A stretch of DNA of 46,685 nucleotides from Streptomyces sp. NRRL F-6676 (lineage in GTDB: Bacteria > Actinomycetota > Actinomycetes > Streptomycetales > Streptomycetaceae), in the NCBI RefSeq assembly GCF_000725625.1, contig NZ_KL647084.1, forward strand, positions 1-46,685. The letters are read 5' to 3'. Numbering within the stretch: the stretch's first letter is position 1; each line of letters begins with the position of its first letter. Positions 1 to 46,685 of this stretch are shown here, in pieces. A program made the translations under genes and the position numbers. Below the pieces are notes generated by a model, which was not told the origin of the DNA, searched no databases, and saw nothing but the letters and a program-made list of their open reading frames with translations.

Positions 1-105
1 CCCCTCCTCCCCCCTCCCCTTCCACACCCGTTCCTGCTCCTCCGCCCACCCCCGCGCCCGCTGAATCCTCCGCAGCAGTTCGTCCGAGTCCACGACATCG
101 CTCAT
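1..105 (-). CDS. 5' part of an unidentified protein (runs off left edge)
   Basis: An open frame on the minus strand begins with ATG at 105 and stays open to the window edge (35 codons). The visible N-terminus begins MSDVVDSDELLRRIQRAR and is charged and helical, with a later GWAEEQERVW stretch. I do not recognise a family. It would be divergent from the phosphoglucomutase gene at 203, leaving about 100 bp for both promoters. The ribosome-binding site is weak, so the call rests on codon bias and position. Confidence 0.45.
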   Translation of the reverse strand, partial: MSDVVDSDELLRRIQRARGWAEEQERVWKGRGEEG

Positions 106-202
106 GCACCCCGGGTACCCCGGCGACGCCGGGGAATGTGGCACTCGACACACACCCCCCACCCCGCCCCCTGTTCCGCACCACGAAGGGAAGCTGTCCC
201 GT

Positions 203-955
203 ATGACTGAACGCGTGACGGAGCTCGGTCTCCCGGACGACATCCAGGCCTGCCTCTTCGACCTCGACGGAGTCATCACCCGGACCGCCGTCGTCCACGC
301 CGCCGCATGGAAACAGACGTTCGACGAATATCTGCGGCAACGCGACGGCACGGGCTTCCGGCCGTTCGACAAGGGCGCCGACTACGACGAATACGTCGAC
401 GGCCGCCCCCGCGCCGACGGCGTCCGCACCTTCCTCGCCTCCCGCGACATCCACCTCCCCCAGGGTGATCCCGACGACCCGCCGGACCGGGAGACCGTGC
501 ACGGCCTCGGCAACCGCAAGAACGAACTCCTCCTCGAACTGATCCGGACCCAGGGCGTCGAGGCCTACGACGGCACCCTCCGCTATCTCGACAAGGTCCG
601 CGCCGCCGGTCTGCGCACCGCCGTCGTCTCCTCCAGCGCCAACTGCCGTGACGTACTGCGCTCCATCAACGCCGAACACCTCTTCGACGTCCGCATCGAC
701 GGCGTCGTCGCCGCCGAACGCGGCCTGCCCGGCAAGCCCCGCCCGGACACCTTCCTCGCCGCCGCCCAGGACCTGGACGTCCCGCCGAAGGCCGCCGCCG
801 TCTACGAGGACGCCCTGGCCGGCATGGACGCGGGCCGCTCCGGACACTTCGGCTACGTCGTCGGCCTCGACCGGGTCGGCCAGGCCGACGCCCTGCGCGC
901 CCACGGCGCCGACGTCGTCGTCGAGGACCTCACCGACCTGGGGAGGTGGGCGTGA
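203..955 (+). CDS. HAD-family beta-phosphoglucomutase
   Basis: Predicted 250-residue HAD hydrolase that would interconvert beta-glucose 1-phosphate and glucose 6-phosphate in the cytoplasm. Seen in the sequence: the nucleophile motif FDLDGVIT at residues 19-26 (two Asp, D20 and D22), a helical cap domain (about 30-130), the SSS motif II near 160, a Lys in GLPGKPRPDTF, and the acidic motif YEDALAGMDAG. The frame is open from 104, but the ATG at 203 has a GAAGGG ribosome-binding site and starts just before the conserved fold, so I choose it. Its 3' end overlaps the GH65 phosphorylase by 10 bp. In such pairs the phosphorylase makes beta-glucose 1-phosphate and this enzyme feeds it into glycolysis (known for maltose/trehalose/kojibiose phosphorylase operons). 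The exact activity is inferred from this pairing. Confidence 0.88.
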   Translation: MTERVTELGLPDDIQACLFDLDGVITRTAVVHAAAWKQTFDEYLRQRDGTGFRPFDKGADYDEYVDGRPRADGVRTFLASRDIHLPQGDPDDPPDRETVHGLGNRKNELLLELIRTQGVEAYDGTLRYLDKVRAAGLRTAVVSSSANCRDVLRSINAEHLFDVRIDGVVAAERGLPGKPRPDTFLAAAQDLDVPPKAAAVYEDALAGMDAGRSGHFGYVVGLDRVGQADALRAHGADVVVEDLTDLGRWA

Positions 956-3321
956 TCACGCACACCTCCTACGGCGTCGAGCCCTGGTGCCTGCGCGAAC
1001 GCGGGCTGCACGCGGACGTGCTCCCGCAGAGCGAGTCGGTGTTCGCGCTGTCCAACGGGCACGTCGGCTGGCGCGGCAACCTCGACGAGGGCGAGCCGCA
1101 CGGACTGCCCGGCTCCTATCTCAACGGCGTCTACGAGTCCCACCCGCTGCCGTACGCCGAGGCCGGCTACGGCTACCCGGAGTCGGGGCAGACCGTCATC
1201 AACGTCACCAACGGCAAAATACTGCGACTGCTGGTGGACGACGAGCCGTTCGACGTGCGCTACGGACGGCTGCGTTCCCACGAACGCGTCCTCGACCTGC
1301 GCACCGGCCTGCTCACCCGCACCTGCGAGTGGACCTCCCCGGCCGGCACCACCGTCCGCATCCGCTCCCGCCGTCTGGTGTCGTTCACCCAGCGGGCCAT
1401 CGCCGCGGTCTCCTTCGAGGTGGCGGCCGTCGACAGCCGCGCCCGGATCGTCGTGCAGTCGGAACTGGTCACCAACGAGCAGCTGCCCGGCCACAACGGG
1501 GACCCGCGGGCCGCCGTCGCCCTGGAGTCGCCGCTGGAGGCGGAGACCCACTTCGCCAAGGGCACCCGGCTGCGGCTCGTGCACCGCACCCGGCGCAGCC
1601 GGCTCCGGGTCGCCGCCGCGGCCGACCACCGGGTCACCGGACCCGAGGAGACCGCCACCGAGTGCGAGTCCACCGAGGACCTGGCCCGGCTCACCATCGC
1701 CTCCGTGCTCGCGCCCGGCGAGAGCCTGCGCGTGGACAAGCTCGTCTCCTACGGCTGGTCCAGCACCCGTTCGCTGCCGGCCGTCAGCGACCAGGTCGAC
1801 GCCGCGCTCGCCGCCGCCACGATCCGCGGCTGGCAGGGCCTGGTCGAGGAACAGCGGGAGTACCTCGACGACTTCTGGGCCCGCTCGGACGTCGAGGTCG
1901 ACGGCGACGAACAGATCCAGCAGGCCGTGCGGTTCGCCCTCTTCCACGTGCTCCAGGCCGGGGCGCGGGCCGAGCAGCGGGCCATCCCCGCCAAGGGGCT
2001 GACCGGCTCCGGCTACGACGGCCACGCCTTCTGGGACACCGAGACCTTCGTCCTGCCGCTGCTCACCTACACCTCGCCCGAGGCGGTCGCCGAGGCGCTG
2101 CGCTGGCGGCAGAACACCCTGCCCGCCGCGCGCGAGCGCGCCGCCCAACTCGGGCTGCGCGGCGCCGCGTTCCCCTGGCGCACCATCGCGGGTGAGGAGG
2201 GTTCGGCGTACTGGCCGGCCGGCACCGCCGCCTTCCATGTCAACGCCGACATCGCCGACGCCGTCGTGCGCTACACCGCCGCCACCGGCGACAAGCGGTT
2301 CGAACGCGACACCGGCGTCGAACTCCTCGTGGAGACCGCCCGGTTGTGGCGTTCCCTCGGTCACCACGACCACCGGGGCGCCTTCCACATCGACGGCGTC
2401 ACCGGCCCTGACGAGTACAGCGCCGTCGCCGACGACAACACGTACACCAACCTCATGGCGCGGATGAACCTGGTGGCCGCCGCCGACGCGGCCGAGCGGC
2501 ATCCGCGGCAGGCCGCCGCGCTCGGCGTCGACGACGAGGAGAGCGCCGCCTGGCGCGACGCCGCCGAGGCCATGCACATCCCGTACAACCACGAACTCGG
2601 CGTCCATGAACAGCACGCCGGGTTCACCCGCTACCAGCGCTGGGACTTCGCGGCCACCCGCCCCGACCAGTTCCCGCTGATGCTGCACTTCCCCTACTTC
2701 GACCTGTACCGCAAACAGGTCGTCAAGCAGGCCGACCTGGTGCTCGCGATGTACACGTGCAGCGCGTTCTTCGACGCCGAGCACAAGGCGCGCAACTTCG
2801 CCTACTACGAGCCGCTCACCGTGCGCGACTCGTCCCTGTCGGCGTGCACGCAGGCGGTCATCGCGGCCGAGGCGGGCCACATGTCGCTCGCCTACGACTA
2901 TCTCCACGAGGCCGCGCTGATGGACCTCCACGACCTGGAGCACAACACGCGCGACGGGCTGCACATCGCCTCGCTCGCCGGGACGTGGATGGTGCTCGTG
3001 GCGGGGTTCGGCGGGATGCGGCACCACGGGGGGACGTTGCAGTTCGCACCCCGGCTGCCGGAGACGTTTCGGCGGCTGGCGTTCACGTTGGAACTGCTGG
3101 GGCGGAGGGTGCGGGTGTCGATCGAGCGGGGGGTGGCGGCATACACGCTCCTCAGCGGCGAGCCGCTGGTCATCCACCATCACGGCGAGCCGCTGACGGT
3201 GGAGATGGACAAGGTCAGCCGGCGTGAGGTCCCCCCGCTGAAGCCGGTTCCGTCCCCGCCCCAGCCGACCCACCGCCGCCCCCACCGGGCGACGGCATCG
3301 GAGGGCCAGGGCGCCTCATAG
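946..3321 (+). CDS. Glycoside hydrolase family 65 disaccharide phosphorylase
   Basis: Predicted 791-residue family GH65 enzyme (maltose, trehalose or kojibiose phosphorylase type), which cleaves an alpha-glucosyl disaccharide with phosphate to give beta-glucose 1-phosphate and a free sugar. The N-terminal beta-sandwich opens with FALSNGHVGWRGN. The (alpha/alpha)6 barrel carries the catalytic acid motif TGPDEYSAVADDNTYTN (Glu codon at 2413, about residue 490). A short beta C-domain ends near residue 750, and a Pro/Arg-rich tail follows. Length matches the family. GTG starts at 946 and 952 are both possible. Either start overlaps the phosphoglucomutase, indicating translational coupling. The last codons and stop lie inside a hairpin repeat, so the C-terminal tail may be repeat-derived. 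Substrate specificity cannot be read from sequence alone. Confidence 0.92.
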   Translation: MGVITHTSYGVEPWCLRERGLHADVLPQSESVFALSNGHVGWRGNLDEGEPHGLPGSYLNGVYESHPLPYAEAGYGYPESGQTVINVTNGKILRLLVDDEPFDVRYGRLRSHERVLDLRTGLLTRTCEWTSPAGTTVRIRSRRLVSFTQRAIAAVSFEVAAVDSRARIVVQSELVTNEQLPGHNGDPRAAVALESPLEAETHFAKGTRLRLVHRTRRSRLRVAAAADHRVTGPEETATECESTEDLARLTIASVLAPGESLRVDKLVSYGWSSTRSLPAVSDQVDAALAAATIRGWQGLVEEQREYLDDFWARSDVEVDGDEQIQQAVRFALFHVLQAGARAEQRAIPAKGLTGSGYDGHAFWDTETFVLPLLTYTSPEAVAEALRWRQNTLPAARERAAQLGLRGAAFPWRTIAGEEGSAYWPAGTAAFHVNADIADAVVRYTAATGDKRFERDTGVELLVETARLWRSLGHHDHRGAFHIDGVTGPDEYSAVADDNTYTNLMARMNLVAAADAAERHPRQAAALGVDDEESAAWRDAAEAMHIPYNHELGVHEQHAGFTRYQRWDFAATRPDQFPLMLHFPYFDLYRKQVVKQADLVLAMYTCSAFFDAEHKARNFAYYEPLTVRDSSLSACTQAVIAAEAGHMSLAYDYLHEAALMDLHDLEHNTRDGLHIASLAGTWMVLVAGFGGMRHHGGTLQFAPRLPETFRRLAFTLELLGRRVRVSIERGVAAYTLLSGEPLVIHHHGEPLTVEMDKVSRREVPPLKPVPSPPQPTHRRPHRATASEGQGAS

Positions 3322-3500
3322 CTCGGGGGTCTTCGTCGTTCGGCGAGTGCGGGTGCGCCGTGGCTTGTCGCGCAGTTCCCCGCGCCCCTAAAAGCCAGGG
3401 GGGCGCCCCCTGCTTTCAAGGGGCGCGGGGAACTGCGCGAACGACCACAAACCCACTCGCACCCGCCGTACGACAGAACCCCCCGAGCTATGAGGCGCCC
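3309..3500. repeat. Long-armed hairpin repeat, copy 1 (two-sided)
   Basis: A nearly symmetric inverted repeat between two convergent genes. The inner core at 3371-3438 pairs CGCAGTTCCCCGCGCCCCT with its exact reverse complement. The outer arms (3309-3329 and 3480-3500) are perfect 21-bp inverted repeats 150 bp apart, and the intervening arm sequence is also related. The arms contain the stop codons of both flanking genes, so both proteins end in Gly-Ala-Ser. It can act as a bidirectional terminator. Related copies lie near 9.8, 12.0 and 26.1 kb. Confidence 0.85.
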
Positions 3501-5134
3501 CTCGGAACCGGCGGAGCCCCGGCACGGGGACGGGGGAAGGCCGTGCCGGCCAGGATGCGCGGCTCGACCCTGTCGTAGAGCCGCCGTTGGCGGTCCTTCC
3601 GGGACCGCCCCGACAGCACCGTCCCCAGCCACCCGCACACGAACCCCGCCGGAATCGACACCACCCCCGTCGTCGTGAACGGGAACCAGTGGAAGTCCAG
3701 CCCGGGGAACGCCGCCGTCGGCGACCCGGACACCAGACTCGTCCCCGGCATCAGCACCAGCACCGCCACCGTCCCCCCGATCAACGCACACAGCAGCCCG
3801 GCCCGCGTGCACCGGCGCCAGAACAACGCGTACACCAGCGCCGGCGCGAGCGCGGACGCGCCCACGCAGAAGGACGCCGTCGCCAGCGGCTGGAGGCTGC
3901 GGTCCTGCACCAGCGTGGCGAGCAGGATCGCCGGCACGCCCACCACCAGCGCGCACACCCGCGCGACCACCGTCTCCCGCTGCGGAGTCGGCCGCCGCGC
4001 GTGCGTGGCGAACACGTCATGGGCCATGGAGTTGGCGCAGGCGAGGATCATGCCGGCCACCGAGGCGAGCAGCGTCAGGAAGATCGCCGTCGTGACGGTG
4101 GTGAACAGCAGCGTCTCCGGACGCGACAGATGCGCCCCGAACGCGGCCCGCGAACCCAGCAGATACGCCGTGTTGCCGCGCGGATCGGCCGCGGCGAGCC
4201 CCTGCCTGCCGACCAACGCGGTGGCCCCCACGCCCACCACGGTGATCACGACGGCGAAGAGCGCGACCGAGGCCACCGCCCACGACATGGACCGCCGCAC
4301 CTGCCGGGCACTGCTCGCGGTGTACATCCGCATGGTCACATGGGGCAGACACGCCCCGCCCAGCACGATGGTCAGCTGGGTGCTGAGCATGTCCAGCTTG
4401 GGATGGTCGCCCCCGGCGAACTGCAACCCGGGCCGCAGATACGCCTGCCCCGCCCCGCTGCGGCCCGCGGCGGCGGTGAACAGCGCCCCCGGGTCCCAGT
4501 GGAAGGCACGCAGCACGAGGACGGCGACGACGGCACCCGAGCCGAGCAGCATCACCATCTTCAGCAGCTGGATGAGGGCGGTGCCCTTCATGCCGCCGAT
4601 GGCCGCGTAGCTGATCATCAGCGCGCCGACCCCGACGACGCAGCCGGTCTTCATCGCGCTCCCGGTGAACCCCAGGATGTACGCGAGGAGCTGACCGGTA
4701 CTGGCGAGCTGCACCAGCATCATCGGCAGCAGCGCGATCAGGGTCACCGCGCAGGTGGTGATCCGCACCGACCGGCCCGGCATACGCCGGGACAGCGCGT
4801 CGCCCAGGGTGAACCGCCCGGTGTTGCGCAGCGGTTCGGCCAGCAGGAACATCAGCAGCATCAGCGACAGCGTCATGCTCAGCGCCAGGACGACACCGTC
4901 GTAGCCGCACAGCGCGATCACCCCGCCGATGGTGAGCACGGTGGCGGCGGAGATGTAGTCGCCGGCGATGGCGAGCCCATTGCGCAGCGGGGACAGCGAG
5001 CGGTAGCCGGTGTAGAACTCGGCGAGGTCGTCGCGGTCGGGTCCGGTCATCACGCACAGCAGCAGGGTGACGGTGACGACGGCGCAGAAGGCGACCAGGG
5101 ACCAGGACTGGGCGGAGCCGTCGAACTCGGTCAT
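3488..5134 (-). CDS. Sodium:solute symporter, acetate/monocarboxylate (ActP/MctC) type
   Basis: Predicted 548-residue inner-membrane symporter of the SSS family, about 13 transmembrane helices, importing acetate or small monocarboxylates with a cation. Visible signs are an early helix (about residues 10-30), the segment GDYISAATVLTIGGV typical of the ActP branch, and many hydrophobic segments to about residue 510, followed by a short Arg/Pro tail. The frame is open far upstream (to 5935), but the ATG at 5134 overlaps the stop of the DUF485 gene as ATGA and starts right before the first helix. The gene pair DUF485 plus ActP-like symporter is a classic operon, which strongly supports the call. 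The last codons fall inside hairpin repeat copy 1. The actual substrate is inferred. Confidence 0.92.
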   Translation of the reverse strand: MTEFDGSAQSWSLVAFCAVVTVTLLLCVMTGPDRDDLAEFYTGYRSLSPLRNGLAIAGDYISAATVLTIGGVIALCGYDGVVLALSMTLSLMLLMFLLAEPLRNTGRFTLGDALSRRMPGRSVRITTCAVTLIALLPMMLVQLASTGQLLAYILGFTGSAMKTGCVVGVGALMISYAAIGGMKGTALIQLLKMVMLLGSGAVVAVLVLRAFHWDPGALFTAAAGRSGAGQAYLRPGLQFAGGDHPKLDMLSTQLTIVLGGACLPHVTMRMYTASSARQVRRSMSWAVASVALFAVVITVVGVGATALVGRQGLAAADPRGNTAYLLGSRAAFGAHLSRPETLLFTTVTTAIFLTLLASVAGMILACANSMAHDVFATHARRPTPQRETVVARVCALVVGVPAILLATLVQDRSLQPLATASFCVGASALAPALVYALFWRRCTRAGLLCALIGGTVAVLVLMPGTSLVSGSPTAAFPGLDFHWFPFTTTGVVSIPAGFVCGWLGTVLSGRSRKDRQRRLYDRVEPRILAGTAFPRPRAGAPPVPRGAS

Positions 5135-5688
5135 CGTCCCGGCTCCCGGAAGACGGCGGGCCCCTCGGGGGTCCCGGCCAGGGGATCGGGCGGGGTGTGG
5201 CGCCGTACGCGGGCGGCGAGCGGGTCGACGTAACGGCGGGCGGTGCCCTCGTACAGCAGGATCGCGAGCCAGGTGACCGGGACCTGGACCAGGCCGAGCA
5301 GCAGTCCCGTCGACAGGCCCCCGGTGACGGGGCGGGTCATCACGGACGGCTCGTACGCGGAGAGGAGGAGGAAGACGACGAAGTAGCCGAGGGCGGCGAG
5401 GGTGGCGACCCGGCGCTGCCTGCGGTAGGCGCGGCGCAGCAGCCGGAGGTCGCCGTGGTGCCCGCGCGCCGGGGACGGTAACGCCCGGCGTAAGGGGCGG
5501 GTCGGTAAGTCCCGGTCGGTGTCGGCCGCGTGCCCGTGCGGTGCGCTCCGCGGGGTCTCCTCCTCCGGGTCCTCGTCCAGTGGCCAGGGGTGGGGGAGGG
5601 CGGCGGCCGACCAGCTCGGGATGTGCGGCGGCGGGACCGGATACGAGGGGTACGCCGAGGACGACGGCGCGGACGGGTCGTGGGACAT
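5131..5688 (-). CDS. DUF485 family small membrane protein
   Basis: Predicted 185-residue membrane protein. The first 80 residues are Pro/Ser-rich and cytosolic-looking. The DUF485 domain follows (about 85-165) with LRRAYRRQRR, a first transmembrane helix ALGYFVVFLLLSAY, and a second helix LLLGLVQVPVTWLAILLYEG. DUF485 proteins (YjcH in E. coli) are co-transcribed with acetate permeases and are thought to assist them, and here the gene precedes the symporter with a 4-bp ATGA overlap. The ATG at 5688 has a good AAGGAGAA ribosome-binding site. The long N-terminal extension is more than twice the size of the minimal family member. Confidence 0.87.
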   Translation of the reverse strand: MSHDPSAPSSSAYPSYPVPPPHIPSWSAAALPHPWPLDEDPEEETPRSAPHGHAADTDRDLPTRPLRRALPSPARGHHGDLRLLRRAYRRQRRVATLAALGYFVVFLLLSAYEPSVMTRPVTGGLSTGLLLGLVQVPVTWLAILLYEGTARRYVDPLAARVRRHTPPDPLAGTPEGPAVFREPGR

Positions 5689-5900
5689 CCCGGTTCTCCT
5701 TGCGGCTCGATGAGGCCCGGCGGGTGCGGGCCGTGGGGGGAGGGAAGCGGGGGAGCGGGTTTTCGCACGCTATCCGCCGCGATCCGCGCCGCGGGCCGTT
5801 TTCCGGGAACTCGGGGCGGACCGTCACACCCCGCTGACCTCGGGTGTTGCCCCTGTGAGACCAGTGAAAGGAGAGTCGTGGGGGAAGGCGGGGACCGCCC

Positions 5901-6719
5901 TCAGCACGCCAGCAGATTCTGCCGCAGATAGGCACAGGTCCGGCTCAGCAGCCGGGACACGTGCATCTGCGAGACCCCGATGCGGTCCGCGACCTGACGC
6001 TGCGTCAGGGAATTGAGGAAGTACAGCTTCAGCACGTCCCGCTCACGGTCCGGAAGCTGGGGGATGAGGGCGCGCAGGGCCACCAGATCGGTGACGAGGT
6101 CGAGCGCCGGGTCGTCCCCGCCGATCGTCTCGGCCAGCGAGGCGCCGCGGTCCGGGCCGCGCCGCTCGTCGATGGAGAGCGGGTTGCGCGACTGGTCGGC
6201 CCGCAGGGCCTGGCGTATGTCGTCCTCGTCCATCCCGGTGAGCCGCCGGATGTCCCCGACGGTGCCGCCCTGCGCGTACCCCGAGCGGCGCAGCTCCTCC
6301 TGTGCGCGCCGGACCCTGCGGTGCCGTTCCTGCACCCGGCGGGGGACGTGCAACTCCCAGGTGTGGTCCCGGAGATAGCGCTTGAGCTCGCCGTCGATGG
6401 TCGGCACGGCGTACGACAGGAAGGCGTGGCCGCGGCCGGGGTCGAAGCGGTCGACCGCCTTGACCAGGCCGAGGCACGCCACCTGGTAGAGGTCCTCGCG
6501 GCTCTCGGCCGGGCTGCCGTAGCGCCGGGCGATCCGGCGGGCCATGGGCAGGAAGGCGACGATCGCCGACTCGCGCAGCCGGTCGCGCTCGGGACCCTCG
6601 GGGCAGCCGGCCATCCGGTGCACGAGGTCCTCCTCCGCGGAGCGCTCCGGTGAGGGGGCCGGGTCGTCCGGGCGTTCTGCGGTGACTGGCGAGCGGTGGG
6701 GGGCTCGGGTGTCGGTCAT
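5901..6719 (-). CDS. SigB/SigF/SigG-family RNA polymerase sigma factor
   Basis: Predicted 272-residue group 3 sigma factor of the SigB/F/G type, which directs RNA polymerase to stress or developmental promoters. Region 2 is at about residues 45-125 (REDLYQVACLGLVKAVDRFD, then SYAVPTIDGELKRYLRD). Region 3 is at about 130-195. Region 4 is at about 218-268 with the helix-turn-helix LTQRQVADRIGVSQMHVSRLL. Length and layout are typical. These sigmas are normally held by an anti-sigma ATPase and released by partner switching through PP2C phosphatases. No anti-sigma gene is adjacent, but two PP2C genes and one ATPase of this type lie 8-14 kb away. A promoter-like site matching this class of sigma lies upstream at 6757-6787, suggesting autoregulation. 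Confidence 0.93.
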   Translation of the reverse strand: MTDTRAPHRSPVTAERPDDPAPSPERSAEEDLVHRMAGCPEGPERDRLRESAIVAFLPMARRIARRYGSPAESREDLYQVACLGLVKAVDRFDPGRGHAFLSYAVPTIDGELKRYLRDHTWELHVPRRVQERHRRVRRAQEELRRSGYAQGGTVGDIRRLTGMDEDDIRQALRADQSRNPLSIDERRGPDRGASLAETIGGDDPALDLVTDLVALRALIPQLPDRERDVLKLYFLNSLTQRQVADRIGVSQMHVSRLLSRTCAYLRQNLLAC

Positions 6720-6756
6720 GTGTGTATCCGTCCCTGTATCTGTCGGAGAAGGACGG

Positions 6757-6787
6757 GTTCCCGAGCTCTTTTGCCCTATGCAAAGGT
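6757..6787 (-). promoter_or_regulatory. Putative SigB-type promoter of the sigma factor gene
   Basis: Reading the minus strand, GCAT (6781-6778), a 15-nt spacer and GGGAAC (6762-6757) fit the Streptomyces stress-sigma pattern GNNT-N14-16-GGG(T/A)AC. The expected transcript start near 6750 leaves a leader of about 30 nt before the ATG at 6719. The flanking 12-mer ACCTTTGCATAG recurs exactly at the PP2C gene promoter (15744-15755). It overlaps the stop codon of the upstream deacetylase gene. Confidence 0.55.
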
Positions 6788-7695
6788 TACGGAACGGTGA
6801 TGCTGTGTGACTCCTGTGAATCCCGTGACCTCTTCGCCGAGGGAGACGAGGGAGACGAGGGAGACGAGGGAGACGAGGGGGAGGAGAGGGACGAGAGAGG
6901 CGTGCCGAGGCCGTGGTCCCCGAGCGGGCCCACGGTCAGGCCCGCGCGCCGGCAGTCGGTGACCAGGCCGGGGAGGGCGGCGAGGGTCGCCCGCCAGCAG
7001 TCCGGGGCCGCGGTCCGGTCCGTGTCGTGCAGCAGCACCGTGCCGCCGCCGCGCAGCCCGTCCTCGACGGTTCCGCGTACCGAGTCCGCGGTGGCGTCCG
7101 CCGTCCAGTCCCTGCCCCACGCCGACCACAGCACCGGGCGCAGCCCCGCCCGCCGGGCCGCCGCCCAGCGTCCGGAGGTGAGGATTCCGTACGGCGGCCG
7201 GTACCAGAAGGGCCGCCTGCCGGTGACGTCGGCCACCGCCTCGGCCGCCCGCGCCACCCCGCGCGCGTCCCGGACGGGGGCGGGCAGCCAGGGCCGGTCG
7301 TGCGTCCAGCCGTGCACGGCCAGTTCGTGCCCCCGGCGGGCCGTCTCGCGGACCAGTTCGGGATGGCGTACGACGCTCTCGCCCAGGACGAAGAACGTGG
7401 CACGCACCAGCAGTTCGTCCAGGGCGTCGAGGAAGAGCGGGGTGGAGGCCGGGTCGGGGCCGTCGTCGAAGGTGAGGGCGACGTGACGGGGGTCCCCGAT
7501 CCCCGCGAGCCGGGGGAAGCAGCGGCGCCGCAGCCCCGGCAGCCAGGTGGCGGCCGGGACGATGTGGGCGGCGGCCGCGGCGGTGACCGCGGCGGTGACC
7601 GCGAGGGGGACGGCGGCCAGGGCGGCGGCAGGGCGGAAGGGCGCCGGCGGGAGCGCCGCGCGCCGGACGGAGACGGGGGCGGACCTGCGGCTCAT
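6787..7695 (-). CDS. NodB-type polysaccharide deacetylase, membrane-anchored
   Basis: Predicted 302-residue carbohydrate esterase family 4 enzyme that removes acetyl groups from a cell-wall or extracellular polysaccharide. A hydrophobic Ala-rich segment at residues 22-45 should be an N-terminal anchor or signal. The catalytic domain (about 68-265) has TFDDGP (75-80, base and metal Asp), the metal-binding HGWTH (His128/His132), RPPYG (166-170), WSAWGRDW and LLHD. All five CE4 motifs are present, so it is likely active. The C-terminus is an unusual Ser/Pro repeat encoded by a 9-bp tandem array. The ATG at 7695 lies 4 bp after the stop of the EamA transporter gene, so the two form an operon. Confidence 0.9.
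   Translation of the reverse strand: MSRRSAPVSVRRAALPPAPFRPAAALAAVPLAVTAAVTAAAAAHIVPAATWLPGLRRRCFPRLAGIGDPRHVALTFDDGPDPASTPLFLDALDELLVRATFFVLGESVVRHPELVRETARRGHELAVHGWTHDRPWLPAPVRDARGVARAAEAVADVTGRRPFWYRPPYGILTSGRWAAARRAGLRPVLWSAWGRDWTADATADSVRGTVEDGLRGGGTVLLHDTDRTAAPDCWRATLAALPGLVTDCRRAGLTVGPLGDHGLGTPLSSLSSPSSPSSPSSPSSPSAKRSRDSQESHSITVP
6841..6878. repeat. 9-bp tandem repeat array
   Basis: About four perfect copies of GAGACGAGG in tandem, inside the 3' end of the deacetylase gene. On the coding strand they encode repeating Ser-Ser-Pro triplets. The unit is a multiple of three, so copy-number change would keep the frame. Confidence 0.85.
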
Positions 7696-7699
7696 GCTC

Positions 7700-8599
7700 T
7701 CAGCGCCTCTCTGTCGTGGTGTGCTGCGGTTGTCGCGCGTCCCAGGACTCGGTCTGCGAGGTGGCGTGCGCCAGCCCGAGGGTGCCCGCGCCGATGAGCG
7801 CGATGCCGATGATCTCGGGGAAGAGCCGCAGCCCGAGCCCGATGTGCTCGTCGAACAGTGCCCAGCCCAGCGCCACGCTGGTCAGCGCGTCGCCGAGGGT
7901 CAGCGCGGGCTGGGAGGCCGTCAGACTGCCGGCCCGGAAGGCGCCCTGGAGCAGGACGAACGCGGTGAGCCCGGCCACCGCCAGGGCGTACAGCGGCCAG
8001 GTCGCGAAGATCCCGGCACCCACGTCGCCGATCCGCCCGGTGACCTCCTTCATCAGCGCGGCGGTGGTCGCGAAGGAGACCGCCGAGGCCAGCGCGAGCA
8101 GCGCGGCCCGGGCGGAGCCCCTGGCCAGCCGGGCGACGACGACGAGGGCGACGACGGCCGCGAACGCGGCCACCCCGGCAAGGAGCCAGCGGCCCGGGGT
8201 GGCGCTGGAGCGCCCCTCGGTCGGCGCCGCCGAGCCGAGGAAGAGGGCCAGACCGAGGGCGAGGGCCACGAAGGCGAGCCAGGTGCGCCGGTTCGGCGTG
8301 TGATGGAAGACGATGCTGCCGACGGCCAGCGTGAACAGCAGTTCGGCGGCGAGCAGGGGCTGGACGAGGGACAGGCTGCCCACGGTGAGCGCGGCGGCCT
8401 GGAGCACGGTCGAGACCGCCAGCAGCGCCGAGCCGGCCAGCCAGAACGGGCGGCGCAGGACATGCGCCATCCAGTGCGCGGCATGCCTCACGCCGCCGCC
8501 GGAATCCTCTTCGTCGGTCGCCGCGCGCCGTTGCAGCACCGAGGCCGTGGCGTTGGCGAGGGCCGCGAGCAGGGCCAGGACGACGGTGAGCGCGTTCAC
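7700..8599 (-). CDS. DMT-superfamily (EamA-like) membrane transporter
   Basis: Predicted 299-residue integral membrane protein with about nine or ten hydrophobic helices in two repeats, as in the drug/metabolite transporter superfamily. The first helix is MNALTVVLALLAALANATAS, and the second half begins near residue 140. The motifs SLSLVQPLLAAELLFTLAVG and SLTASQPALTLGDALTSVALG are the paired EamA helices with a conserved Pro. It is translated just ahead of the deacetylase gene (4-bp gap) and may supply or export a metabolite for the envelope, though nothing shows the substrate. The C-terminal 20 residues are hydrophilic. Confidence 0.82.
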   Translation of the reverse strand: MNALTVVLALLAALANATASVLQRRAATDEEDSGGGVRHAAHWMAHVLRRPFWLAGSALLAVSTVLQAAALTVGSLSLVQPLLAAELLFTLAVGSIVFHHTPNRRTWLAFVALALGLALFLGSAAPTEGRSSATPGRWLLAGVAAFAAVVALVVVARLARGSARAALLALASAVSFATTAALMKEVTGRIGDVGAGIFATWPLYALAVAGLTAFVLLQGAFRAGSLTASQPALTLGDALTSVALGWALFDEHIGLGLRLFPEIIGIALIGAGTLGLAHATSQTESWDARQPQHTTTERR

Positions 8600-8663
8600 C
8601 CCGTGACTCCTCGACGACTCCGACTACTCCGGCGACTCCGACAGCTGCGACGACTGCGGCGGC

Positions 8664-9539
8664 TCACCCGAAGCGGGCGGCGAGCCGCCGGTAGACGGCG
8701 GGGGCGGTCCCCCGGATACGGGCCGGCAGCCGCAGCCAGCCGGGAACGTAGATCTCGTCCCGGCCCCGCGTCACCGCGGCGCTGACCGCGTCGGCCACCT
8801 TCTCCGGCGGCACCGGCCGGGGACGCGACCGTACGTACGGCATGCCCCGCCGTTCGAAGAACGGCGTGTCCACCACGGCGGGTACGACATGGCTGACGCC
8901 GACGCCGGTGCCGTACAGCTCGTAGCGCAGCGCGTCCGCGAACGCGGCGAGCGCGGCCTTGGCGGCGGAGTAGACGGCCTCCTGACGCACGGCCAGCACC
9001 CCGGCCACCGAACCGACCAGCACCACGCGCCCGGAACCGGCCTCCACCATGCCCGGCAGCAACCGCCGTACCAGGTGCATCGCGGGCAGGACGTCCACGT
9101 CGAACAGCTTGTCGATGGAGCCCGGGGGCATGGTGACGAAGTCACCCGCCCAGCCGATGCCCGCCCCGGCGACCAGCAGGTCCACCCGGCCGCCGGCCGC
9201 GTCCAGCGCGAAGTCGGCGAGCCGGTGTCCGGCGCCGGGGCGGGAGAGGTCGGCGGGGAAGACGGCGGCCGAGGTGGCGTCGGCCACCCGGGCGAGCCGC
9301 TGGGGGTCGCGGCCGTTCAGCACGAGGTGCCAGCCGTCGGCCGCCAGGCGCTGCGCGACGGCGGCGCCGATGCCGGAGGAGGCGCCCGTCACCAGGGCCG
9401 TTCCCGGGCAGACCCGCTCCCCGTCGGCCGGCCGCCGCACCATCCGGGGCTCCGCGCCCGGCACACCCGTCGGCACCTCGGCAACGGGGGAGGAGGTGTC
9501 ATGTGCGTACGAGGGGACGCGGGAGAAGGCGTGAGCCAT
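8664..9539 (-). CDS. Short-chain dehydrogenase/reductase
   Basis: Predicted 291-residue NAD(P)-dependent oxidoreductase of the SDR family. The nucleotide-binding motif TGASSGIG follows a 50-residue Pro-rich leader, then NGRDP (cofactor 2'-phosphate region, suggesting NADPH), VAGAGIGW (NAG-like motif), the catalytic Ser in VGSVAGV and the YSAAK catalytic Tyr/Lys. The C-terminus has the IYVPGWLRLPARI region common in cytosolic lipid or ketone SDRs. The frame is open to 9626, but the ATG at 9539 has a GAGG ribosome-binding site 7 bp upstream. The N-terminal extension before TGASSGIG is longer than usual. The substrate is unknown. Confidence 0.87.
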   Translation of the reverse strand: MAHAFSRVPSYAHDTSSPVAEVPTGVPGAEPRMVRRPADGERVCPGTALVTGASSGIGAAVAQRLAADGWHLVLNGRDPQRLARVADATSAAVFPADLSRPGAGHRLADFALDAAGGRVDLLVAGAGIGWAGDFVTMPPGSIDKLFDVDVLPAMHLVRRLLPGMVEAGSGRVVLVGSVAGVLAVRQEAVYSAAKAALAAFADALRYELYGTGVGVSHVVPAVVDTPFFERRGMPYVRSRPRPVPPEKVADAVSAAVTRGRDEIYVPGWLRLPARIRGTAPAVYRRLAARFG

Positions 9540-9695
9540 GGGGCGACCTCTGCGGGGAGAGCGAACACCGGGGGGGGGTACCGGCCGGCGGCCGGGAGCG
9601 GTGCGCGGACGGGAGCGGGCGGTCATGGAGTATCCGCGCGGGCTGTCTCCGAAACGTGCGCGAGTCCGTACGAATGGGGCGCGTGGGGGTGCGCC

Positions 9696-9880
9696 TCGGA
9701 GCTCTGGGGGTGGGGGGTGTGTTGGCGGGTGCCGGTGCGTTGTGGTCGCCCGCGCGGTTCCCCGCGCGCCTGTAGGCCAGGGGCGCCCCCTGCTTTCGAG
9801 GGGCGCGGGGAACCGCGCCGCAAGCCGCCCACGGCCGGCAGCCGCCGATCCACCCGCGGCCCCGAGCTATGACGCGCCCT
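9696..9880. repeat. Hairpin repeat, copy 2, in a 327-bp gene-free stretch
   Basis: The inner core at 9751-9820 pairs GCGGTTCCCCGCGC with its complement around a GC-rich loop. The right outer arm (9861-9880) has the CCGAGCTATGACGCGCCC sequence seen in copy 1 and forms the stop codon of the small membrane protein gene, which again ends in Gly-Ala-Ser. The rest of 9540-9866 holds the promoter side of the SDR gene and nothing else recognisable. Confidence 0.75.
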
Positions 9881-10346
9881 TGGCGTCCCGCTGCGCGGAA
9901 CCGTCCCGCTGCGCGGAACCCGCTCGTTCCGCGAGCATGACGCCGACGAGGCCGAGGAGTGCCAGGACGCACCCCGTCGCGACCTGGTCCCAGCGGATGA
10001 CCGCCGCGCCGAAGCCGCCGAAGAAGCCGGAGAAGATCAGGCCCACCCCGACCGCGAGGACCAGCAGATCGGTCGCCTTGCCGCGTGCGCGGGAGATCCG
10101 GACCAGGCCGGCGAGGAAGACGATGACCCCGGCGCCCATCTCCACGAGGTGGGGGTCGTTGGCCAGGGTGTCCGGATACCCCAGCGCCCACATGCAGATG
10201 AACAGCCAGATACCGGCCAGCATCATCAGCACGCTCAGCGGAACGTCGTGCAGCCCCTTCGCGCCGGGCCCCTCGACCCTGCCGATCCGGCTCGGGACAG
10301 GGGAGCGCTCGAGGTCGGAGGAAGTTCTGGTCGAAATCGTACTCAT
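9867..10346 (-). CDS. Small four-helix membrane protein, possibly SPW-repeat type
   Basis: Predicted 159-residue membrane protein. About 35 hydrophilic residues precede four hydrophobic segments: VLMMLAGIWLFICMWALGY, VEMGAGVIVFLAGLVRI, LLVLAVGVGLIFSGFFGGF and VATGCVLALLGLVGVML. The repeating pattern GIWLF...LANDPHLVEMGAGV loosely resembles SPW-repeat membrane proteins of actinobacteria, but I am not certain. The tail carries a short direct repeat (GSAQRD twice) and its stop codon lies in hairpin repeat copy 2. The start is 9 bp from the stop of the MFS gene upstream, so the two are probably co-transcribed. No function can be assigned. Confidence 0.72.
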   Translation of the reverse strand: MSTISTRTSSDLERSPVPSRIGRVEGPGAKGLHDVPLSVLMMLAGIWLFICMWALGYPDTLANDPHLVEMGAGVIVFLAGLVRISRARGKATDLLVLAVGVGLIFSGFFGGFGAAVIRWDQVATGCVLALLGLVGVMLAERAGSAQRDGSAQRDAKGAS

Positions 10347-10355
10347 TCGTATGGA

Positions 10356-11834
10356 CTATCCCGCTTCGCGGCCTTGAACCCTTCCCCCGGTCTTCTTCCC
10401 GGTGGCCTCCGCGTCCGCCGAGGCCAGCGCGGTGGCGACGTCGCGCGGATATGTCCGCAGTGCCACCAGGCTCAGCAGACCGGCCGCGAGCAGCGGGGCC
10501 AGGCACACCAGGAAGGCCATCCGAAGGCCCTCGGTGCGGCTGCCGCTGTCGTCGAACACGTCCGACGACAGGAAACCGAACAGCAGCGGGGCGGTCGTTT
10601 CGGCGGCCGACCGGGTCAGCGTGCGGGCCGCCTCCGATCTGCCCCACAGCCCCGGCGGCACGATGTCCAGCCGGGCCGCGTCCAGCGGCGGGTTCGCGGC
10701 GGCCAGCAGCCCCGCCCCGACGGCGAGCAGCGGCACGGCGATCAGTGCCGAACTCGTCAGGATCCCCGGCGCGAACACCGGCGCGGCGGCGAGCAGCGCC
10801 ACCGCCGGCACCAGTACCCGGCCACTGGCGTGACCGTGCCGCAGCGCCACGTCCGGCAGCCGGGCGCCGGCCACGAGACCGGCCAGGATGCCCGCGCCGA
10901 TCACGACGACCAGCCCGCTGGCGGTACTGCGGCCGACCCCGTAGTGATGCGTCACGAACAGCATGCCGAAGGACCGCACTCCGGCGAAGAAGAAGTACGC
11001 CAGCGCCGAGGCGGCGATCATCAGCAGCACCGTGCGGATGCGCAGGATGTGGGCGAACGCACGGTGCGCCGACATGGTCCGCGGGTCCTCCCGCAGCACC
11101 TGCTCGGGGCGTGGCTCGCTGCGGGCGGTGCGTACGACGGCGCGGGCGGAGGAACCGGTCGCGGGTGCGGCGCCCGGTGCGGCGGGCGACTGCTGTTCCT
11201 CGCGGGCCAGTTGGCCGCGGCCGCCGCGCCGTGGCTCCGGGAGCCGGGCGAGCAGCCAGGCCAGCAGCGCGCCCGGCAGGGCCAGCCAGGCGAACGAGAT
11301 CCGCCAGGACAGCAGCGCCGCGATGTTGGTGGACACCACGTAGCCGAAGCCGGTGCCGAACAGTTCGCCGGCGAGGATGTAGCCGTACAGGTGGGCACGT
11401 TCGCCGGAGGGGAAGTAGTCGCCGACGAGGGAGGCGACGACGGGGCCCGCCGTGGCCGTGACCACGCCGAGGCCGACCCGGGCCGCCAGGAGCGTCCCGA
11501 AGGAGCCCGCGACGGCCGAGCCGACCATCGCCACCGACCACAGCACGATGCTGCCGGCGAGGAGGCGGGTGCGGGTGGTGCGGTCGGTCAGGACGCCGGC
11601 GGGGAGGGTGGCCAGGGCGCCGGCCAGGGAGGTGGCCGAGACGAGCAGGCCGATGTGGGTGTGGTTGAGGCCGAAGGTCTGTTCGAGGTTGTCGGCGTTG
11701 ACGGAGACGGTCGCCTTGTCGGCGCCGTCGAGGGCGATGACCATCGCCAGCAGGGTGATCACGCGGAGGCGGGCGCGCCCGCCGACCGCGCGCTCCGCGC
11801 GCCGCCTGAACGGTTCCCGTTTCAGCGTCCTCAC
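10356..11834 (-). CDS. Major facilitator superfamily transporter
   Basis: Predicted 492-residue MFS permease. Twelve hydrophobic helices are arranged as two six-helix bundles. Loop 2-3 carries GVLTDRTTRTRLL, the MFS signature (G-x-x-x-D-R-x-x-R), and the first helix region reads VITLLAMVIALDGADKATV, similar to anion:cation or sugar-acid symporters. A long hydrophilic central loop (about residues 225-270) is rich in Pro and Ala. The GTG start at 11834 is preceded by a strong GGGAGGAGG. It leads a two-gene unit with the small membrane protein. The substrate is not evident. Confidence 0.88.
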   Translation of the reverse strand: MRTLKREPFRRRAERAVGGRARLRVITLLAMVIALDGADKATVSVNADNLEQTFGLNHTHIGLLVSATSLAGALATLPAGVLTDRTTRTRLLAGSIVLWSVAMVGSAVAGSFGTLLAARVGLGVVTATAGPVVASLVGDYFPSGERAHLYGYILAGELFGTGFGYVVSTNIAALLSWRISFAWLALPGALLAWLLARLPEPRRGGRGQLAREEQQSPAAPGAAPATGSSARAVVRTARSEPRPEQVLREDPRTMSAHRAFAHILRIRTVLLMIAASALAYFFFAGVRSFGMLFVTHHYGVGRSTASGLVVVIGAGILAGLVAGARLPDVALRHGHASGRVLVPAVALLAAAPVFAPGILTSSALIAVPLLAVGAGLLAAANPPLDAARLDIVPPGLWGRSEAARTLTRSAAETTAPLLFGFLSSDVFDDSGSRTEGLRMAFLVCLAPLLAAGLLSLVALRTYPRDVATALASADAEATGKKTGGRVQGREAG

Positions 11835-11898
11835 CTCCTCACCTCCTCCCTGCGAGCGGTTCGGTGCGTGCGGTGCGTGCGGTGCGTTCGGTTGCCCA

Positions 11899-12050
11899 GT
11901 AGCTCGGGGGGTTCTGTCGTTCGGCGGCCGCGGGTGTGTTGTGGCTCGTCGCGCAGTTCCCCGCGCCCCTGAAGGACGGGGGCGCCCCCTGTTCTAAGGG
12001 GCGCGGGGAACTGGGCGGCCGGCCCCCACCGGTCGGCAGCCGACAACGCA
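11899..12050. repeat. Hairpin repeat, copy 3, in a 318-bp divergent intergenic region
   Basis: The core 11952-12014 pairs GCGCAGTTCCCCGCGCCCCT with AGGGGCGCGGGGAACTG. The left arm starts with TAGCTCGGGGGG and matches the arm of copy 1 over roughly 50 bp (with GTTCTGTCGTTCGGCG). Unlike copies 1 and 2 it lies between divergent genes (MFS at 11834 and holin-like at 12153), so it does not serve as a 3' terminator for either. Confidence 0.8.
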
Positions 12051-12082
12051 CCGAACGGGGGTATGGGGGGGCCGCACCCCTC

Positions 12083-12107
12083 GTGTCGCGCACCAGGACG
12101 GGGGTAC
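12083..12107 (+). promoter_or_regulatory. Putative SigB-type promoter of the holin-like gene
   Basis: GTGT at 12083-12086, a 15-nt spacer and GGGTAC at 12102-12107 match GNNT-N14-16-GGGTAC exactly. The expected start near 12114 gives a leader of about 39 nt before the ATG at 12153. Confidence 0.5.
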
Positions 12108-12152
12108 CCCGCTCACGAAGCCACGGAACGAAAGCAACGGCAGGGGACGACG

Positions 12153-12560
12153 ATGCAAGGCAACCAGACACCCCGCGACGCCGCCGCCGGTTCCGGCGTG
12201 GGCGACGCGGCCACCCGCCTGGCCGAGGACACCGCCGACCTCGCCCGCCGTGAGGTACGGGCGATCCGGGACGAGGCCCTGGCCGGCCTGCGCCGTTTCG
12301 GGGCGGCGGGCGTCCTCTTCGCCGGCGCCGGTGTCTGCGGCGTGCTCACCCTGGCCGCCGCACATCAGACCCTGCTGCGCGCGACGGAGTCGGTCCTCCC
12401 GAGGACCGCCGCCGCGGCGGTGCTGGCCTGCGCCTACGCCACCGGAGGCGCGGGCCTCGTCCACCTCGCGCGCGACCGCGTACGGGCCACGGCGGAGGCG
12501 ACCGCGCGGGCGCTGGAGAAGGAGCACGAGCGGCTGGCCCCGGAGACCCCCGCGCCCTGA
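12153..12560 (+). CDS. Phage-holin-superfamily (Holin-X-like) small membrane protein
   Basis: Predicted 135-residue protein of the type often annotated as phage holin family in actinobacteria; these are cellular genes, not evidence of a prophage. The N-terminus is an amphipathic helix (ATRLAEDTADLARREVRAIRDE), followed by two membrane helices (FGAAGVLFAGAGVCGVLTLAAA and TAAAAVLACAYATGGAGLV) and a charged helix. The ATG at 12153 has an AGGGGAC ribosome-binding site, and the upstream in-frame codons from 12063 overlap the promoter, so I exclude them. Such proteins commonly sit in stress-response operons. The upstream site fits that. Confidence 0.8.
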   Translation: MQGNQTPRDAAAGSGVGDAATRLAEDTADLARREVRAIRDEALAGLRRFGAAGVLFAGAGVCGVLTLAAAHQTLLRATESVLPRTAAAAVLACAYATGGAGLVHLARDRVRATAEATARALEKEHERLAPETPAP

Positions 12561-12650
12561 CCCGGGCCGGGCGGCCGCCCCCGGTCGCGGGGCGGACGTA
12601 TGCCCTGGCCCGGCGCGTGCCCCGCGTCTAGCTCGCGATAGAAAGGACCC

Positions 12651-13190
12651 ATGGCGCAGCGCGACACTGACACCGGGTTCGAGGACGTGGACGACGTCGA
12701 CGGAGTGACCCGGGCGGTCCTCGCGGCCTCCCGGTTGCTGATGGCGGTCTCCGCGCGCTCGCTCGCCGCCGTCGAGGACGGGGTGACGCTGCCCCAGTTC
12801 CGCATGCTGGTCGTGCTCTCCACCCGGGGCGCCACCAAACTGGTCGCACTGGCGGAGTTGCTCCAGGTCGCGCCGTCGACCGCGATGCGCATGATCGACC
12901 GGCTGATCGCCGCGGGGCTCGCCGTGCGCGAGGTCAACCCGGAGAGCCGGCGCGAGACCCTGCTGACCCTCACGGAGGAGGGCCGGCGCACCGTCGAGAG
13001 CGTCGTCGCCCGGCGCCGCGCCGCCATCTCGTCGATCGTCGAGCGGCTGGACCCCGGGCACCGGTCCGCGCTCGTCGAGGCGCTCGCCGCGTTCAACGAG
13101 GCGGGCGGCGAGCCCTCCGTCCCCGTCCCCGACGACGCGCAGGCCCAGGCCATGGGCTGGGGCGAGCCCGGACTCGCCCGCGACGTCTGA
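12651..13190 (+). CDS. MarR-family transcriptional regulator (paralogue 1)
   Basis: Predicted 179-residue winged-helix dimeric repressor. The dimer helix (residues 18-45) leads into the DNA-binding domain: LPQFRMLVVLS, LAELLQVAPSTAMRMIDRL (recognition helix) and the wing RRETLLTLTEEGRRTV. The C-terminal helix LDPGHRSALVEALAAFNEAGG completes the dimer interface. It is strikingly similar to the minus-strand MarR gene at 13944-14543, with identical runs such as RGATKLV and VAPSTAMRM. The ATG at 12651 has a GAAAGGA site. Ligand and targets are unknown; the hemerythrin gene follows on the same strand. Confidence 0.92.
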   Translation: MAQRDTDTGFEDVDDVDGVTRAVLAASRLLMAVSARSLAAVEDGVTLPQFRMLVVLSTRGATKLVALAELLQVAPSTAMRMIDRLIAAGLAVREVNPESRRETLLTLTEEGRRTVESVVARRRAAISSIVERLDPGHRSALVEALAAFNEAGGEPSVPVPDDAQAQAMGWGEPGLARDV

Positions 13191-13230
13191 CCCGCCCCGG
13201 TACCCGGGCGGCCCCGCCTCCCCCGTCCAC

Positions 13231-13255
13231 GTTTCGCGCCCGGCGCCCCGGGAAC
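13231..13255 (+). promoter_or_regulatory. Putative SigB-type promoter of the hemerythrin unit
   Basis: GTTT at 13231-13234, a 15-nt spacer and GGGAAC at 13250-13255 fit the stress-sigma promoter pattern. The expected start near 13262 lies about 26 nt before the small leader frame at 13288. Confidence 0.55.
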
Positions 13256-13287
13256 TCCGGGGGCCTCACGCGGGAGAGGGAGCCGGA

Positions 13288-13359
13288 ATGCCCACACCAG
13301 ACGACGTACGGTCCCCGGAGGGACGGCGCACGTGCCTACCTGCCGGAGGACCCCGGTGA
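13288..13359 (+). CDS. Possible 23-residue leader peptide coupled to the hemerythrin gene
   Basis: An ATG at 13288 follows a purine-rich site (GGGAGAGGGAGCCGGA) and opens a 23-codon frame (MPTPDDVRSPEGRRTCLPAG and three more residues). Its TGA at 13357-13359 overlaps the GTG start of the hemerythrin gene (GTGA). This geometry suggests translational coupling. The peptide has one Cys and no known family. It could be a chance frame, as GC-rich DNA is permissive. Confidence 0.4.
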   Translation: MPTPDDVRSPEGRRTCLPAGGPR

Positions 13360-13928
13360 ACCGGCTGCGGAGCCTGCTCCAGGACGACCACGACGCCATC
13401 CAGTGCCTCCTCGACGACCTCACCGGCGGGCCCGGCGCCCCCGAGCCCGACACCGGGCGGCGGCAGCGGCTGGCCCGGCGGCTCGTCGCCCTCCAGTCCG
13501 CGCACGAACTGGCGGAGGAGCGGGTGGTCTGGCCCGCGGTGCGCAGGCTGTGCGAGGACGGCGGCGCGCTCGCCGGTACGGCGCTGGCGCAGGAGGGCGA
13601 GGCGAAGCGGGCGCTCGACGAACTGGCCCACCTCCCCTCCGGCAGCCCGGAGTTCACCGCGTGCGTACGGACGGTGGCCGCGCTGAACCGCACGCATCTG
13701 GCCTATGAGCAGGACCAGGTGTGGCCGCGGCTGGAGACCCGGCTCACCGAGCGGGACGACGCCCGGCTCGCCCGGCGGTGGCGGGCCGCCCGCCGGCACA
13801 CCCCCACCAGGCCCCACCCCCGCCTGCCGGCGCACCCGGCGGTGCTCGGCACGGTGGGGACGGCGGTCGCGGTGCTCGACCGCGCCCGTGACGCGCTCGG
13901 CGGTCGAACCGCGGCCGGGCGGACCTGA
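13356..13928 (+). CDS. Hemerythrin-domain (HHE) protein
   Basis: Predicted 190-residue cytoplasmic protein with a four-helix bundle that would bind a di-iron centre. Ligand-like residues appear in order: HDAIQ near residue 12, HELAEERVVWP (His-x-x-x-Glu) near 50, and HLAYEQDQVWP (His-x-x-x-Glu) near 112. Such proteins sense or carry oxygen or nitric oxide or guard against oxidative stress. The GTG at 13356 has GGAGGA six to seven bases upstream and is preferred over the GTG at 13332, which lacks one. The C-terminal 50 residues are Arg/Pro/Ala-rich and probably disordered. It is flanked by two MarR paralogues. Confidence 0.85.
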   Translation: MNRLRSLLQDDHDAIQCLLDDLTGGPGAPEPDTGRRQRLARRLVALQSAHELAEERVVWPAVRRLCEDGGALAGTALAQEGEAKRALDELAHLPSGSPEFTACVRTVAALNRTHLAYEQDQVWPRLETRLTERDDARLARRWRAARRHTPTRPHPRLPAHPAVLGTVGTAVAVLDRARDALGGRTAAGRT

Positions 13929-13943
13929 AGGGGCGCGGATCTG

Positions 13944-14543
13944 TTACGCGGAGACGTCCGCCCACCCCGGCGGATGCGCCGGCGTGCCCTCCACGGCGGG
14001 CGCGGACGGTTCGCCGCCCGCCTCGTTGAACGCAGTGAGCGCCTCGATGAGGGCGGCCCGCTGCCCGGGCGTGAGCCGCCGTACGATCCCGGTGACCTCC
14101 TGGCGGCGCCGGGCCATGACATGGCCCACCACCTGCCTGCCCCCGTCGGTGAGCGTCAGCAGGGTCTCGCGGCGGTTGCCCGGGTTGACCCGCCGCTCCG
14201 CGAGGCCCGCCGCGATGAGCCGGTCCACCATGCGCATCGCGGTCGAGGGGGCGACCTGGAGCAGTTCCGCGAGGACCACCAGCTTGGTGGCGCCCCGGGT
14301 GGAGAGCACCACCAGCATCCGGAACTGCGGCAGCGTGATCCGGTCCTCGACCTCCGCCAGCGAGCGGGCCGACACCGCGACCAGCAGCCGCGAGGCGGTC
14401 AGCACCGCACGCGCCACGTCGTCGTCCCCCGCCGGCCGCGCGCCGCCCTCCGGCGACCCGTCGCCCTCCGGCAGCCCGTCGTCCACCGGCGACCTGTCGC
14501 CCGCCGGCAGCCCGTCGTCCACCGGCTTCTCACTCTCGGGCAT
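13944..14543 (-). CDS. MarR-family transcriptional regulator (paralogue 2)
   Basis: Predicted 199-residue MarR repressor. The N-terminal 40 residues are an acidic Asp/Gly/Pro repeat (VDDGLPAGD, VDDGLPEGD). The winged-helix domain follows with LPQFRMLVVLSTRGATK, LAELLQVAPSTAMRM and the wing NRRETLLTLTDGGR. The core is near-identical to paralogue 1 at 12651. The ATG at 14543 lies 14 bp inside the end of the PP2C phosphatase gene, so the two are translationally coupled and the phosphatase gene is upstream. The frame is open to 14723, but that region belongs to the phosphatase. Confidence 0.91.
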   Translation of the reverse strand: MPESEKPVDDGLPAGDRSPVDDGLPEGDGSPEGGARPAGDDDVARAVLTASRLLVAVSARSLAEVEDRITLPQFRMLVVLSTRGATKLVVLAELLQVAPSTAMRMVDRLIAAGLAERRVNPGNRRETLLTLTDGGRQVVGHVMARRRQEVTGIVRRLTPGQRAALIEALTAFNEAGGEPSAPAVEGTPAHPPGWADVSA

Positions 14544-15675
14544 GGGCCCCTTCCTCTCGTTCCCCTCGTGCCGCGCCGCCCGCCGTCCGCGCGCCGGCCG
14601 GGCCCGGTGCCGTCGTGTGCGCGCGGTAGCGCAGCAGCAGCATGGCCGCGTCGTCGTGGAGCGGTCCGTCCGCATGACGCACCAGATCGTCCCGCAGTGC
14701 CTCCAGGGCACCCTGGGCGTCATTCTCCTTCAACAGCACCGCCCGGTCGGCCAGCGGGTAGAACCGCCGCCGGGCGTCCCGGGTCTCGGTGACGCCGTCG
14801 GTGTACAGCAGCACCTGCTCGCCGGGGGCGAAGTCCACCCGGAACGGCTCGGCGGGGTCCCCGCCGTGACCGGACAGGCCGAGCGGCAGCGCGTACGCGG
14901 GCGGTTCGGGGAAGTCGACCGAGCCGTCCGCGCGGACCACCATCGGCGCCGGATGGCCGTAGTTGAGGAAGACGACGCTGCGGTCGGGGCGGACCTCGCC
15001 GAGGATCGCGGTCACGAACCGCTCGCTCTCGGTGTCCCGCTCCATGCTGCGCTCCAGGCGGGCGCCCACCGCGAGCAGGTCCGGCTCGTCGTGCGCGGCC
15101 TCGCGGAACGCGCCGAGCACCACGGCCGCCGTCTCCACCGCGGCCAGCCCCTTGCCCTGCACGTCGCCCACGATGACGCGGATGCCGTGCGGGGTGGCGA
15201 CCACCTCGTACAGGTCCCCGCCGATGTGCGCCTCGGCGACCGCGGAGGTGTAGGACACCGCGATCCGCAGCGGCCCCGCGCTCAGCGGCACCGGCCGCAG
15301 CAGCACCCGCTGGGCGACCTCGGCCACCGAGCGGACGCTCGCCAGCTCCGCCTCGCGCCGCCGGCGCATCACCGCCGCGGCGATCGCGGCACCGGTGACC
15401 CCGGCCACCGACGCCATCGCCGCGTAGCCGCGGCGCTCCGCGAACAGCCCGTCGTACATCCCGAGGGCCACGCACACCAGCAGCGCCGCCACCCCGATCA
15501 GCGTGGTGCGCCGCCAGCCGCCGACCAGTCCGGCGAACGCGGGCCCGAGCGAGACGAGGGGGAGCAGTCCGACACCGGGCCCGGCGAGGACGTCGGCGGT
15601 CACGACGACCACGACGACGGCGACCGGCAACCACGACAGTGTGACCTGGCCGGGCTGTGGTCGCTTCGCTGCCAT
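14530..15675 (-). CDS. Membrane-bound PP2C/SpoIIE-type serine phosphatase
   Basis: Predicted 381-residue protein. The N-terminal third (to about residue 110) has five hydrophobic helices (for example LSWLPVAVVVVVVTADVLAG and AAIAAAVMRR). The SpoIIE-type PP2C domain follows, with the metal motifs GGDLYEVV and VGDVQGKGLAAVE, the central LNYGHPAPMVV, and LLYTDGVTE. It would dephosphorylate a STAS anti-anti-sigma factor in partner switching. I choose the ATG at 15675 (GGGAG site). The ATG at 15726 would overlap the likely promoter and start upstream of the transcript. It is coupled to the downstream MarR gene. No sensory domain other than the membrane segment is visible. Confidence 0.9.
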   Translation of the reverse strand: MAAKRPQPGQVTLSWLPVAVVVVVVTADVLAGPGVGLLPLVSLGPAFAGLVGGWRRTTLIGVAALLVCVALGMYDGLFAERRGYAAMASVAGVTGAAIAAAVMRRRREAELASVRSVAEVAQRVLLRPVPLSAGPLRIAVSYTSAVAEAHIGGDLYEVVATPHGIRVIVGDVQGKGLAAVETAAVVLGAFREAAHDEPDLLAVGARLERSMERDTESERFVTAILGEVRPDRSVVFLNYGHPAPMVVRADGSVDFPEPPAYALPLGLSGHGGDPAEPFRVDFAPGEQVLLYTDGVTETRDARRRFYPLADRAVLLKENDAQGALEALRDDLVRHADGPLHDDAAMLLLRYRAHTTAPGPAGARTAGGAARGEREEGAHARE

Positions 15676-15724
15676 GACTGCTCCCGCGCTGGAACCCGTG
15701 CCGGAAAACCGCCCTTCCGACGGC

Positions 15725-15755
15725 ATTCCCCTTGCTTTTTAGACTATGCAAAGGT
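15725..15755 (-). promoter_or_regulatory. Putative SigB-type promoter of the PP2C/MarR operon
   Basis: On the minus strand, ACCTTTGCATAG (15755-15744) contains GCAT, followed by 15 nt and GGGAAT (15730-15725). Spacing and the 12-mer are identical to the site upstream of the sigma factor gene. The expected transcript start near 15718 gives a leader of about 43 nt to the ATG at 15675. Confidence 0.55.
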
Positions 15756-15982
15756 CCTCGGGCGGTGCCGCGGGCGGCACTCTCCGTTACCCAAACGAGG
15801 CCCGGTGTCCGATACGCCCCGCGCCCCGCCTCCCTCACTCCAATGCCGCCGACAGCGGGCGCGACCGGCGCCCCGGTGCCAGCGTGGGGCACGGCGCGCC
15901 CGCGAAGCGACCCGCCAGCGGGACCACGCCCACGGGGGAGGCAGGCCCCCCACGACCCACCCGCCGACGGACGGAACCGACC

Positions 15983-16558
15983 ATGGCCGAGCACACCACG
16001 GCACCGCACGACCCCGGCGTCGGCCGGCTGGACGACACGGCCGTCGAGGAGCGGCTGGCCCGCATCGACGACCATCTCGGCCGGGTCGAGGTGGCGCCCG
16101 GCCCCACGGCACGGGCCGCCATGGAGGCGGTGGGGGCGCTCACCGAGGTCTACGGCGAGGCGCTCGCCCGGGTCCTCGACCTCGCCGACGAAGCACTCGC
16201 CGCCCGCCTCACCGACGACGCGCTCCTCGGCCATCTGATGGTGCTGCACGAGATGCACCCCGACCCGGTCGAACGCCGGGCGGAACGCGCCGTCGACGGA
16301 CTGCGCACCGTCGTGCACGAGCGGGGCGGCGAGATCGAGCTGACCGGCATCGACGACGGCGTCGCCCGCGTCCGGCTCGACGTCAAGGGCTGCGGTTCGA
16401 CCACCGCCGGCCTCGAGGACGCCGTACGGGAGGCGCTGTTCGCCGCCGCGCCGGAACTGTCCGGCGTCGAACGGGTGCGTGATCCCGCCGGGGACTCCGC
16501 CCTCGTCCCGCCCGAACCGCGCACCCTGCGGCCCGCCGAACCGCAGGGGTCGCCGTGA
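15983..16558 (+). CDS. NifU-like C-terminal domain protein with degenerate cysteine motif
   Basis: Predicted 191-residue protein. The first 120 residues are helical and acidic (VEERLARIDDHLGRVE...), and the C-terminal part resembles the NifU iron-sulfur scaffold domain (ELTGIDDGVARVRLDVKGC, then LEDAVREALFAAAPELSGVE). In true NifU the cluster is held by Cys-x-x-Cys. Here only one Cys (in VKGCGST) remains, so cluster binding as in NifU is unlikely unless the partner protein contributes ligands. The stop overlaps the DUF5947 gene as GTGA. From family knowledge, such NifU-like/DUF5947 pairs are found in Streptomyces group 5 [NiFe]-hydrogenase clusters, but no hydrogenase genes are in this window. 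The ATG at 15983 is chosen by conserved coding start; the frame is open to 15746. Confidence 0.78.
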   Translation: MAEHTTAPHDPGVGRLDDTAVEERLARIDDHLGRVEVAPGPTARAAMEAVGALTEVYGEALARVLDLADEALAARLTDDALLGHLMVLHEMHPDPVERRAERAVDGLRTVVHERGGEIELTGIDDGVARVRLDVKGCGSTTAGLEDAVREALFAAAPELSGVERVRDPAGDSALVPPEPRTLRPAEPQGSP

Positions 16559-17145
16559 CGGCGGGTGCGCTGGCCCGGGTGATCCGCGGCGCCGCCGACC
16601 GGCGGGCGGCGGCCGCCGAACGCTGCGACCTGTGCGGCGCCCCGGTACCGGCCGAACACCGGCACCTGTACGACACCGAGCGGGAGGAACTGCACTGCGG
16701 GTGCGACTCGTGCGTCCTCCTCGTCGCCGAGGGCGGCGCGGCCGGCGGACGCTACCGGCCCGTGCCCGAGCGGCGGCTGCGGCTGCCGCCCGTCGACATC
16801 GCCGCCCTGGGCGCCCCCGCCGGTCTCGCCTTCTTCGTCCGCCACCGGGACGGCACCGTCACCGGGCGCTATCCGAGCCCCGCCGGTGCCACCCGCTGGG
16901 AGACCGACCCGGACGCCTGGCGGGCCGCGGTGGCCGGCCACCCCGCGCTCGCCACCCTGGAACCCGAGGTGGAGGCCCTGCTGGTCAACACCACCGGGGA
17001 TCTCAGCCACCACTGGCTCACCCCGATCGACGACTGCTTCCGCGTGGTGTCCGTCGTACGGCGGGAGTGGCGCGGGCTGTCCGGCGGCGGCCGGGTGCGG
17101 CCCGCGGTCGAGGAGTTCTTCGAGCAACTCACCGAGCGGCCCTGA
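16555..17145 (+). CDS. DUF5947-type protein with zinc-ribbon/rubredoxin-like cysteines
   Basis: Predicted 196-residue cytoplasmic protein. Near the N-terminus lies CDLCGAPVPAEHRHLYD and then CGCDSCVLL, giving two Cys-x-x-Cys type pairs about 30 residues apart, a likely metal site. The middle has PSPAGATRWE and the C-terminal half contains ALLVNTTGD, HHWLTPIDDCFRVVSVVR and a terminal helix, as in the DUF5947 family. The GTG start overlaps the NifU-like stop, so both are made together. The family is known beside hydrogenase structural genes and is thought to aid assembly. Its role here without a hydrogenase is unclear. Confidence 0.78.
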   Translation: MTAGALARVIRGAADRRAAAAERCDLCGAPVPAEHRHLYDTEREELHCGCDSCVLLVAEGGAAGGRYRPVPERRLRLPPVDIAALGAPAGLAFFVRHRDGTVTGRYPSPAGATRWETDPDAWRAAVAGHPALATLEPEVEALLVNTTGDLSHHWLTPIDDCFRVVSVVRREWRGLSGGGRVRPAVEEFFEQLTERP

Positions 17146-17196
17146 GCGGGGTGCGCCCGGTGGCCGCGGCACCGGGACTCTCCGCCTCCCGTCCCG

Positions 17197-18675
17197 TCAG
17201 GGGAGCGTCGGCGTCAGCTCCGCCACCAGCAGCGTGCGGTCGTCCGCGGTGCCCACCTCCGCCGCCCCCCGCAACAAGCCCTCGCACAGCTCGCGCAGGC
17301 CGTCCGCCCCGGTGACGTCCGCCGCGTCGACGGGGCGGGCCCCGACCGTCGGGCGGCCGTCCGCGTCCAGTGCGCGGGCCAGCCGCGCGATGCCCTGGTC
17401 GATGTCGGTGTGGCGGGACTCCACCAGACCGTCGCTGTACAGCACGAGCAGCGTCGGCTCGGACACCTCGACCACCGTCGGCTCGTACGTTCCCGTCCCC
17501 AGCCCCAGCGGCAGCCCCGGACTGGCCAGCGCGAGCGGCCCGGCGGCCCGGTCGGGGCCCCGGATCAGCGGCGGCGGGTGTCCGGCCGCGACGACCGTGC
17601 AGGTGTGCCGCCGCGCGTCCCACTCCGCGTACATGCACGTCGCGAACGACGCCCCCGGCGTGTCGCAGGCCAGCGCGTCGAGCCGCCGCATCAGCTCGGC
17701 CGGCGCGATGTCGAACCCGGCCAGCGTCCGGACGGCCGTACGGAGCTGGATCATCGCGACCGCCGACTCCGGCCCGTGCCCCATCGCGTCCCCGACGACG
17801 AGGCTGACCCGGTGCCCGGGCCGCGGCAGCACGTCGAACCAGTCGCCGCCGATGACCGTGTCCTGCCCCGCCGGCAGGTACCCGTGGGCGATCCGGCAGC
17901 CCTCGAACTCCGGTGCGGTCGTCGGCAGCAGGCTGGTCCGGATGGCGAGGGCGGTGCGCCGCTCGTGCTCGTACCGGCGGGCGTTGTCCAGCGCCACGCA
18001 CGCCCGTCCGGCGAGCGCCTCCACATGCGCGGCGTCGTCGGCACGGAAGGGCGGCAGGTCCGGCCCCCGGGTGCAGACGATCACCCCGACGGCCGCCTCC
18101 CGCAGCCGCAGCGGGACGACGAGGAGGGAGACCGACCGCAGCACCTCCCGCACGCGCGGATCGCCGCCCCGGGCGGCGGTGAGCCGCTCGGAGGTGTGGT
18201 CGTCCATCATGTCGAGCACCTGCGGCCGCCCGGTGGCGAGCGCGCGGGCGTACGGGGTCTCGCGGGGGAAGACCACCACCTCGCCGAGCGGCAGTCGGCG
18301 CTCCCAGTCGGGATCCGAGCGGTGGCCCGTGCCCATCGCCAGCCGGCGCGCCTCGATCTGCGGCGGGTCGGCGGTGCGGAAGGCGTTCTCCTGTTGCAGC
18401 CACCGTTCCAGCAGGTACACCGAGGACGCGTCGCAGAACTCCGGCGTCAGGGCATGCACGACATGGCCGCCGGTGAGCCGCAGATCGAGCGCGGAACCGA
18501 TGAGACCGTCCACCGACGGGCCGGCCGGAGACGGGCCGGTGGAGGACGAACCAACCACAGAGGAACCGGCCGTCCGGTGCGGGGCCGGCGGAGCGGCGGG
18601 GGCCGGCTCGGGCTGGGCGCGTGCTTCGTTCCGCAGGATCGTGCCTTTCCGGGTGGGGCCGGGGGCCGGTCGCAC
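17197..18675 (-). CDS. GAF-type sensor with PP2C/SpoIIE phosphatase domain
   Basis: Predicted about 492-residue cytoplasmic signalling phosphatase. The first 50 residues are Pro/Ala-rich. A GAF-like sensor domain follows (about 95-260: LPLGEVVVFPRETPYARALAT, SVSLLVVPLRLREAAVGVIV). The PP2C domain runs from about 280 to the end, with GGDWFDVLP, VVGDAMGHGPESAVAM, VAAGHPPPLI and LVLYSDGLVE. All metal-binding Asp motifs are present. The frame is open to 19014 but overlaps the divergent methyltransferase. I take the GTG at 18675 as the start, though its ribosome-binding site is distant (about 12 bp), so the start is uncertain. The 80-bp gap to the divergent methyltransferase is AT-rich (TATATGATG). 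Confidence 0.86.
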   Translation of the reverse strand: MRPAPGPTRKGTILRNEARAQPEPAPAAPPAPHRTAGSSVVGSSSTGPSPAGPSVDGLIGSALDLRLTGGHVVHALTPEFCDASSVYLLERWLQQENAFRTADPPQIEARRLAMGTGHRSDPDWERRLPLGEVVVFPRETPYARALATGRPQVLDMMDDHTSERLTAARGGDPRVREVLRSVSLLVVPLRLREAAVGVIVCTRGPDLPPFRADDAAHVEALAGRACVALDNARRYEHERRTALAIRTSLLPTTAPEFEGCRIAHGYLPAGQDTVIGGDWFDVLPRPGHRVSLVVGDAMGHGPESAVAMIQLRTAVRTLAGFDIAPAELMRRLDALACDTPGASFATCMYAEWDARRHTCTVVAAGHPPPLIRGPDRAAGPLALASPGLPLGLGTGTYEPTVVEVSEPTLLVLYSDGLVESRHTDIDQGIARLARALDADGRPTVGARPVDAADVTGADGLRELCEGLLRGAAEVGTADDRTLLVAELTPTLP

Positions 18676-18754
18676 GGCAGGAACGGGCCTCCCCGCGCAA
18701 CCTCGGCAACTATATGATGTTGCGTCAAGGATGCTCGCTGTCGGAGGAGTTGAT

Positions 18755-19567
18755 GTGCCCATCGGCGAAGGTCTCCCGCAGGGAGTAGATCCCGAAAAGG
18801 CGAGCGTCGCGCGTATGTACGACGCGATGCTCGGCGGCCAGCACAACTTCGCCATCGACCGTGAGGCCCTCGCCGCGTTCACGGCCATCGACCCCCAGGT
18901 CCGCACTCTCGCCCGGGCGAACCGTTCCTTCTTGGGCCGTGCCGTCCGTTTCCTGGTCGACTCCGGCGTACGGCAGTTCATCGACCTCGGCTCCGGCATC
19001 CCCACCCAGGGCAACGTCCACGAGGTGGCGCAGGCGGCCGCCCCGGGCGCCCGGGTCGTCTACGTCGACAACGACCCGGTGGCGGTCGCGCACAGCACCT
19101 CGCTGCTGGCCGACAACCCGGACGCGGCCATCGTCGACGGCGACATCCGCCGCCCCGCCGACATCCTCGCCTCTCCCCGGCTGCGGGAACTGATCGACCT
19201 CGACCGGCCCGTGGCCGTACTGATGATCACGATCCTGCACTTCGTCACCGCGGAGGAGGACCCGGCGGGCATAGTGGCCGCGTTCCGTGACGCGCTGCCC
19301 GCGGGGAGCTGGCTGGCGCTGACGCACGCCACCAACCAGGACCGTCCCGACACGGCCGCCGCCGTGGGGAAGTTGTACCGCTCCCGGGCCAGTTCGCCCG
19401 TCACCGCCCGCTCGCGGGCGGAGATCCTCGGCCTCTTCGACGGGTTCGGCCTCGTCGACCCGGGCCTGGTCCACGTACCGCTGTGGCGCCCCGGCCCGGA
19501 CGACCACGTGCCGGACAACCCCTCGGAGTACTGGGTGTTCGCGGGCGTCGGCCGCAAGGACGGCTGA
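18755..19567 (+). CDS. DUF574-type SAM-dependent methyltransferase
   Basis: Predicted 270-residue methyltransferase of the DUF574 group that is much expanded in Streptomyces. It has PEKASVARMYDAMLGGQHNF near the start, the SAM-binding motif FIDLGSGIPTQGNVHEVAQ (about residues 75-93), VVYVDNDP (acidic residue for ribose), and later AVLMITILHFV and LALTHATNQD. Length matches the family. The GTG at 18755 has GGAGGAG 5 bp upstream. The in-frame ATG at 18731 has no such site. The natural substrate of DUF574 proteins is unknown. A strong hairpin terminator follows at 19617-19649. Confidence 0.92.
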   Translation: MPIGEGLPQGVDPEKASVARMYDAMLGGQHNFAIDREALAAFTAIDPQVRTLARANRSFLGRAVRFLVDSGVRQFIDLGSGIPTQGNVHEVAQAAAPGARVVYVDNDPVAVAHSTSLLADNPDAAIVDGDIRRPADILASPRLRELIDLDRPVAVLMITILHFVTAEEDPAGIVAAFRDALPAGSWLALTHATNQDRPDTAAAVGKLYRSRASSPVTARSRAEILGLFDGFGLVDPGLVHVPLWRPGPDDHVPDNPSEYWVFAGVGRKDG

Positions 19568-19616
19568 ACGCTCCCGAACCCCTGACCCGCGCCCGGGGCC
19601 GGCCCGGACAAGGGTC

Positions 19617-19649
19617 GGCCCCGCCGCGAAGGGGGGGTGCGGCGGGGCC
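19617..19649 (+). terminator. Hairpin terminator after the methyltransferase gene
   Basis: GGCCCCGCCGC (19617-19627) pairs perfectly with GCGGCGGGGCC (19639-19649) across an 11-nt loop. It starts 50 bp after the stop. There is no T run, which is usual for Streptomyces. Confidence 0.7.
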
Positions 19650-19720
19650 GGGAGGCTCGGTCCGCCAGGGGGGGTAGGCGTGCCGCCGAGCCTGTCGTAT
19701 CTGCTGGTGCCCCCTCAGCA

Positions 19721-19732
19721 CGCATATATGCG
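19721..19732. promoter_or_regulatory. Perfect 12-bp AT-rich palindrome
   Basis: CGCATATATGCG is a perfect palindrome whose AT centre stands out in GC-rich DNA. It lies between convergent genes, 8 bp beyond the stop of the ATPase gene. It may be a protein-binding site or part of a transcript end. Confidence 0.3.
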
Positions 19733-19740
19733 CGCCGATT

Positions 19741-20154
19741 TCAGTTCTTTTTCGCGCCCGGCGGCCGGAAGCAGGCGATCACCGTCTTGCCGTCCGGACA
19801 GGGGCGGGTCTGGAGGGTGTCGGCCAGCGCGTCGACGAGGAACATGCCGCGTCCGCCGAGGCGTTCGCCGCTCGGCGGCTGGGCCACGGGCAGCTCCCGC
19901 GAGGAGTCGTGCACCGCGACGTGCAGGCACCGGGTGTCCCAGGTCAGCACCAGCTGGGCGCTGCTGCGGGCGTGCACATGGGCGTTGGTGACCAGCTCCG
20001 AGACGGTCAGCAGCACCGCGTCGGCCGTCTCCGGCGCCTCGGTGGTCCAGCCGAGGGTGCTCAGATGCCGGCGGGTCCAGTCACGGGCGGCTTTCGCGCC
20101 GGTACTCATCGGCAGGGAGCGCGCCCAGCCCACTGCTCGCAGCGATTCGTTCAC
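19741..20154 (-). CDS. Anti-sigma/HATPase-type ATP-binding regulatory protein
   Basis: Predicted 137-residue protein with a GHKL ATPase fold, of the RsbW/SpoIIAB-like type abundant in Streptomyces. The N-box is SELVTNAHVHA, the G1-like motif is VAVHDSSRE, the G2-like motif is GGRGMFLVDALAD, and the C-terminal strand is GKTVIACFRPP. The family binds ATP and often acts as an anti-sigma factor or kinase of anti-anti-sigma factors in partner switching with PP2C phosphatases. The GTG at 20154 has GGGGAGG upstream; the ATG at 20109 would be too late. It is divergent from the XRE-PPOX gene. Partners are not shown by position. Confidence 0.86.
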   Translation of the reverse strand: MNESLRAVGWARSLPMSTGAKAARDWTRRHLSTLGWTTEAPETADAVLLTVSELVTNAHVHARSSAQLVLTWDTRCLHVAVHDSSRELPVAQPPSGERLGGRGMFLVDALADTLQTRPCPDGKTVIACFRPPGAKKN

Positions 20155-20322
20155 CGTCGTCCTCCCCGGGTGCCGTCCAGGGTTACGGGTACCCGCGCCG
20201 GGCGCCCGCATGACTGTGCGGCGGGCCGCACCCGTCTGGGACAAGCTGGAGAATACAGAGCGAAGCAGGACGTACCGGGCCGCGCCCCGTGGTGGCGGCC
20301 CGGCGGAAGGAAGCGAGGCACC

Positions 20323-21051
20323 ATGTCCGACCAGCAGCAGCCCCCGTCCGGCCGCGACCGGGACCCCTCCGCTCCCGGGCAGCCGCCCGGCGAGCAGACC
20401 GCCCCGGAGCGCGCGGGCGCCGGTGACCTCGGCCGCCGGCTGGCGCACCGGCGCCGGGAGCTGGGGCTGACCCGGGAGGACGCGGCGGCCCGGGCGGGCA
20501 TGGCGCCGGACTACCTGCGGTATCTGGAGGAGAGCGCGGGGGCCGCGCCCGGGACGAACGTGCTGCTGCGCCTGGCCGACGTGCTGCGGACGACGGTCAC
20601 CGAGTTCACCGGCGGTGCGGCCGAGCGGCCGCCGGGGCAGGGCCAGGCGGCCGCCCACCCCGCGTTCACCGAGCTGAGTGTGCGGGAGTGCCGGGCGCTG
20701 CTCGCCTCGCACGGGGTGGGGCGGCTGGCGGTGAGCACGGCGTCGGGGCCGGTGGTGGTGCCGGTCAACTACAGCGTCGTCGACGGTGCGGTCGTCTTCC
20801 GGACCGCGCCCGGGACGACGCCGGCGCTGGCGGTCGGCAACCCGGTCGCCTTCGAGGTCGACCGGGTGGACGAGGCGTTGAGCGAGGGGTGGAGCGTACT
20901 GGTCCGGGGGCACGCCCGTGCGGTGACCGACCCGGGCTCGGTGCGCCGGCTGTCCGAACGGGCCCGCAGCGGGCCGTGGGCGGGCGGGGTGCGGGAGGTA
21001 TGGGTCCGGGTGGACCCCGTGGAGACGACGGGACGCCGCATCACGGTGTGA
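20323..21051 (+). CDS. XRE helix-turn-helix fused to a PPOX-type flavin-binding domain
   Basis: Predicted 242-residue fusion protein. Residues 1-35 are a disordered Pro/Gln-rich leader. The XRE/Cro HTH is at about 37-95 (LGRRLAHRRRELGLTREDAA, PDYLRYLEES, LLRLADVL). The second half (about 115-240) is a pyridoxamine 5'-phosphate oxidase-like split barrel (LSVRECRALLASHGVGRLAV, VVPVNYSVVDGAVVF, WSVLVRGHARAVTD), a fold that binds FMN or F420. It may be a redox- or flavin-sensing repressor. This fusion is common in actinobacteria. The ATG at 20323 has GAAGGAAGCGAGG upstream. The longer frame to 19909 overlaps the divergent ATPase gene. Confidence 0.87.
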   Translation: MSDQQQPPSGRDRDPSAPGQPPGEQTAPERAGAGDLGRRLAHRRRELGLTREDAAARAGMAPDYLRYLEESAGAAPGTNVLLRLADVLRTTVTEFTGGAAERPPGQGQAAAHPAFTELSVRECRALLASHGVGRLAVSTASGPVVVPVNYSVVDGAVVFRTAPGTTPALAVGNPVAFEVDRVDEALSEGWSVLVRGHARAVTDPGSVRRLSERARSGPWAGGVREVWVRVDPVETTGRRITV

Positions 21052-21166
21052 CGCGGCGGGGGGCCTGGGGGCCGAGGGGCGGAGCCCCCGGGGACGGGAA
21101 GGGTAGAGGCGGAGGGGGCGAGGGAACCCGGGACGGGACGCGGCGGATCGAGTACCGGAGGTTCAG

Positions 21167-22396
21167 GTGAGCGGTGACGTGTACACACGCGTGCGGGACG
21201 AGGTGGCCCGCCGGGCCGACCGGCTGTGGGACGTGGCGCTCACCCTGCACGCCGACCCCGAGTACGCCTTCGGGGAACACCGCGCCGCCACCCTCCTCAC
21301 CACCGAACTCGACCGCGAGGGCTTCGCGGTCGAACACGGCACCGCCGGCCTCCCGACCGCCTTCACCGCCCGCGCGGCCACCCAGGACGGCACCCCCGCC
21401 CCCACCGTCGCCCTCCTCCTCGAGTACGACGCCCTCCCCGGCCTCGGCCACGCCTGCGGCCACAACCTGATCGCCGCCGCCGGCCTCGGTGCGGCGCTCG
21501 CGACGAGGGCCGCCCTGGCGGACACCCCCGGCACCGTCCTGGCCGTCGGCACCCCCGCCGAGGAAGGCGGCGGCGGCAAGGTCACCGAAGTGGAGGCGGG
21601 CGTCTTCGACGGCGTCGACGCCGCCCTCATGTTCCACCCGGGGGTGTACGACTGGCAGTGGGCACCCCTCACCGCCCAGGCCCCGTACCGCGTCGGCTTC
21701 CACGGCCGCGCCGCCCACCCCACCGGCAACCCCACCGAAGGCATCGACGCCCTCGCCGCCCTCGTCCAGCTCTTCAACACCCTCGCCGTCACCGGCCGCC
21801 GGCTCCCGGAGGGCTCGCACGTGCAGGGGATCGTCACGCACGGCGGCACGGCCACCAACATCGTCCCCGAGTACGCCGAAGGGCTGTTCGGGCTGCGCGC
21901 GCTCACCACCACCGCGCTCGACGACCTCGCGCACGACCTCACCACCAGCGCGGAGGGCGTCGCCCGCGCGACCGGCACGCGGGTGGAGGTCGAGCGCGCC
22001 GCCCAGGGCTACGCGCACTTCCGCGACAGCACCGCGCTCTCCGGCCGGTTCGCCGCGCACCTGGCCCGCGCGGGCATCGAGCTCACCCCGCCCACCCCGG
22101 GCGTCCACCTCGGCTCCTCCGACATCGGTGACGTCAGCGGCCGGGTGCCCGCGATCCACCCGTTCGTCGCGATCATGGGATCCGACGGCTCGGACCACAC
22201 CCCCGAGTTCGCCGCCGCCGCGGCCTCCGACCGGGGCCGGGAGGTGCTGCTCGCGGCGACCGAGGCGCTGGCGTGCACCGCGGCGGACGTCCTCCTGGAC
22301 GAGGGCCTGCGGCAACGGGCGTGGGCCGGCCACACCGGCGACAGCACCCGACCGGGCCCGCCGCCACCCGCTACCCCGCCCGCACCCGCTCCGTGA
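21167..22396 (+). CDS. M20 family amidohydrolase (AbgB-like)
   Basis: Predicted 409-residue zinc-dependent amidohydrolase. Metal motifs include EYDALPGLGHACGHN (about residues 86-100) and TPAEEGGGGK (129-138), with the dimerisation domain (about 180-300) beginning GFHGRAAHPTGNP. The C-terminal HTPEF provides a metal ligand. The family cleaves N-acyl amino acids or p-aminobenzoyl-glutamate, and this member looks closest to AbgB-like or peptidase M20D enzymes. The GTG at 21167 has a GGAGG site. The C-terminus is Pro-rich and overlaps the convergent glycosyltransferase by 26 bp. The substrate is unproven. Confidence 0.9.
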   Translation: MSGDVYTRVRDEVARRADRLWDVALTLHADPEYAFGEHRAATLLTTELDREGFAVEHGTAGLPTAFTARAATQDGTPAPTVALLLEYDALPGLGHACGHNLIAAAGLGAALATRAALADTPGTVLAVGTPAEEGGGGKVTEVEAGVFDGVDAALMFHPGVYDWQWAPLTAQAPYRVGFHGRAAHPTGNPTEGIDALAALVQLFNTLAVTGRRLPEGSHVQGIVTHGGTATNIVPEYAEGLFGLRALTTTALDDLAHDLTTSAEGVARATGTRVEVERAAQGYAHFRDSTALSGRFAAHLARAGIELTPPTPGVHLGSSDIGDVSGRVPAIHPFVAIMGSDGSDHTPEFAAAAASDRGREVLLAATEALACTAADVLLDEGLRQRAWAGHTGDSTRPGPPPPATPPAPAP

Positions 22397-23573
22397 GCGC
22401 CAGCAGACGGGCCAGCGGGTCCTCGTCCCGGAACAGCGTCCGGCCGTGCTCGATCCGGCTCCGCCGCGCCTCGCCGTCGGCGGTCAGCCGGTCCAGCGCC
22501 TCGCACAGTGCGCGCTCGTCGCCCGCCACCTCCGTCAGCCCCAGCGCGGCCATCCGCCGTACGCCCTCCTCGCCGTGGCCCGGGATCGGCCGGTAGCCGA
22601 CCACCGGCAGCCCGGCGGCGAGCGACTGCACGGCGGTCTGCCCGGCCGCGTTGTCCACGAGCGCGCGTGCCGCGTGCAGCAGGCCGGGCATGTCGCTCAC
22701 CCAGCCGGGCGCGAGGACCCCGGGAACGTCGGAAAGGGCCTGCCGCAGCCGGTCGTTGCGCCCGCAGACCACCACCGGCAGACAGCCGCGCCCGGTGAGC
22801 AGTCCGGCCGTCGCGGCGAGCCCGGTCGCGGCGCCCCAGGCACCGCAGGACAGCACGACGGGCGTCCGGCCGGGACCGTACCGCTCGAAGAGCTGCCGCC
22901 AGGCGTCCGCGCCGCGGGAGCCGCCGGGGGAGTCCGCGGCGAAGTCGGGGGACACGCAGGGGCCGGTGGTCACGGCGGGCCGGCGGATGTCCTCGCGGAC
23001 CTCCCCGGTGGCCTCGTCGGTCAGGCAGAGATAGAGGTCGTTGCCCGGGTGCAGCCACTGCCGGTGCACGGCGAAGTCGACGACGTACACCGCGCTCGGC
23101 ACCTTCAGCGCGCCCCGGCTGCGCAGATGGCCGGTCAGCTGCGCGGCGAGGTGGAACACCGGCACCACCACGTCCGGCCGGAACCGCGCCACCCGCTCGG
23201 CCAGCCGGTCCCCGGCGAGCCGGGCCAGCGGCACCCCGCTCGGCCTGCTGCCCGACCCGCGGCGCAGGAAGAGCCGGTACAGACCGGCGTACGCCCACGG
23301 GTAGTGCCGTACCGAGGACTGGTAGAAGCCGCGCAGCCCGGTGCCCAGGTGGTAGGGCAGGAGTTCGAGGACGTCGAGGACCTCGGCCTCGTGGCCCTGT
23401 TCCCGGGCCCGGCGGGCGAGTTCGGCGGCCACCGTGTCGTGTCCGGCGCCCATGCTCGCGCTCAGGATCAGCAGCCGCCGCCCGTCTCCCGCCCGGGGCG
23501 GTACGGCGGCGGTGCGTACAGCGTGTCGCCCGGGCGCGGAGGACCCGGGCACGGAAGAGGAAGGGACTCGCAC
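22371..23573 (-). CDS. MGDG-synthase-like (diacylglycerol glucosyltransferase) glycosyltransferase
   Basis: Predicted 400-residue GT28-like enzyme resembling monogalactosyldiacylglycerol synthase and bacterial UgtP. The N-terminal domain has ILSASMGAGHDTVAAEL (GxGH at residues 42-45) and RPDVVVPVFHLAA. The C-terminal domain has VVLSCGAWGAATGLAATAGLL and the sugar-nucleotide motif DNAAGQTAVQSLAAGLPVVGY, ending near PGHGEEGVRRM. It probably adds a sugar to diacylglycerol or a related lipid at the inner membrane face. The GTG at 23573 has only a weak ribosome-binding site, and a slightly later start in the Pro/Ser-rich leader is possible. Confidence 0.83.
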   Translation of the reverse strand: MRVPSSSVPGSSAPGRHAVRTAAVPPRAGDGRRLLILSASMGAGHDTVAAELARRAREQGHEAEVLDVLELLPYHLGTGLRGFYQSSVRHYPWAYAGLYRLFLRRGSGSRPSGVPLARLAGDRLAERVARFRPDVVVPVFHLAAQLTGHLRSRGALKVPSAVYVVDFAVHRQWLHPGNDLYLCLTDEATGEVREDIRRPAVTTGPCVSPDFAADSPGGSRGADAWRQLFERYGPGRTPVVLSCGAWGAATGLAATAGLLTGRGCLPVVVCGRNDRLRQALSDVPGVLAPGWVSDMPGLLHAARALVDNAAGQTAVQSLAAGLPVVGYRPIPGHGEEGVRRMAALGLTEVAGDERALCEALDRLTADGEARRSRIEHGRTLFRDEDPLARLLALTERVRAG

Positions 23574-23787
23574 CGGAGCCGACTGCCCCGCCCTTTCCCG
23601 TCCAAACGGGGACCACCGCGGATCTTCGCCCCGAACGGGCTCGCGCGGCCCGCAGACCCCGGCTCACCGCCCCGTTCCCTGAAAGACCCGCTTTCGGCCG
23701 ATCCGGTGACGCGGCGGCCACGCCCGCACCCACGCACGAACTGGACGTCGCCACCCGGCGTCCGCCGGTGCCTGCGGGCGGGGTGGC

Positions 23788-25251
23788 TCAGGCCGGCGGG
23801 GCGGACAGGGCCGCGCCGAAGGACGCCTTGACCGCCTCGTAGCCGAACGAGTCGGGCCCGAAGAGGATCGAGCCCTCGCCGGTGAGGCCGCCGTCGCCGC
23901 CGTAGAGCAGGCTCACCGCGCCGGTGCCCTTCCACTTGCCGCGCGCCCCGACGGCCAGGTCGGTGGTGCCGTCGCCGTTGTAGTCGCCCGGGGCGAGCGC
24001 CGCGCCGAACAGGTCGCCCGTCTCGGCGACTCCGACGACGCCCTTGGTGTCCAGGGAGAGCGTCCGCGCGGCGGCGGAGTCCAGCCGGTCGGCGCCGCCG
24101 GGCACGATCGTGACGGCGCCCGCCTGGGAGAAGCCGTCGCTGTCCGGCGCGCTCGTGTCGCTGACCAGCAGATCGGCGTGGCCGTCGCCGTTGACGTCCG
24201 CGAGGGCGGCGGCGGTGCCCTGGTGGGGGCCGCCGTCCCACACCACGGCGTGCGCCGCGTCGAGGCCGCCCGTGCCGCCGGGGAACGTCCGCAGGAGATA
24301 GTCGTCGGGGCCGTCGGAGAAGCCGGTGTCGATGACGACGTCGTCCTTGCCGTCGCCGTCCACGTCCCCGACCACGGCGTCGTAGTCCGCGAACGGCAGG
24401 CCGATGTTCCGGCCCAGCGGTGTGCTCTTCAGCCCGCTCCTGGAGCCGGGCAGGACGCCGAGGGTGCCCTCGTCGGCCGGGTCGTCGGAGTAGGCGACGG
24501 TGACCAGGTCGTCGTAGCCGTCACCGTCGACGTCGCCGCTCTCGATGCCGTGCGTGCCGGCGCCGCCGCCGGGCGGGGTGATCCGGGTGAGCTTCGGCGC
24601 GGTCGTCGTGCGCAGGTTCCTGGCGCCGGGCAGCACGTCGACCTTCGTGCCGTCCACGACGGCGAGGTCCTTCAGCCCGTCGTGGTCGAAGTCGCCCAGG
24701 GCGAGCCGGCCGCCGAAGCCCTGGCGGGCGGTGACAGCCGGGGAGTGGAAGGCGATGGCCTCGTCGGACAGCCCGGTGGACGACCCGAAGACCACCGTCA
24801 CCGAACCGGCGCCCTTGACGTCGCCGATGGCCTCGCCGCTCGCGCCGACGACCAGGTCGGCGTACCCGTCGCCGTCCAGGTCGCCCAGCGCGAGCGCGGA
24901 CCCGAACCGGTCACCGGCCTCCGGGGTGCCCGGCACCCCGGCGTGGGACTGGGTGAGCCCCTGGTGCCGGTCGACCCGGATGCCGCCGGAGGCGCCGAAG
25001 GCCAGCGCCACGTAACCGGCCCTGGCGTGGCCCTTGACGGCGGCGTCGGGCGCGCCGACCGCGAGGTCGTCGAACCCGTCGCCGTCCAGGTCGGCGGCCT
25101 TGCCCGCGCCCGCCCCGGCCGCGGCGAGCGCCACGGCACCGCCGTCGGCGGCCGGTACGGCCGTGCCGGACCCGGCGGGCTGTACGACCACCGCCAGCGC
25201 CCCCACGACCACGGCCGCGGCGGCCCCCACCGACAGCTTGGCTCTGCCCAT
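23788..25251 (-). CDS. Secreted FG-GAP/VCBS-repeat beta-propeller protein
   Basis: Predicted 487-residue exported protein. The signal peptide is MGRAKLSVGAAAAVVVGALAVV and following residues. About seven FG-GAP repeats follow, each with a calcium-binding D-x-D-G-D-G-x-x-D loop such as DLDGDGFDDLAVG, DLDGDGYADLVVG, DVDGDGYDDLVT, DVDGDGKDDVVI and DVNGDGHADLLVS. They form an integrin-alpha-like seven-bladed propeller. Such proteins act in extracellular binding or scaffolding. The frame is open to a GTG at 25320, but the ATG at 25251 directly precedes the signal peptide. The ribosome-binding site AGAGGGAA is about 11 bp away. No anchor is visible. Confidence 0.88.
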   Translation of the reverse strand: MGRAKLSVGAAAAVVVGALAVVVQPAGSGTAVPAADGGAVALAAAGAGAGKAADLDGDGFDDLAVGAPDAAVKGHARAGYVALAFGASGGIRVDRHQGLTQSHAGVPGTPEAGDRFGSALALGDLDGDGYADLVVGASGEAIGDVKGAGSVTVVFGSSTGLSDEAIAFHSPAVTARQGFGGRLALGDFDHDGLKDLAVVDGTKVDVLPGARNLRTTTAPKLTRITPPGGGAGTHGIESGDVDGDGYDDLVTVAYSDDPADEGTLGVLPGSRSGLKSTPLGRNIGLPFADYDAVVGDVDGDGKDDVVIDTGFSDGPDDYLLRTFPGGTGGLDAAHAVVWDGGPHQGTAAALADVNGDGHADLLVSDTSAPDSDGFSQAGAVTIVPGGADRLDSAAARTLSLDTKGVVGVAETGDLFGAALAPGDYNGDGTTDLAVGARGKWKGTGAVSLLYGGDGGLTGEGSILFGPDSFGYEAVKASFGAALSAPPA

Positions 25252-25436
25252 GTCTGTCCGTTCCCTCTTCCCGAAGGTGCTTCCCGCCCCGCCACCCGGT
25301 GTGCCGGCCGGAGCCGTCACGGGTGTGCGCAGGAGGAGACCGACGAGGAGGTGAAATGGTTGGGCCGGAACGGGAAACTCCGCGTGACGGGCCGGACCGG
25401 ACCGCGTGCGGGCGGGGGCGCCGGCGGTGCGGCGGC

Positions 25437-25931
25437 TCAGCTGTGGAAGGTGATGTACCCGTTGCCGTCGCGGTCGTTGGCGGACTTGCTGTACGCGTGC
25501 ACGTCCGAGCGGGGGCCCGACGGCTTGTACAGGTAGATCGTGTCCTTGTCGTTGTTCCAGAGGAAGTTGCAGTTGTCGCGGTAGACGACGTTGCCCGCGT
25601 CGGAGTCGTTGCCGTGGCCGCCGCGCAGCTTCACGTAGTCGCCGGGCTGGAGGTAGTGGTTGGCGGTGAACTTGAACCGGTTGCCGGTCGCGTCCTTCAC
25701 GACGTAGTTCTTCAGGTTGACCGTGGCGGTCTTCGAGTAGTTCTTGATCGTCAGGTACTCCTGCTTGGTATTGCCCGACGTGCAGCTGTTGGAGTCCCGG
25801 CCCGGCGCGTCGTACTGGACGCCGCGGATCTTCAGCGCCGACGAGTACTCGGCGGCCTGGGCCGGGGCGGCTATGACGGCGGCGAGGCTGCCGGCGGTGG
25901 CGGCCACGACGATGGCATGACGCTTGCGCAT
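25437..25931 (-). CDS. Secreted lamin-tail-domain (LTD) protein
   Basis: Predicted 164-residue secreted protein. The signal peptide is MRKRHAIVVAATAGSLAAVI, ending at an Ala-Gln-Ala-Ala cleavage site near residue 28. The mature part fits a lamin-tail immunoglobulin-like domain: LKIRGVQYDAPG, EYLTIKNYSKTATVNLKNYV, the strand KDATGNRFKF, LQPGDYVKLRGG and the end strand DTIYLYKPSG. Two cysteines (in SCTSG and DNCNF) can form a disulphide. The ATG at 25931 has GGGGGGA upstream. The family binds cell surfaces or nucleic acids in secreted nucleases; here the domain stands alone. Confidence 0.86.
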   Translation of the reverse strand: MRKRHAIVVAATAGSLAAVIAAPAQAAEYSSALKIRGVQYDAPGRDSNSCTSGNTKQEYLTIKNYSKTATVNLKNYVVKDATGNRFKFTANHYLQPGDYVKLRGGHGNDSDAGNVVYRDNCNFLWNNDKDTIYLYKPSGPRSDVHAYSKSANDRDGNGYITFHS

Positions 25932-26095
25932 GAGGAATCCCCCCTCAATGGTGCGGATGAAGCGGATGGAGCCTACACGCCGCATGACGGGAAAGTGGCG
26001 AGAGAGTGCGGAAAATGTGAAGCGGCAGGTGGCGGGGGAGTCTTGTCGGGGAGTGGGGTCTGGTCGGGCAGTGCGGGCGGGTGGGGCTTCCCGCG

Positions 26096-26151
26096 TGGTT
26101 CCCCGCGCCCCTGAGAAGCAGGGGGCACCCCGTGCTCGAGGGGCGCGGGAC
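26096..26151. repeat. Hairpin repeat, copy 4, in a 436-bp gene-free stretch
   Basis: GGTTCCCCGCGCCCCTGAG pairs imperfectly with GAGGGGCGCGGGACC (26138-26152), matching the cores of copies 1-3. It is the most diverged copy and its arms are short. The rest of 25932-26367 should hold the divergent promoters for the LTD gene and for the type VII operon that starts at 26368. I see no convincing -35/-10 there. A small GC hairpin (GCGGCTCCGCCGC) lies near 26163. Confidence 0.7.
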
Positions 26152-26367
26152 CGCATCTGATCCGCGGCTCCGCCGCGTGGCGTGATCGGCCGCGGCGTAC
26201 CGCACCCGGTCTCCCCGCCCCCGGCGGTACCACCCGTACCCCGGGGTGAACGGGAGCTGAATACTTCCGTCGGTTTGCCGGGCGGGAAACCGGTGTTCGC
26301 ACTGCCGTCACCGAAGCCGTTGACGATCACTCCGTCGACTGGGGACGACGGAGGGAGACCCGCGGTG

Positions 26368-26886
26368 ATGAGCCGTCAGCAGCCGGAAGGGGAACGGGGC
26401 TTAGACCCCGAGGAACCGCTGGCGCAGCGCCTCGCGCGCGCCCGCGCGGAGGTCGCCGCGGCCGAGGCCGCCGTCGCCCGTGCCGAGGAACGCCTGCGCG
26501 ACTTCTCCGCCGTGGCGCTCTCCGAGGACGGCGCCGTCGAGGCCACCGTCGGCGCACAGGGCGAACTCACCGGCCTGCGTTTCCTCGACGGCAAGTACCG
26601 CGACATGACCGGCGCCGAACTCGGCGCCGCCGTCGTCGAGGCCGTACGCCAGGGCCGCGACCGCGCGGCCCAGGAAGCCGTTCGGGTGTTCCGGCCGCTC
26701 ACCGAGCCCACCGAACGCGTCCCCGAACTGTCCGGCCTCGACGTCGACTGGGAGCGCTTCCTCAGCCGTCACGACGACACCCCCGGACGCCCCGCACGCC
26801 CCCGCCCCTCGGCCGGCTCCCGTCTGCGGGACGAGATCCACGAGGACGGCGACACCGACAGCGACACGGAAGGACCCCAGCGATGA
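26368..26886 (+). CDS. YbaB/EbfC-like (EspL-type) protein heading a type VII operon
   Basis: Predicted 172-residue protein. A coiled-coil (LAQRLARARAEVAAAEAAVA) leads into a YbaB/EbfC fold (FSAVALSEDGAVEATVGAQG, LTGLRFLDGKYRDMTGAEL, then VVEAVRQGRDRAAQEAVR). The family includes EspL and other small proteins encoded with ESX loci. The C-terminal part is acidic and disordered. The ATG at 26368 follows GGAGGGAGA; a GTG immediately before it is also possible. The stop overlaps the WXG100 gene as ATGA. Its position at the head of a WXG100/effector operon supports a role in secretion or chaperoning, which is inference. Confidence 0.82.
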   Translation: MSRQQPEGERGLDPEEPLAQRLARARAEVAAAEAAVARAEERLRDFSAVALSEDGAVEATVGAQGELTGLRFLDGKYRDMTGAELGAAVVEAVRQGRDRAAQEAVRVFRPLTEPTERVPELSGLDVDWERFLSRHDDTPGRPARPRPSAGSRLRDEIHEDGDTDSDTEGPQR

Positions 26887-27212
26887 CCGGACCCGCCTTC
26901 ACCGCCGACTCCGACCGCATCATGGCCGGAAGCCGGGCCATCCACGAACTCGGCAGGGCCACGAAAGCCCTGGCCACCTCCGCGCACTACGCGCTCGCCG
27001 ACACGAGCTGGACGGGCAACGACGACTACGGCCACCAGCTGCGGGCCAAGTACGTCCAGACCCGTGAGTCCGTCCTCGGGACTCTCGACGCGGTCGCGGA
27101 GGGCGTGACCGCCATCGGCGACGGCACGATCGACAATCTGGGCACCATCCTCGGCACCCAGCGCGGCGCCATGGAGAGCATCGTCCAGCAGGCCCGCGGG
27201 GGCCGTTCGTAA
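26883..27212 (+). CDS. WXG100-like (ESAT-6 family) small secreted-type protein
   Basis: Predicted 109-residue helical-hairpin protein. A first helix (about 8-40) is followed by the turn DTSWTGNDDYG, with Trp-Thr-Gly in the WXG position, then a second helix (about 50-100). Length and layout match the WXG100 family of type VII secretion substrates and partners, which form dimers and travel with larger LXG or polymorphic cargo. It overlaps the YbaB-like gene upstream and precedes the giant gene by one base. It probably pairs with the N-terminal helical domain of that protein. Confidence 0.87.
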   Translation: MTGPAFTADSDRIMAGSRAIHELGRATKALATSAHYALADTSWTGNDDYGHQLRAKYVQTRESVLGTLDAVAEGVTAIGDGTIDNLGTILGTQRGAMESIVQQARGGRS

Positions 27213-27213
27213 C

Positions 27214-29961
27214 GTGGCCATCACCGTCTCGCCCAAGCTCAACTGGCTTTTCTTCATCCTCATCGGGGAGACCTTCCTCGAGGCGAACGAAGACACCGCC
27301 TACGCGACGAGCAAGTCCTACCGGGCGATCAAGCGGGACGTCGGCCAACTCAGGGAGCAGGCACAGGCGGCGGTGAGGGCGGTGAGCCAGGGCTTCCCGC
27401 CCGGCGTCGCCCAGCAGTTCGTCGCCGCCATCAACGAAGTGCTGCCCTACCTCGACAAGTTCGAGAAGGACCTGGACCAGGTCGAGTCCGGCCAGGTCAA
27501 CGTCTCCATGCAGATCAGGGAGGCGAAGTGGAACATCATCGCCGAACTGGTCCGCCTGGCCATCGAACTCGCCGTCCTCGCCGTGCTGTCCTTCTTCACG
27601 GGCGGGGCGAGCGCCACCCAGGCGGCGGTCGCCCGGGCGCGCAGCCGGCTGTTCATCCTGGAGACACTGTACGAACTCTCCCACCGCACCCACCTGTTGC
27701 CCAGCCTGACGGAGGCGATAGAAGAGGCGTTCATGACGCTCGCCGTCCGGCTGGCCATGATGACGATGGCCCCCGCCGGACAGCGGCCGCGCTCGATCGA
27801 CTGGTTCGACGTCGGGGTGAGCGGTGCCTTCGGCGGGCTCGCGGGCGGCCTCGCGCCGGTCTTCTCGAAGTTCATGAAGAACTTCACCGACAACCTGGTG
27901 AACCCCTTCAAGAAGAACATCGACGACATCGTCGGCAAGTTCGACGACAACCTCTTCCGGAACAACGCCAAGTCCAGGACCGACGACCTCCCGACCCCTG
28001 ATCCGCACCCCAACCCGAACACGAGGAACGACCACCGCGACCTCGGCCCGGAGACCACCACCCCGAACCCGCCCCCGTCCGTCACCCCGTCGGTCACCCC
28101 GCCCCACCTCAACCCGCCGGACTACACCCCCACGCCCAGGCCCGACGGCCTCGGCGCCAAATCCGTCCACCAGGGCGGTCAGTTCGTCGCCGACGGAGCC
28201 TCCGAGACGCTGGCCGAGTCGATCATCATGGGCGCGTTCTTCGGCAACTGGATGCCGAGCTGGCAGACGTTCGTCGGGGCCGGTCTGAGCGAACGGTTCG
28301 AGGCGGGCGCGGAGGCGGGGATCACCAACAGCGCCAACTGGCTGAAGAACCTGCGGACCGTCTCGGGAGGGGGAGGGACAGGGGCCGGGGGAGGGCTCGA
28401 CGGAGGCGGAACGGACCGTGACGCCGACAGCGCTCACGGCGGTGGCGGTGACGTCGACAGTGTCTACGGCGGTGGCGGTGACGTCGACAGCACCTACGGC
28501 AGTGACGGTGACGCCGACAGTACCTACGACGGTGGCGGTGACGGTGACGCCGGTGGCGTCCGTGGGTACGGCGGCAAGCGTCCCGCGTACACCGACGACG
28601 ACGCGGACAGCGGCTACGGCAGTGACGAGGAGGCGGACCACGACGACACCGCCCACCCCGCGCCGGTGAGCGGGAAGGGCAAGGGGCGGGCGACGCCGAC
28701 CGACATCGACGTCACCGACGCGCGGGACCGGCACGCCGACGCCGTACGGAAGTTCACCGACGCGGCGAACGACGCGGAGAGGATCCGCACCCGGGTGGAG
28801 AGCGGTGAGGGGAGCAGCCGGGACGTCACCGACCTCGACCGGGCGAACCAGCGGGTGGAGCAGGCCGGGCAGCAGCTGGCCGGGACCGAGGACCGGCTGC
28901 GGGACCTCGGCCTGGACCCGGACACCGTCCCGACCACGTCGTCCCCGCACACCACCCCGTCCGCCCTCCCGACCTCCACGCCCACCTCCACGCCCGCGCC
29001 CGCCCCCGTCGTGCAGCGGGACGCGACGCAGCGGCAGTGGATCGCCTCGCAGGTGACCGCCGACGATCTCCCGGACGACCTGTCGGGAGGGCTGCCGGAC
29101 GGGCTGGACACCGGCACGACGGTGACCGTGAAGGACCTGGCCGACGCGGGGGTGACCCTGAGCCCCGATCTGCGGGCACAGATCGAGCTGGGCGGCGACG
29201 GCCGGGTGTCCCTGGCCGACAGCGGGCTGTCCCCCGTCGACCAGGTCAAGGCGCTGATGACACAGCCGGGTCCCTGGCCGGAGTCCCTGAACACCGTTGC
29301 CTCGCATGCCTCCCAGCGGCTGTGGCAGAACTCCTATGACGACTTCGCCCAGTCGCTGCCGGACCTGGATCCCGGCACCGTGCGGCAGGCCTGGGACTCG
29401 GCGGCCGGGCTGGTCCTGCCGCTGGAACTGCACCCCGTGCTCGCCGACTCCCGGCAGTCCCGACGTGACGGCCACGACTGGTGGCCCGCGGCCGGTCCCC
29501 ACCTCGTCGAGTGTTCCGGATCCGACGGATGTGGCGGATCCGACCGATGTGACGGATCCAACGGATGTGACGGATCCGACCGATGTGACGGACCTGAGGG
29601 ACGTGACGGATCCGACGCCGACCGGGAATGTCCTCGTCACACCCGACACGGACCCGCCCGGCACGGACGCCTCCGCCACGCCCGGGAGCGGCTTTCCCAC
29701 GCCGGTCACGGACGACGCGGGTACCCCGTTCCTCGCGACGTCCAGTACGGATTTCCCCGTCCTGTCCTCCTCGTCCGCCTCAGCGCAGGACTTCGTTCCG
29801 GACCCCGCCGCCGTCTTCAACCCCCTCACGAGCGCGTCACCGGCCGGTCCACCGTCTCCGGCCGGTTCCCTCGGTTCGGCGGCCATGGACATCGACACGC
29901 CCAGCCCCGCGCCCCAGTCGCCGCCCCCGCCCCCACCCCAGTCGCAGGACCCGTACCGTGA
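27214..29961 (+). CDS. Giant cargo segment A: N-terminal type VII targeting domain and linkers
   Basis: The GTG at 27214 opens MAITVSPKLNWLFFILIGET, typical of the WXG100-like N-terminus of polymorphic toxins and CpnT-like proteins. Helical segments run to about residue 235, including two hydrophobic ones (LAIELAVLAVLSFFTGGA; FGGLAGGLAPVF). A Pro-rich linker follows, then a conserved AKSVHQGGQFVADGASETLAE helix region, Gly/Asp/Tyr repeats (28440-28550, GGGGDVDS), and a region with TVTVKDLADAGVTLSPDLRA. The frame reaches a stop at 29961, but credible coding ends around 29430-29515, after which codon bias moves to the +2 frame. Up to there I see no toxin domain. Confidence 0.75.
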   Translation: MAITVSPKLNWLFFILIGETFLEANEDTAYATSKSYRAIKRDVGQLREQAQAAVRAVSQGFPPGVAQQFVAAINEVLPYLDKFEKDLDQVESGQVNVSMQIREAKWNIIAELVRLAIELAVLAVLSFFTGGASATQAAVARARSRLFILETLYELSHRTHLLPSLTEAIEEAFMTLAVRLAMMTMAPAGQRPRSIDWFDVGVSGAFGGLAGGLAPVFSKFMKNFTDNLVNPFKKNIDDIVGKFDDNLFRNNAKSRTDDLPTPDPHPNPNTRNDHRDLGPETTTPNPPPSVTPSVTPPHLNPPDYTPTPRPDGLGAKSVHQGGQFVADGASETLAESIIMGAFFGNWMPSWQTFVGAGLSERFEAGAEAGITNSANWLKNLRTVSGGGGTGAGGGLDGGGTDRDADSAHGGGGDVDSVYGGGGDVDSTYGSDGDADSTYDGGGDGDAGGVRGYGGKRPAYTDDDADSGYGSDEEADHDDTAHPAPVSGKGKGRATPTDIDVTDARDRHADAVRKFTDAANDAERIRTRVESGEGSSRDVTDLDRANQRVEQAGQQLAGTEDRLRDLGLDPDTVPTTSSPHTTPSALPTSTPTSTPAPAPVVQRDATQRQWIASQVTADDLPDDLSGGLPDGLDTGTTVTVKDLADAGVTLSPDLRAQIELGGDGRVSLADSGLSPVDQVKALMTQPGPWPESLNTVASHASQRLWQNSYDDFAQSLPDLDPGTVRQAWDSAAGLVLPLELHPVLADSRQSRRDGHDWWPAAGPHLVECSGSDGCGGSDRCDGSNGCDGSDRCDGPEGRDGSDADRECPRHTRHGPARHGRLRHARERLSHAGHGRRGYPVPRDVQYGFPRPVLLVRLSAGLRSGPRRRLQPPHERVTGRSTVSGRFPRFGGHGHRHAQPRAPVAAPAPTPVAGPVP
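28440..28550. repeat. Imperfect 30-bp tandem repeat (Gly/Asp/Ser/Tyr linker)
   Basis: About four imperfect copies of a 30-bp unit GGTGGCGGTGACGTCGACAG and onwards. They encode GGGGDVDSxY units, a flexible acidic linker in segment A. The unit is a multiple of three, so copy-number changes keep the frame. Confidence 0.75.
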
Positions 29962-32185
29962 TCCCCTGGTCCACGCCTTCGGCGACGGCATCACCGGGAA
30001 CCGGGTGTATCCGCAACTGCACGAGGCCCTCGGGCGGTTGGACGCCCTGCGGGGGACCGACAGCGACGCCGCGCTCCGTCAGGGGCCGCTCGATCTGGAC
30101 GCCGTCGCCCGCCGGGTGCTGCTCCTGGACCCGACGGATCCGGTCGGCAACGACGAGTACGGCGACCTGTTCCGCATCGCCCTCGATCCGGCCATGGAGC
30201 ACGCGCGCGGCCTGGCGACCCTGGCCGCGTTCGGTCTCTCCCTGCGCGGGGCCCTGGCCGGGCAGCGGGAGATGACCGCCCCCGACGGCACCGCGTACGG
30301 ACGTGACTGGGCCGGTACTCCGGGGGAGAGTCACGGGCTGGTCATGGATCTGGACGACGTGTGGGAGCCCACCGGGCTGCCGGACGGGCAGCCCCAGACG
30401 ACCAATCCCCGGCCGGCGCAGTGGCGACCGGGTCCGGGGCGGCCGCGGCCGTTCGTCGTCGTGGCCGGCGGCACCCCCCACAGGGTCGTCGTCAGCACGC
30501 GCGACGGCTCGGAGTTCGAGGCGCCGATCGACGTGTTCACCGAACTGCTCGCCATGGACCCCGTGCTGTCCGGACTGCCGAACAATGTGCCGGTCCTGCT
30601 GGTGGTCCCCAACGCCGGGGGCGGGCAACTGGAGCTGCCTCGTGCCCTGGCGGACCGGCTGGGCCGCCATGTGTGGTCCACCAGTGGCAATCCCATCATG
30701 CAGCTCCACGACGACGGGACACCGGTCAGGATCTTTCTGGAGCAGAAACCGGACGTGCCCCGCGGGGACTGGATCCGCAGTGAACCCGGCGAGGTGCTGA
30801 GCCACGCCGCTCTCCAGGCCACCCTGTCCACTCAGGTCACGCCCACCACGCAGAGTTCGGACGTTCCCGAGTGGGAGCGCAATCTGGTCAGTTTCACCCT
30901 CGTCGCGGACGGGGACGGCACCCGGCAGATCGGGCGGGCCGAGCCGACCGCATCGCCGATCACCGTGGGGGCCAGGCCCGGCGAACAGGCGCGCCACTAC
31001 AACCTCCACGCCACTCCGCGCGGCGTCGGCATGCCCCAGAAGGACGGCAGCACGTACGTGGCGTCCGACCACGAGTTCACCGGCTGGCTCACCCGGCGGC
31101 CGAGCGTGCGTGGCCTGCGCGACCAGGACTGGATCTATCTGGACAGCTGCTGGACCGGCGGCGTCTACGGCGGGAACGCGGGCGCCTTCTCCAACTGGGC
31201 CGCCTCCGTCCCCCCGGTCCCCGACCCGCTCGCCGACATCCCCATCGCACAGGTCGTCGCCAACGGCACCCGCAAGCGGGTACGAGCGGGTGACCGCGCC
31301 ATCGCCTACTCCCAGGCGACTCCCCACTCGCCCGTCTGGTTCGCCGTGTACACCGACGCGCGGGGGCGCCCCGGCCGCCTCCTGGAGTTCTGGCCGGAAC
31401 CACGCGACGCGGAGCTGGCGGACCTGGCCCGTACCGCCGGTCTGCACAGCGGTCCCGGTCCTGTGCCCAGGGACGTCCTGGACCGGACCCTGCGGCTGGT
31501 GCGCGCCCTGCGGCACGCCTTCGGCCCCGGTGTCGGCCCCGCTTTCGCCCCCGGAATCGGCCAGGATCCTTCCTACGACGATCTGCTGCGCGGTATCGGC
31601 GCGCTGGAGTTGATGCGGCAGAACGATCCGCACCTGAATGACATGGGCCCGTTCACCCTTGAGCTGTTCCAGCGGGCGGCCCTGGCCAACCTGCGGGACC
31701 ACGGCGGCGGCGTGCGCCCCCCGGACGTCGGTGCCTACCGTGACCTGCTGGCGCGGGCGGCAGGCGCGTCCCCGGGCACCCGGCTCACCGACTTCGTCCG
31801 GGTACCGTTCCTCGCCATGGTCACCCAGCGGACGCGGAACTTCAGGGATCTGCGGGCCGCTGCCATACAGGTGCTGCGGCTGGATCCCGGGGCCACGGTG
31901 GGCCCGGCGGAGATCTCCCGGTTCTACTGGGCTCAGGTGAAGTCGGCCGAATGGTTCTCCTCGCTGCCCGACGTGCATACCACCGCCCTGGTGGCACTGC
32001 ATCTGCCGGCGCCGGATCCGTCGAAACGTGCCGAGCTGGGCTGGCTGGCCACCAGGGCGATCGCCGCCGGACGGGACCCGTACAACGTCGTCGAACTCGC
32101 CGCCTTCCACCTGGAGGAACTGGGAGCCCTCGACGCCCGGACACTGACCCACGACGCCCACGGCCGGCCCAACGGCCGTAACTGG
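29513..32185 (+). CDS. Giant cargo segment B: first clan-CD-like module
   Basis: Frame 2 segment; the frame stays open to 32719. It begins with five or so DPTDV repeats and a long Pro/Ser linker. Module copy 1 starts near 29943 with QDPYRDPLVHAFGDGI. A helical/beta part has GLATLAAFGLSLRGAL and VPVLLVVPNAGGGQLELPRA. The peptidase-like part has YNLHATPRGVGMP (His codon 31007), YVASDHEFTGWL and DWIYLDSCWTGG (Cys codon 31148). A helical tail has DDLLRGIGALELMRQND and LFQRAALANLRDHGGG. At 32184-32186 a GGG run sits where GGGG would keep frame (AAC TGG GGC ACC), so one G has probably been lost and coding moves to frame 1. Confidence 0.75.
29516..29610. repeat. 15-bp tandem repeat (Asp-Pro-Thr-Asp-Val)
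   Basis: About six imperfect copies of a 15-bp unit GATCCGAC(C/G)GATGTGACG, encoding DPTDV/T in frame 2. They begin at or just after the first frame change of the giant gene and may have been its cause by slipped pairing. Confidence 0.8.
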
Positions 32186-35100
32186 GCACCTACCTCCGCA
32201 CCGGCCAGGAGCGGGCGCCCTGGGCGGGGTACAGCACCGCGGCGTATGTCGTGGTGGCCGAGGACACGGGGACGGGCAGGACCTGGATCACGCTGCCCGG
32301 TGGGCGACGGATCGCCGTACCGCACGCGGAGGCCGCCGAACTCCTCGCCCGCGACCCCGAACTCCTCGCCCGCGCCGTGGAGAAGACGGACGTCGTACTC
32401 GCTGTCCCCCGGTCCGGCGACAGCGCGATGCTGTCGAACGCGTCGCTGCCGAACGCGTCGCAGTCGAACGCCCCTCAGCCCGCCGCGCCCCTGCCCCTGC
32501 GGTTCGCCGTCGTCCAGGCCACCGGCCGGATCACCTGGGCGCCCAGGGGCACGGCCGTGCTCGGCCGTTTTGGAGCCACCGGGCCGGTCTCACTGTCCGG
32601 CACCCCCGCTACGCAGGGCACTCCTGCCGCCGCCGACTGGTCCCGCACGCACCCGTACGACCTGCTCCCGACGCGGCTGCGGACCCTGGCCGGGGCCTCG
32701 ACGAGCCCGGCGGGTCTGACGGGCGCGGAGGACCCGGCGCCGGCCGGGGACGTTCCCGTCACATCCGGCACGGACGCGGTTGACTCCACGCTGTCGTCGA
32801 GCCCGTCCCCGGCTGGTCCGTCGTCCCCGGCTGGTCCGTCGTCCCCGGCGGCCGTGGACACCGACACGCCCAGTCCGCAGCCGCAGCCCCCGGCCCAGGA
32901 CCCGTACCTCGGGCCCCTGGTCCAGGCCTTCGGCGCCGACATCACGTCGCACCCGCAGTACGCGCGACTGCGGGAGGCCATGAGCCGGTTGGACACCCTG
33001 CGGCGGAACGACCCCTCCGGCTCGCTCCGTGACGGGCCGTTCGACCTGGACGCCGTCACGCGCCGGGTGATGGTGTTCCTGCCCCCGGAGACGCCGATCG
33101 ACAGGGGCTGGTACGGAAATCTGATGCAATTCGCGCTCCATCCGGCGATGGAGCGCGCGACCGGTCTGGCGACCCTGGCCGCGTTCGGCCTCTCCCTGCG
33201 CGGGGCGCTGTCCGACCCGAATGCGATGACCGCCCCCGACGGCACCGCGTACGGACGCAACTGGGCCGATCGTCCGGGAAGGGGGCACCGGCTGGCCATG
33301 GATCTGGACAACGTGTGGGAGCCCACCGAGTCGGCGTACGGGGAGCCCGGGCTGGCCGATCCCCGCCCGGCGCCGTGGCGTCCGGCCCCGGGGCGGCCGC
33401 GGCCGTTCGTCGTCGTGGCCAACGGTGACCACGAGAGGGTCGTCGTCAGCCTGGGAGACGGCAAGGACATCGACGTGCCGATGGACGTGTTCGTCGAACT
33501 GCTCGCCATGGACCCGGTGTTGGCCCGGCTGCCGAAGGACGTGCCGGTTCTGCTGACGATTCCAGGGGCGGGGGCCCGGCAGCTGGAGCTGCCGCGTGCC
33601 GCGGCCGACCGGCTCGCCCGCCACGTGTGGTCCTCCAGCGGTGTTCCCCGCAGGCAGTTCTCCGACGACGGGGCATCGGTCAGGCTTTTCCTGGAGCAGC
33701 AGCGGGGCGTGCCCCGCGGGGACTGGATCCGCAGTGAGCCCGGCGAGGTGCTGAGCCGCGCCGATCTCCAGGCCACCTTGTCCACTCAGGTCACGGCCAC
33801 CACGCAGAGTTCGGACGTTCCCGAGTGGGAGCGCAATCTGGTCAGTTTCACCCTCGTCGCGGACGGGGACGGCACCCGGCAGATCGGGCGGGCCGCCCGG
33901 TGAACGGGTGCACCGCCTCAACCTCCACGGCTCTCCGCGCGGCGTCGTCATGCCACAGGAGGACGGCAGCACGTACTTCGCCTCCGACCAGGAAGTGGCC
34001 AAGTGGCTCACCCGGCGGCCGAGCGTGCGCCGCCTGCGCCGCCAGGACTGGATCTACCTGGACAGCTGCTGGACCGGCGGCGTCCACGGCGGGAACGTGG
34101 ACGTGTCCATGCACGCGGCCGCCTCCCTCCACCCGGTGCCCGATCCGCTCGCCGACATCCCCGTCGCGCAGGTCGTCGCGAACGGCACCCGCAAGCGGGT
34201 CCGGGCGGCCGACCGCTCCGTCGCCTACTCCTACCCGCTCGGCCCGCTGACTTCCCGCTCGCCCATCTGGTTCACCGTGTACTCGGACGCGCGGGGGCGT
34301 CCCGGCCGCCTCCTGGAGTTCTGGCCCGAACCGCTCGACGGGGAACTGGCGGACCTGGCCCGTACCGCCGGTCTGCACAGCAGTCCCGGTCCCGTGCCCG
34401 GGGACACTTTGGACCGGACCCTGCGGTTGGTGCGCGCCCTGCGGCAGACCTTCGGCCCCGGTATCGGCCCCGGCCTTGGCCAGGACCCCTCCTACGACGA
34501 TCTGCTGCGCGGCGTCGGCGCGTTGGAGACGATGCGGCAGAACGACCCGCTCCTGAATGACATGGGCCCGTTCACCCTTGAGCTGTTCCAGCGGGCGGCC
34601 CTGGCCAACCTGCGGGACCACGGCGGCGGCGTGCGCCCCCTGGACGCCGGTGCCTACCGTGACCTGCTGGCGCGGGCGGCAGGCGCGCCCCCGGGCACCC
34701 GGCTCACCGACTTCGTCCGGGTACCGCGCCTCACCGAGGTTGCCCAGCAGATCCAGCGCGGCGAGGACCCGCAGGCGGCCGCCGTACGGGTGCTGCGGCT
34801 GGATCCCGGGGCCACGGTGGGCCCGGCGGAGATCTCCCGGTTCTACTGGGCCCAGGTGAAGTCGGCCGAATGGTTCGCCTCGCTGCCCGACGCGGACGGG
34901 GTCGCCGTCGCGGCGCTGCACCTGCCCGGGCCCGATCCGTCGCAACGCGACGAGCTGAAGCGGCTGGCCACCGGGGCGATCGCCGCCGGCCGGGACCCGT
35001 CCGACCTCGTCGAACTCGCCGCCTTCCACCTGGAGGAACTGGGAGCCCTCGACGCCCGGACACTGACCCACGACGCCCACGGCCGGCCCAACGGCCGTAA

Positions 35101-35400
35101 CTGGGACGTCGTGGTGGCCGAGGACGCGGGGAAGGGCAGGACCTGGATCACGCTGCCCGGTGGACGACGGATCGCCGTACCGCACGCGGAGGCCGCCGAA
35201 CTCATTGCCCGCGACGCCGAACTCATCGGCAGGGACGACCTCACGACGGACGTCGTACTGGCTCTGTCCCGGTCCGGCGCGCCGCAGTCCACCGCGCCGC
35301 AGCCCACCACTTCGCAGCCCACCGCGCCCCCCTCCCTGCGGCTCGCCGTCGTCCACGCCACCGGCCGGCCCACCTGGGAGTCCAGGGGCACGGCCGGGCT
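29943..35400. repeat. 2.92-kb tandem duplication inside the giant gene
   Basis: Module copy 1 (about 29943-32530) and copy 2 (about 32890-35400) are collinear. The His and Cys codons are exactly 2,919 bp apart between copies (31007/33926 and 31148/34067), and the spacing within each copy is 141 bp in both. DNA stretches are nearly identical, for example 30846-30943 against the region ending at 33897, and 31656-31720 against 34577-34641. Copy 2 lacks 57 bp near 35107 and 35 bp near 33895. Confidence 0.88.
32185..33903 (+). CDS. Giant cargo segment C: end of module 1 and start of module 2
   Basis: Frame 1 segment. It reads GTYLRTGQERAPWAGYSTAA then VVVAEDTGTGRTWITLPGGR, a conserved beta part with AVPHAEAAELLARD, then a Pro/Ser linker (SSPSPAGPSSPAGPSSPA). 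Module copy 2 begins near 32890 with QDPYLGPLVQAFGADI and runs through VPVLLTIPGAGARQLELPRA and VPEWERNLVSFTLVADGDG. It hits TGA at 33901 because, relative to copy 1, 35 bp are missing at 33894/33895; downstream coding resumes in frame 2. The first ATG/GTG in this frame is a GTG-region start near 32251, so it would not be translated alone in a natural way. Confidence 0.72.
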   Translation, partial: GTYLRTGQERAPWAGYSTAAYVVVAEDTGTGRTWITLPGGRRIAVPHAEAAELLARDPELLARAVEKTDVVLAVPRSGDSAMLSNASLPNASQSNAPQPAAPLPLRFAVVQATGRITWAPRGTAVLGRFGATGPVSLSGTPATQGTPAAADWSRTHPYDLLPTRLRTLAGASTSPAGLTGAEDPAPAGDVPVTSGTDAVDSTLSSSPSPAGPSSPAGPSSPAAVDTDTPSPQPQPPAQDPYLGPLVQAFGADITSHPQYARLREAMSRLDTLRRNDPSGSLRDGPFDLDAVTRRVMVFLPPETPIDRGWYGNLMQFALHPAMERATGLATLAAFGLSLRGALSDPNAMTAPDGTAYGRNWADRPGRGHRLAMDLDNVWEPTESAYGEPGLADPRPAPWRPAPGRPRPFVVVANGDHERVVVSLGDGKDIDVPMDVFVELLAMDPVLARLPKDVPVLLTIPGAGARQLELPRAAADRLARHVWSSSGVPRRQFSDDGASVRLFLEQQRGVPRGDWIRSEPGEVLSRADLQATLSTQVTATTQSSDVPEWERNLVSFTLVADGDGTRQIGRAAR

Positions 35401-35704
35401 CGACCGCTCCGGAGACACCGGGCCGGTCTCACTGGTCGGCACCCCCGGCACGGACGGCACCTCGTTCGCCGCCGACTGGATCAGGACGCACCCGTTGGAA
35501 GTGCACCCGGAGGTCCAGCAGCCTTCGGCGGCGACCCCTGGGACCCAGCCCCTGCCCGATAATTCCCAGCCCACTTCCTCCCAGCCCGTCTCGTCCCGGT
35601 CCGGTGAGTCCGACACCACCGTCCTTGCTCCTCCGGCATCGGACACCACCGTCCTTGCTCCTCCGGCATCGGACACCACCGTCCTTGCTCCTCCGGCATC
35701 GGAC
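33908..35704 (+). CDS. Giant cargo segment D: second clan-CD-like module
   Basis: Frame 2 segment, open to 38746 but coding-like only to about 35704. It has RLNLHGSPRGVVMP (His codon 33926), YFASDQEVAKWL, and DWIYLDSCWTGG (Cys codon 34067), then QVVANGTRKRVRAADRS, a VYSDARGRPGRLLEFWPEP strand region, and the helical tail LLRGVGALETMRQNDP, LFQRAALANLRDHGGG. The conserved VVVAEDAGKGRTWITLPGGR region and a Pro/Thr/Ser linker follow. The 30-bp repeat array begins at 35609, and an 11-bp deletion in its fourth unit (35704/35705) shifts coding to frame 3. Confidence 0.74.
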
Positions 35705-35837
35705 TGCTCCTCCGGCATCGGACACCACCGTCCTTGCTCCTCCGGCATCGGACACCACCGTCCTTGCTCCTCCGGCATCGGACACCACCGCGCTTGCTCC
35801 TCCGGCATCGGACACCACCGCCCCTGCCCCTCCGGCA
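35609..35837. repeat. 30-bp tandem repeat array with one 19-bp unit
   Basis: Eight units starting at 35609, 35639, 35669, 35699 (short), 35718, 35748, 35778 and 35808. Each full unit encodes SDTTVLAPPA. The fourth lacks 11 bp (ACCACCGTCCT), which breaks the reading frame. The array is a Pro/Thr linker between module 2 and the beta-rich region. Confidence 0.92.
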
Positions 35838-38800
35838 TCCGACACCACCACCCCCGTGAAGACCGTCGACAAAACAGGGCGCCCCCGCGCGTCGGTCACC
35901 CGGCCGCCGCGCGTGCCCCGCCCGGCCGCGCTGCCCAGCATCCCCGAGGGCGCCCCCGCCCCTCCGGTGCCGCCCGCGCGGATCCCGGGCGTGCCCCGGC
36001 TCGCCTCGGTCGGCGACGACATCGACGAGCGGCGCCCCCCGCGCCTGGACCGCGACCTGCCGCCCGCCCCCGTCAGCGGCGGCGGCCCCGTGTCGTTCAC
36101 CGACCGCTCCCGGCTGCCCGCGTACATGGGCGGGATCGGCGCCCTGCTGCCCGGGCTGCCCCGCGGCGTCCTGAGCCGCTCCTACCGGCTCGGCCAGAGC
36201 GACCGCGCGCTGCGCGGCGGCGACGGCGTGGCCCGGGAGATCGGCGCCCGGCTCGGCCATTACCACCACCTGGCCCCCGCTCCCGCCGCCAAGCGCCGCG
36301 GCACGCCCCCGCGCACCCTCGTCGACGACGTGCGGCAGCGGCTGGAGCGCAACCCGCACGGCTTCTTCGGCGACGGCCAGCAGTTCACCTACCGCACCAA
36401 GAGCGGCCGCACCCGGGTGGCCACCGTGACCGCGCGCCCGTACGGCCAGTGGGAACGGTTCGCGTTCGGCTACGCCAACCCGGTCAAGGTCGACACCATG
36501 CAGCGGACCACCACCACGACCGGCCGGACCGCCGTCAACAGCACCTCCACCTCTCTCCTGCCGTCCGTGCCGCTCGGCCCCACCAGGGACCCGTATTCCG
36601 TCTGGGGCCGGGTCTTCTTCCGCAAGGCCTGGGGCAAGCGGGTCCAGTACGGGCAGCAGAACCAGACCGTGAACCAGTTGGAGACCCGCACCACCGACGG
36701 CTCGCACGCCCACCTGGACGACGTCTGGTACGACATCACGGTCACCGACCGCCGGGGCCGCCCCGTCGACGGCATGGGCAAGCCGGTGACCCGGCCCGGC
36801 GCCTCGGGCATCGGCTTCGGTTTCGCCGTCCGGGACGGACTGCTGGTCCGGCTGGCCGACAGCCTCACCCACGACGATCCGCCCCCGGACCGGCTGCCCG
36901 CCCGCCTCGACCTGGGCGGCCGGCCGGCCTACCGCGCCGTCGCCACCGAGACCTACGGTCCGCTGTCGCACGTACGCGGCTGGGTGCTGAACCAGGCCGG
37001 GGTGAAGTCGGACACCATGGCCGGCACACAGCTGAACGACTTCTTCTCCTTCGACGCCTTCCACCGCGCCGGCGGCGTCCTCAACGCGGGGAGGACCACC
37101 ACGCCCCCGCTGTTCCGCGACGACTCGGGCCGCTCGCCGCTCGGCGTCTTCTCGGTCCAGGTCGAGTCGGGCGACGCCGTCCTCATCAGCGAGACCAAGG
37201 CGGCGGAACTGCGCGACATCATGCAGTCCACGGTCCGCAACGAACGCAACGTGGGCCGCTCGAAGAACACCGAGATCGGCGGCGCGGCCGGCCCCTCGTT
37301 CCAGTGGTTCGGGCTGCGCGAGGGGAAGTTCAACCTGCGGCTGCTGCTCGGCGGCAATGTGCGCTACGGCAGTTCCCGCAGCCGCTACGCCACCACCGGC
37401 GGCACCGGCGCCGTCAAGTCGGCCGCGCAGGCCAAGGGCGACCCCACCGGGCTCTACCTCGTACAGAAGACGATCACCGTCACCGCGCCGCCCGGCACCA
37501 AGGCCCCGCTGCCCGACCAGCGCGGCGACGGGGCCGGCCGGCGCGGGAAGCTGCGCAAGAACCCGCCGCGGACCTGGAGTTCACCCCCGGTCAGTCAGAC
37601 CTTCCAGACCTGGGCCGTGGAGCGGATGACGCGCACCGAGGCCCTGCGGCTGGCCGCCCCCGCGGACCGCACCCCGCCCACCGAGCCCGGTCCCGCCGTC
37701 CCGCCCTACCTCGCCGAGGACGACCCCACCACCCTGGGCATGGCCCGCGCGGAGCAGTTCACCTTCGCGGACGGCTCCACCACCCGTACCGTCGACGGCC
37801 AGGAGCGCACCTTCCCCGAGTACGTCGCCGAGCGGGTGCTGGCGGAGGTGGCCCGGGTCCACCCCGACCTCGTCGCCCCGCTCGCCGAACTGAACCCGCG
37901 CAACCCGCGCTGGCGCGACGCGGCGCACTACGAGATCGTCCTCAACAACACCCTGGAAGTCCTCAACACGCTGACCCACCACGGCATGGCGGGCAACCTC
38001 GAGACGATGATGACCGGCGGACTGCGCCTCTCGCTGGTCGACTCCGGCCGCGCCACCCGGGGCCTGCGGCACGTGTGGATCGACGCCCGGCTGACCGGGC
38101 GGCGGTACGAGGGGAAGCAGAAGGACCTGCGGCTGCGGTTCAGCGCGCCCGGCAGCGAGAACCTCGGCGGCCAGCAGAGCGCGGGGCGCGGTCTGCACGG
38201 GGGAGTGGAGGGACTGCTCTCCGTCCGCGACCCGGCCACCGACAACATCGGCCTCCCCAACCGGGCGGGCACGGCCTCGCTCGGCGGGCGCTACGGCCGC
38301 CGCAGCGACGTGGAGAGCGGCTACGGGCCGAGCGCGACGCACGAGGCGATGTCCATCAGCACCAAGGGCGCCCACCTCTACAGCTACGACCTCACCCTCA
38401 CCGCCCGGCGCGGTGGGTTCTGGCGGTTCCGCAGCATGCTGCGCGGCATCCTGTTCCTGAACCTGCTCGGCACCCAGCCGTTCGTCTTCCGGGACCCGCA
38501 GACCGACCTGATCGCCCCGACCGCGGCGCCCGGCACCGGCACGGACACGGGTTCGGACACGGGCACGGGCACGAGTACGACCGGGACGACCCCGTCCGCC
38601 GACCCGGCCCGCACGGGAACCGGCCCCGTCGCCGGGCGGGTGCTGCTGAGCATCCCCACGGAGCACGTGCCCACCCGCCATCGCGACCGCCGCCCCTCCC
38701 CGCTGCACGGACGCCCCCTGAAGCTCACCACCCGCGGCGCCCGTGACCTCGCCCTGTCCACACGCCGGTTCTTCGACCGGGTTGGACGGCAGCGCCCCGA

Positions 38801-41800
38801 GGCGTACCAGCGCCACCCCTTCCTCACCCTCGCCGTCACCGCCCACCCCGGGCTCACCGACGCCGCCCAGGAGGTGCTGGAGGAGGCGTCCGGCAACTCC
38901 TGGCTGCTCTCCGAGGAGGGCGCCCCCGCGCACGACGCCGCGATGCGGGCCTTCCAGAGCCAGTACCTCACCTCCAACTTCGACCAGACGTCGGCCCCTT
39001 CGGGGTGGCGGGTCTCCGGGCTGTGGGCGAAGGCGCCGTACCTGAACCGCTCCGCGGTCGTCGCCCACCGCACCCGCCTGATGCCGGGCAGCCTCACCGC
39101 GCTCACCGGGGCCGTCCCCGTCGACACCGAGACCACGCTCGGCGGGGTCACCCAGGCCGCCGGGCGCAACAGCCGCACCAGCACCACGTTCTTCGGCGGC
39201 CAGCTCGTCTACCTGCACTCCCACGAGACCGGGCCGGGCGTCACCGGCAACTACGGCCTCGTCATCAGCCCCTACCGGCTCGACCGCGGCCAGACGCGCA
39301 CCGTCTCGCGGGTCGCGCTCGCGGAGATCAACCGCAAGGACTTCAACCGCCAGGTCCTCGTCACCGGCGACGTCCAGCACGAGATCGCGGCCGCCTCCAC
39401 CACCGTCGGCCGGGCGGCGACCGGTTGGCGGTACATGCCGCGCCGGCTGGCCGGGGCCGCCGGGCGGCGCGTCCGGGTCGACGACGGCTGGACCGGGCAC
39501 CTCCCGGAGAAGAGCGCATACCGGCTCGGCCTGCTCACCGACCGGTGGGGCGACGTGCCGCTCTACACCGGGCGGTCCTGGTCGCCGCAGCCCTGGCTGC
39601 TCGACAACCCGTTCGGCGGCTTCCCCGTCAACTCCCTCAACGCGGCACCCGTCCTGCGCAACTTCGACCGGAGGCTGCGCCCGCTCGGCCTGTCCAAGGC
39701 GGACCGGGACGCCATCCACCGGCTGGTGTCGGCACGCGTGGTGCGCACCCTCGGCAAGGAGATGGTCGGCTCCGGGTCCTCGGTGCCCGCGAGCATCGGC
39801 CGCTGGGGCTCGCGGACGACGCAGATATGGATCGGTGAACGCCAGGTCAGGGCGCGGGCTGAGCTGATCCCCGTCAAGGTGCCCCGTACCCCGGCGGACA
39901 CCGCCGCCGGCGAGGGGCCGGGCTTCGCCGGACTCGGGCACAGCGTGGAGTTCGAGGAGCACCGGCAGGCCGTCGAGACGGAACAGGAGGGCAGCAGCCG
40001 GGCCGCGGGTGCCAGCGTCGGCACGACGGTCAGCGAGGGCGTACACACCGGCAACGACCTCGTACGGGCGGCGGGCCCGAACTACTCCGAGGTCGGCGCC
40101 ACCCAGCAGAACGCGAACCAGACCCACTCCGAGGGCGGTGTGCGCATCGCCACCGCGACGACCACGCAGGCCCACGGCGAGTACGTCACCCGCTACCGGC
40201 TCCGCCTCACCCTGGAGGTCACCGACACCGGCGAACCGGCCACCGCCGACGGCACCACGCAGGCCCCCGCGGGCCGCGCCGCCGCGCTGCGACGGGGGCT
40301 CGGGCGCTGGTGGCACAAGTGGACGGGACACCGCCGGCTCACCCTCGTCGAGGAGGGCGACGTCGGTGAGCTCATCGAACACCTCCCGCTCAGCCTCATG
40401 CGCCCCGACCCGCCCGGTACGGACGGCACCGGGGACGATGCCGGCGGTGACTCCGATCCGCTCGCCCCGCCGCGGCTCGGCCCGGCCGGCAGCCCCCACA
40501 AGGTGGACGTCCCGCCCGGCATGGGGGCGGGCGGCTGGCACGACGTCACGCACCCCGGCGACGGCACCGTGAAACCGTTCACCCTGCCCGAGGACGGCTT
40601 CAAGATCCGCCGGGTCGTCGGCCTCGACCATCTGCACACCGCCAACACCCTCGCGCTGGCGGCCGCGTACGACGCCTCGCTCGACGTACCGCGCATCGGC
40701 ACCCCCAGCGAGGCGCTCGTCGCCAAGGCGCTGGACACCCCGCTGACCCGGGCCGGCAGCGGCTCGGCGCAGAACCTCGAGGACGGCACCGGCAACGGGG
40801 CGCTCACCTCGTTCTACGACCACACGCTGAACCCGGACGGGTACCAGATCCCCGGACTGACCGACAGCGGCTTCTTCGGCGGCGCCGACGGCGACCTCCG
40901 GATGTACTCCAAGCCGGACTTCCGCGGTGCCCAACTCCTCACCGTCACCGACGGGATGAAGCACGAGGCGCCCAAGCGCGACACCCACGGCGGCGGCATG
41001 TCCGCGGCCCGCGTCGGTACGACCGAGTCCTCGCTGGGCGGCGGCCCCCTCACCTCCTCCCAGAACACCGGCTCCAACCAGATGGGCGCCTCGGGGCCCG
41101 GCGACTCCTCCACCGAGTCCGACGCCCTCGCCCAGTCCGGCGACCGGCTCGCCTCGGTCAACGTCAAGCCCAACACCACCCGTTCGTTCCTCTTCGCCAT
41201 CCCCACCACCTGGCTCAGCGTCGCCGCCGTCCACCACCACGCCAAGGACAGCAAGGCGGTACGGGTGCTGCGCAGCCCGTTCGGACAGACCAAGCGGGCG
41301 CCGCAGGCGGTGGAGACCGACACCACCGTGCTGGCCTGGGTGCGCGAGGACATCGCCCGGCAGCTCGGGCTGATCGACGACACCGGGTTCCCGCCGAAGG
41401 TGGGCAAGGCGTGGGACGCCGTCACCAAGGCGGACAAGGCGTGGACGGCCGCCGACAAGAAGTACTGGGACCTGCGCCGCGACGAGGGGCCCGCGCGGGA
41501 CGCGGCGCTCGACCGGGCCCAGCGGGACCTGGACGCGCGGATCGCCGCGCTGGACACGCTGCCGGAGGTCGTCGCGGCGCGCGGCGCGCTGCACGCCCTC
41601 GACGACGAGGCGCGCGCCGCCGAGCCCGCGCACGACGGCTGGGCCGAACTGCGCGAGGAGCAGCGCCAGGACGCGGTGGACCGGCTGGCGCGGGTGAAGC
41701 GGGAAGCGCTGACGGCCGTCACCGAGGCCCGGGACGCGGCGCGCGCCCGGGTGGACGAGTTCGACGCGATGCTGCGGACGGCGCGCGAGAACGCGGAGGC

Positions 41801-42068
41801 GCTGGCCGCGGAGTACGCCCGGGTCCGCGAGGGCGCCGACCGGCTCACCCGCTGGCACCAGCTGTCCGCGACGGAGGCGGGCCGCGCCCGCCTCGGCACC
41901 ACGCCCGAGCCGGACGAAGTGACGTTCACGCCACCGGCGGAGGAGAAGAAGAGCGACGGCAAGAAGAAGGAGGAGCCGAAGAAGGAGGAGCCGAAGAAGG
42001 AGGAGCCGAAGAAGGAGGAGCCGAAGAAGGAGGAGCCGAAGAAGGAGGAAGGGCGACGGGAGCGGTGA
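35706..42068 (+). CDS. Giant cargo segment E: beta-rich region, coiled coil and charged tail
   Basis: Frame 3 segment of about 2,120 codons (frame open from before 35160, but upstream is shadow). After a Pro/Arg linker, about 1,700 residues are beta-rich and I cannot assign a family. Repeated blocks share a pattern with Gly-Arg-Tyr, Ser/Thr-rich strands and a closing Tyr-x-x-x-Leu-x-Leu-Thr: NVRYGSSRSRYATTGGTG, GGRYGRRSDVESGYGPSA, AGPNYSEVGATQQNANQT. Long Ser/Thr strands (TMQRTTTTTGRTAVNSTSTS) recall membrane-inserting strands of beta-pore formers, a loose resemblance. Near the C-terminus a coiled coil (about 200 residues, ALDRAQRDLDARIAALDTL) precedes a KKEEP tail. The stop is one base before the next gene. 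Confidence 0.76.
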   Translation, partial: APPASDTTVLAPPASDTTVLAPPASDTTALAPPASDTTAPAPPASDTTTPVKTVDKTGRPRASVTRPPRVPRPAALPSIPEGAPAPPVPPARIPGVPRLASVGDDIDERRPPRLDRDLPPAPVSGGGPVSFTDRSRLPAYMGGIGALLPGLPRGVLSRSYRLGQSDRALRGGDGVAREIGARLGHYHHLAPAPAAKRRGTPPRTLVDDVRQRLERNPHGFFGDGQQFTYRTKSGRTRVATVTARPYGQWERFAFGYANPVKVDTMQRTTTTTGRTAVNSTSTSLLPSVPLGPTRDPYSVWGRVFFRKAWGKRVQYGQQNQTVNQLETRTTDGSHAHLDDVWYDITVTDRRGRPVDGMGKPVTRPGASGIGFGFAVRDGLLVRLADSLTHDDPPPDRLPARLDLGGRPAYRAVATETYGPLSHVRGWVLNQAGVKSDTMAGTQLNDFFSFDAFHRAGGVLNAGRTTTPPLFRDDSGRSPLGVFSVQVESGDAVLISETKAAELRDIMQSTVRNERNVGRSKNTEIGGAAGPSFQWFGLREGKFNLRLLLGGNVRYGSSRSRYATTGGTGAVKSAAQAKGDPTGLYLVQKTITVTAPPGTKAPLPDQRGDGAGRRGKLRKNPPRTWSSPPVSQTFQTWAVERMTRTEALRLAAPADRTPPTEPGPAVPPYLAEDDPTTLGMARAEQFTFADGSTTRTVDGQERTFPEYVAERVLAEVARVHPDLVAPLAELNPRNPRWRDAAHYEIVLNNTLEVLNTLTHHGMAGNLETMMTGGLRLSLVDSGRATRGLRHVWIDARLTGRRYEGKQKDLRLRFSAPGSENLGGQQSAGRGLHGGVEGLLSVRDPATDNIGLPNRAGTASLGGRYGRRSDVESGYGPSATHEAMSISTKGAHLYSYDLTLTARRGGFWRFRSMLRGILFLNLLGTQPFVFRDPQTDLIAPTAAPGTGTDTGSDTGTGTSTTGTTPSADPARTGTGPVAGRVLLSIPTEHVPTRHRDRRPSPLHGRPLKLTTRGARDLALSTRRFFDRVGRQRPEAYQRHPFLTLAVTAHPGLTDAAQEVLEEASGNSWLLSEEGAPAHDAAMRAFQSQYLTSNFDQTSAPSGWRVSGLWAKAPYLNRSAVVAHRTRLMPGSLTALTGAVPVDTETTLGGVTQAAGRNSRTSTTFFGGQLVYLHSHETGPGVTGNYGLVISPYRLDRGQTRTVSRVALAEINRKDFNRQVLVTGDVQHEIAAASTTVGRAATGWRYMPRRLAGAAGRRVRVDDGWTGHLPEKSAYRLGLLTDRWGDVPLYTGRSWSPQPWLLDNPFGGFPVNSLNAAPVLRNFDRRLRPLGLSKADRDAIHRLVSARVVRTLGKEMVGSGSSVPASIGRWGSRTTQIWIGERQVRARAELIPVKVPRTPADTAAGEGPGFAGLGHSVEFEEHRQAVETEQEGSSRAAGASVGTTVSEGVHTGNDLVRAAGPNYSEVGATQQNANQTHSEGGVRIATATTTQAHGEYVTRYRLRLTLEVTDTGEPATADGTTQAPAGRAAALRRGLGRWWHKWTGHRRLTLVEEGDVGELIEHLPLSLMRPDPPGTDGTGDDAGGDSDPLAPPRLGPAGSPHKVDVPPGMGAGGWHDVTHPGDGTVKPFTLPEDGFKIRRVVGLDHLHTANTLALAAAYDASLDVPRIGTPSEALVAKALDTPLTRAGSGSAQNLEDGTGNGALTSFYDHTLNPDGYQIPGLTDSGFFGGADGDLRMYSKPDFRGAQLLTVTDGMKHEAPKRDTHGGGMSAARVGTTESSLGGGPLTSSQNTGSNQMGASGPGDSSTESDALAQSGDRLASVNVKPNTTRSFLFAIPTTWLSVAAVHHHAKDSKAVRVLRSPFGQTKRAPQAVETDTTVLAWVREDIARQLGLIDDTGFPPKVGKAWDAVTKADKAWTAADKKYWDLRRDEGPARDAALDRAQRDLDARIAALDTLPEVVAARGALHALDDEARAAEPAHDGWAELREEQRQDAVDRLARVKREALTAVTEARDAARARVDEFDAMLRTARENAEALAAEYARVREGADRLTRWHQLSATEAGRARLGTTPEPDEVTFTPPAEEKKSDGKKKEEPKKEEPKKEEPKKEEPKKEEPKKEEGRRER
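41964..42050. repeat. 15-bp tandem repeat encoding KKEEP
   Basis: Five perfect AAGAAGGAGGAGCCG units from 41964 to 42038 and a partial sixth. They encode a Lys/Glu/Pro tail at the end of the giant protein. The purine-rich strand also gives strong ribosome-binding potential for the OTU gene at 42070. Confidence 0.9.
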
Positions 42069-42069
42069 G

Positions 42070-45000
42070 GTGGCCGCTCCGGGGGCCCGCCCGGCGTACG
42101 CCCGCCCGCCCTGGCAGCCGGACCCCGCGGGGACGCGCGTCCGCTTCGACGCGGCGACCGACCACCGCACCCTGACGGCCACCGAACCCGACGGCAGCAC
42201 CCGGATCTACGACCTGCACCGTTCCGACGCCGACGGCAACGGCTTCTTCGCGGCCGTGGGGCATGTGGTGCGCGGCCGGTACCAGGACCCCGCGCTGCTG
42301 GCGGCCGCGGTGGCCCGAAGCGAGGAGATGCCGAAGGACGCGCCGCTGGACCCGGACGCGGTCTTCCGCACGGAGGAGCTGGACGCGAGGATCGGCGGCA
42401 CGGACTACGGCCGGAACCCGGCCAGGGAGATCCTCGACCTGGCCGCGGTCGAGGCGGACGGCGGGCGCCTGCCCGAGGACCTGCGCACGGCGCTGAACCC
42501 GGTGCAGCGGGCCGCACTGGTGCGGCTGCACGTGCAGCGGGCCCGCCGGTGGGACGCGGCGACGGCCGAGCTGGCGGCGGGGGTGACGGCGCGCACTCTC
42601 GGCGTCGACCTCGTCGTGGTCGACGAGGACGGCAGCGAGCGGCGGTACTCGGGCGCGGGCCCGCGCACCAGCGGCCCACGCCGCGAGGTGACGCTCTACC
42701 GCCAGGGCGACACATACCTGGCCGCGGTCCCCCGCCCCACGACAACCCCACGACGCCTCCCGGCCCCGCCGACCGAGCCGGACACAGAGCCCGCGCTCCC
42801 GCCCGCACCGGAGGGCACGAAGCCGGCGCCGTCGGTGCGGCCGGGCGGCGTGGAGTCCGAGTCGTCGGTCGTGCCGGGCGCCGCGGAGTCTGAGTCCACG
42901 GTGGTGTCGCCTTTGGCTCCGTCGGTGGACCCCAAGTCGACCGCGTTGGTTGCACCGTCGGGCGTGCGGGATGGGTCCTCGCCCACGCCGGAGGGCACGA
43001 AGCCGGCGCCACTCGGCGCCGAGTCCGAGTCGTCGGTCGTGCCGGGCGCCGGGGAGTCCGAGTCCACGGTGGTGTCGCCTCTGGCTCCGTCGGCGGACCC
43101 CGAGTCCACCGCGTCGGTTGCACCGTCGGGTGCGCGGGACGGGTCCTCGGCCGCGCCGGAGGGCACGAAGCCGGCGCCACTCGGCGCCGAGTCCGAGTCG
43201 TCGGTCGTGCCCGGCGCCGAGGAGTCCGAGTCCACGGTCGTGCCGCCTTTGGCTCCGTCGGTGGACCCCGAGTCCACGGCGTCGGTTGCACCGTCGGGTG
43301 CGCGGGACGGGTCCTCGGCCGCGCCGGAGGGCACGAAGCCGGCGCCGTCGGTGCGGCCGGGCGGCGTGGAGTCCGAGTCCACGGTCGTGCCGCCCCCGGC
43401 CGCGCCGGACGAGACGAAGTCCGCGTCGCCTGTCGCGCCGAGCGGGAGCAAGGTCGCGTCCCCGGCCGTGCCCGGCGGGGCCGGGTTCGGGCGCAAGGGT
43501 GCCGCATCCGTTGCGGTGCCCCCTGTACCGCCGGCCGGACCGGAGACCGCACCGTCGTCTCCGGTCCGGGCGGCATCCCCCGGGGCGGACGCCGGGGCGC
43601 GGATCACCGTGGGCGGGCGTGGGTTCCGGCGGCGTGCGGTGGCCGCCGACGGGGACTGTCTGCTGCACGCCGTACGGCACGGACTGCGGACGCAGGCGCC
43701 CACGCTGCGCGCCGGGCTCGCGAGCATCCCGCAGCTGCGCCAGTTCCTCGCGCACTGGTACGCCGGTTCCCCCGACGCCGCCGAACTGCGCGCCGGGCAC
43801 GCCGAGCAGGACCCGTTGGAGATCCTCGTCCGGGACCAGTTCCCCGACCGCGCCTCCCTCCTCGCCCTGCTCGGCCGCACCCGCCCCCCGGAGCTCACCC
43901 CCGCCCAGCGCGAGCGCGTGGACGAACGGGTCGCCGACGCCCGGATCCGCGCCGCCCTCGTCGGCCTCGCCACCGTCCCCGAGGACCGGGAGCTGCTGCG
44001 CAGCCTCCCCACCGGCGTCGCCCGCACCCTGCTCCCGGACGACCCGTCCGACCTCCCGCCGGTCGACGAGCAGTTCGAGCAGCGCCAGATCGCCCTGGCG
44101 CACGCCGACACCTTGCGGGTCGAGGTGCTGAGCGTGCTCCGGGCCGGCCCCGGCGACCCGGACGCCGACGCCCTGTGGCACCGCGTACGCGCCGCACTGC
44201 CGCACCGCGTGCGCGAGGGCGGACTCCCGCACGATCGCACCGCGTTCCTGGCCCTGAGCCTGCCCGATGTCGTCACCCGCGCCCTCGCCTCCGCCGACCT
44301 CTGGCAGTCCCCCTTCTACGACGACGTCCCCCTGCTCGTCGCCCGCGCCCTCGGCATCGACCTGGTCGTCGTACAGCCCGAGGCCCGCGGCGGCCACTCC
44401 GCCCGGGCGCTGGACGCCGGCGCCACGGGGCCCGCCGTCCACGTCCACTACAACGGGATCAACCACTACGAGTCCCTGGAGCCGGACGGGACGACGGCCG
44501 AACCCGCGCCCCCCGCCCCCGAAGTCCCGCAGCCGCCGCCCGCCCCGCGATCCGACCGGGCGGACCGTGACTGGCTCGCGGACCTCGCCCGCGAGCACGG
44601 CACGAGCGAGGGATTCCTGACGGAGCTGACGGCCGGCCTGTCGCCCGGGACCCTCGCCGAGCTGCGGGCCCGGGGCCGGCGGCGCGACGGCGACCTCGCC
44701 CCGCCGGTACGGCCGAAGCGGGTCAAGAAGGAGGAGCTGGACGAGGACGAGGAGGTCCGCATCAACCCGCTGTGGACCCCGCTCGACGAGATCGACCCGG
44801 ACCTGCTGCTCGCCGGCAACCGGAACGCCGTGTGGATCTACACGGTCACCCCGGAGGGCCGCGTGCTGCTGGGCAGCGAGAAGCCGTCGGACGTCCTGTC
44901 CGAGGACCAGTTCGACGCGCTGCTCGCCGGTGTACGGACCCGGCGACCCGGGATGACGGCCGACGACCTGCGCGGGACCGTCGACGGTCTCGGCCACACC

Positions 45001-45969
45001 GGCGTCGCCGCCCGGTTCGGGACCGGCGGCAGGCTGGCCCCCGGCGCGAGCCGGGTCTCGGGCGAGTTCCTGTGGAGCGAGGAGCTGCGCTCGTGGACGG
45101 TCAACGACAAGTCCGGCCGCTACATGAGCAAGGCCGTCCGCCCGGACCTGCCGCCCCAGGAGGCCGCCCGCTGGCTGGAGAACGTGGCCGGCATGTTCAC
45201 CGAGCGGCTGGGCGTCACCGTCCGTCCGGTCCAGGTCAAGTCCGCCGCGGCACCGCAACAGGAGGCCACGCGGACGGAGCCGGGGACGGTCGGCGAGCTG
45301 ACGCTCAGTCACCTACCCGACAGCGGTGACTGGTTGCCCGGGGCCCTCGCGGGCGCGCTGCGGGACCGGGCGCCCGCGCTGCTGAGCCGGCCGGGCCTGG
45401 GCGCCCTCCTCGCCGGGCCGGACCCGGCGGACGCGCTGCACCGCTGGGTGGAGTTCCGGCTCTCCGCCCCGGAGGCCGCACGGCGTGCCCCGCAGCTCGG
45501 CGCGGAGGACTGGGCGGGCAAGCACACCACCGCGACCATGGATGAACTAAAGTCCGCAGGTGTGACGTTGCTCGACGAACAGCACGCCTTCGCCGTCATG
45601 TCGGGTGGCCTGCCCCTGGCGGAGGTCACGCTCACCCCCGCCCAGCGGTACCGGCTGCTGCGGCTGTGGGGCGACCGCGGCGAGACCCTCACGGAGATCG
45701 CCGCCGCCATGGCCGCGGCCGACCTCGGCCTGCGTCTCACGCTCACCGCACCGGACGGCGGCGCACGGCACTTCGACCCGCCTGCCGCCGCAGAACCGAA
45801 CCCGTCCGGCACGGAACCGAACTCGTCCGGTACGGAACCGAACTCGTCCGGTACGGAACCGAACCCGTCCGACCCGGTGCCGAATCCCATCGACCCGGAA
45901 TCGCGTCCCATCCGCCCGGAGCCGGCCGAACCCGCCCCGCCCGGTGACCCGTTGGAGCCCCGACAGTGA
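42070..45969 (+). CDS. OTU-type cysteine protease with inactive OTU copy and type VII-style C-terminal module
   Basis: Predicted 1,299-residue protein. The first 230 residues resemble an OTU domain whose nucleophile motif has lost Cys (RSDADGNGFFAAVGHVVRG, about 51-69; then TARTLGVDLVVVDEDG). A linker with 56-60-residue repeats spans about 247-440. The intact OTU domain (about 515-805) has DGDCLLHAVRHGL (Cys530), FYDDVPLLVARALGIDLVVV and NGINHYESL (His799), the Asp/Cys/His pattern of ovarian-tumour peptidases. A C-terminal domain (about 920-1060) has RVSGEFLWSEELRSWTVND then SGRYM, a strand pattern known from polymorphic-toxin proteins. A Pro/Glu/Asn repeat tail ends it. The GTG start is 1 bp after the giant gene, so they are coupled. 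OTU enzymes remove ubiquitin in eukaryotes; a target here is inference. Confidence 0.82.
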   Translation: MAAPGARPAYARPPWQPDPAGTRVRFDAATDHRTLTATEPDGSTRIYDLHRSDADGNGFFAAVGHVVRGRYQDPALLAAAVARSEEMPKDAPLDPDAVFRTEELDARIGGTDYGRNPAREILDLAAVEADGGRLPEDLRTALNPVQRAALVRLHVQRARRWDAATAELAAGVTARTLGVDLVVVDEDGSERRYSGAGPRTSGPRREVTLYRQGDTYLAAVPRPTTTPRRLPAPPTEPDTEPALPPAPEGTKPAPSVRPGGVESESSVVPGAAESESTVVSPLAPSVDPKSTALVAPSGVRDGSSPTPEGTKPAPLGAESESSVVPGAGESESTVVSPLAPSADPESTASVAPSGARDGSSAAPEGTKPAPLGAESESSVVPGAEESESTVVPPLAPSVDPESTASVAPSGARDGSSAAPEGTKPAPSVRPGGVESESTVVPPPAAPDETKSASPVAPSGSKVASPAVPGGAGFGRKGAASVAVPPVPPAGPETAPSSPVRAASPGADAGARITVGGRGFRRRAVAADGDCLLHAVRHGLRTQAPTLRAGLASIPQLRQFLAHWYAGSPDAAELRAGHAEQDPLEILVRDQFPDRASLLALLGRTRPPELTPAQRERVDERVADARIRAALVGLATVPEDRELLRSLPTGVARTLLPDDPSDLPPVDEQFEQRQIALAHADTLRVEVLSVLRAGPGDPDADALWHRVRAALPHRVREGGLPHDRTAFLALSLPDVVTRALASADLWQSPFYDDVPLLVARALGIDLVVVQPEARGGHSARALDAGATGPAVHVHYNGINHYESLEPDGTTAEPAPPAPEVPQPPPAPRSDRADRDWLADLAREHGTSEGFLTELTAGLSPGTLAELRARGRRRDGDLAPPVRPKRVKKEELDEDEEVRINPLWTPLDEIDPDLLLAGNRNAVWIYTVTPEGRVLLGSEKPSDVLSEDQFDALLAGVRTRRPGMTADDLRGTVDGLGHTGVAARFGTGGRLAPGASRVSGEFLWSEELRSWTVNDKSGRYMSKAVRPDLPPQEAARWLENVAGMFTERLGVTVRPVQVKSAAAPQQEATRTEPGTVGELTLSHLPDSGDWLPGALAGALRDRAPALLSRPGLGALLAGPDPADALHRWVEFRLSAPEAARRAPQLGAEDWAGKHTTATMDELKSAGVTLLDEQHAFAVMSGGLPLAEVTLTPAQRYRLLRLWGDRGETLTEIAAAMAAADLGLRLTLTAPDGGARHFDPPAAAEPNPSGTEPNSSGTEPNSSGTEPNPSDPVPNPIDPESRPIRPEPAEPAPPGDPLEPRQ
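42808..43390. repeat. 168/180-bp tandem repeat in the OTU gene linker
   Basis: Units starting at 42808, 42988, 43156 and 43324 (periods 180, 168 and 168) encode PEGTKPAP, ESESSVVPGA and ASVAPSGARDGSS blocks. The last unit is partial. Near-identity suggests recent expansion of the linker between the two OTU-like domains. Confidence 0.88.
45796..45869. repeat. 21-bp tandem repeat encoding EPNSSGT
   Basis: Three and a half units of GAACCGAACTCGTCCGGTAC type (21 bp), encoding a Pro/Asn/Ser/Gly/Thr tail at the end of the OTU protein. Confidence 0.88.
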
Positions 45970-46685
45970 CCTCCTGGCCCGCCTCCCCCCGGCCGGACAC
46001 CCCGCCCGCACCGACGGCCTCCTCCGGCCCGGCGGCTCCGCCCGGCCCACCGCGGCCGCCCGAGGAGCTCGTCGAGGCCGCACGGCTCGCCCCGGACCAC
46101 TGGATCAGCGCGGTCGACCCGGGCTGGACCGGCGACGGCCCGCCGCCCGCCTTCGCCGTGGCCGGCCGGTGGCGTTCCGGGCTCGGCGGGGAGATCGAGG
46201 AGTGGGAGGAGAACGACGCCTACCGGCCCTCCCCCCGTGCCCTCGGCTGGCCCGAGCCCACGGACGCGCTCGACGCCGCGCTCCAGGGCGTCGTCACGGG
46301 TTACGGACCCCCCGAGGACGTGGCCCTGGCCCTGGCCGAGGCGGAACTCCTGGTGCTCACGCTGCCCGACGGCTCCCCGGTGACCGCCACGGCGGCGGAC
46401 GGCACCCCGGTCGTCCCCGTCTTCAGCGCCGCCGCCCACCTCGACCTCGTCGGCGGCTTCGCCTCCGCCCGCCGCACCACGGCGGAGCTGGTGCCCCACC
46501 TCCCGCCCGGCCACCGCCTGTACGTCAACCCGGCCGGCCCCGCGGACGCCATCCTGGACCCCACACCGCCGACGGACGCGACGGACCCGATGGTCCCGGC
46601 ACCGGCGACGGACCCGACGGTCTCGGCACCGGCGACGGACCCGACGGTCTCGGCACCGGCGACGGACCCGACGGTCTCGGCACCG
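45966..46685 (+). CDS. Type VII secretion system-associated protein (cut by window end)
   Basis: A GTG at 45966 overlaps the OTU gene stop (GTGA), and the frame is open for 240 codons to the window edge. It starts MTSWPASPRP with a Pro-rich leader. The domain follows with DHWISAVDPGWTGDGPPPAF, VAGRWRSGLGGEIEEWEEND and AYRPSPRALGWPEPTDALDA, then an SseB-like part with VALALAEAELLVLTLPDGSP, VPVFSAAAHLDLVG and LYVNPAGP. This matches the family called type VII secretion system-associated protein in Streptomyces. Beyond that, a 27-bp tandem repeat encodes ATDPTVSAP up to the edge. It ties the giant/OTU pair to type VII secretion. The true C-terminus is unknown. Confidence 0.83.
   Translation, partial: MTSWPASPRPDTPPAPTASSGPAAPPGPPRPPEELVEAARLAPDHWISAVDPGWTGDGPPPAFAVAGRWRSGLGGEIEEWEENDAYRPSPRALGWPEPTDALDAALQGVVTGYGPPEDVALALAEAELLVLTLPDGSPVTATAADGTPVVPVFSAAAHLDLVGGFASARRTTAELVPHLPPGHRLYVNPAGPADAILDPTPPTDATDPMVPAPATDPTVSAPATDPTVSAPATDPTVSAP
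46605..46685. repeat. 27-bp tandem repeat array (runs off right edge)
   Basis: Three units of a 27-bp sequence beginning GCGACGGACCCGACGGTCTC, each encoding ATDPTVSAP. The array reaches the window end and probably continues. Confidence 0.9.

Follow-up and report, generated by a model that had tools for sequence, protein, structure and literature searches.

The window (the whole stretch of DNA analysed, 46,685 nt; soil Streptomyces sp. NRRL F-6676, GCF_000725625.1, contig NZ_KL647084.1, positions 1-46,685, forward strand) carries in its 3' part a run of closely spaced genes, among them a very large one whose reading frame is interrupted. The locus raises two questions: whether the run specifies one giant protein exported by a type VII (ESX) secretion system, and, if so, what that protein does.

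Gene layout and extent of the giant

The genes of the cassette (Table 1) show the tight, same-direction spacing claimed in the preliminary description of this DNA; that is, between 26883 and 45966, the WXG-like ORF starts at 26883, before the YbaB-like ORF ends at 26886, the WXG-like ORF ends at 27212 and the giant's first start is at 27214, the stop at 42068 is followed by a start at 42070, and the stop at 45969 lies past the next start at 45966. The YbaB-like identity of the first gene is confirmed by profile. In 48 relative loci in which the N-terminal domain starts >1 kb inside the locus, the YbaB gene lies 5' of the giant in 42 and the small WXG-like gene in 43. In the set found by the conserved core 'E', the type VII-associated gene was seen to follow the giant in only 3 of the 34 loci with room for it.

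Two earlier claims find no support here: that the giant is a single open 14.9-kb gene, and that an OTU protein is encoded by a separate partner gene. The giant region contains five overlapping or adjacent frames (27214..29961, 29297..32719, 32251..33903, 33908..38746 and 35160..42068), and the GC codon profile shifts from frame to frame at about 29.5, 32.2, 33.9 and 35.7 kb. The ORF at 42070-45969 corresponds to the C-terminal part of the giant in relatives: of the 56 loci that match, 51 have it in one ORF with core E, as do P0008 and G136. The giant in the window comprises nucleotides 27214-45969, in six coding pieces, which would together encode one giant protein; open frames of giants reach about 15,900 codons.

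Table 1. Features of the cassette, in window coordinates
Feature	Position	Strand	Remarks
YbaB/EbfC-like small protein	26368..26886	+	PF02575 33.9 bits (cut-off 25.5); alternative start at 26182
Small WXG-like protein	26883..27212	+	W-x-G motif; position upstream of giant
Giant, N-terminal piece, with WXG100_2 domain at residues 21-144 and a linker	27214..29459	+	PF25547 36.1 bits (cut-off 27); ends at frame break 1
102-nt exact repeat, common to contig C44	29358..29459	+	Frame break 1 at its end
Lonely-Cys module 1 (clan CD-like)	29930..32191	+	NF012197 711.2 bits; model m4db78f94c6cc
99-nt exact repeat, copy 1	30843..30941	+	Copy 2 at 33797-33895
Second 99-nt exact repeat, copy 1	32088..32186	+	Ends at break 2; second copy 35007-35105
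Lonely-Cys module 2	32983..35065	+	NF012197 293.9 and 444.7 bits (halves); divided by break 3 at ~33895
99-nt exact repeat, copy 2 of 30843..30941	33797..33895	+	Ends at break 3
30-nt tandem array, one step of 49 nt	35612..35853	+	Frame break 4
Core 'E', about 1,880 aa	36021..41659	+	Alignment A1; beta-rich model mcbd1169ea992
Perfect 15-nt tandem array	41963..42049	+	Frame break 5 inside or just past array
Giant, C-terminal part, separate ORF in this assembly	42070..45969	+	Joined to core E in relatives
OTU-like domain	43594..44565	+	Candidate Cys 43657-43659, His 44464-44466; profile A2
Type VII secretion system-associated protein (lone7para_assoc, SseB-like)	45966..46685	+	NF033532 179.2 bits (cut-off 85); PF07179 23.7 bits

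Frame breaks and repeats

Compared with an unbroken relative, the window copy has five frame changes. Breaks 1-3 fall at the ends of exact repeats and breaks 4 and 5 (placed to within about 100 nt only) in tandem arrays, and exact repeats of at least 41 nt, with 10-nt flanks included, account for only 9% of the region. Two of the repeat pairs are identical in length, 99 nt, and a paralogue on contig C44 changes frame at the end of the same 102-nt repeat. The 5.9-kb core has no frame break and a dN/dS of 0.31, and all seven pieces compared are free of internal stops. From these observations, the likeliest origin of the frame breaks is joining at repeats during assembly, not decay. Several other exact repeats are free of breaks, for example pairs of 89 and 63 nt and arrays near 43 kb, and a collapsed repeat sought elsewhere in the draft was not found, so that assembly error is something we infer.

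The alternative, that the window copy is a true pseudogene of a giant once made, its frame decayed by the five changes, would agree with the dN/dS of 0.47-0.79 against relative L057 in five of the seven pieces and with the finding that 6 of 50 relative loci likewise have the N-terminal domain and core in separate ORFs; against the placement of the breaks, the shared repeat length, the behaviour of the paralogue and the intact core, we consider it unlikely. The link between breaks and repeats is also a warning that short-read drafts may fragment genes of this kind, so that long reads are needed before a member of the family is called a pseudogene.

Domains of the giant and its small neighbours

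The WXG-type N-terminus foreseen for the giant is present, with PF25547 over its cut-off, as are the two predicted cysteine-peptidase-like domains: module 1 and both halves of module 2 exceed the curated cut-off of 200 bits for NF012197 (NCBIfam lonely_Cys). Candidate dyads lie at His 31007-31009 and Cys 31148-31150 in module 1, and at His 33926-33928 and Cys 34067-34069 in module 2. H360 and C407 are invariant in all 27 rows of alignment A3 and form the candidate catalytic pair. We propose, from the fold resemblance of the model, that the lonely-Cys domain has a caspase-like fold and is a clan CD peptidase. Foldseek alone returned no match for the model at E 0.001 or better; VIA Z values were all <8, a range that, by the tool's own warning, may reflect merely a common arrangement; and, immediately N-terminal to the His, the modelled window module is missing a segment found in the other rows, so the model is weaker there. 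Several of the closest proteins bear the name 'lonely Cys domain-containing protein', the NCBIfam descriptions of lonely_Cys and lone7para_assoc (both over cut-off in this cassette) give no function, and we found no tested function for lonely-Cys giants. The fold and the His/Cys pair proposed here go beyond the NCBIfam entry, and a caspase-like fold would offer a cheap functional test, self-cleavage.

For the OTU domain, the profile evidence is divided. Searched against the PDB, profile A2 picks up OTUD3 at E 9e-4, together with further OTU chains, around both motif regions, and the motif Cys and His are kept in 18/19 and 19/19 rows. The Pfam part of the identification did not hold: PF02338 gives 12.9 bits on the window sequence, below its cut-off of 23.3, and at E up to 1 matches 5 of 19 members (best E 0.029). 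The domain is therefore filed as OTU-like only. The Asp three residues before the Cys is kept in only 8/19 rows.

Core E, found in 67 loci, has no Pfam or NCBIfam match; in the model, the second part of the core is rich in beta-structure, with hairpins of very long strands that reach 43 residues. In the small WXG-like protein, the W and G of the W-x-G motif are kept in 41 and 43 of 44 sequences (window sequence included), which upholds the motif part of the claimed WXG100 likeness; the protein has no Pfam match, stays below the WXG100 (PF06013) cut-off and is not among the three PF06013 places in the genome.

Export and possible functions

An ESX core is encoded on contig C44 (EccC, EccD and EccB over cut-offs; mycosin and EccA models matching with scores below cut-offs), and the cassette is not adjacent to it in this genome. 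In relative G053, EccD, EccB and two WXG100-like genes (one over the Pfam cut-off) are followed by the cassette. The reading of the locus as encoding a type VII-associated protein of very large size, built of several domains that include two caspase-like modules and an OTU-like one, thus stands. The giant is most likely exported by the same genome's ESX system, and the conserved gene order offers a type VII system in which export can be tested.

We think it probable that the giant is a single ESX-exported multi-effector of the polymorphic-toxin type, with frame breaks that are assembly joins. Its WXG100_2 domain would pair with the small WXG protein, a probable secretion partner, and the YbaB-like protein would serve as substrate chaperone. 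The lonely-Cys modules, as caspase-fold (clan CD) cysteine peptidases, would probably cut the giant itself and release pieces, and the OTU-like domain would act in one of two ways: set free as an effector, in which case a ubiquitin protease would suggest eukaryotic targets, or as a further processing peptidase.

MARTX and large clostridial toxins, whose cysteine protease domains belong to peptidase C80 and process themselves when triggered by InsP6, would resemble the giant in way of working only; they use a different export system, and their protease chains in the PDB show no sequence match to lonely Cys. The stronger proposal, that type VII export has in these giants its own counterpart of such toxins, is that the core is a channel or membrane-inserting scaffold through which eukaryotic cells would receive the parts on either side of it, to be cut free there by the lonely-Cys modules while the OTU domain removes ubiquitin; it is a speculative one that we hold to be rather improbable.

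The combination of clan CD and OTU domains in one type VII system had been called unusual, a claim that is not supported, since giant proteins of this kind are already described. Zhang et al. 2012 (PMC3482391) report actinobacterial giants that exceed 10,000 aa and combine caspase-like with OTU domains, cite SACTE_5178 (13,652 aa) as an example of a giant WXG/T7SS polymorphic toxin, and propose self-processing for caspase-like domain arrays in WXG giants. Like the window giant, these have an N-terminal WXG leader and thousands of residues; their caspase-like repeat, likened here by description, need not be the lonely-Cys domain, and the excerpts of that paper available to us mention no counterpart of core E. 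ART, lethal-factor and MCF1-SHE domains gave no match in the window giant in Pfam and NCBIfam scans. EspL, a proposed chaperone of mycobacterial ESX-1 (PMC6319747), likewise has, by its description there, a domain of YbaB type and is encoded along with a type VII system; the YbaB-like protein of the cassette is a possible EspL-like chaperone.

The giant could instead be an antibacterial polymorphic toxin against rival Streptomyces, the class to which Zhang et al. 2012 assign such WXG giants, with immunity conferred either by lone7para_assoc, the SseB-like protein, or by a gene that went unrecognised. Variability within the species fits this: in the one same-species pair compared, with G136, module 1 is 66%, the N-terminal piece 87% and core E 94% identical. 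The associated gene, which may be an immunity protein, lies 3' of five of the seven giants first fetched (exceptions, G053 and G057). Its rarity in the core-found set argues the other way, as does the lack of any recognised immunity family adjoining the giant, in agreement with the earlier remark that no partner immunity gene is visible; moreover, we know of no ubiquitin target for an OTU domain in bacteria. We regard an antibacterial role as somewhat unlikely. A non-toxin role, in which the giant would be a type VII product that serves the structure or development of the hyphae and uses its peptidase domains only for its own maturation, would suit the large conserved beta-rich core without family match and the repeated low-complexity linkers, but sits poorly with the toxin-type enzyme domain PF15644 listed in 7 of 53 relatives and with the patchy distribution of lonely Cys (present in 36 of the 147 genomes sampled from the order; lonely-Cys giants in 10 of 61 sampled from the genus), and appears to us decidedly doubtful.

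The gene identified earlier as type VII-associated is confirmed as such by NF033532. Its ORF continues beyond the window into a gap of 59 N (contig 46686-46744), and the next long gene, on the opposite strand, is GH106-like.

Reading frames and exact repeats across the giant gene

The region lies on C11, a 284-kb contig of an 8.1-Mb draft in 166 contigs. The preliminary description placed in it a series of closely spaced genes that included a single 14.9-kb gene; in the listed ORFs and in GC content by codon position, the shared direction on the + strand and the spacing hold, but the single 14.9-kb frame does not. By ORFs and codon-position GC, the coding path runs through 27214..29961, 29297..32719, 32251..33903, 33908..38746, 35160..42068, and 42070..45969. 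The contig L057, from the closest named relative (Streptomyces griseoaurantiacus JCM 4763), has a stop-free frame of 4,382 codons that, mapped onto the window, follows the same series of frames, with changes at ~29.46-29.6, 32.185, 33.89, 35.63-35.67, and 41.94-42.06 kb. None of the seven window pieces compared with L057 contains an internal stop, and dN/dS is 0.31 for the core and 0.41-0.79 for the remaining six pieces.

The longest non-tandem exact repeats within 27214-45969 are two pairs, each of 99 nt (Table), and breaks 2 and 3 coincide with ends of 99-nt copies. At all four copy ends, the window is without sequence that is present in both L057 and G136 (a one-contig genome labelled as the same species). 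Break 1 lies where a 102-nt exact repeat common to the window and C44, another contig of the same draft, ends; breaks 4 and 5 overlap tandem arrays, and their positions are good to about 100 nt only. Identical repeat length at independent sites is as expected from a fixed k-mer assembler, and we infer that k was 99. Exact repeats of at least 41 nt, plus 10 nt on either side, cover 9% of the region. In the controls, positions 1-27000, upstream, contain one exact repeat of at least 31 nt (33 nt, tandem), contig positions 46700-65000, downstream, give 15 repeat rows (one tandem, 52 nt; 14 due to an N run), and the intact G136 gene contains four exact repeats of at least 31 nt, the longest 63 nt. 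Counting against assembly error are exact repeats that are free of breaks (89- and 63-nt pairs, arrays near 43 kb), the finding in the draft of no separate contig carrying a collapsed repeat, and the occurrence, whatever its cause, of the N-terminal domain and the core in separate ORFs in 6/50 relative loci (L081, L086, L091, L095, L107, L117; best 80 of 88 stretches).

On C44, a giant-like gene also shifts its coding frame where the shared 102-nt repeat ends. A 59-N gap, beside a 27-nt tandem array, directly follows the window end (46685); because the window stops at this run, it is uncertain how long the associated gene is.

Features of the region (window coordinates) and profile matches
Feature	Position	Family	Score (bits)
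99-nt exact repeat pair	30843-30941 with 33797-33895
99-nt exact repeat pair	32088-32186 with 35007-35105
FG-GAP gene, left of synteny start	23788-25320
LTD-domain gene, left of synteny start	25437-26330
YbaB-like protein		PF02575	33.9
WXG100_2 domain, N-terminus of giant		PF25547	36.1
lonely_Cys, two in giant	29930-35118 (lonely-Cys part)	NF012197
Core E (alignment A1)	36021-41659
Core E, second part (alignment A4)	37938-41510
Type VII secretion system-associated protein	45966-46685	NF033532; PF07179 (SseB)	179; 23.7

Extent of the protein and known relatives

The OTU domain had been described as a gene of its own, which is not borne out. A search with core E (alignment A1, 7 sequences) yielded, among the best 80 of 88 confirmed stretches, at least 67 distinct loci, by title 65 Streptomyces, one Streptacidiphilus, and one [Kitasatospora] papulosa; in these, the C-terminal piece was matched in 56/67 loci and shared the ORF of the core in 51 of the 56. 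P0008, a 5,167-aa S. griseoaurantiacus protein from a cluster of 24 sequences, extends from the WXG100_2 domain through the end of the OTU part. G136, which shares downstream DNA with the window at 95% identity over 10 kb, has an intact single frame of 5,325 aa, followed by a 242-aa associated gene. We conclude that, as judged by sequence in relatives, the OTU part and the rest of the giant are one protein, not two. A Pfam scan gave no match for the small WXG-like protein; in its WXG motif, W is present in 41 and G in 43 of 44 sequences.

Passages of Zhang et al., 2012 (PMC3482391) describe actinobacterial WXG/T7SS toxins with OTU domains, a Streptomyces giant with arrays of caspase-like domains, and giants of >10,000 aa that combine caspase-like and OTU domains (longest toxin of the set, 13,652 aa), and a passage elsewhere presents EspL as a proposed ESX-1 chaperone with a predicted YbaB-type domain (PMC6319747). 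Together with the lonely-Cys and associated families already named in NCBIfam, these passages indicate a system of an already known kind; new here are the lonely-Cys fold hint, the core, and the assembly diagnosis. The term 'lonely Cys' was not found in the literature searched.

Gene neighbourhood and ESX core

The gene order is conserved in relatives: among loci whose N-terminal domain begins >1 kb inside the locus (best 80 of 88 stretches), a WXG partner lies upstream in 43/48, a YbaB protein in 42/48, and an AAWKG-family protein in 37/48. Of 34 core-found loci with room for it (best 80 of 88 stretches), 3 have the associated gene downstream, as do 5 of the 7 giants that the lonely-Cys model retrieved first. 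In genome G053 the genes follow one another as EccD, EccB, two WXG100-like, lone7_assoc_B, AAWKG, YbaB, WXG, giant; the second gene past this giant (L036:10409-11746) has a 445-aa product that carries a ricin-type lectin domain (PF14200, PF00652).

In the window genome, C44 carries an ESX core plus another YbaB-WXG-giant-like set (giant-like ORF of 1,162 aa; WXG100_2, 28.3 bits), so that the window cassette is a detached second one. The set on C44 (8167-11655; L056:167-3655, minus strand) adjoins the ESX core. Synteny between the window and G136 starts only at ~26213, and window 1-26212 has no match within the 8 kb of G136 fetched there.

Conserved core, OTU-like region, and divergence

A model of the second part of core E (A4, 34 rows; pLDDT 68.9, pTM 0.70) has five strands of 30-43 residues. 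Foldseek gave no significant match to the core model, hydropathy support is weak, and internal sequence repeat is almost absent from the core, so that a role as channel or scaffold is offered only as a hypothesis. The model has beta-strands of up to 43 residues, and a clear known fold was not found for it. A search with a 300-aa core piece found it in 19/81 genus genomes drawn, including the window's own; in two of the 19 the match has an E of about 9e-4.

Profile A2, built from 19 rows of the OTU-like region, returned 11 PDB rows at E up to 5: four carry OTU names (OTUD3 best, E 9e-4), six are short viral polymerase or replicase chains, which we take to be viral OTU domains, and one is adiponectin. 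The Pfam OTU score of the window sequence, 12.9 bits, is under the cut-off.

The lonely_Cys family was found in 10/61 genus genomes drawn (8 over cut-off) and, in an overlapping draw, in 36/147 order genomes (23 over cut-off; 1/5 genera). Protein identity between window and G136 is 87% for the N-terminal piece A, 94% for the core, 77% for the C-terminal part, 66% for lonely-Cys module 1, and 58% and 61% for the halves of module 2; in place of the window's two modules, G136 has a single full one, followed by a short partial match. Within this same-species pair, the lonely-Cys part (compared with G136 locus L126) is thus far more divergent than the core. Related giants in the relative-protein search are of 3,602-7,728 aa, and PF15644 is listed for 7/53 related giants, six of them named toxin glutamine deamidase domain-containing protein.
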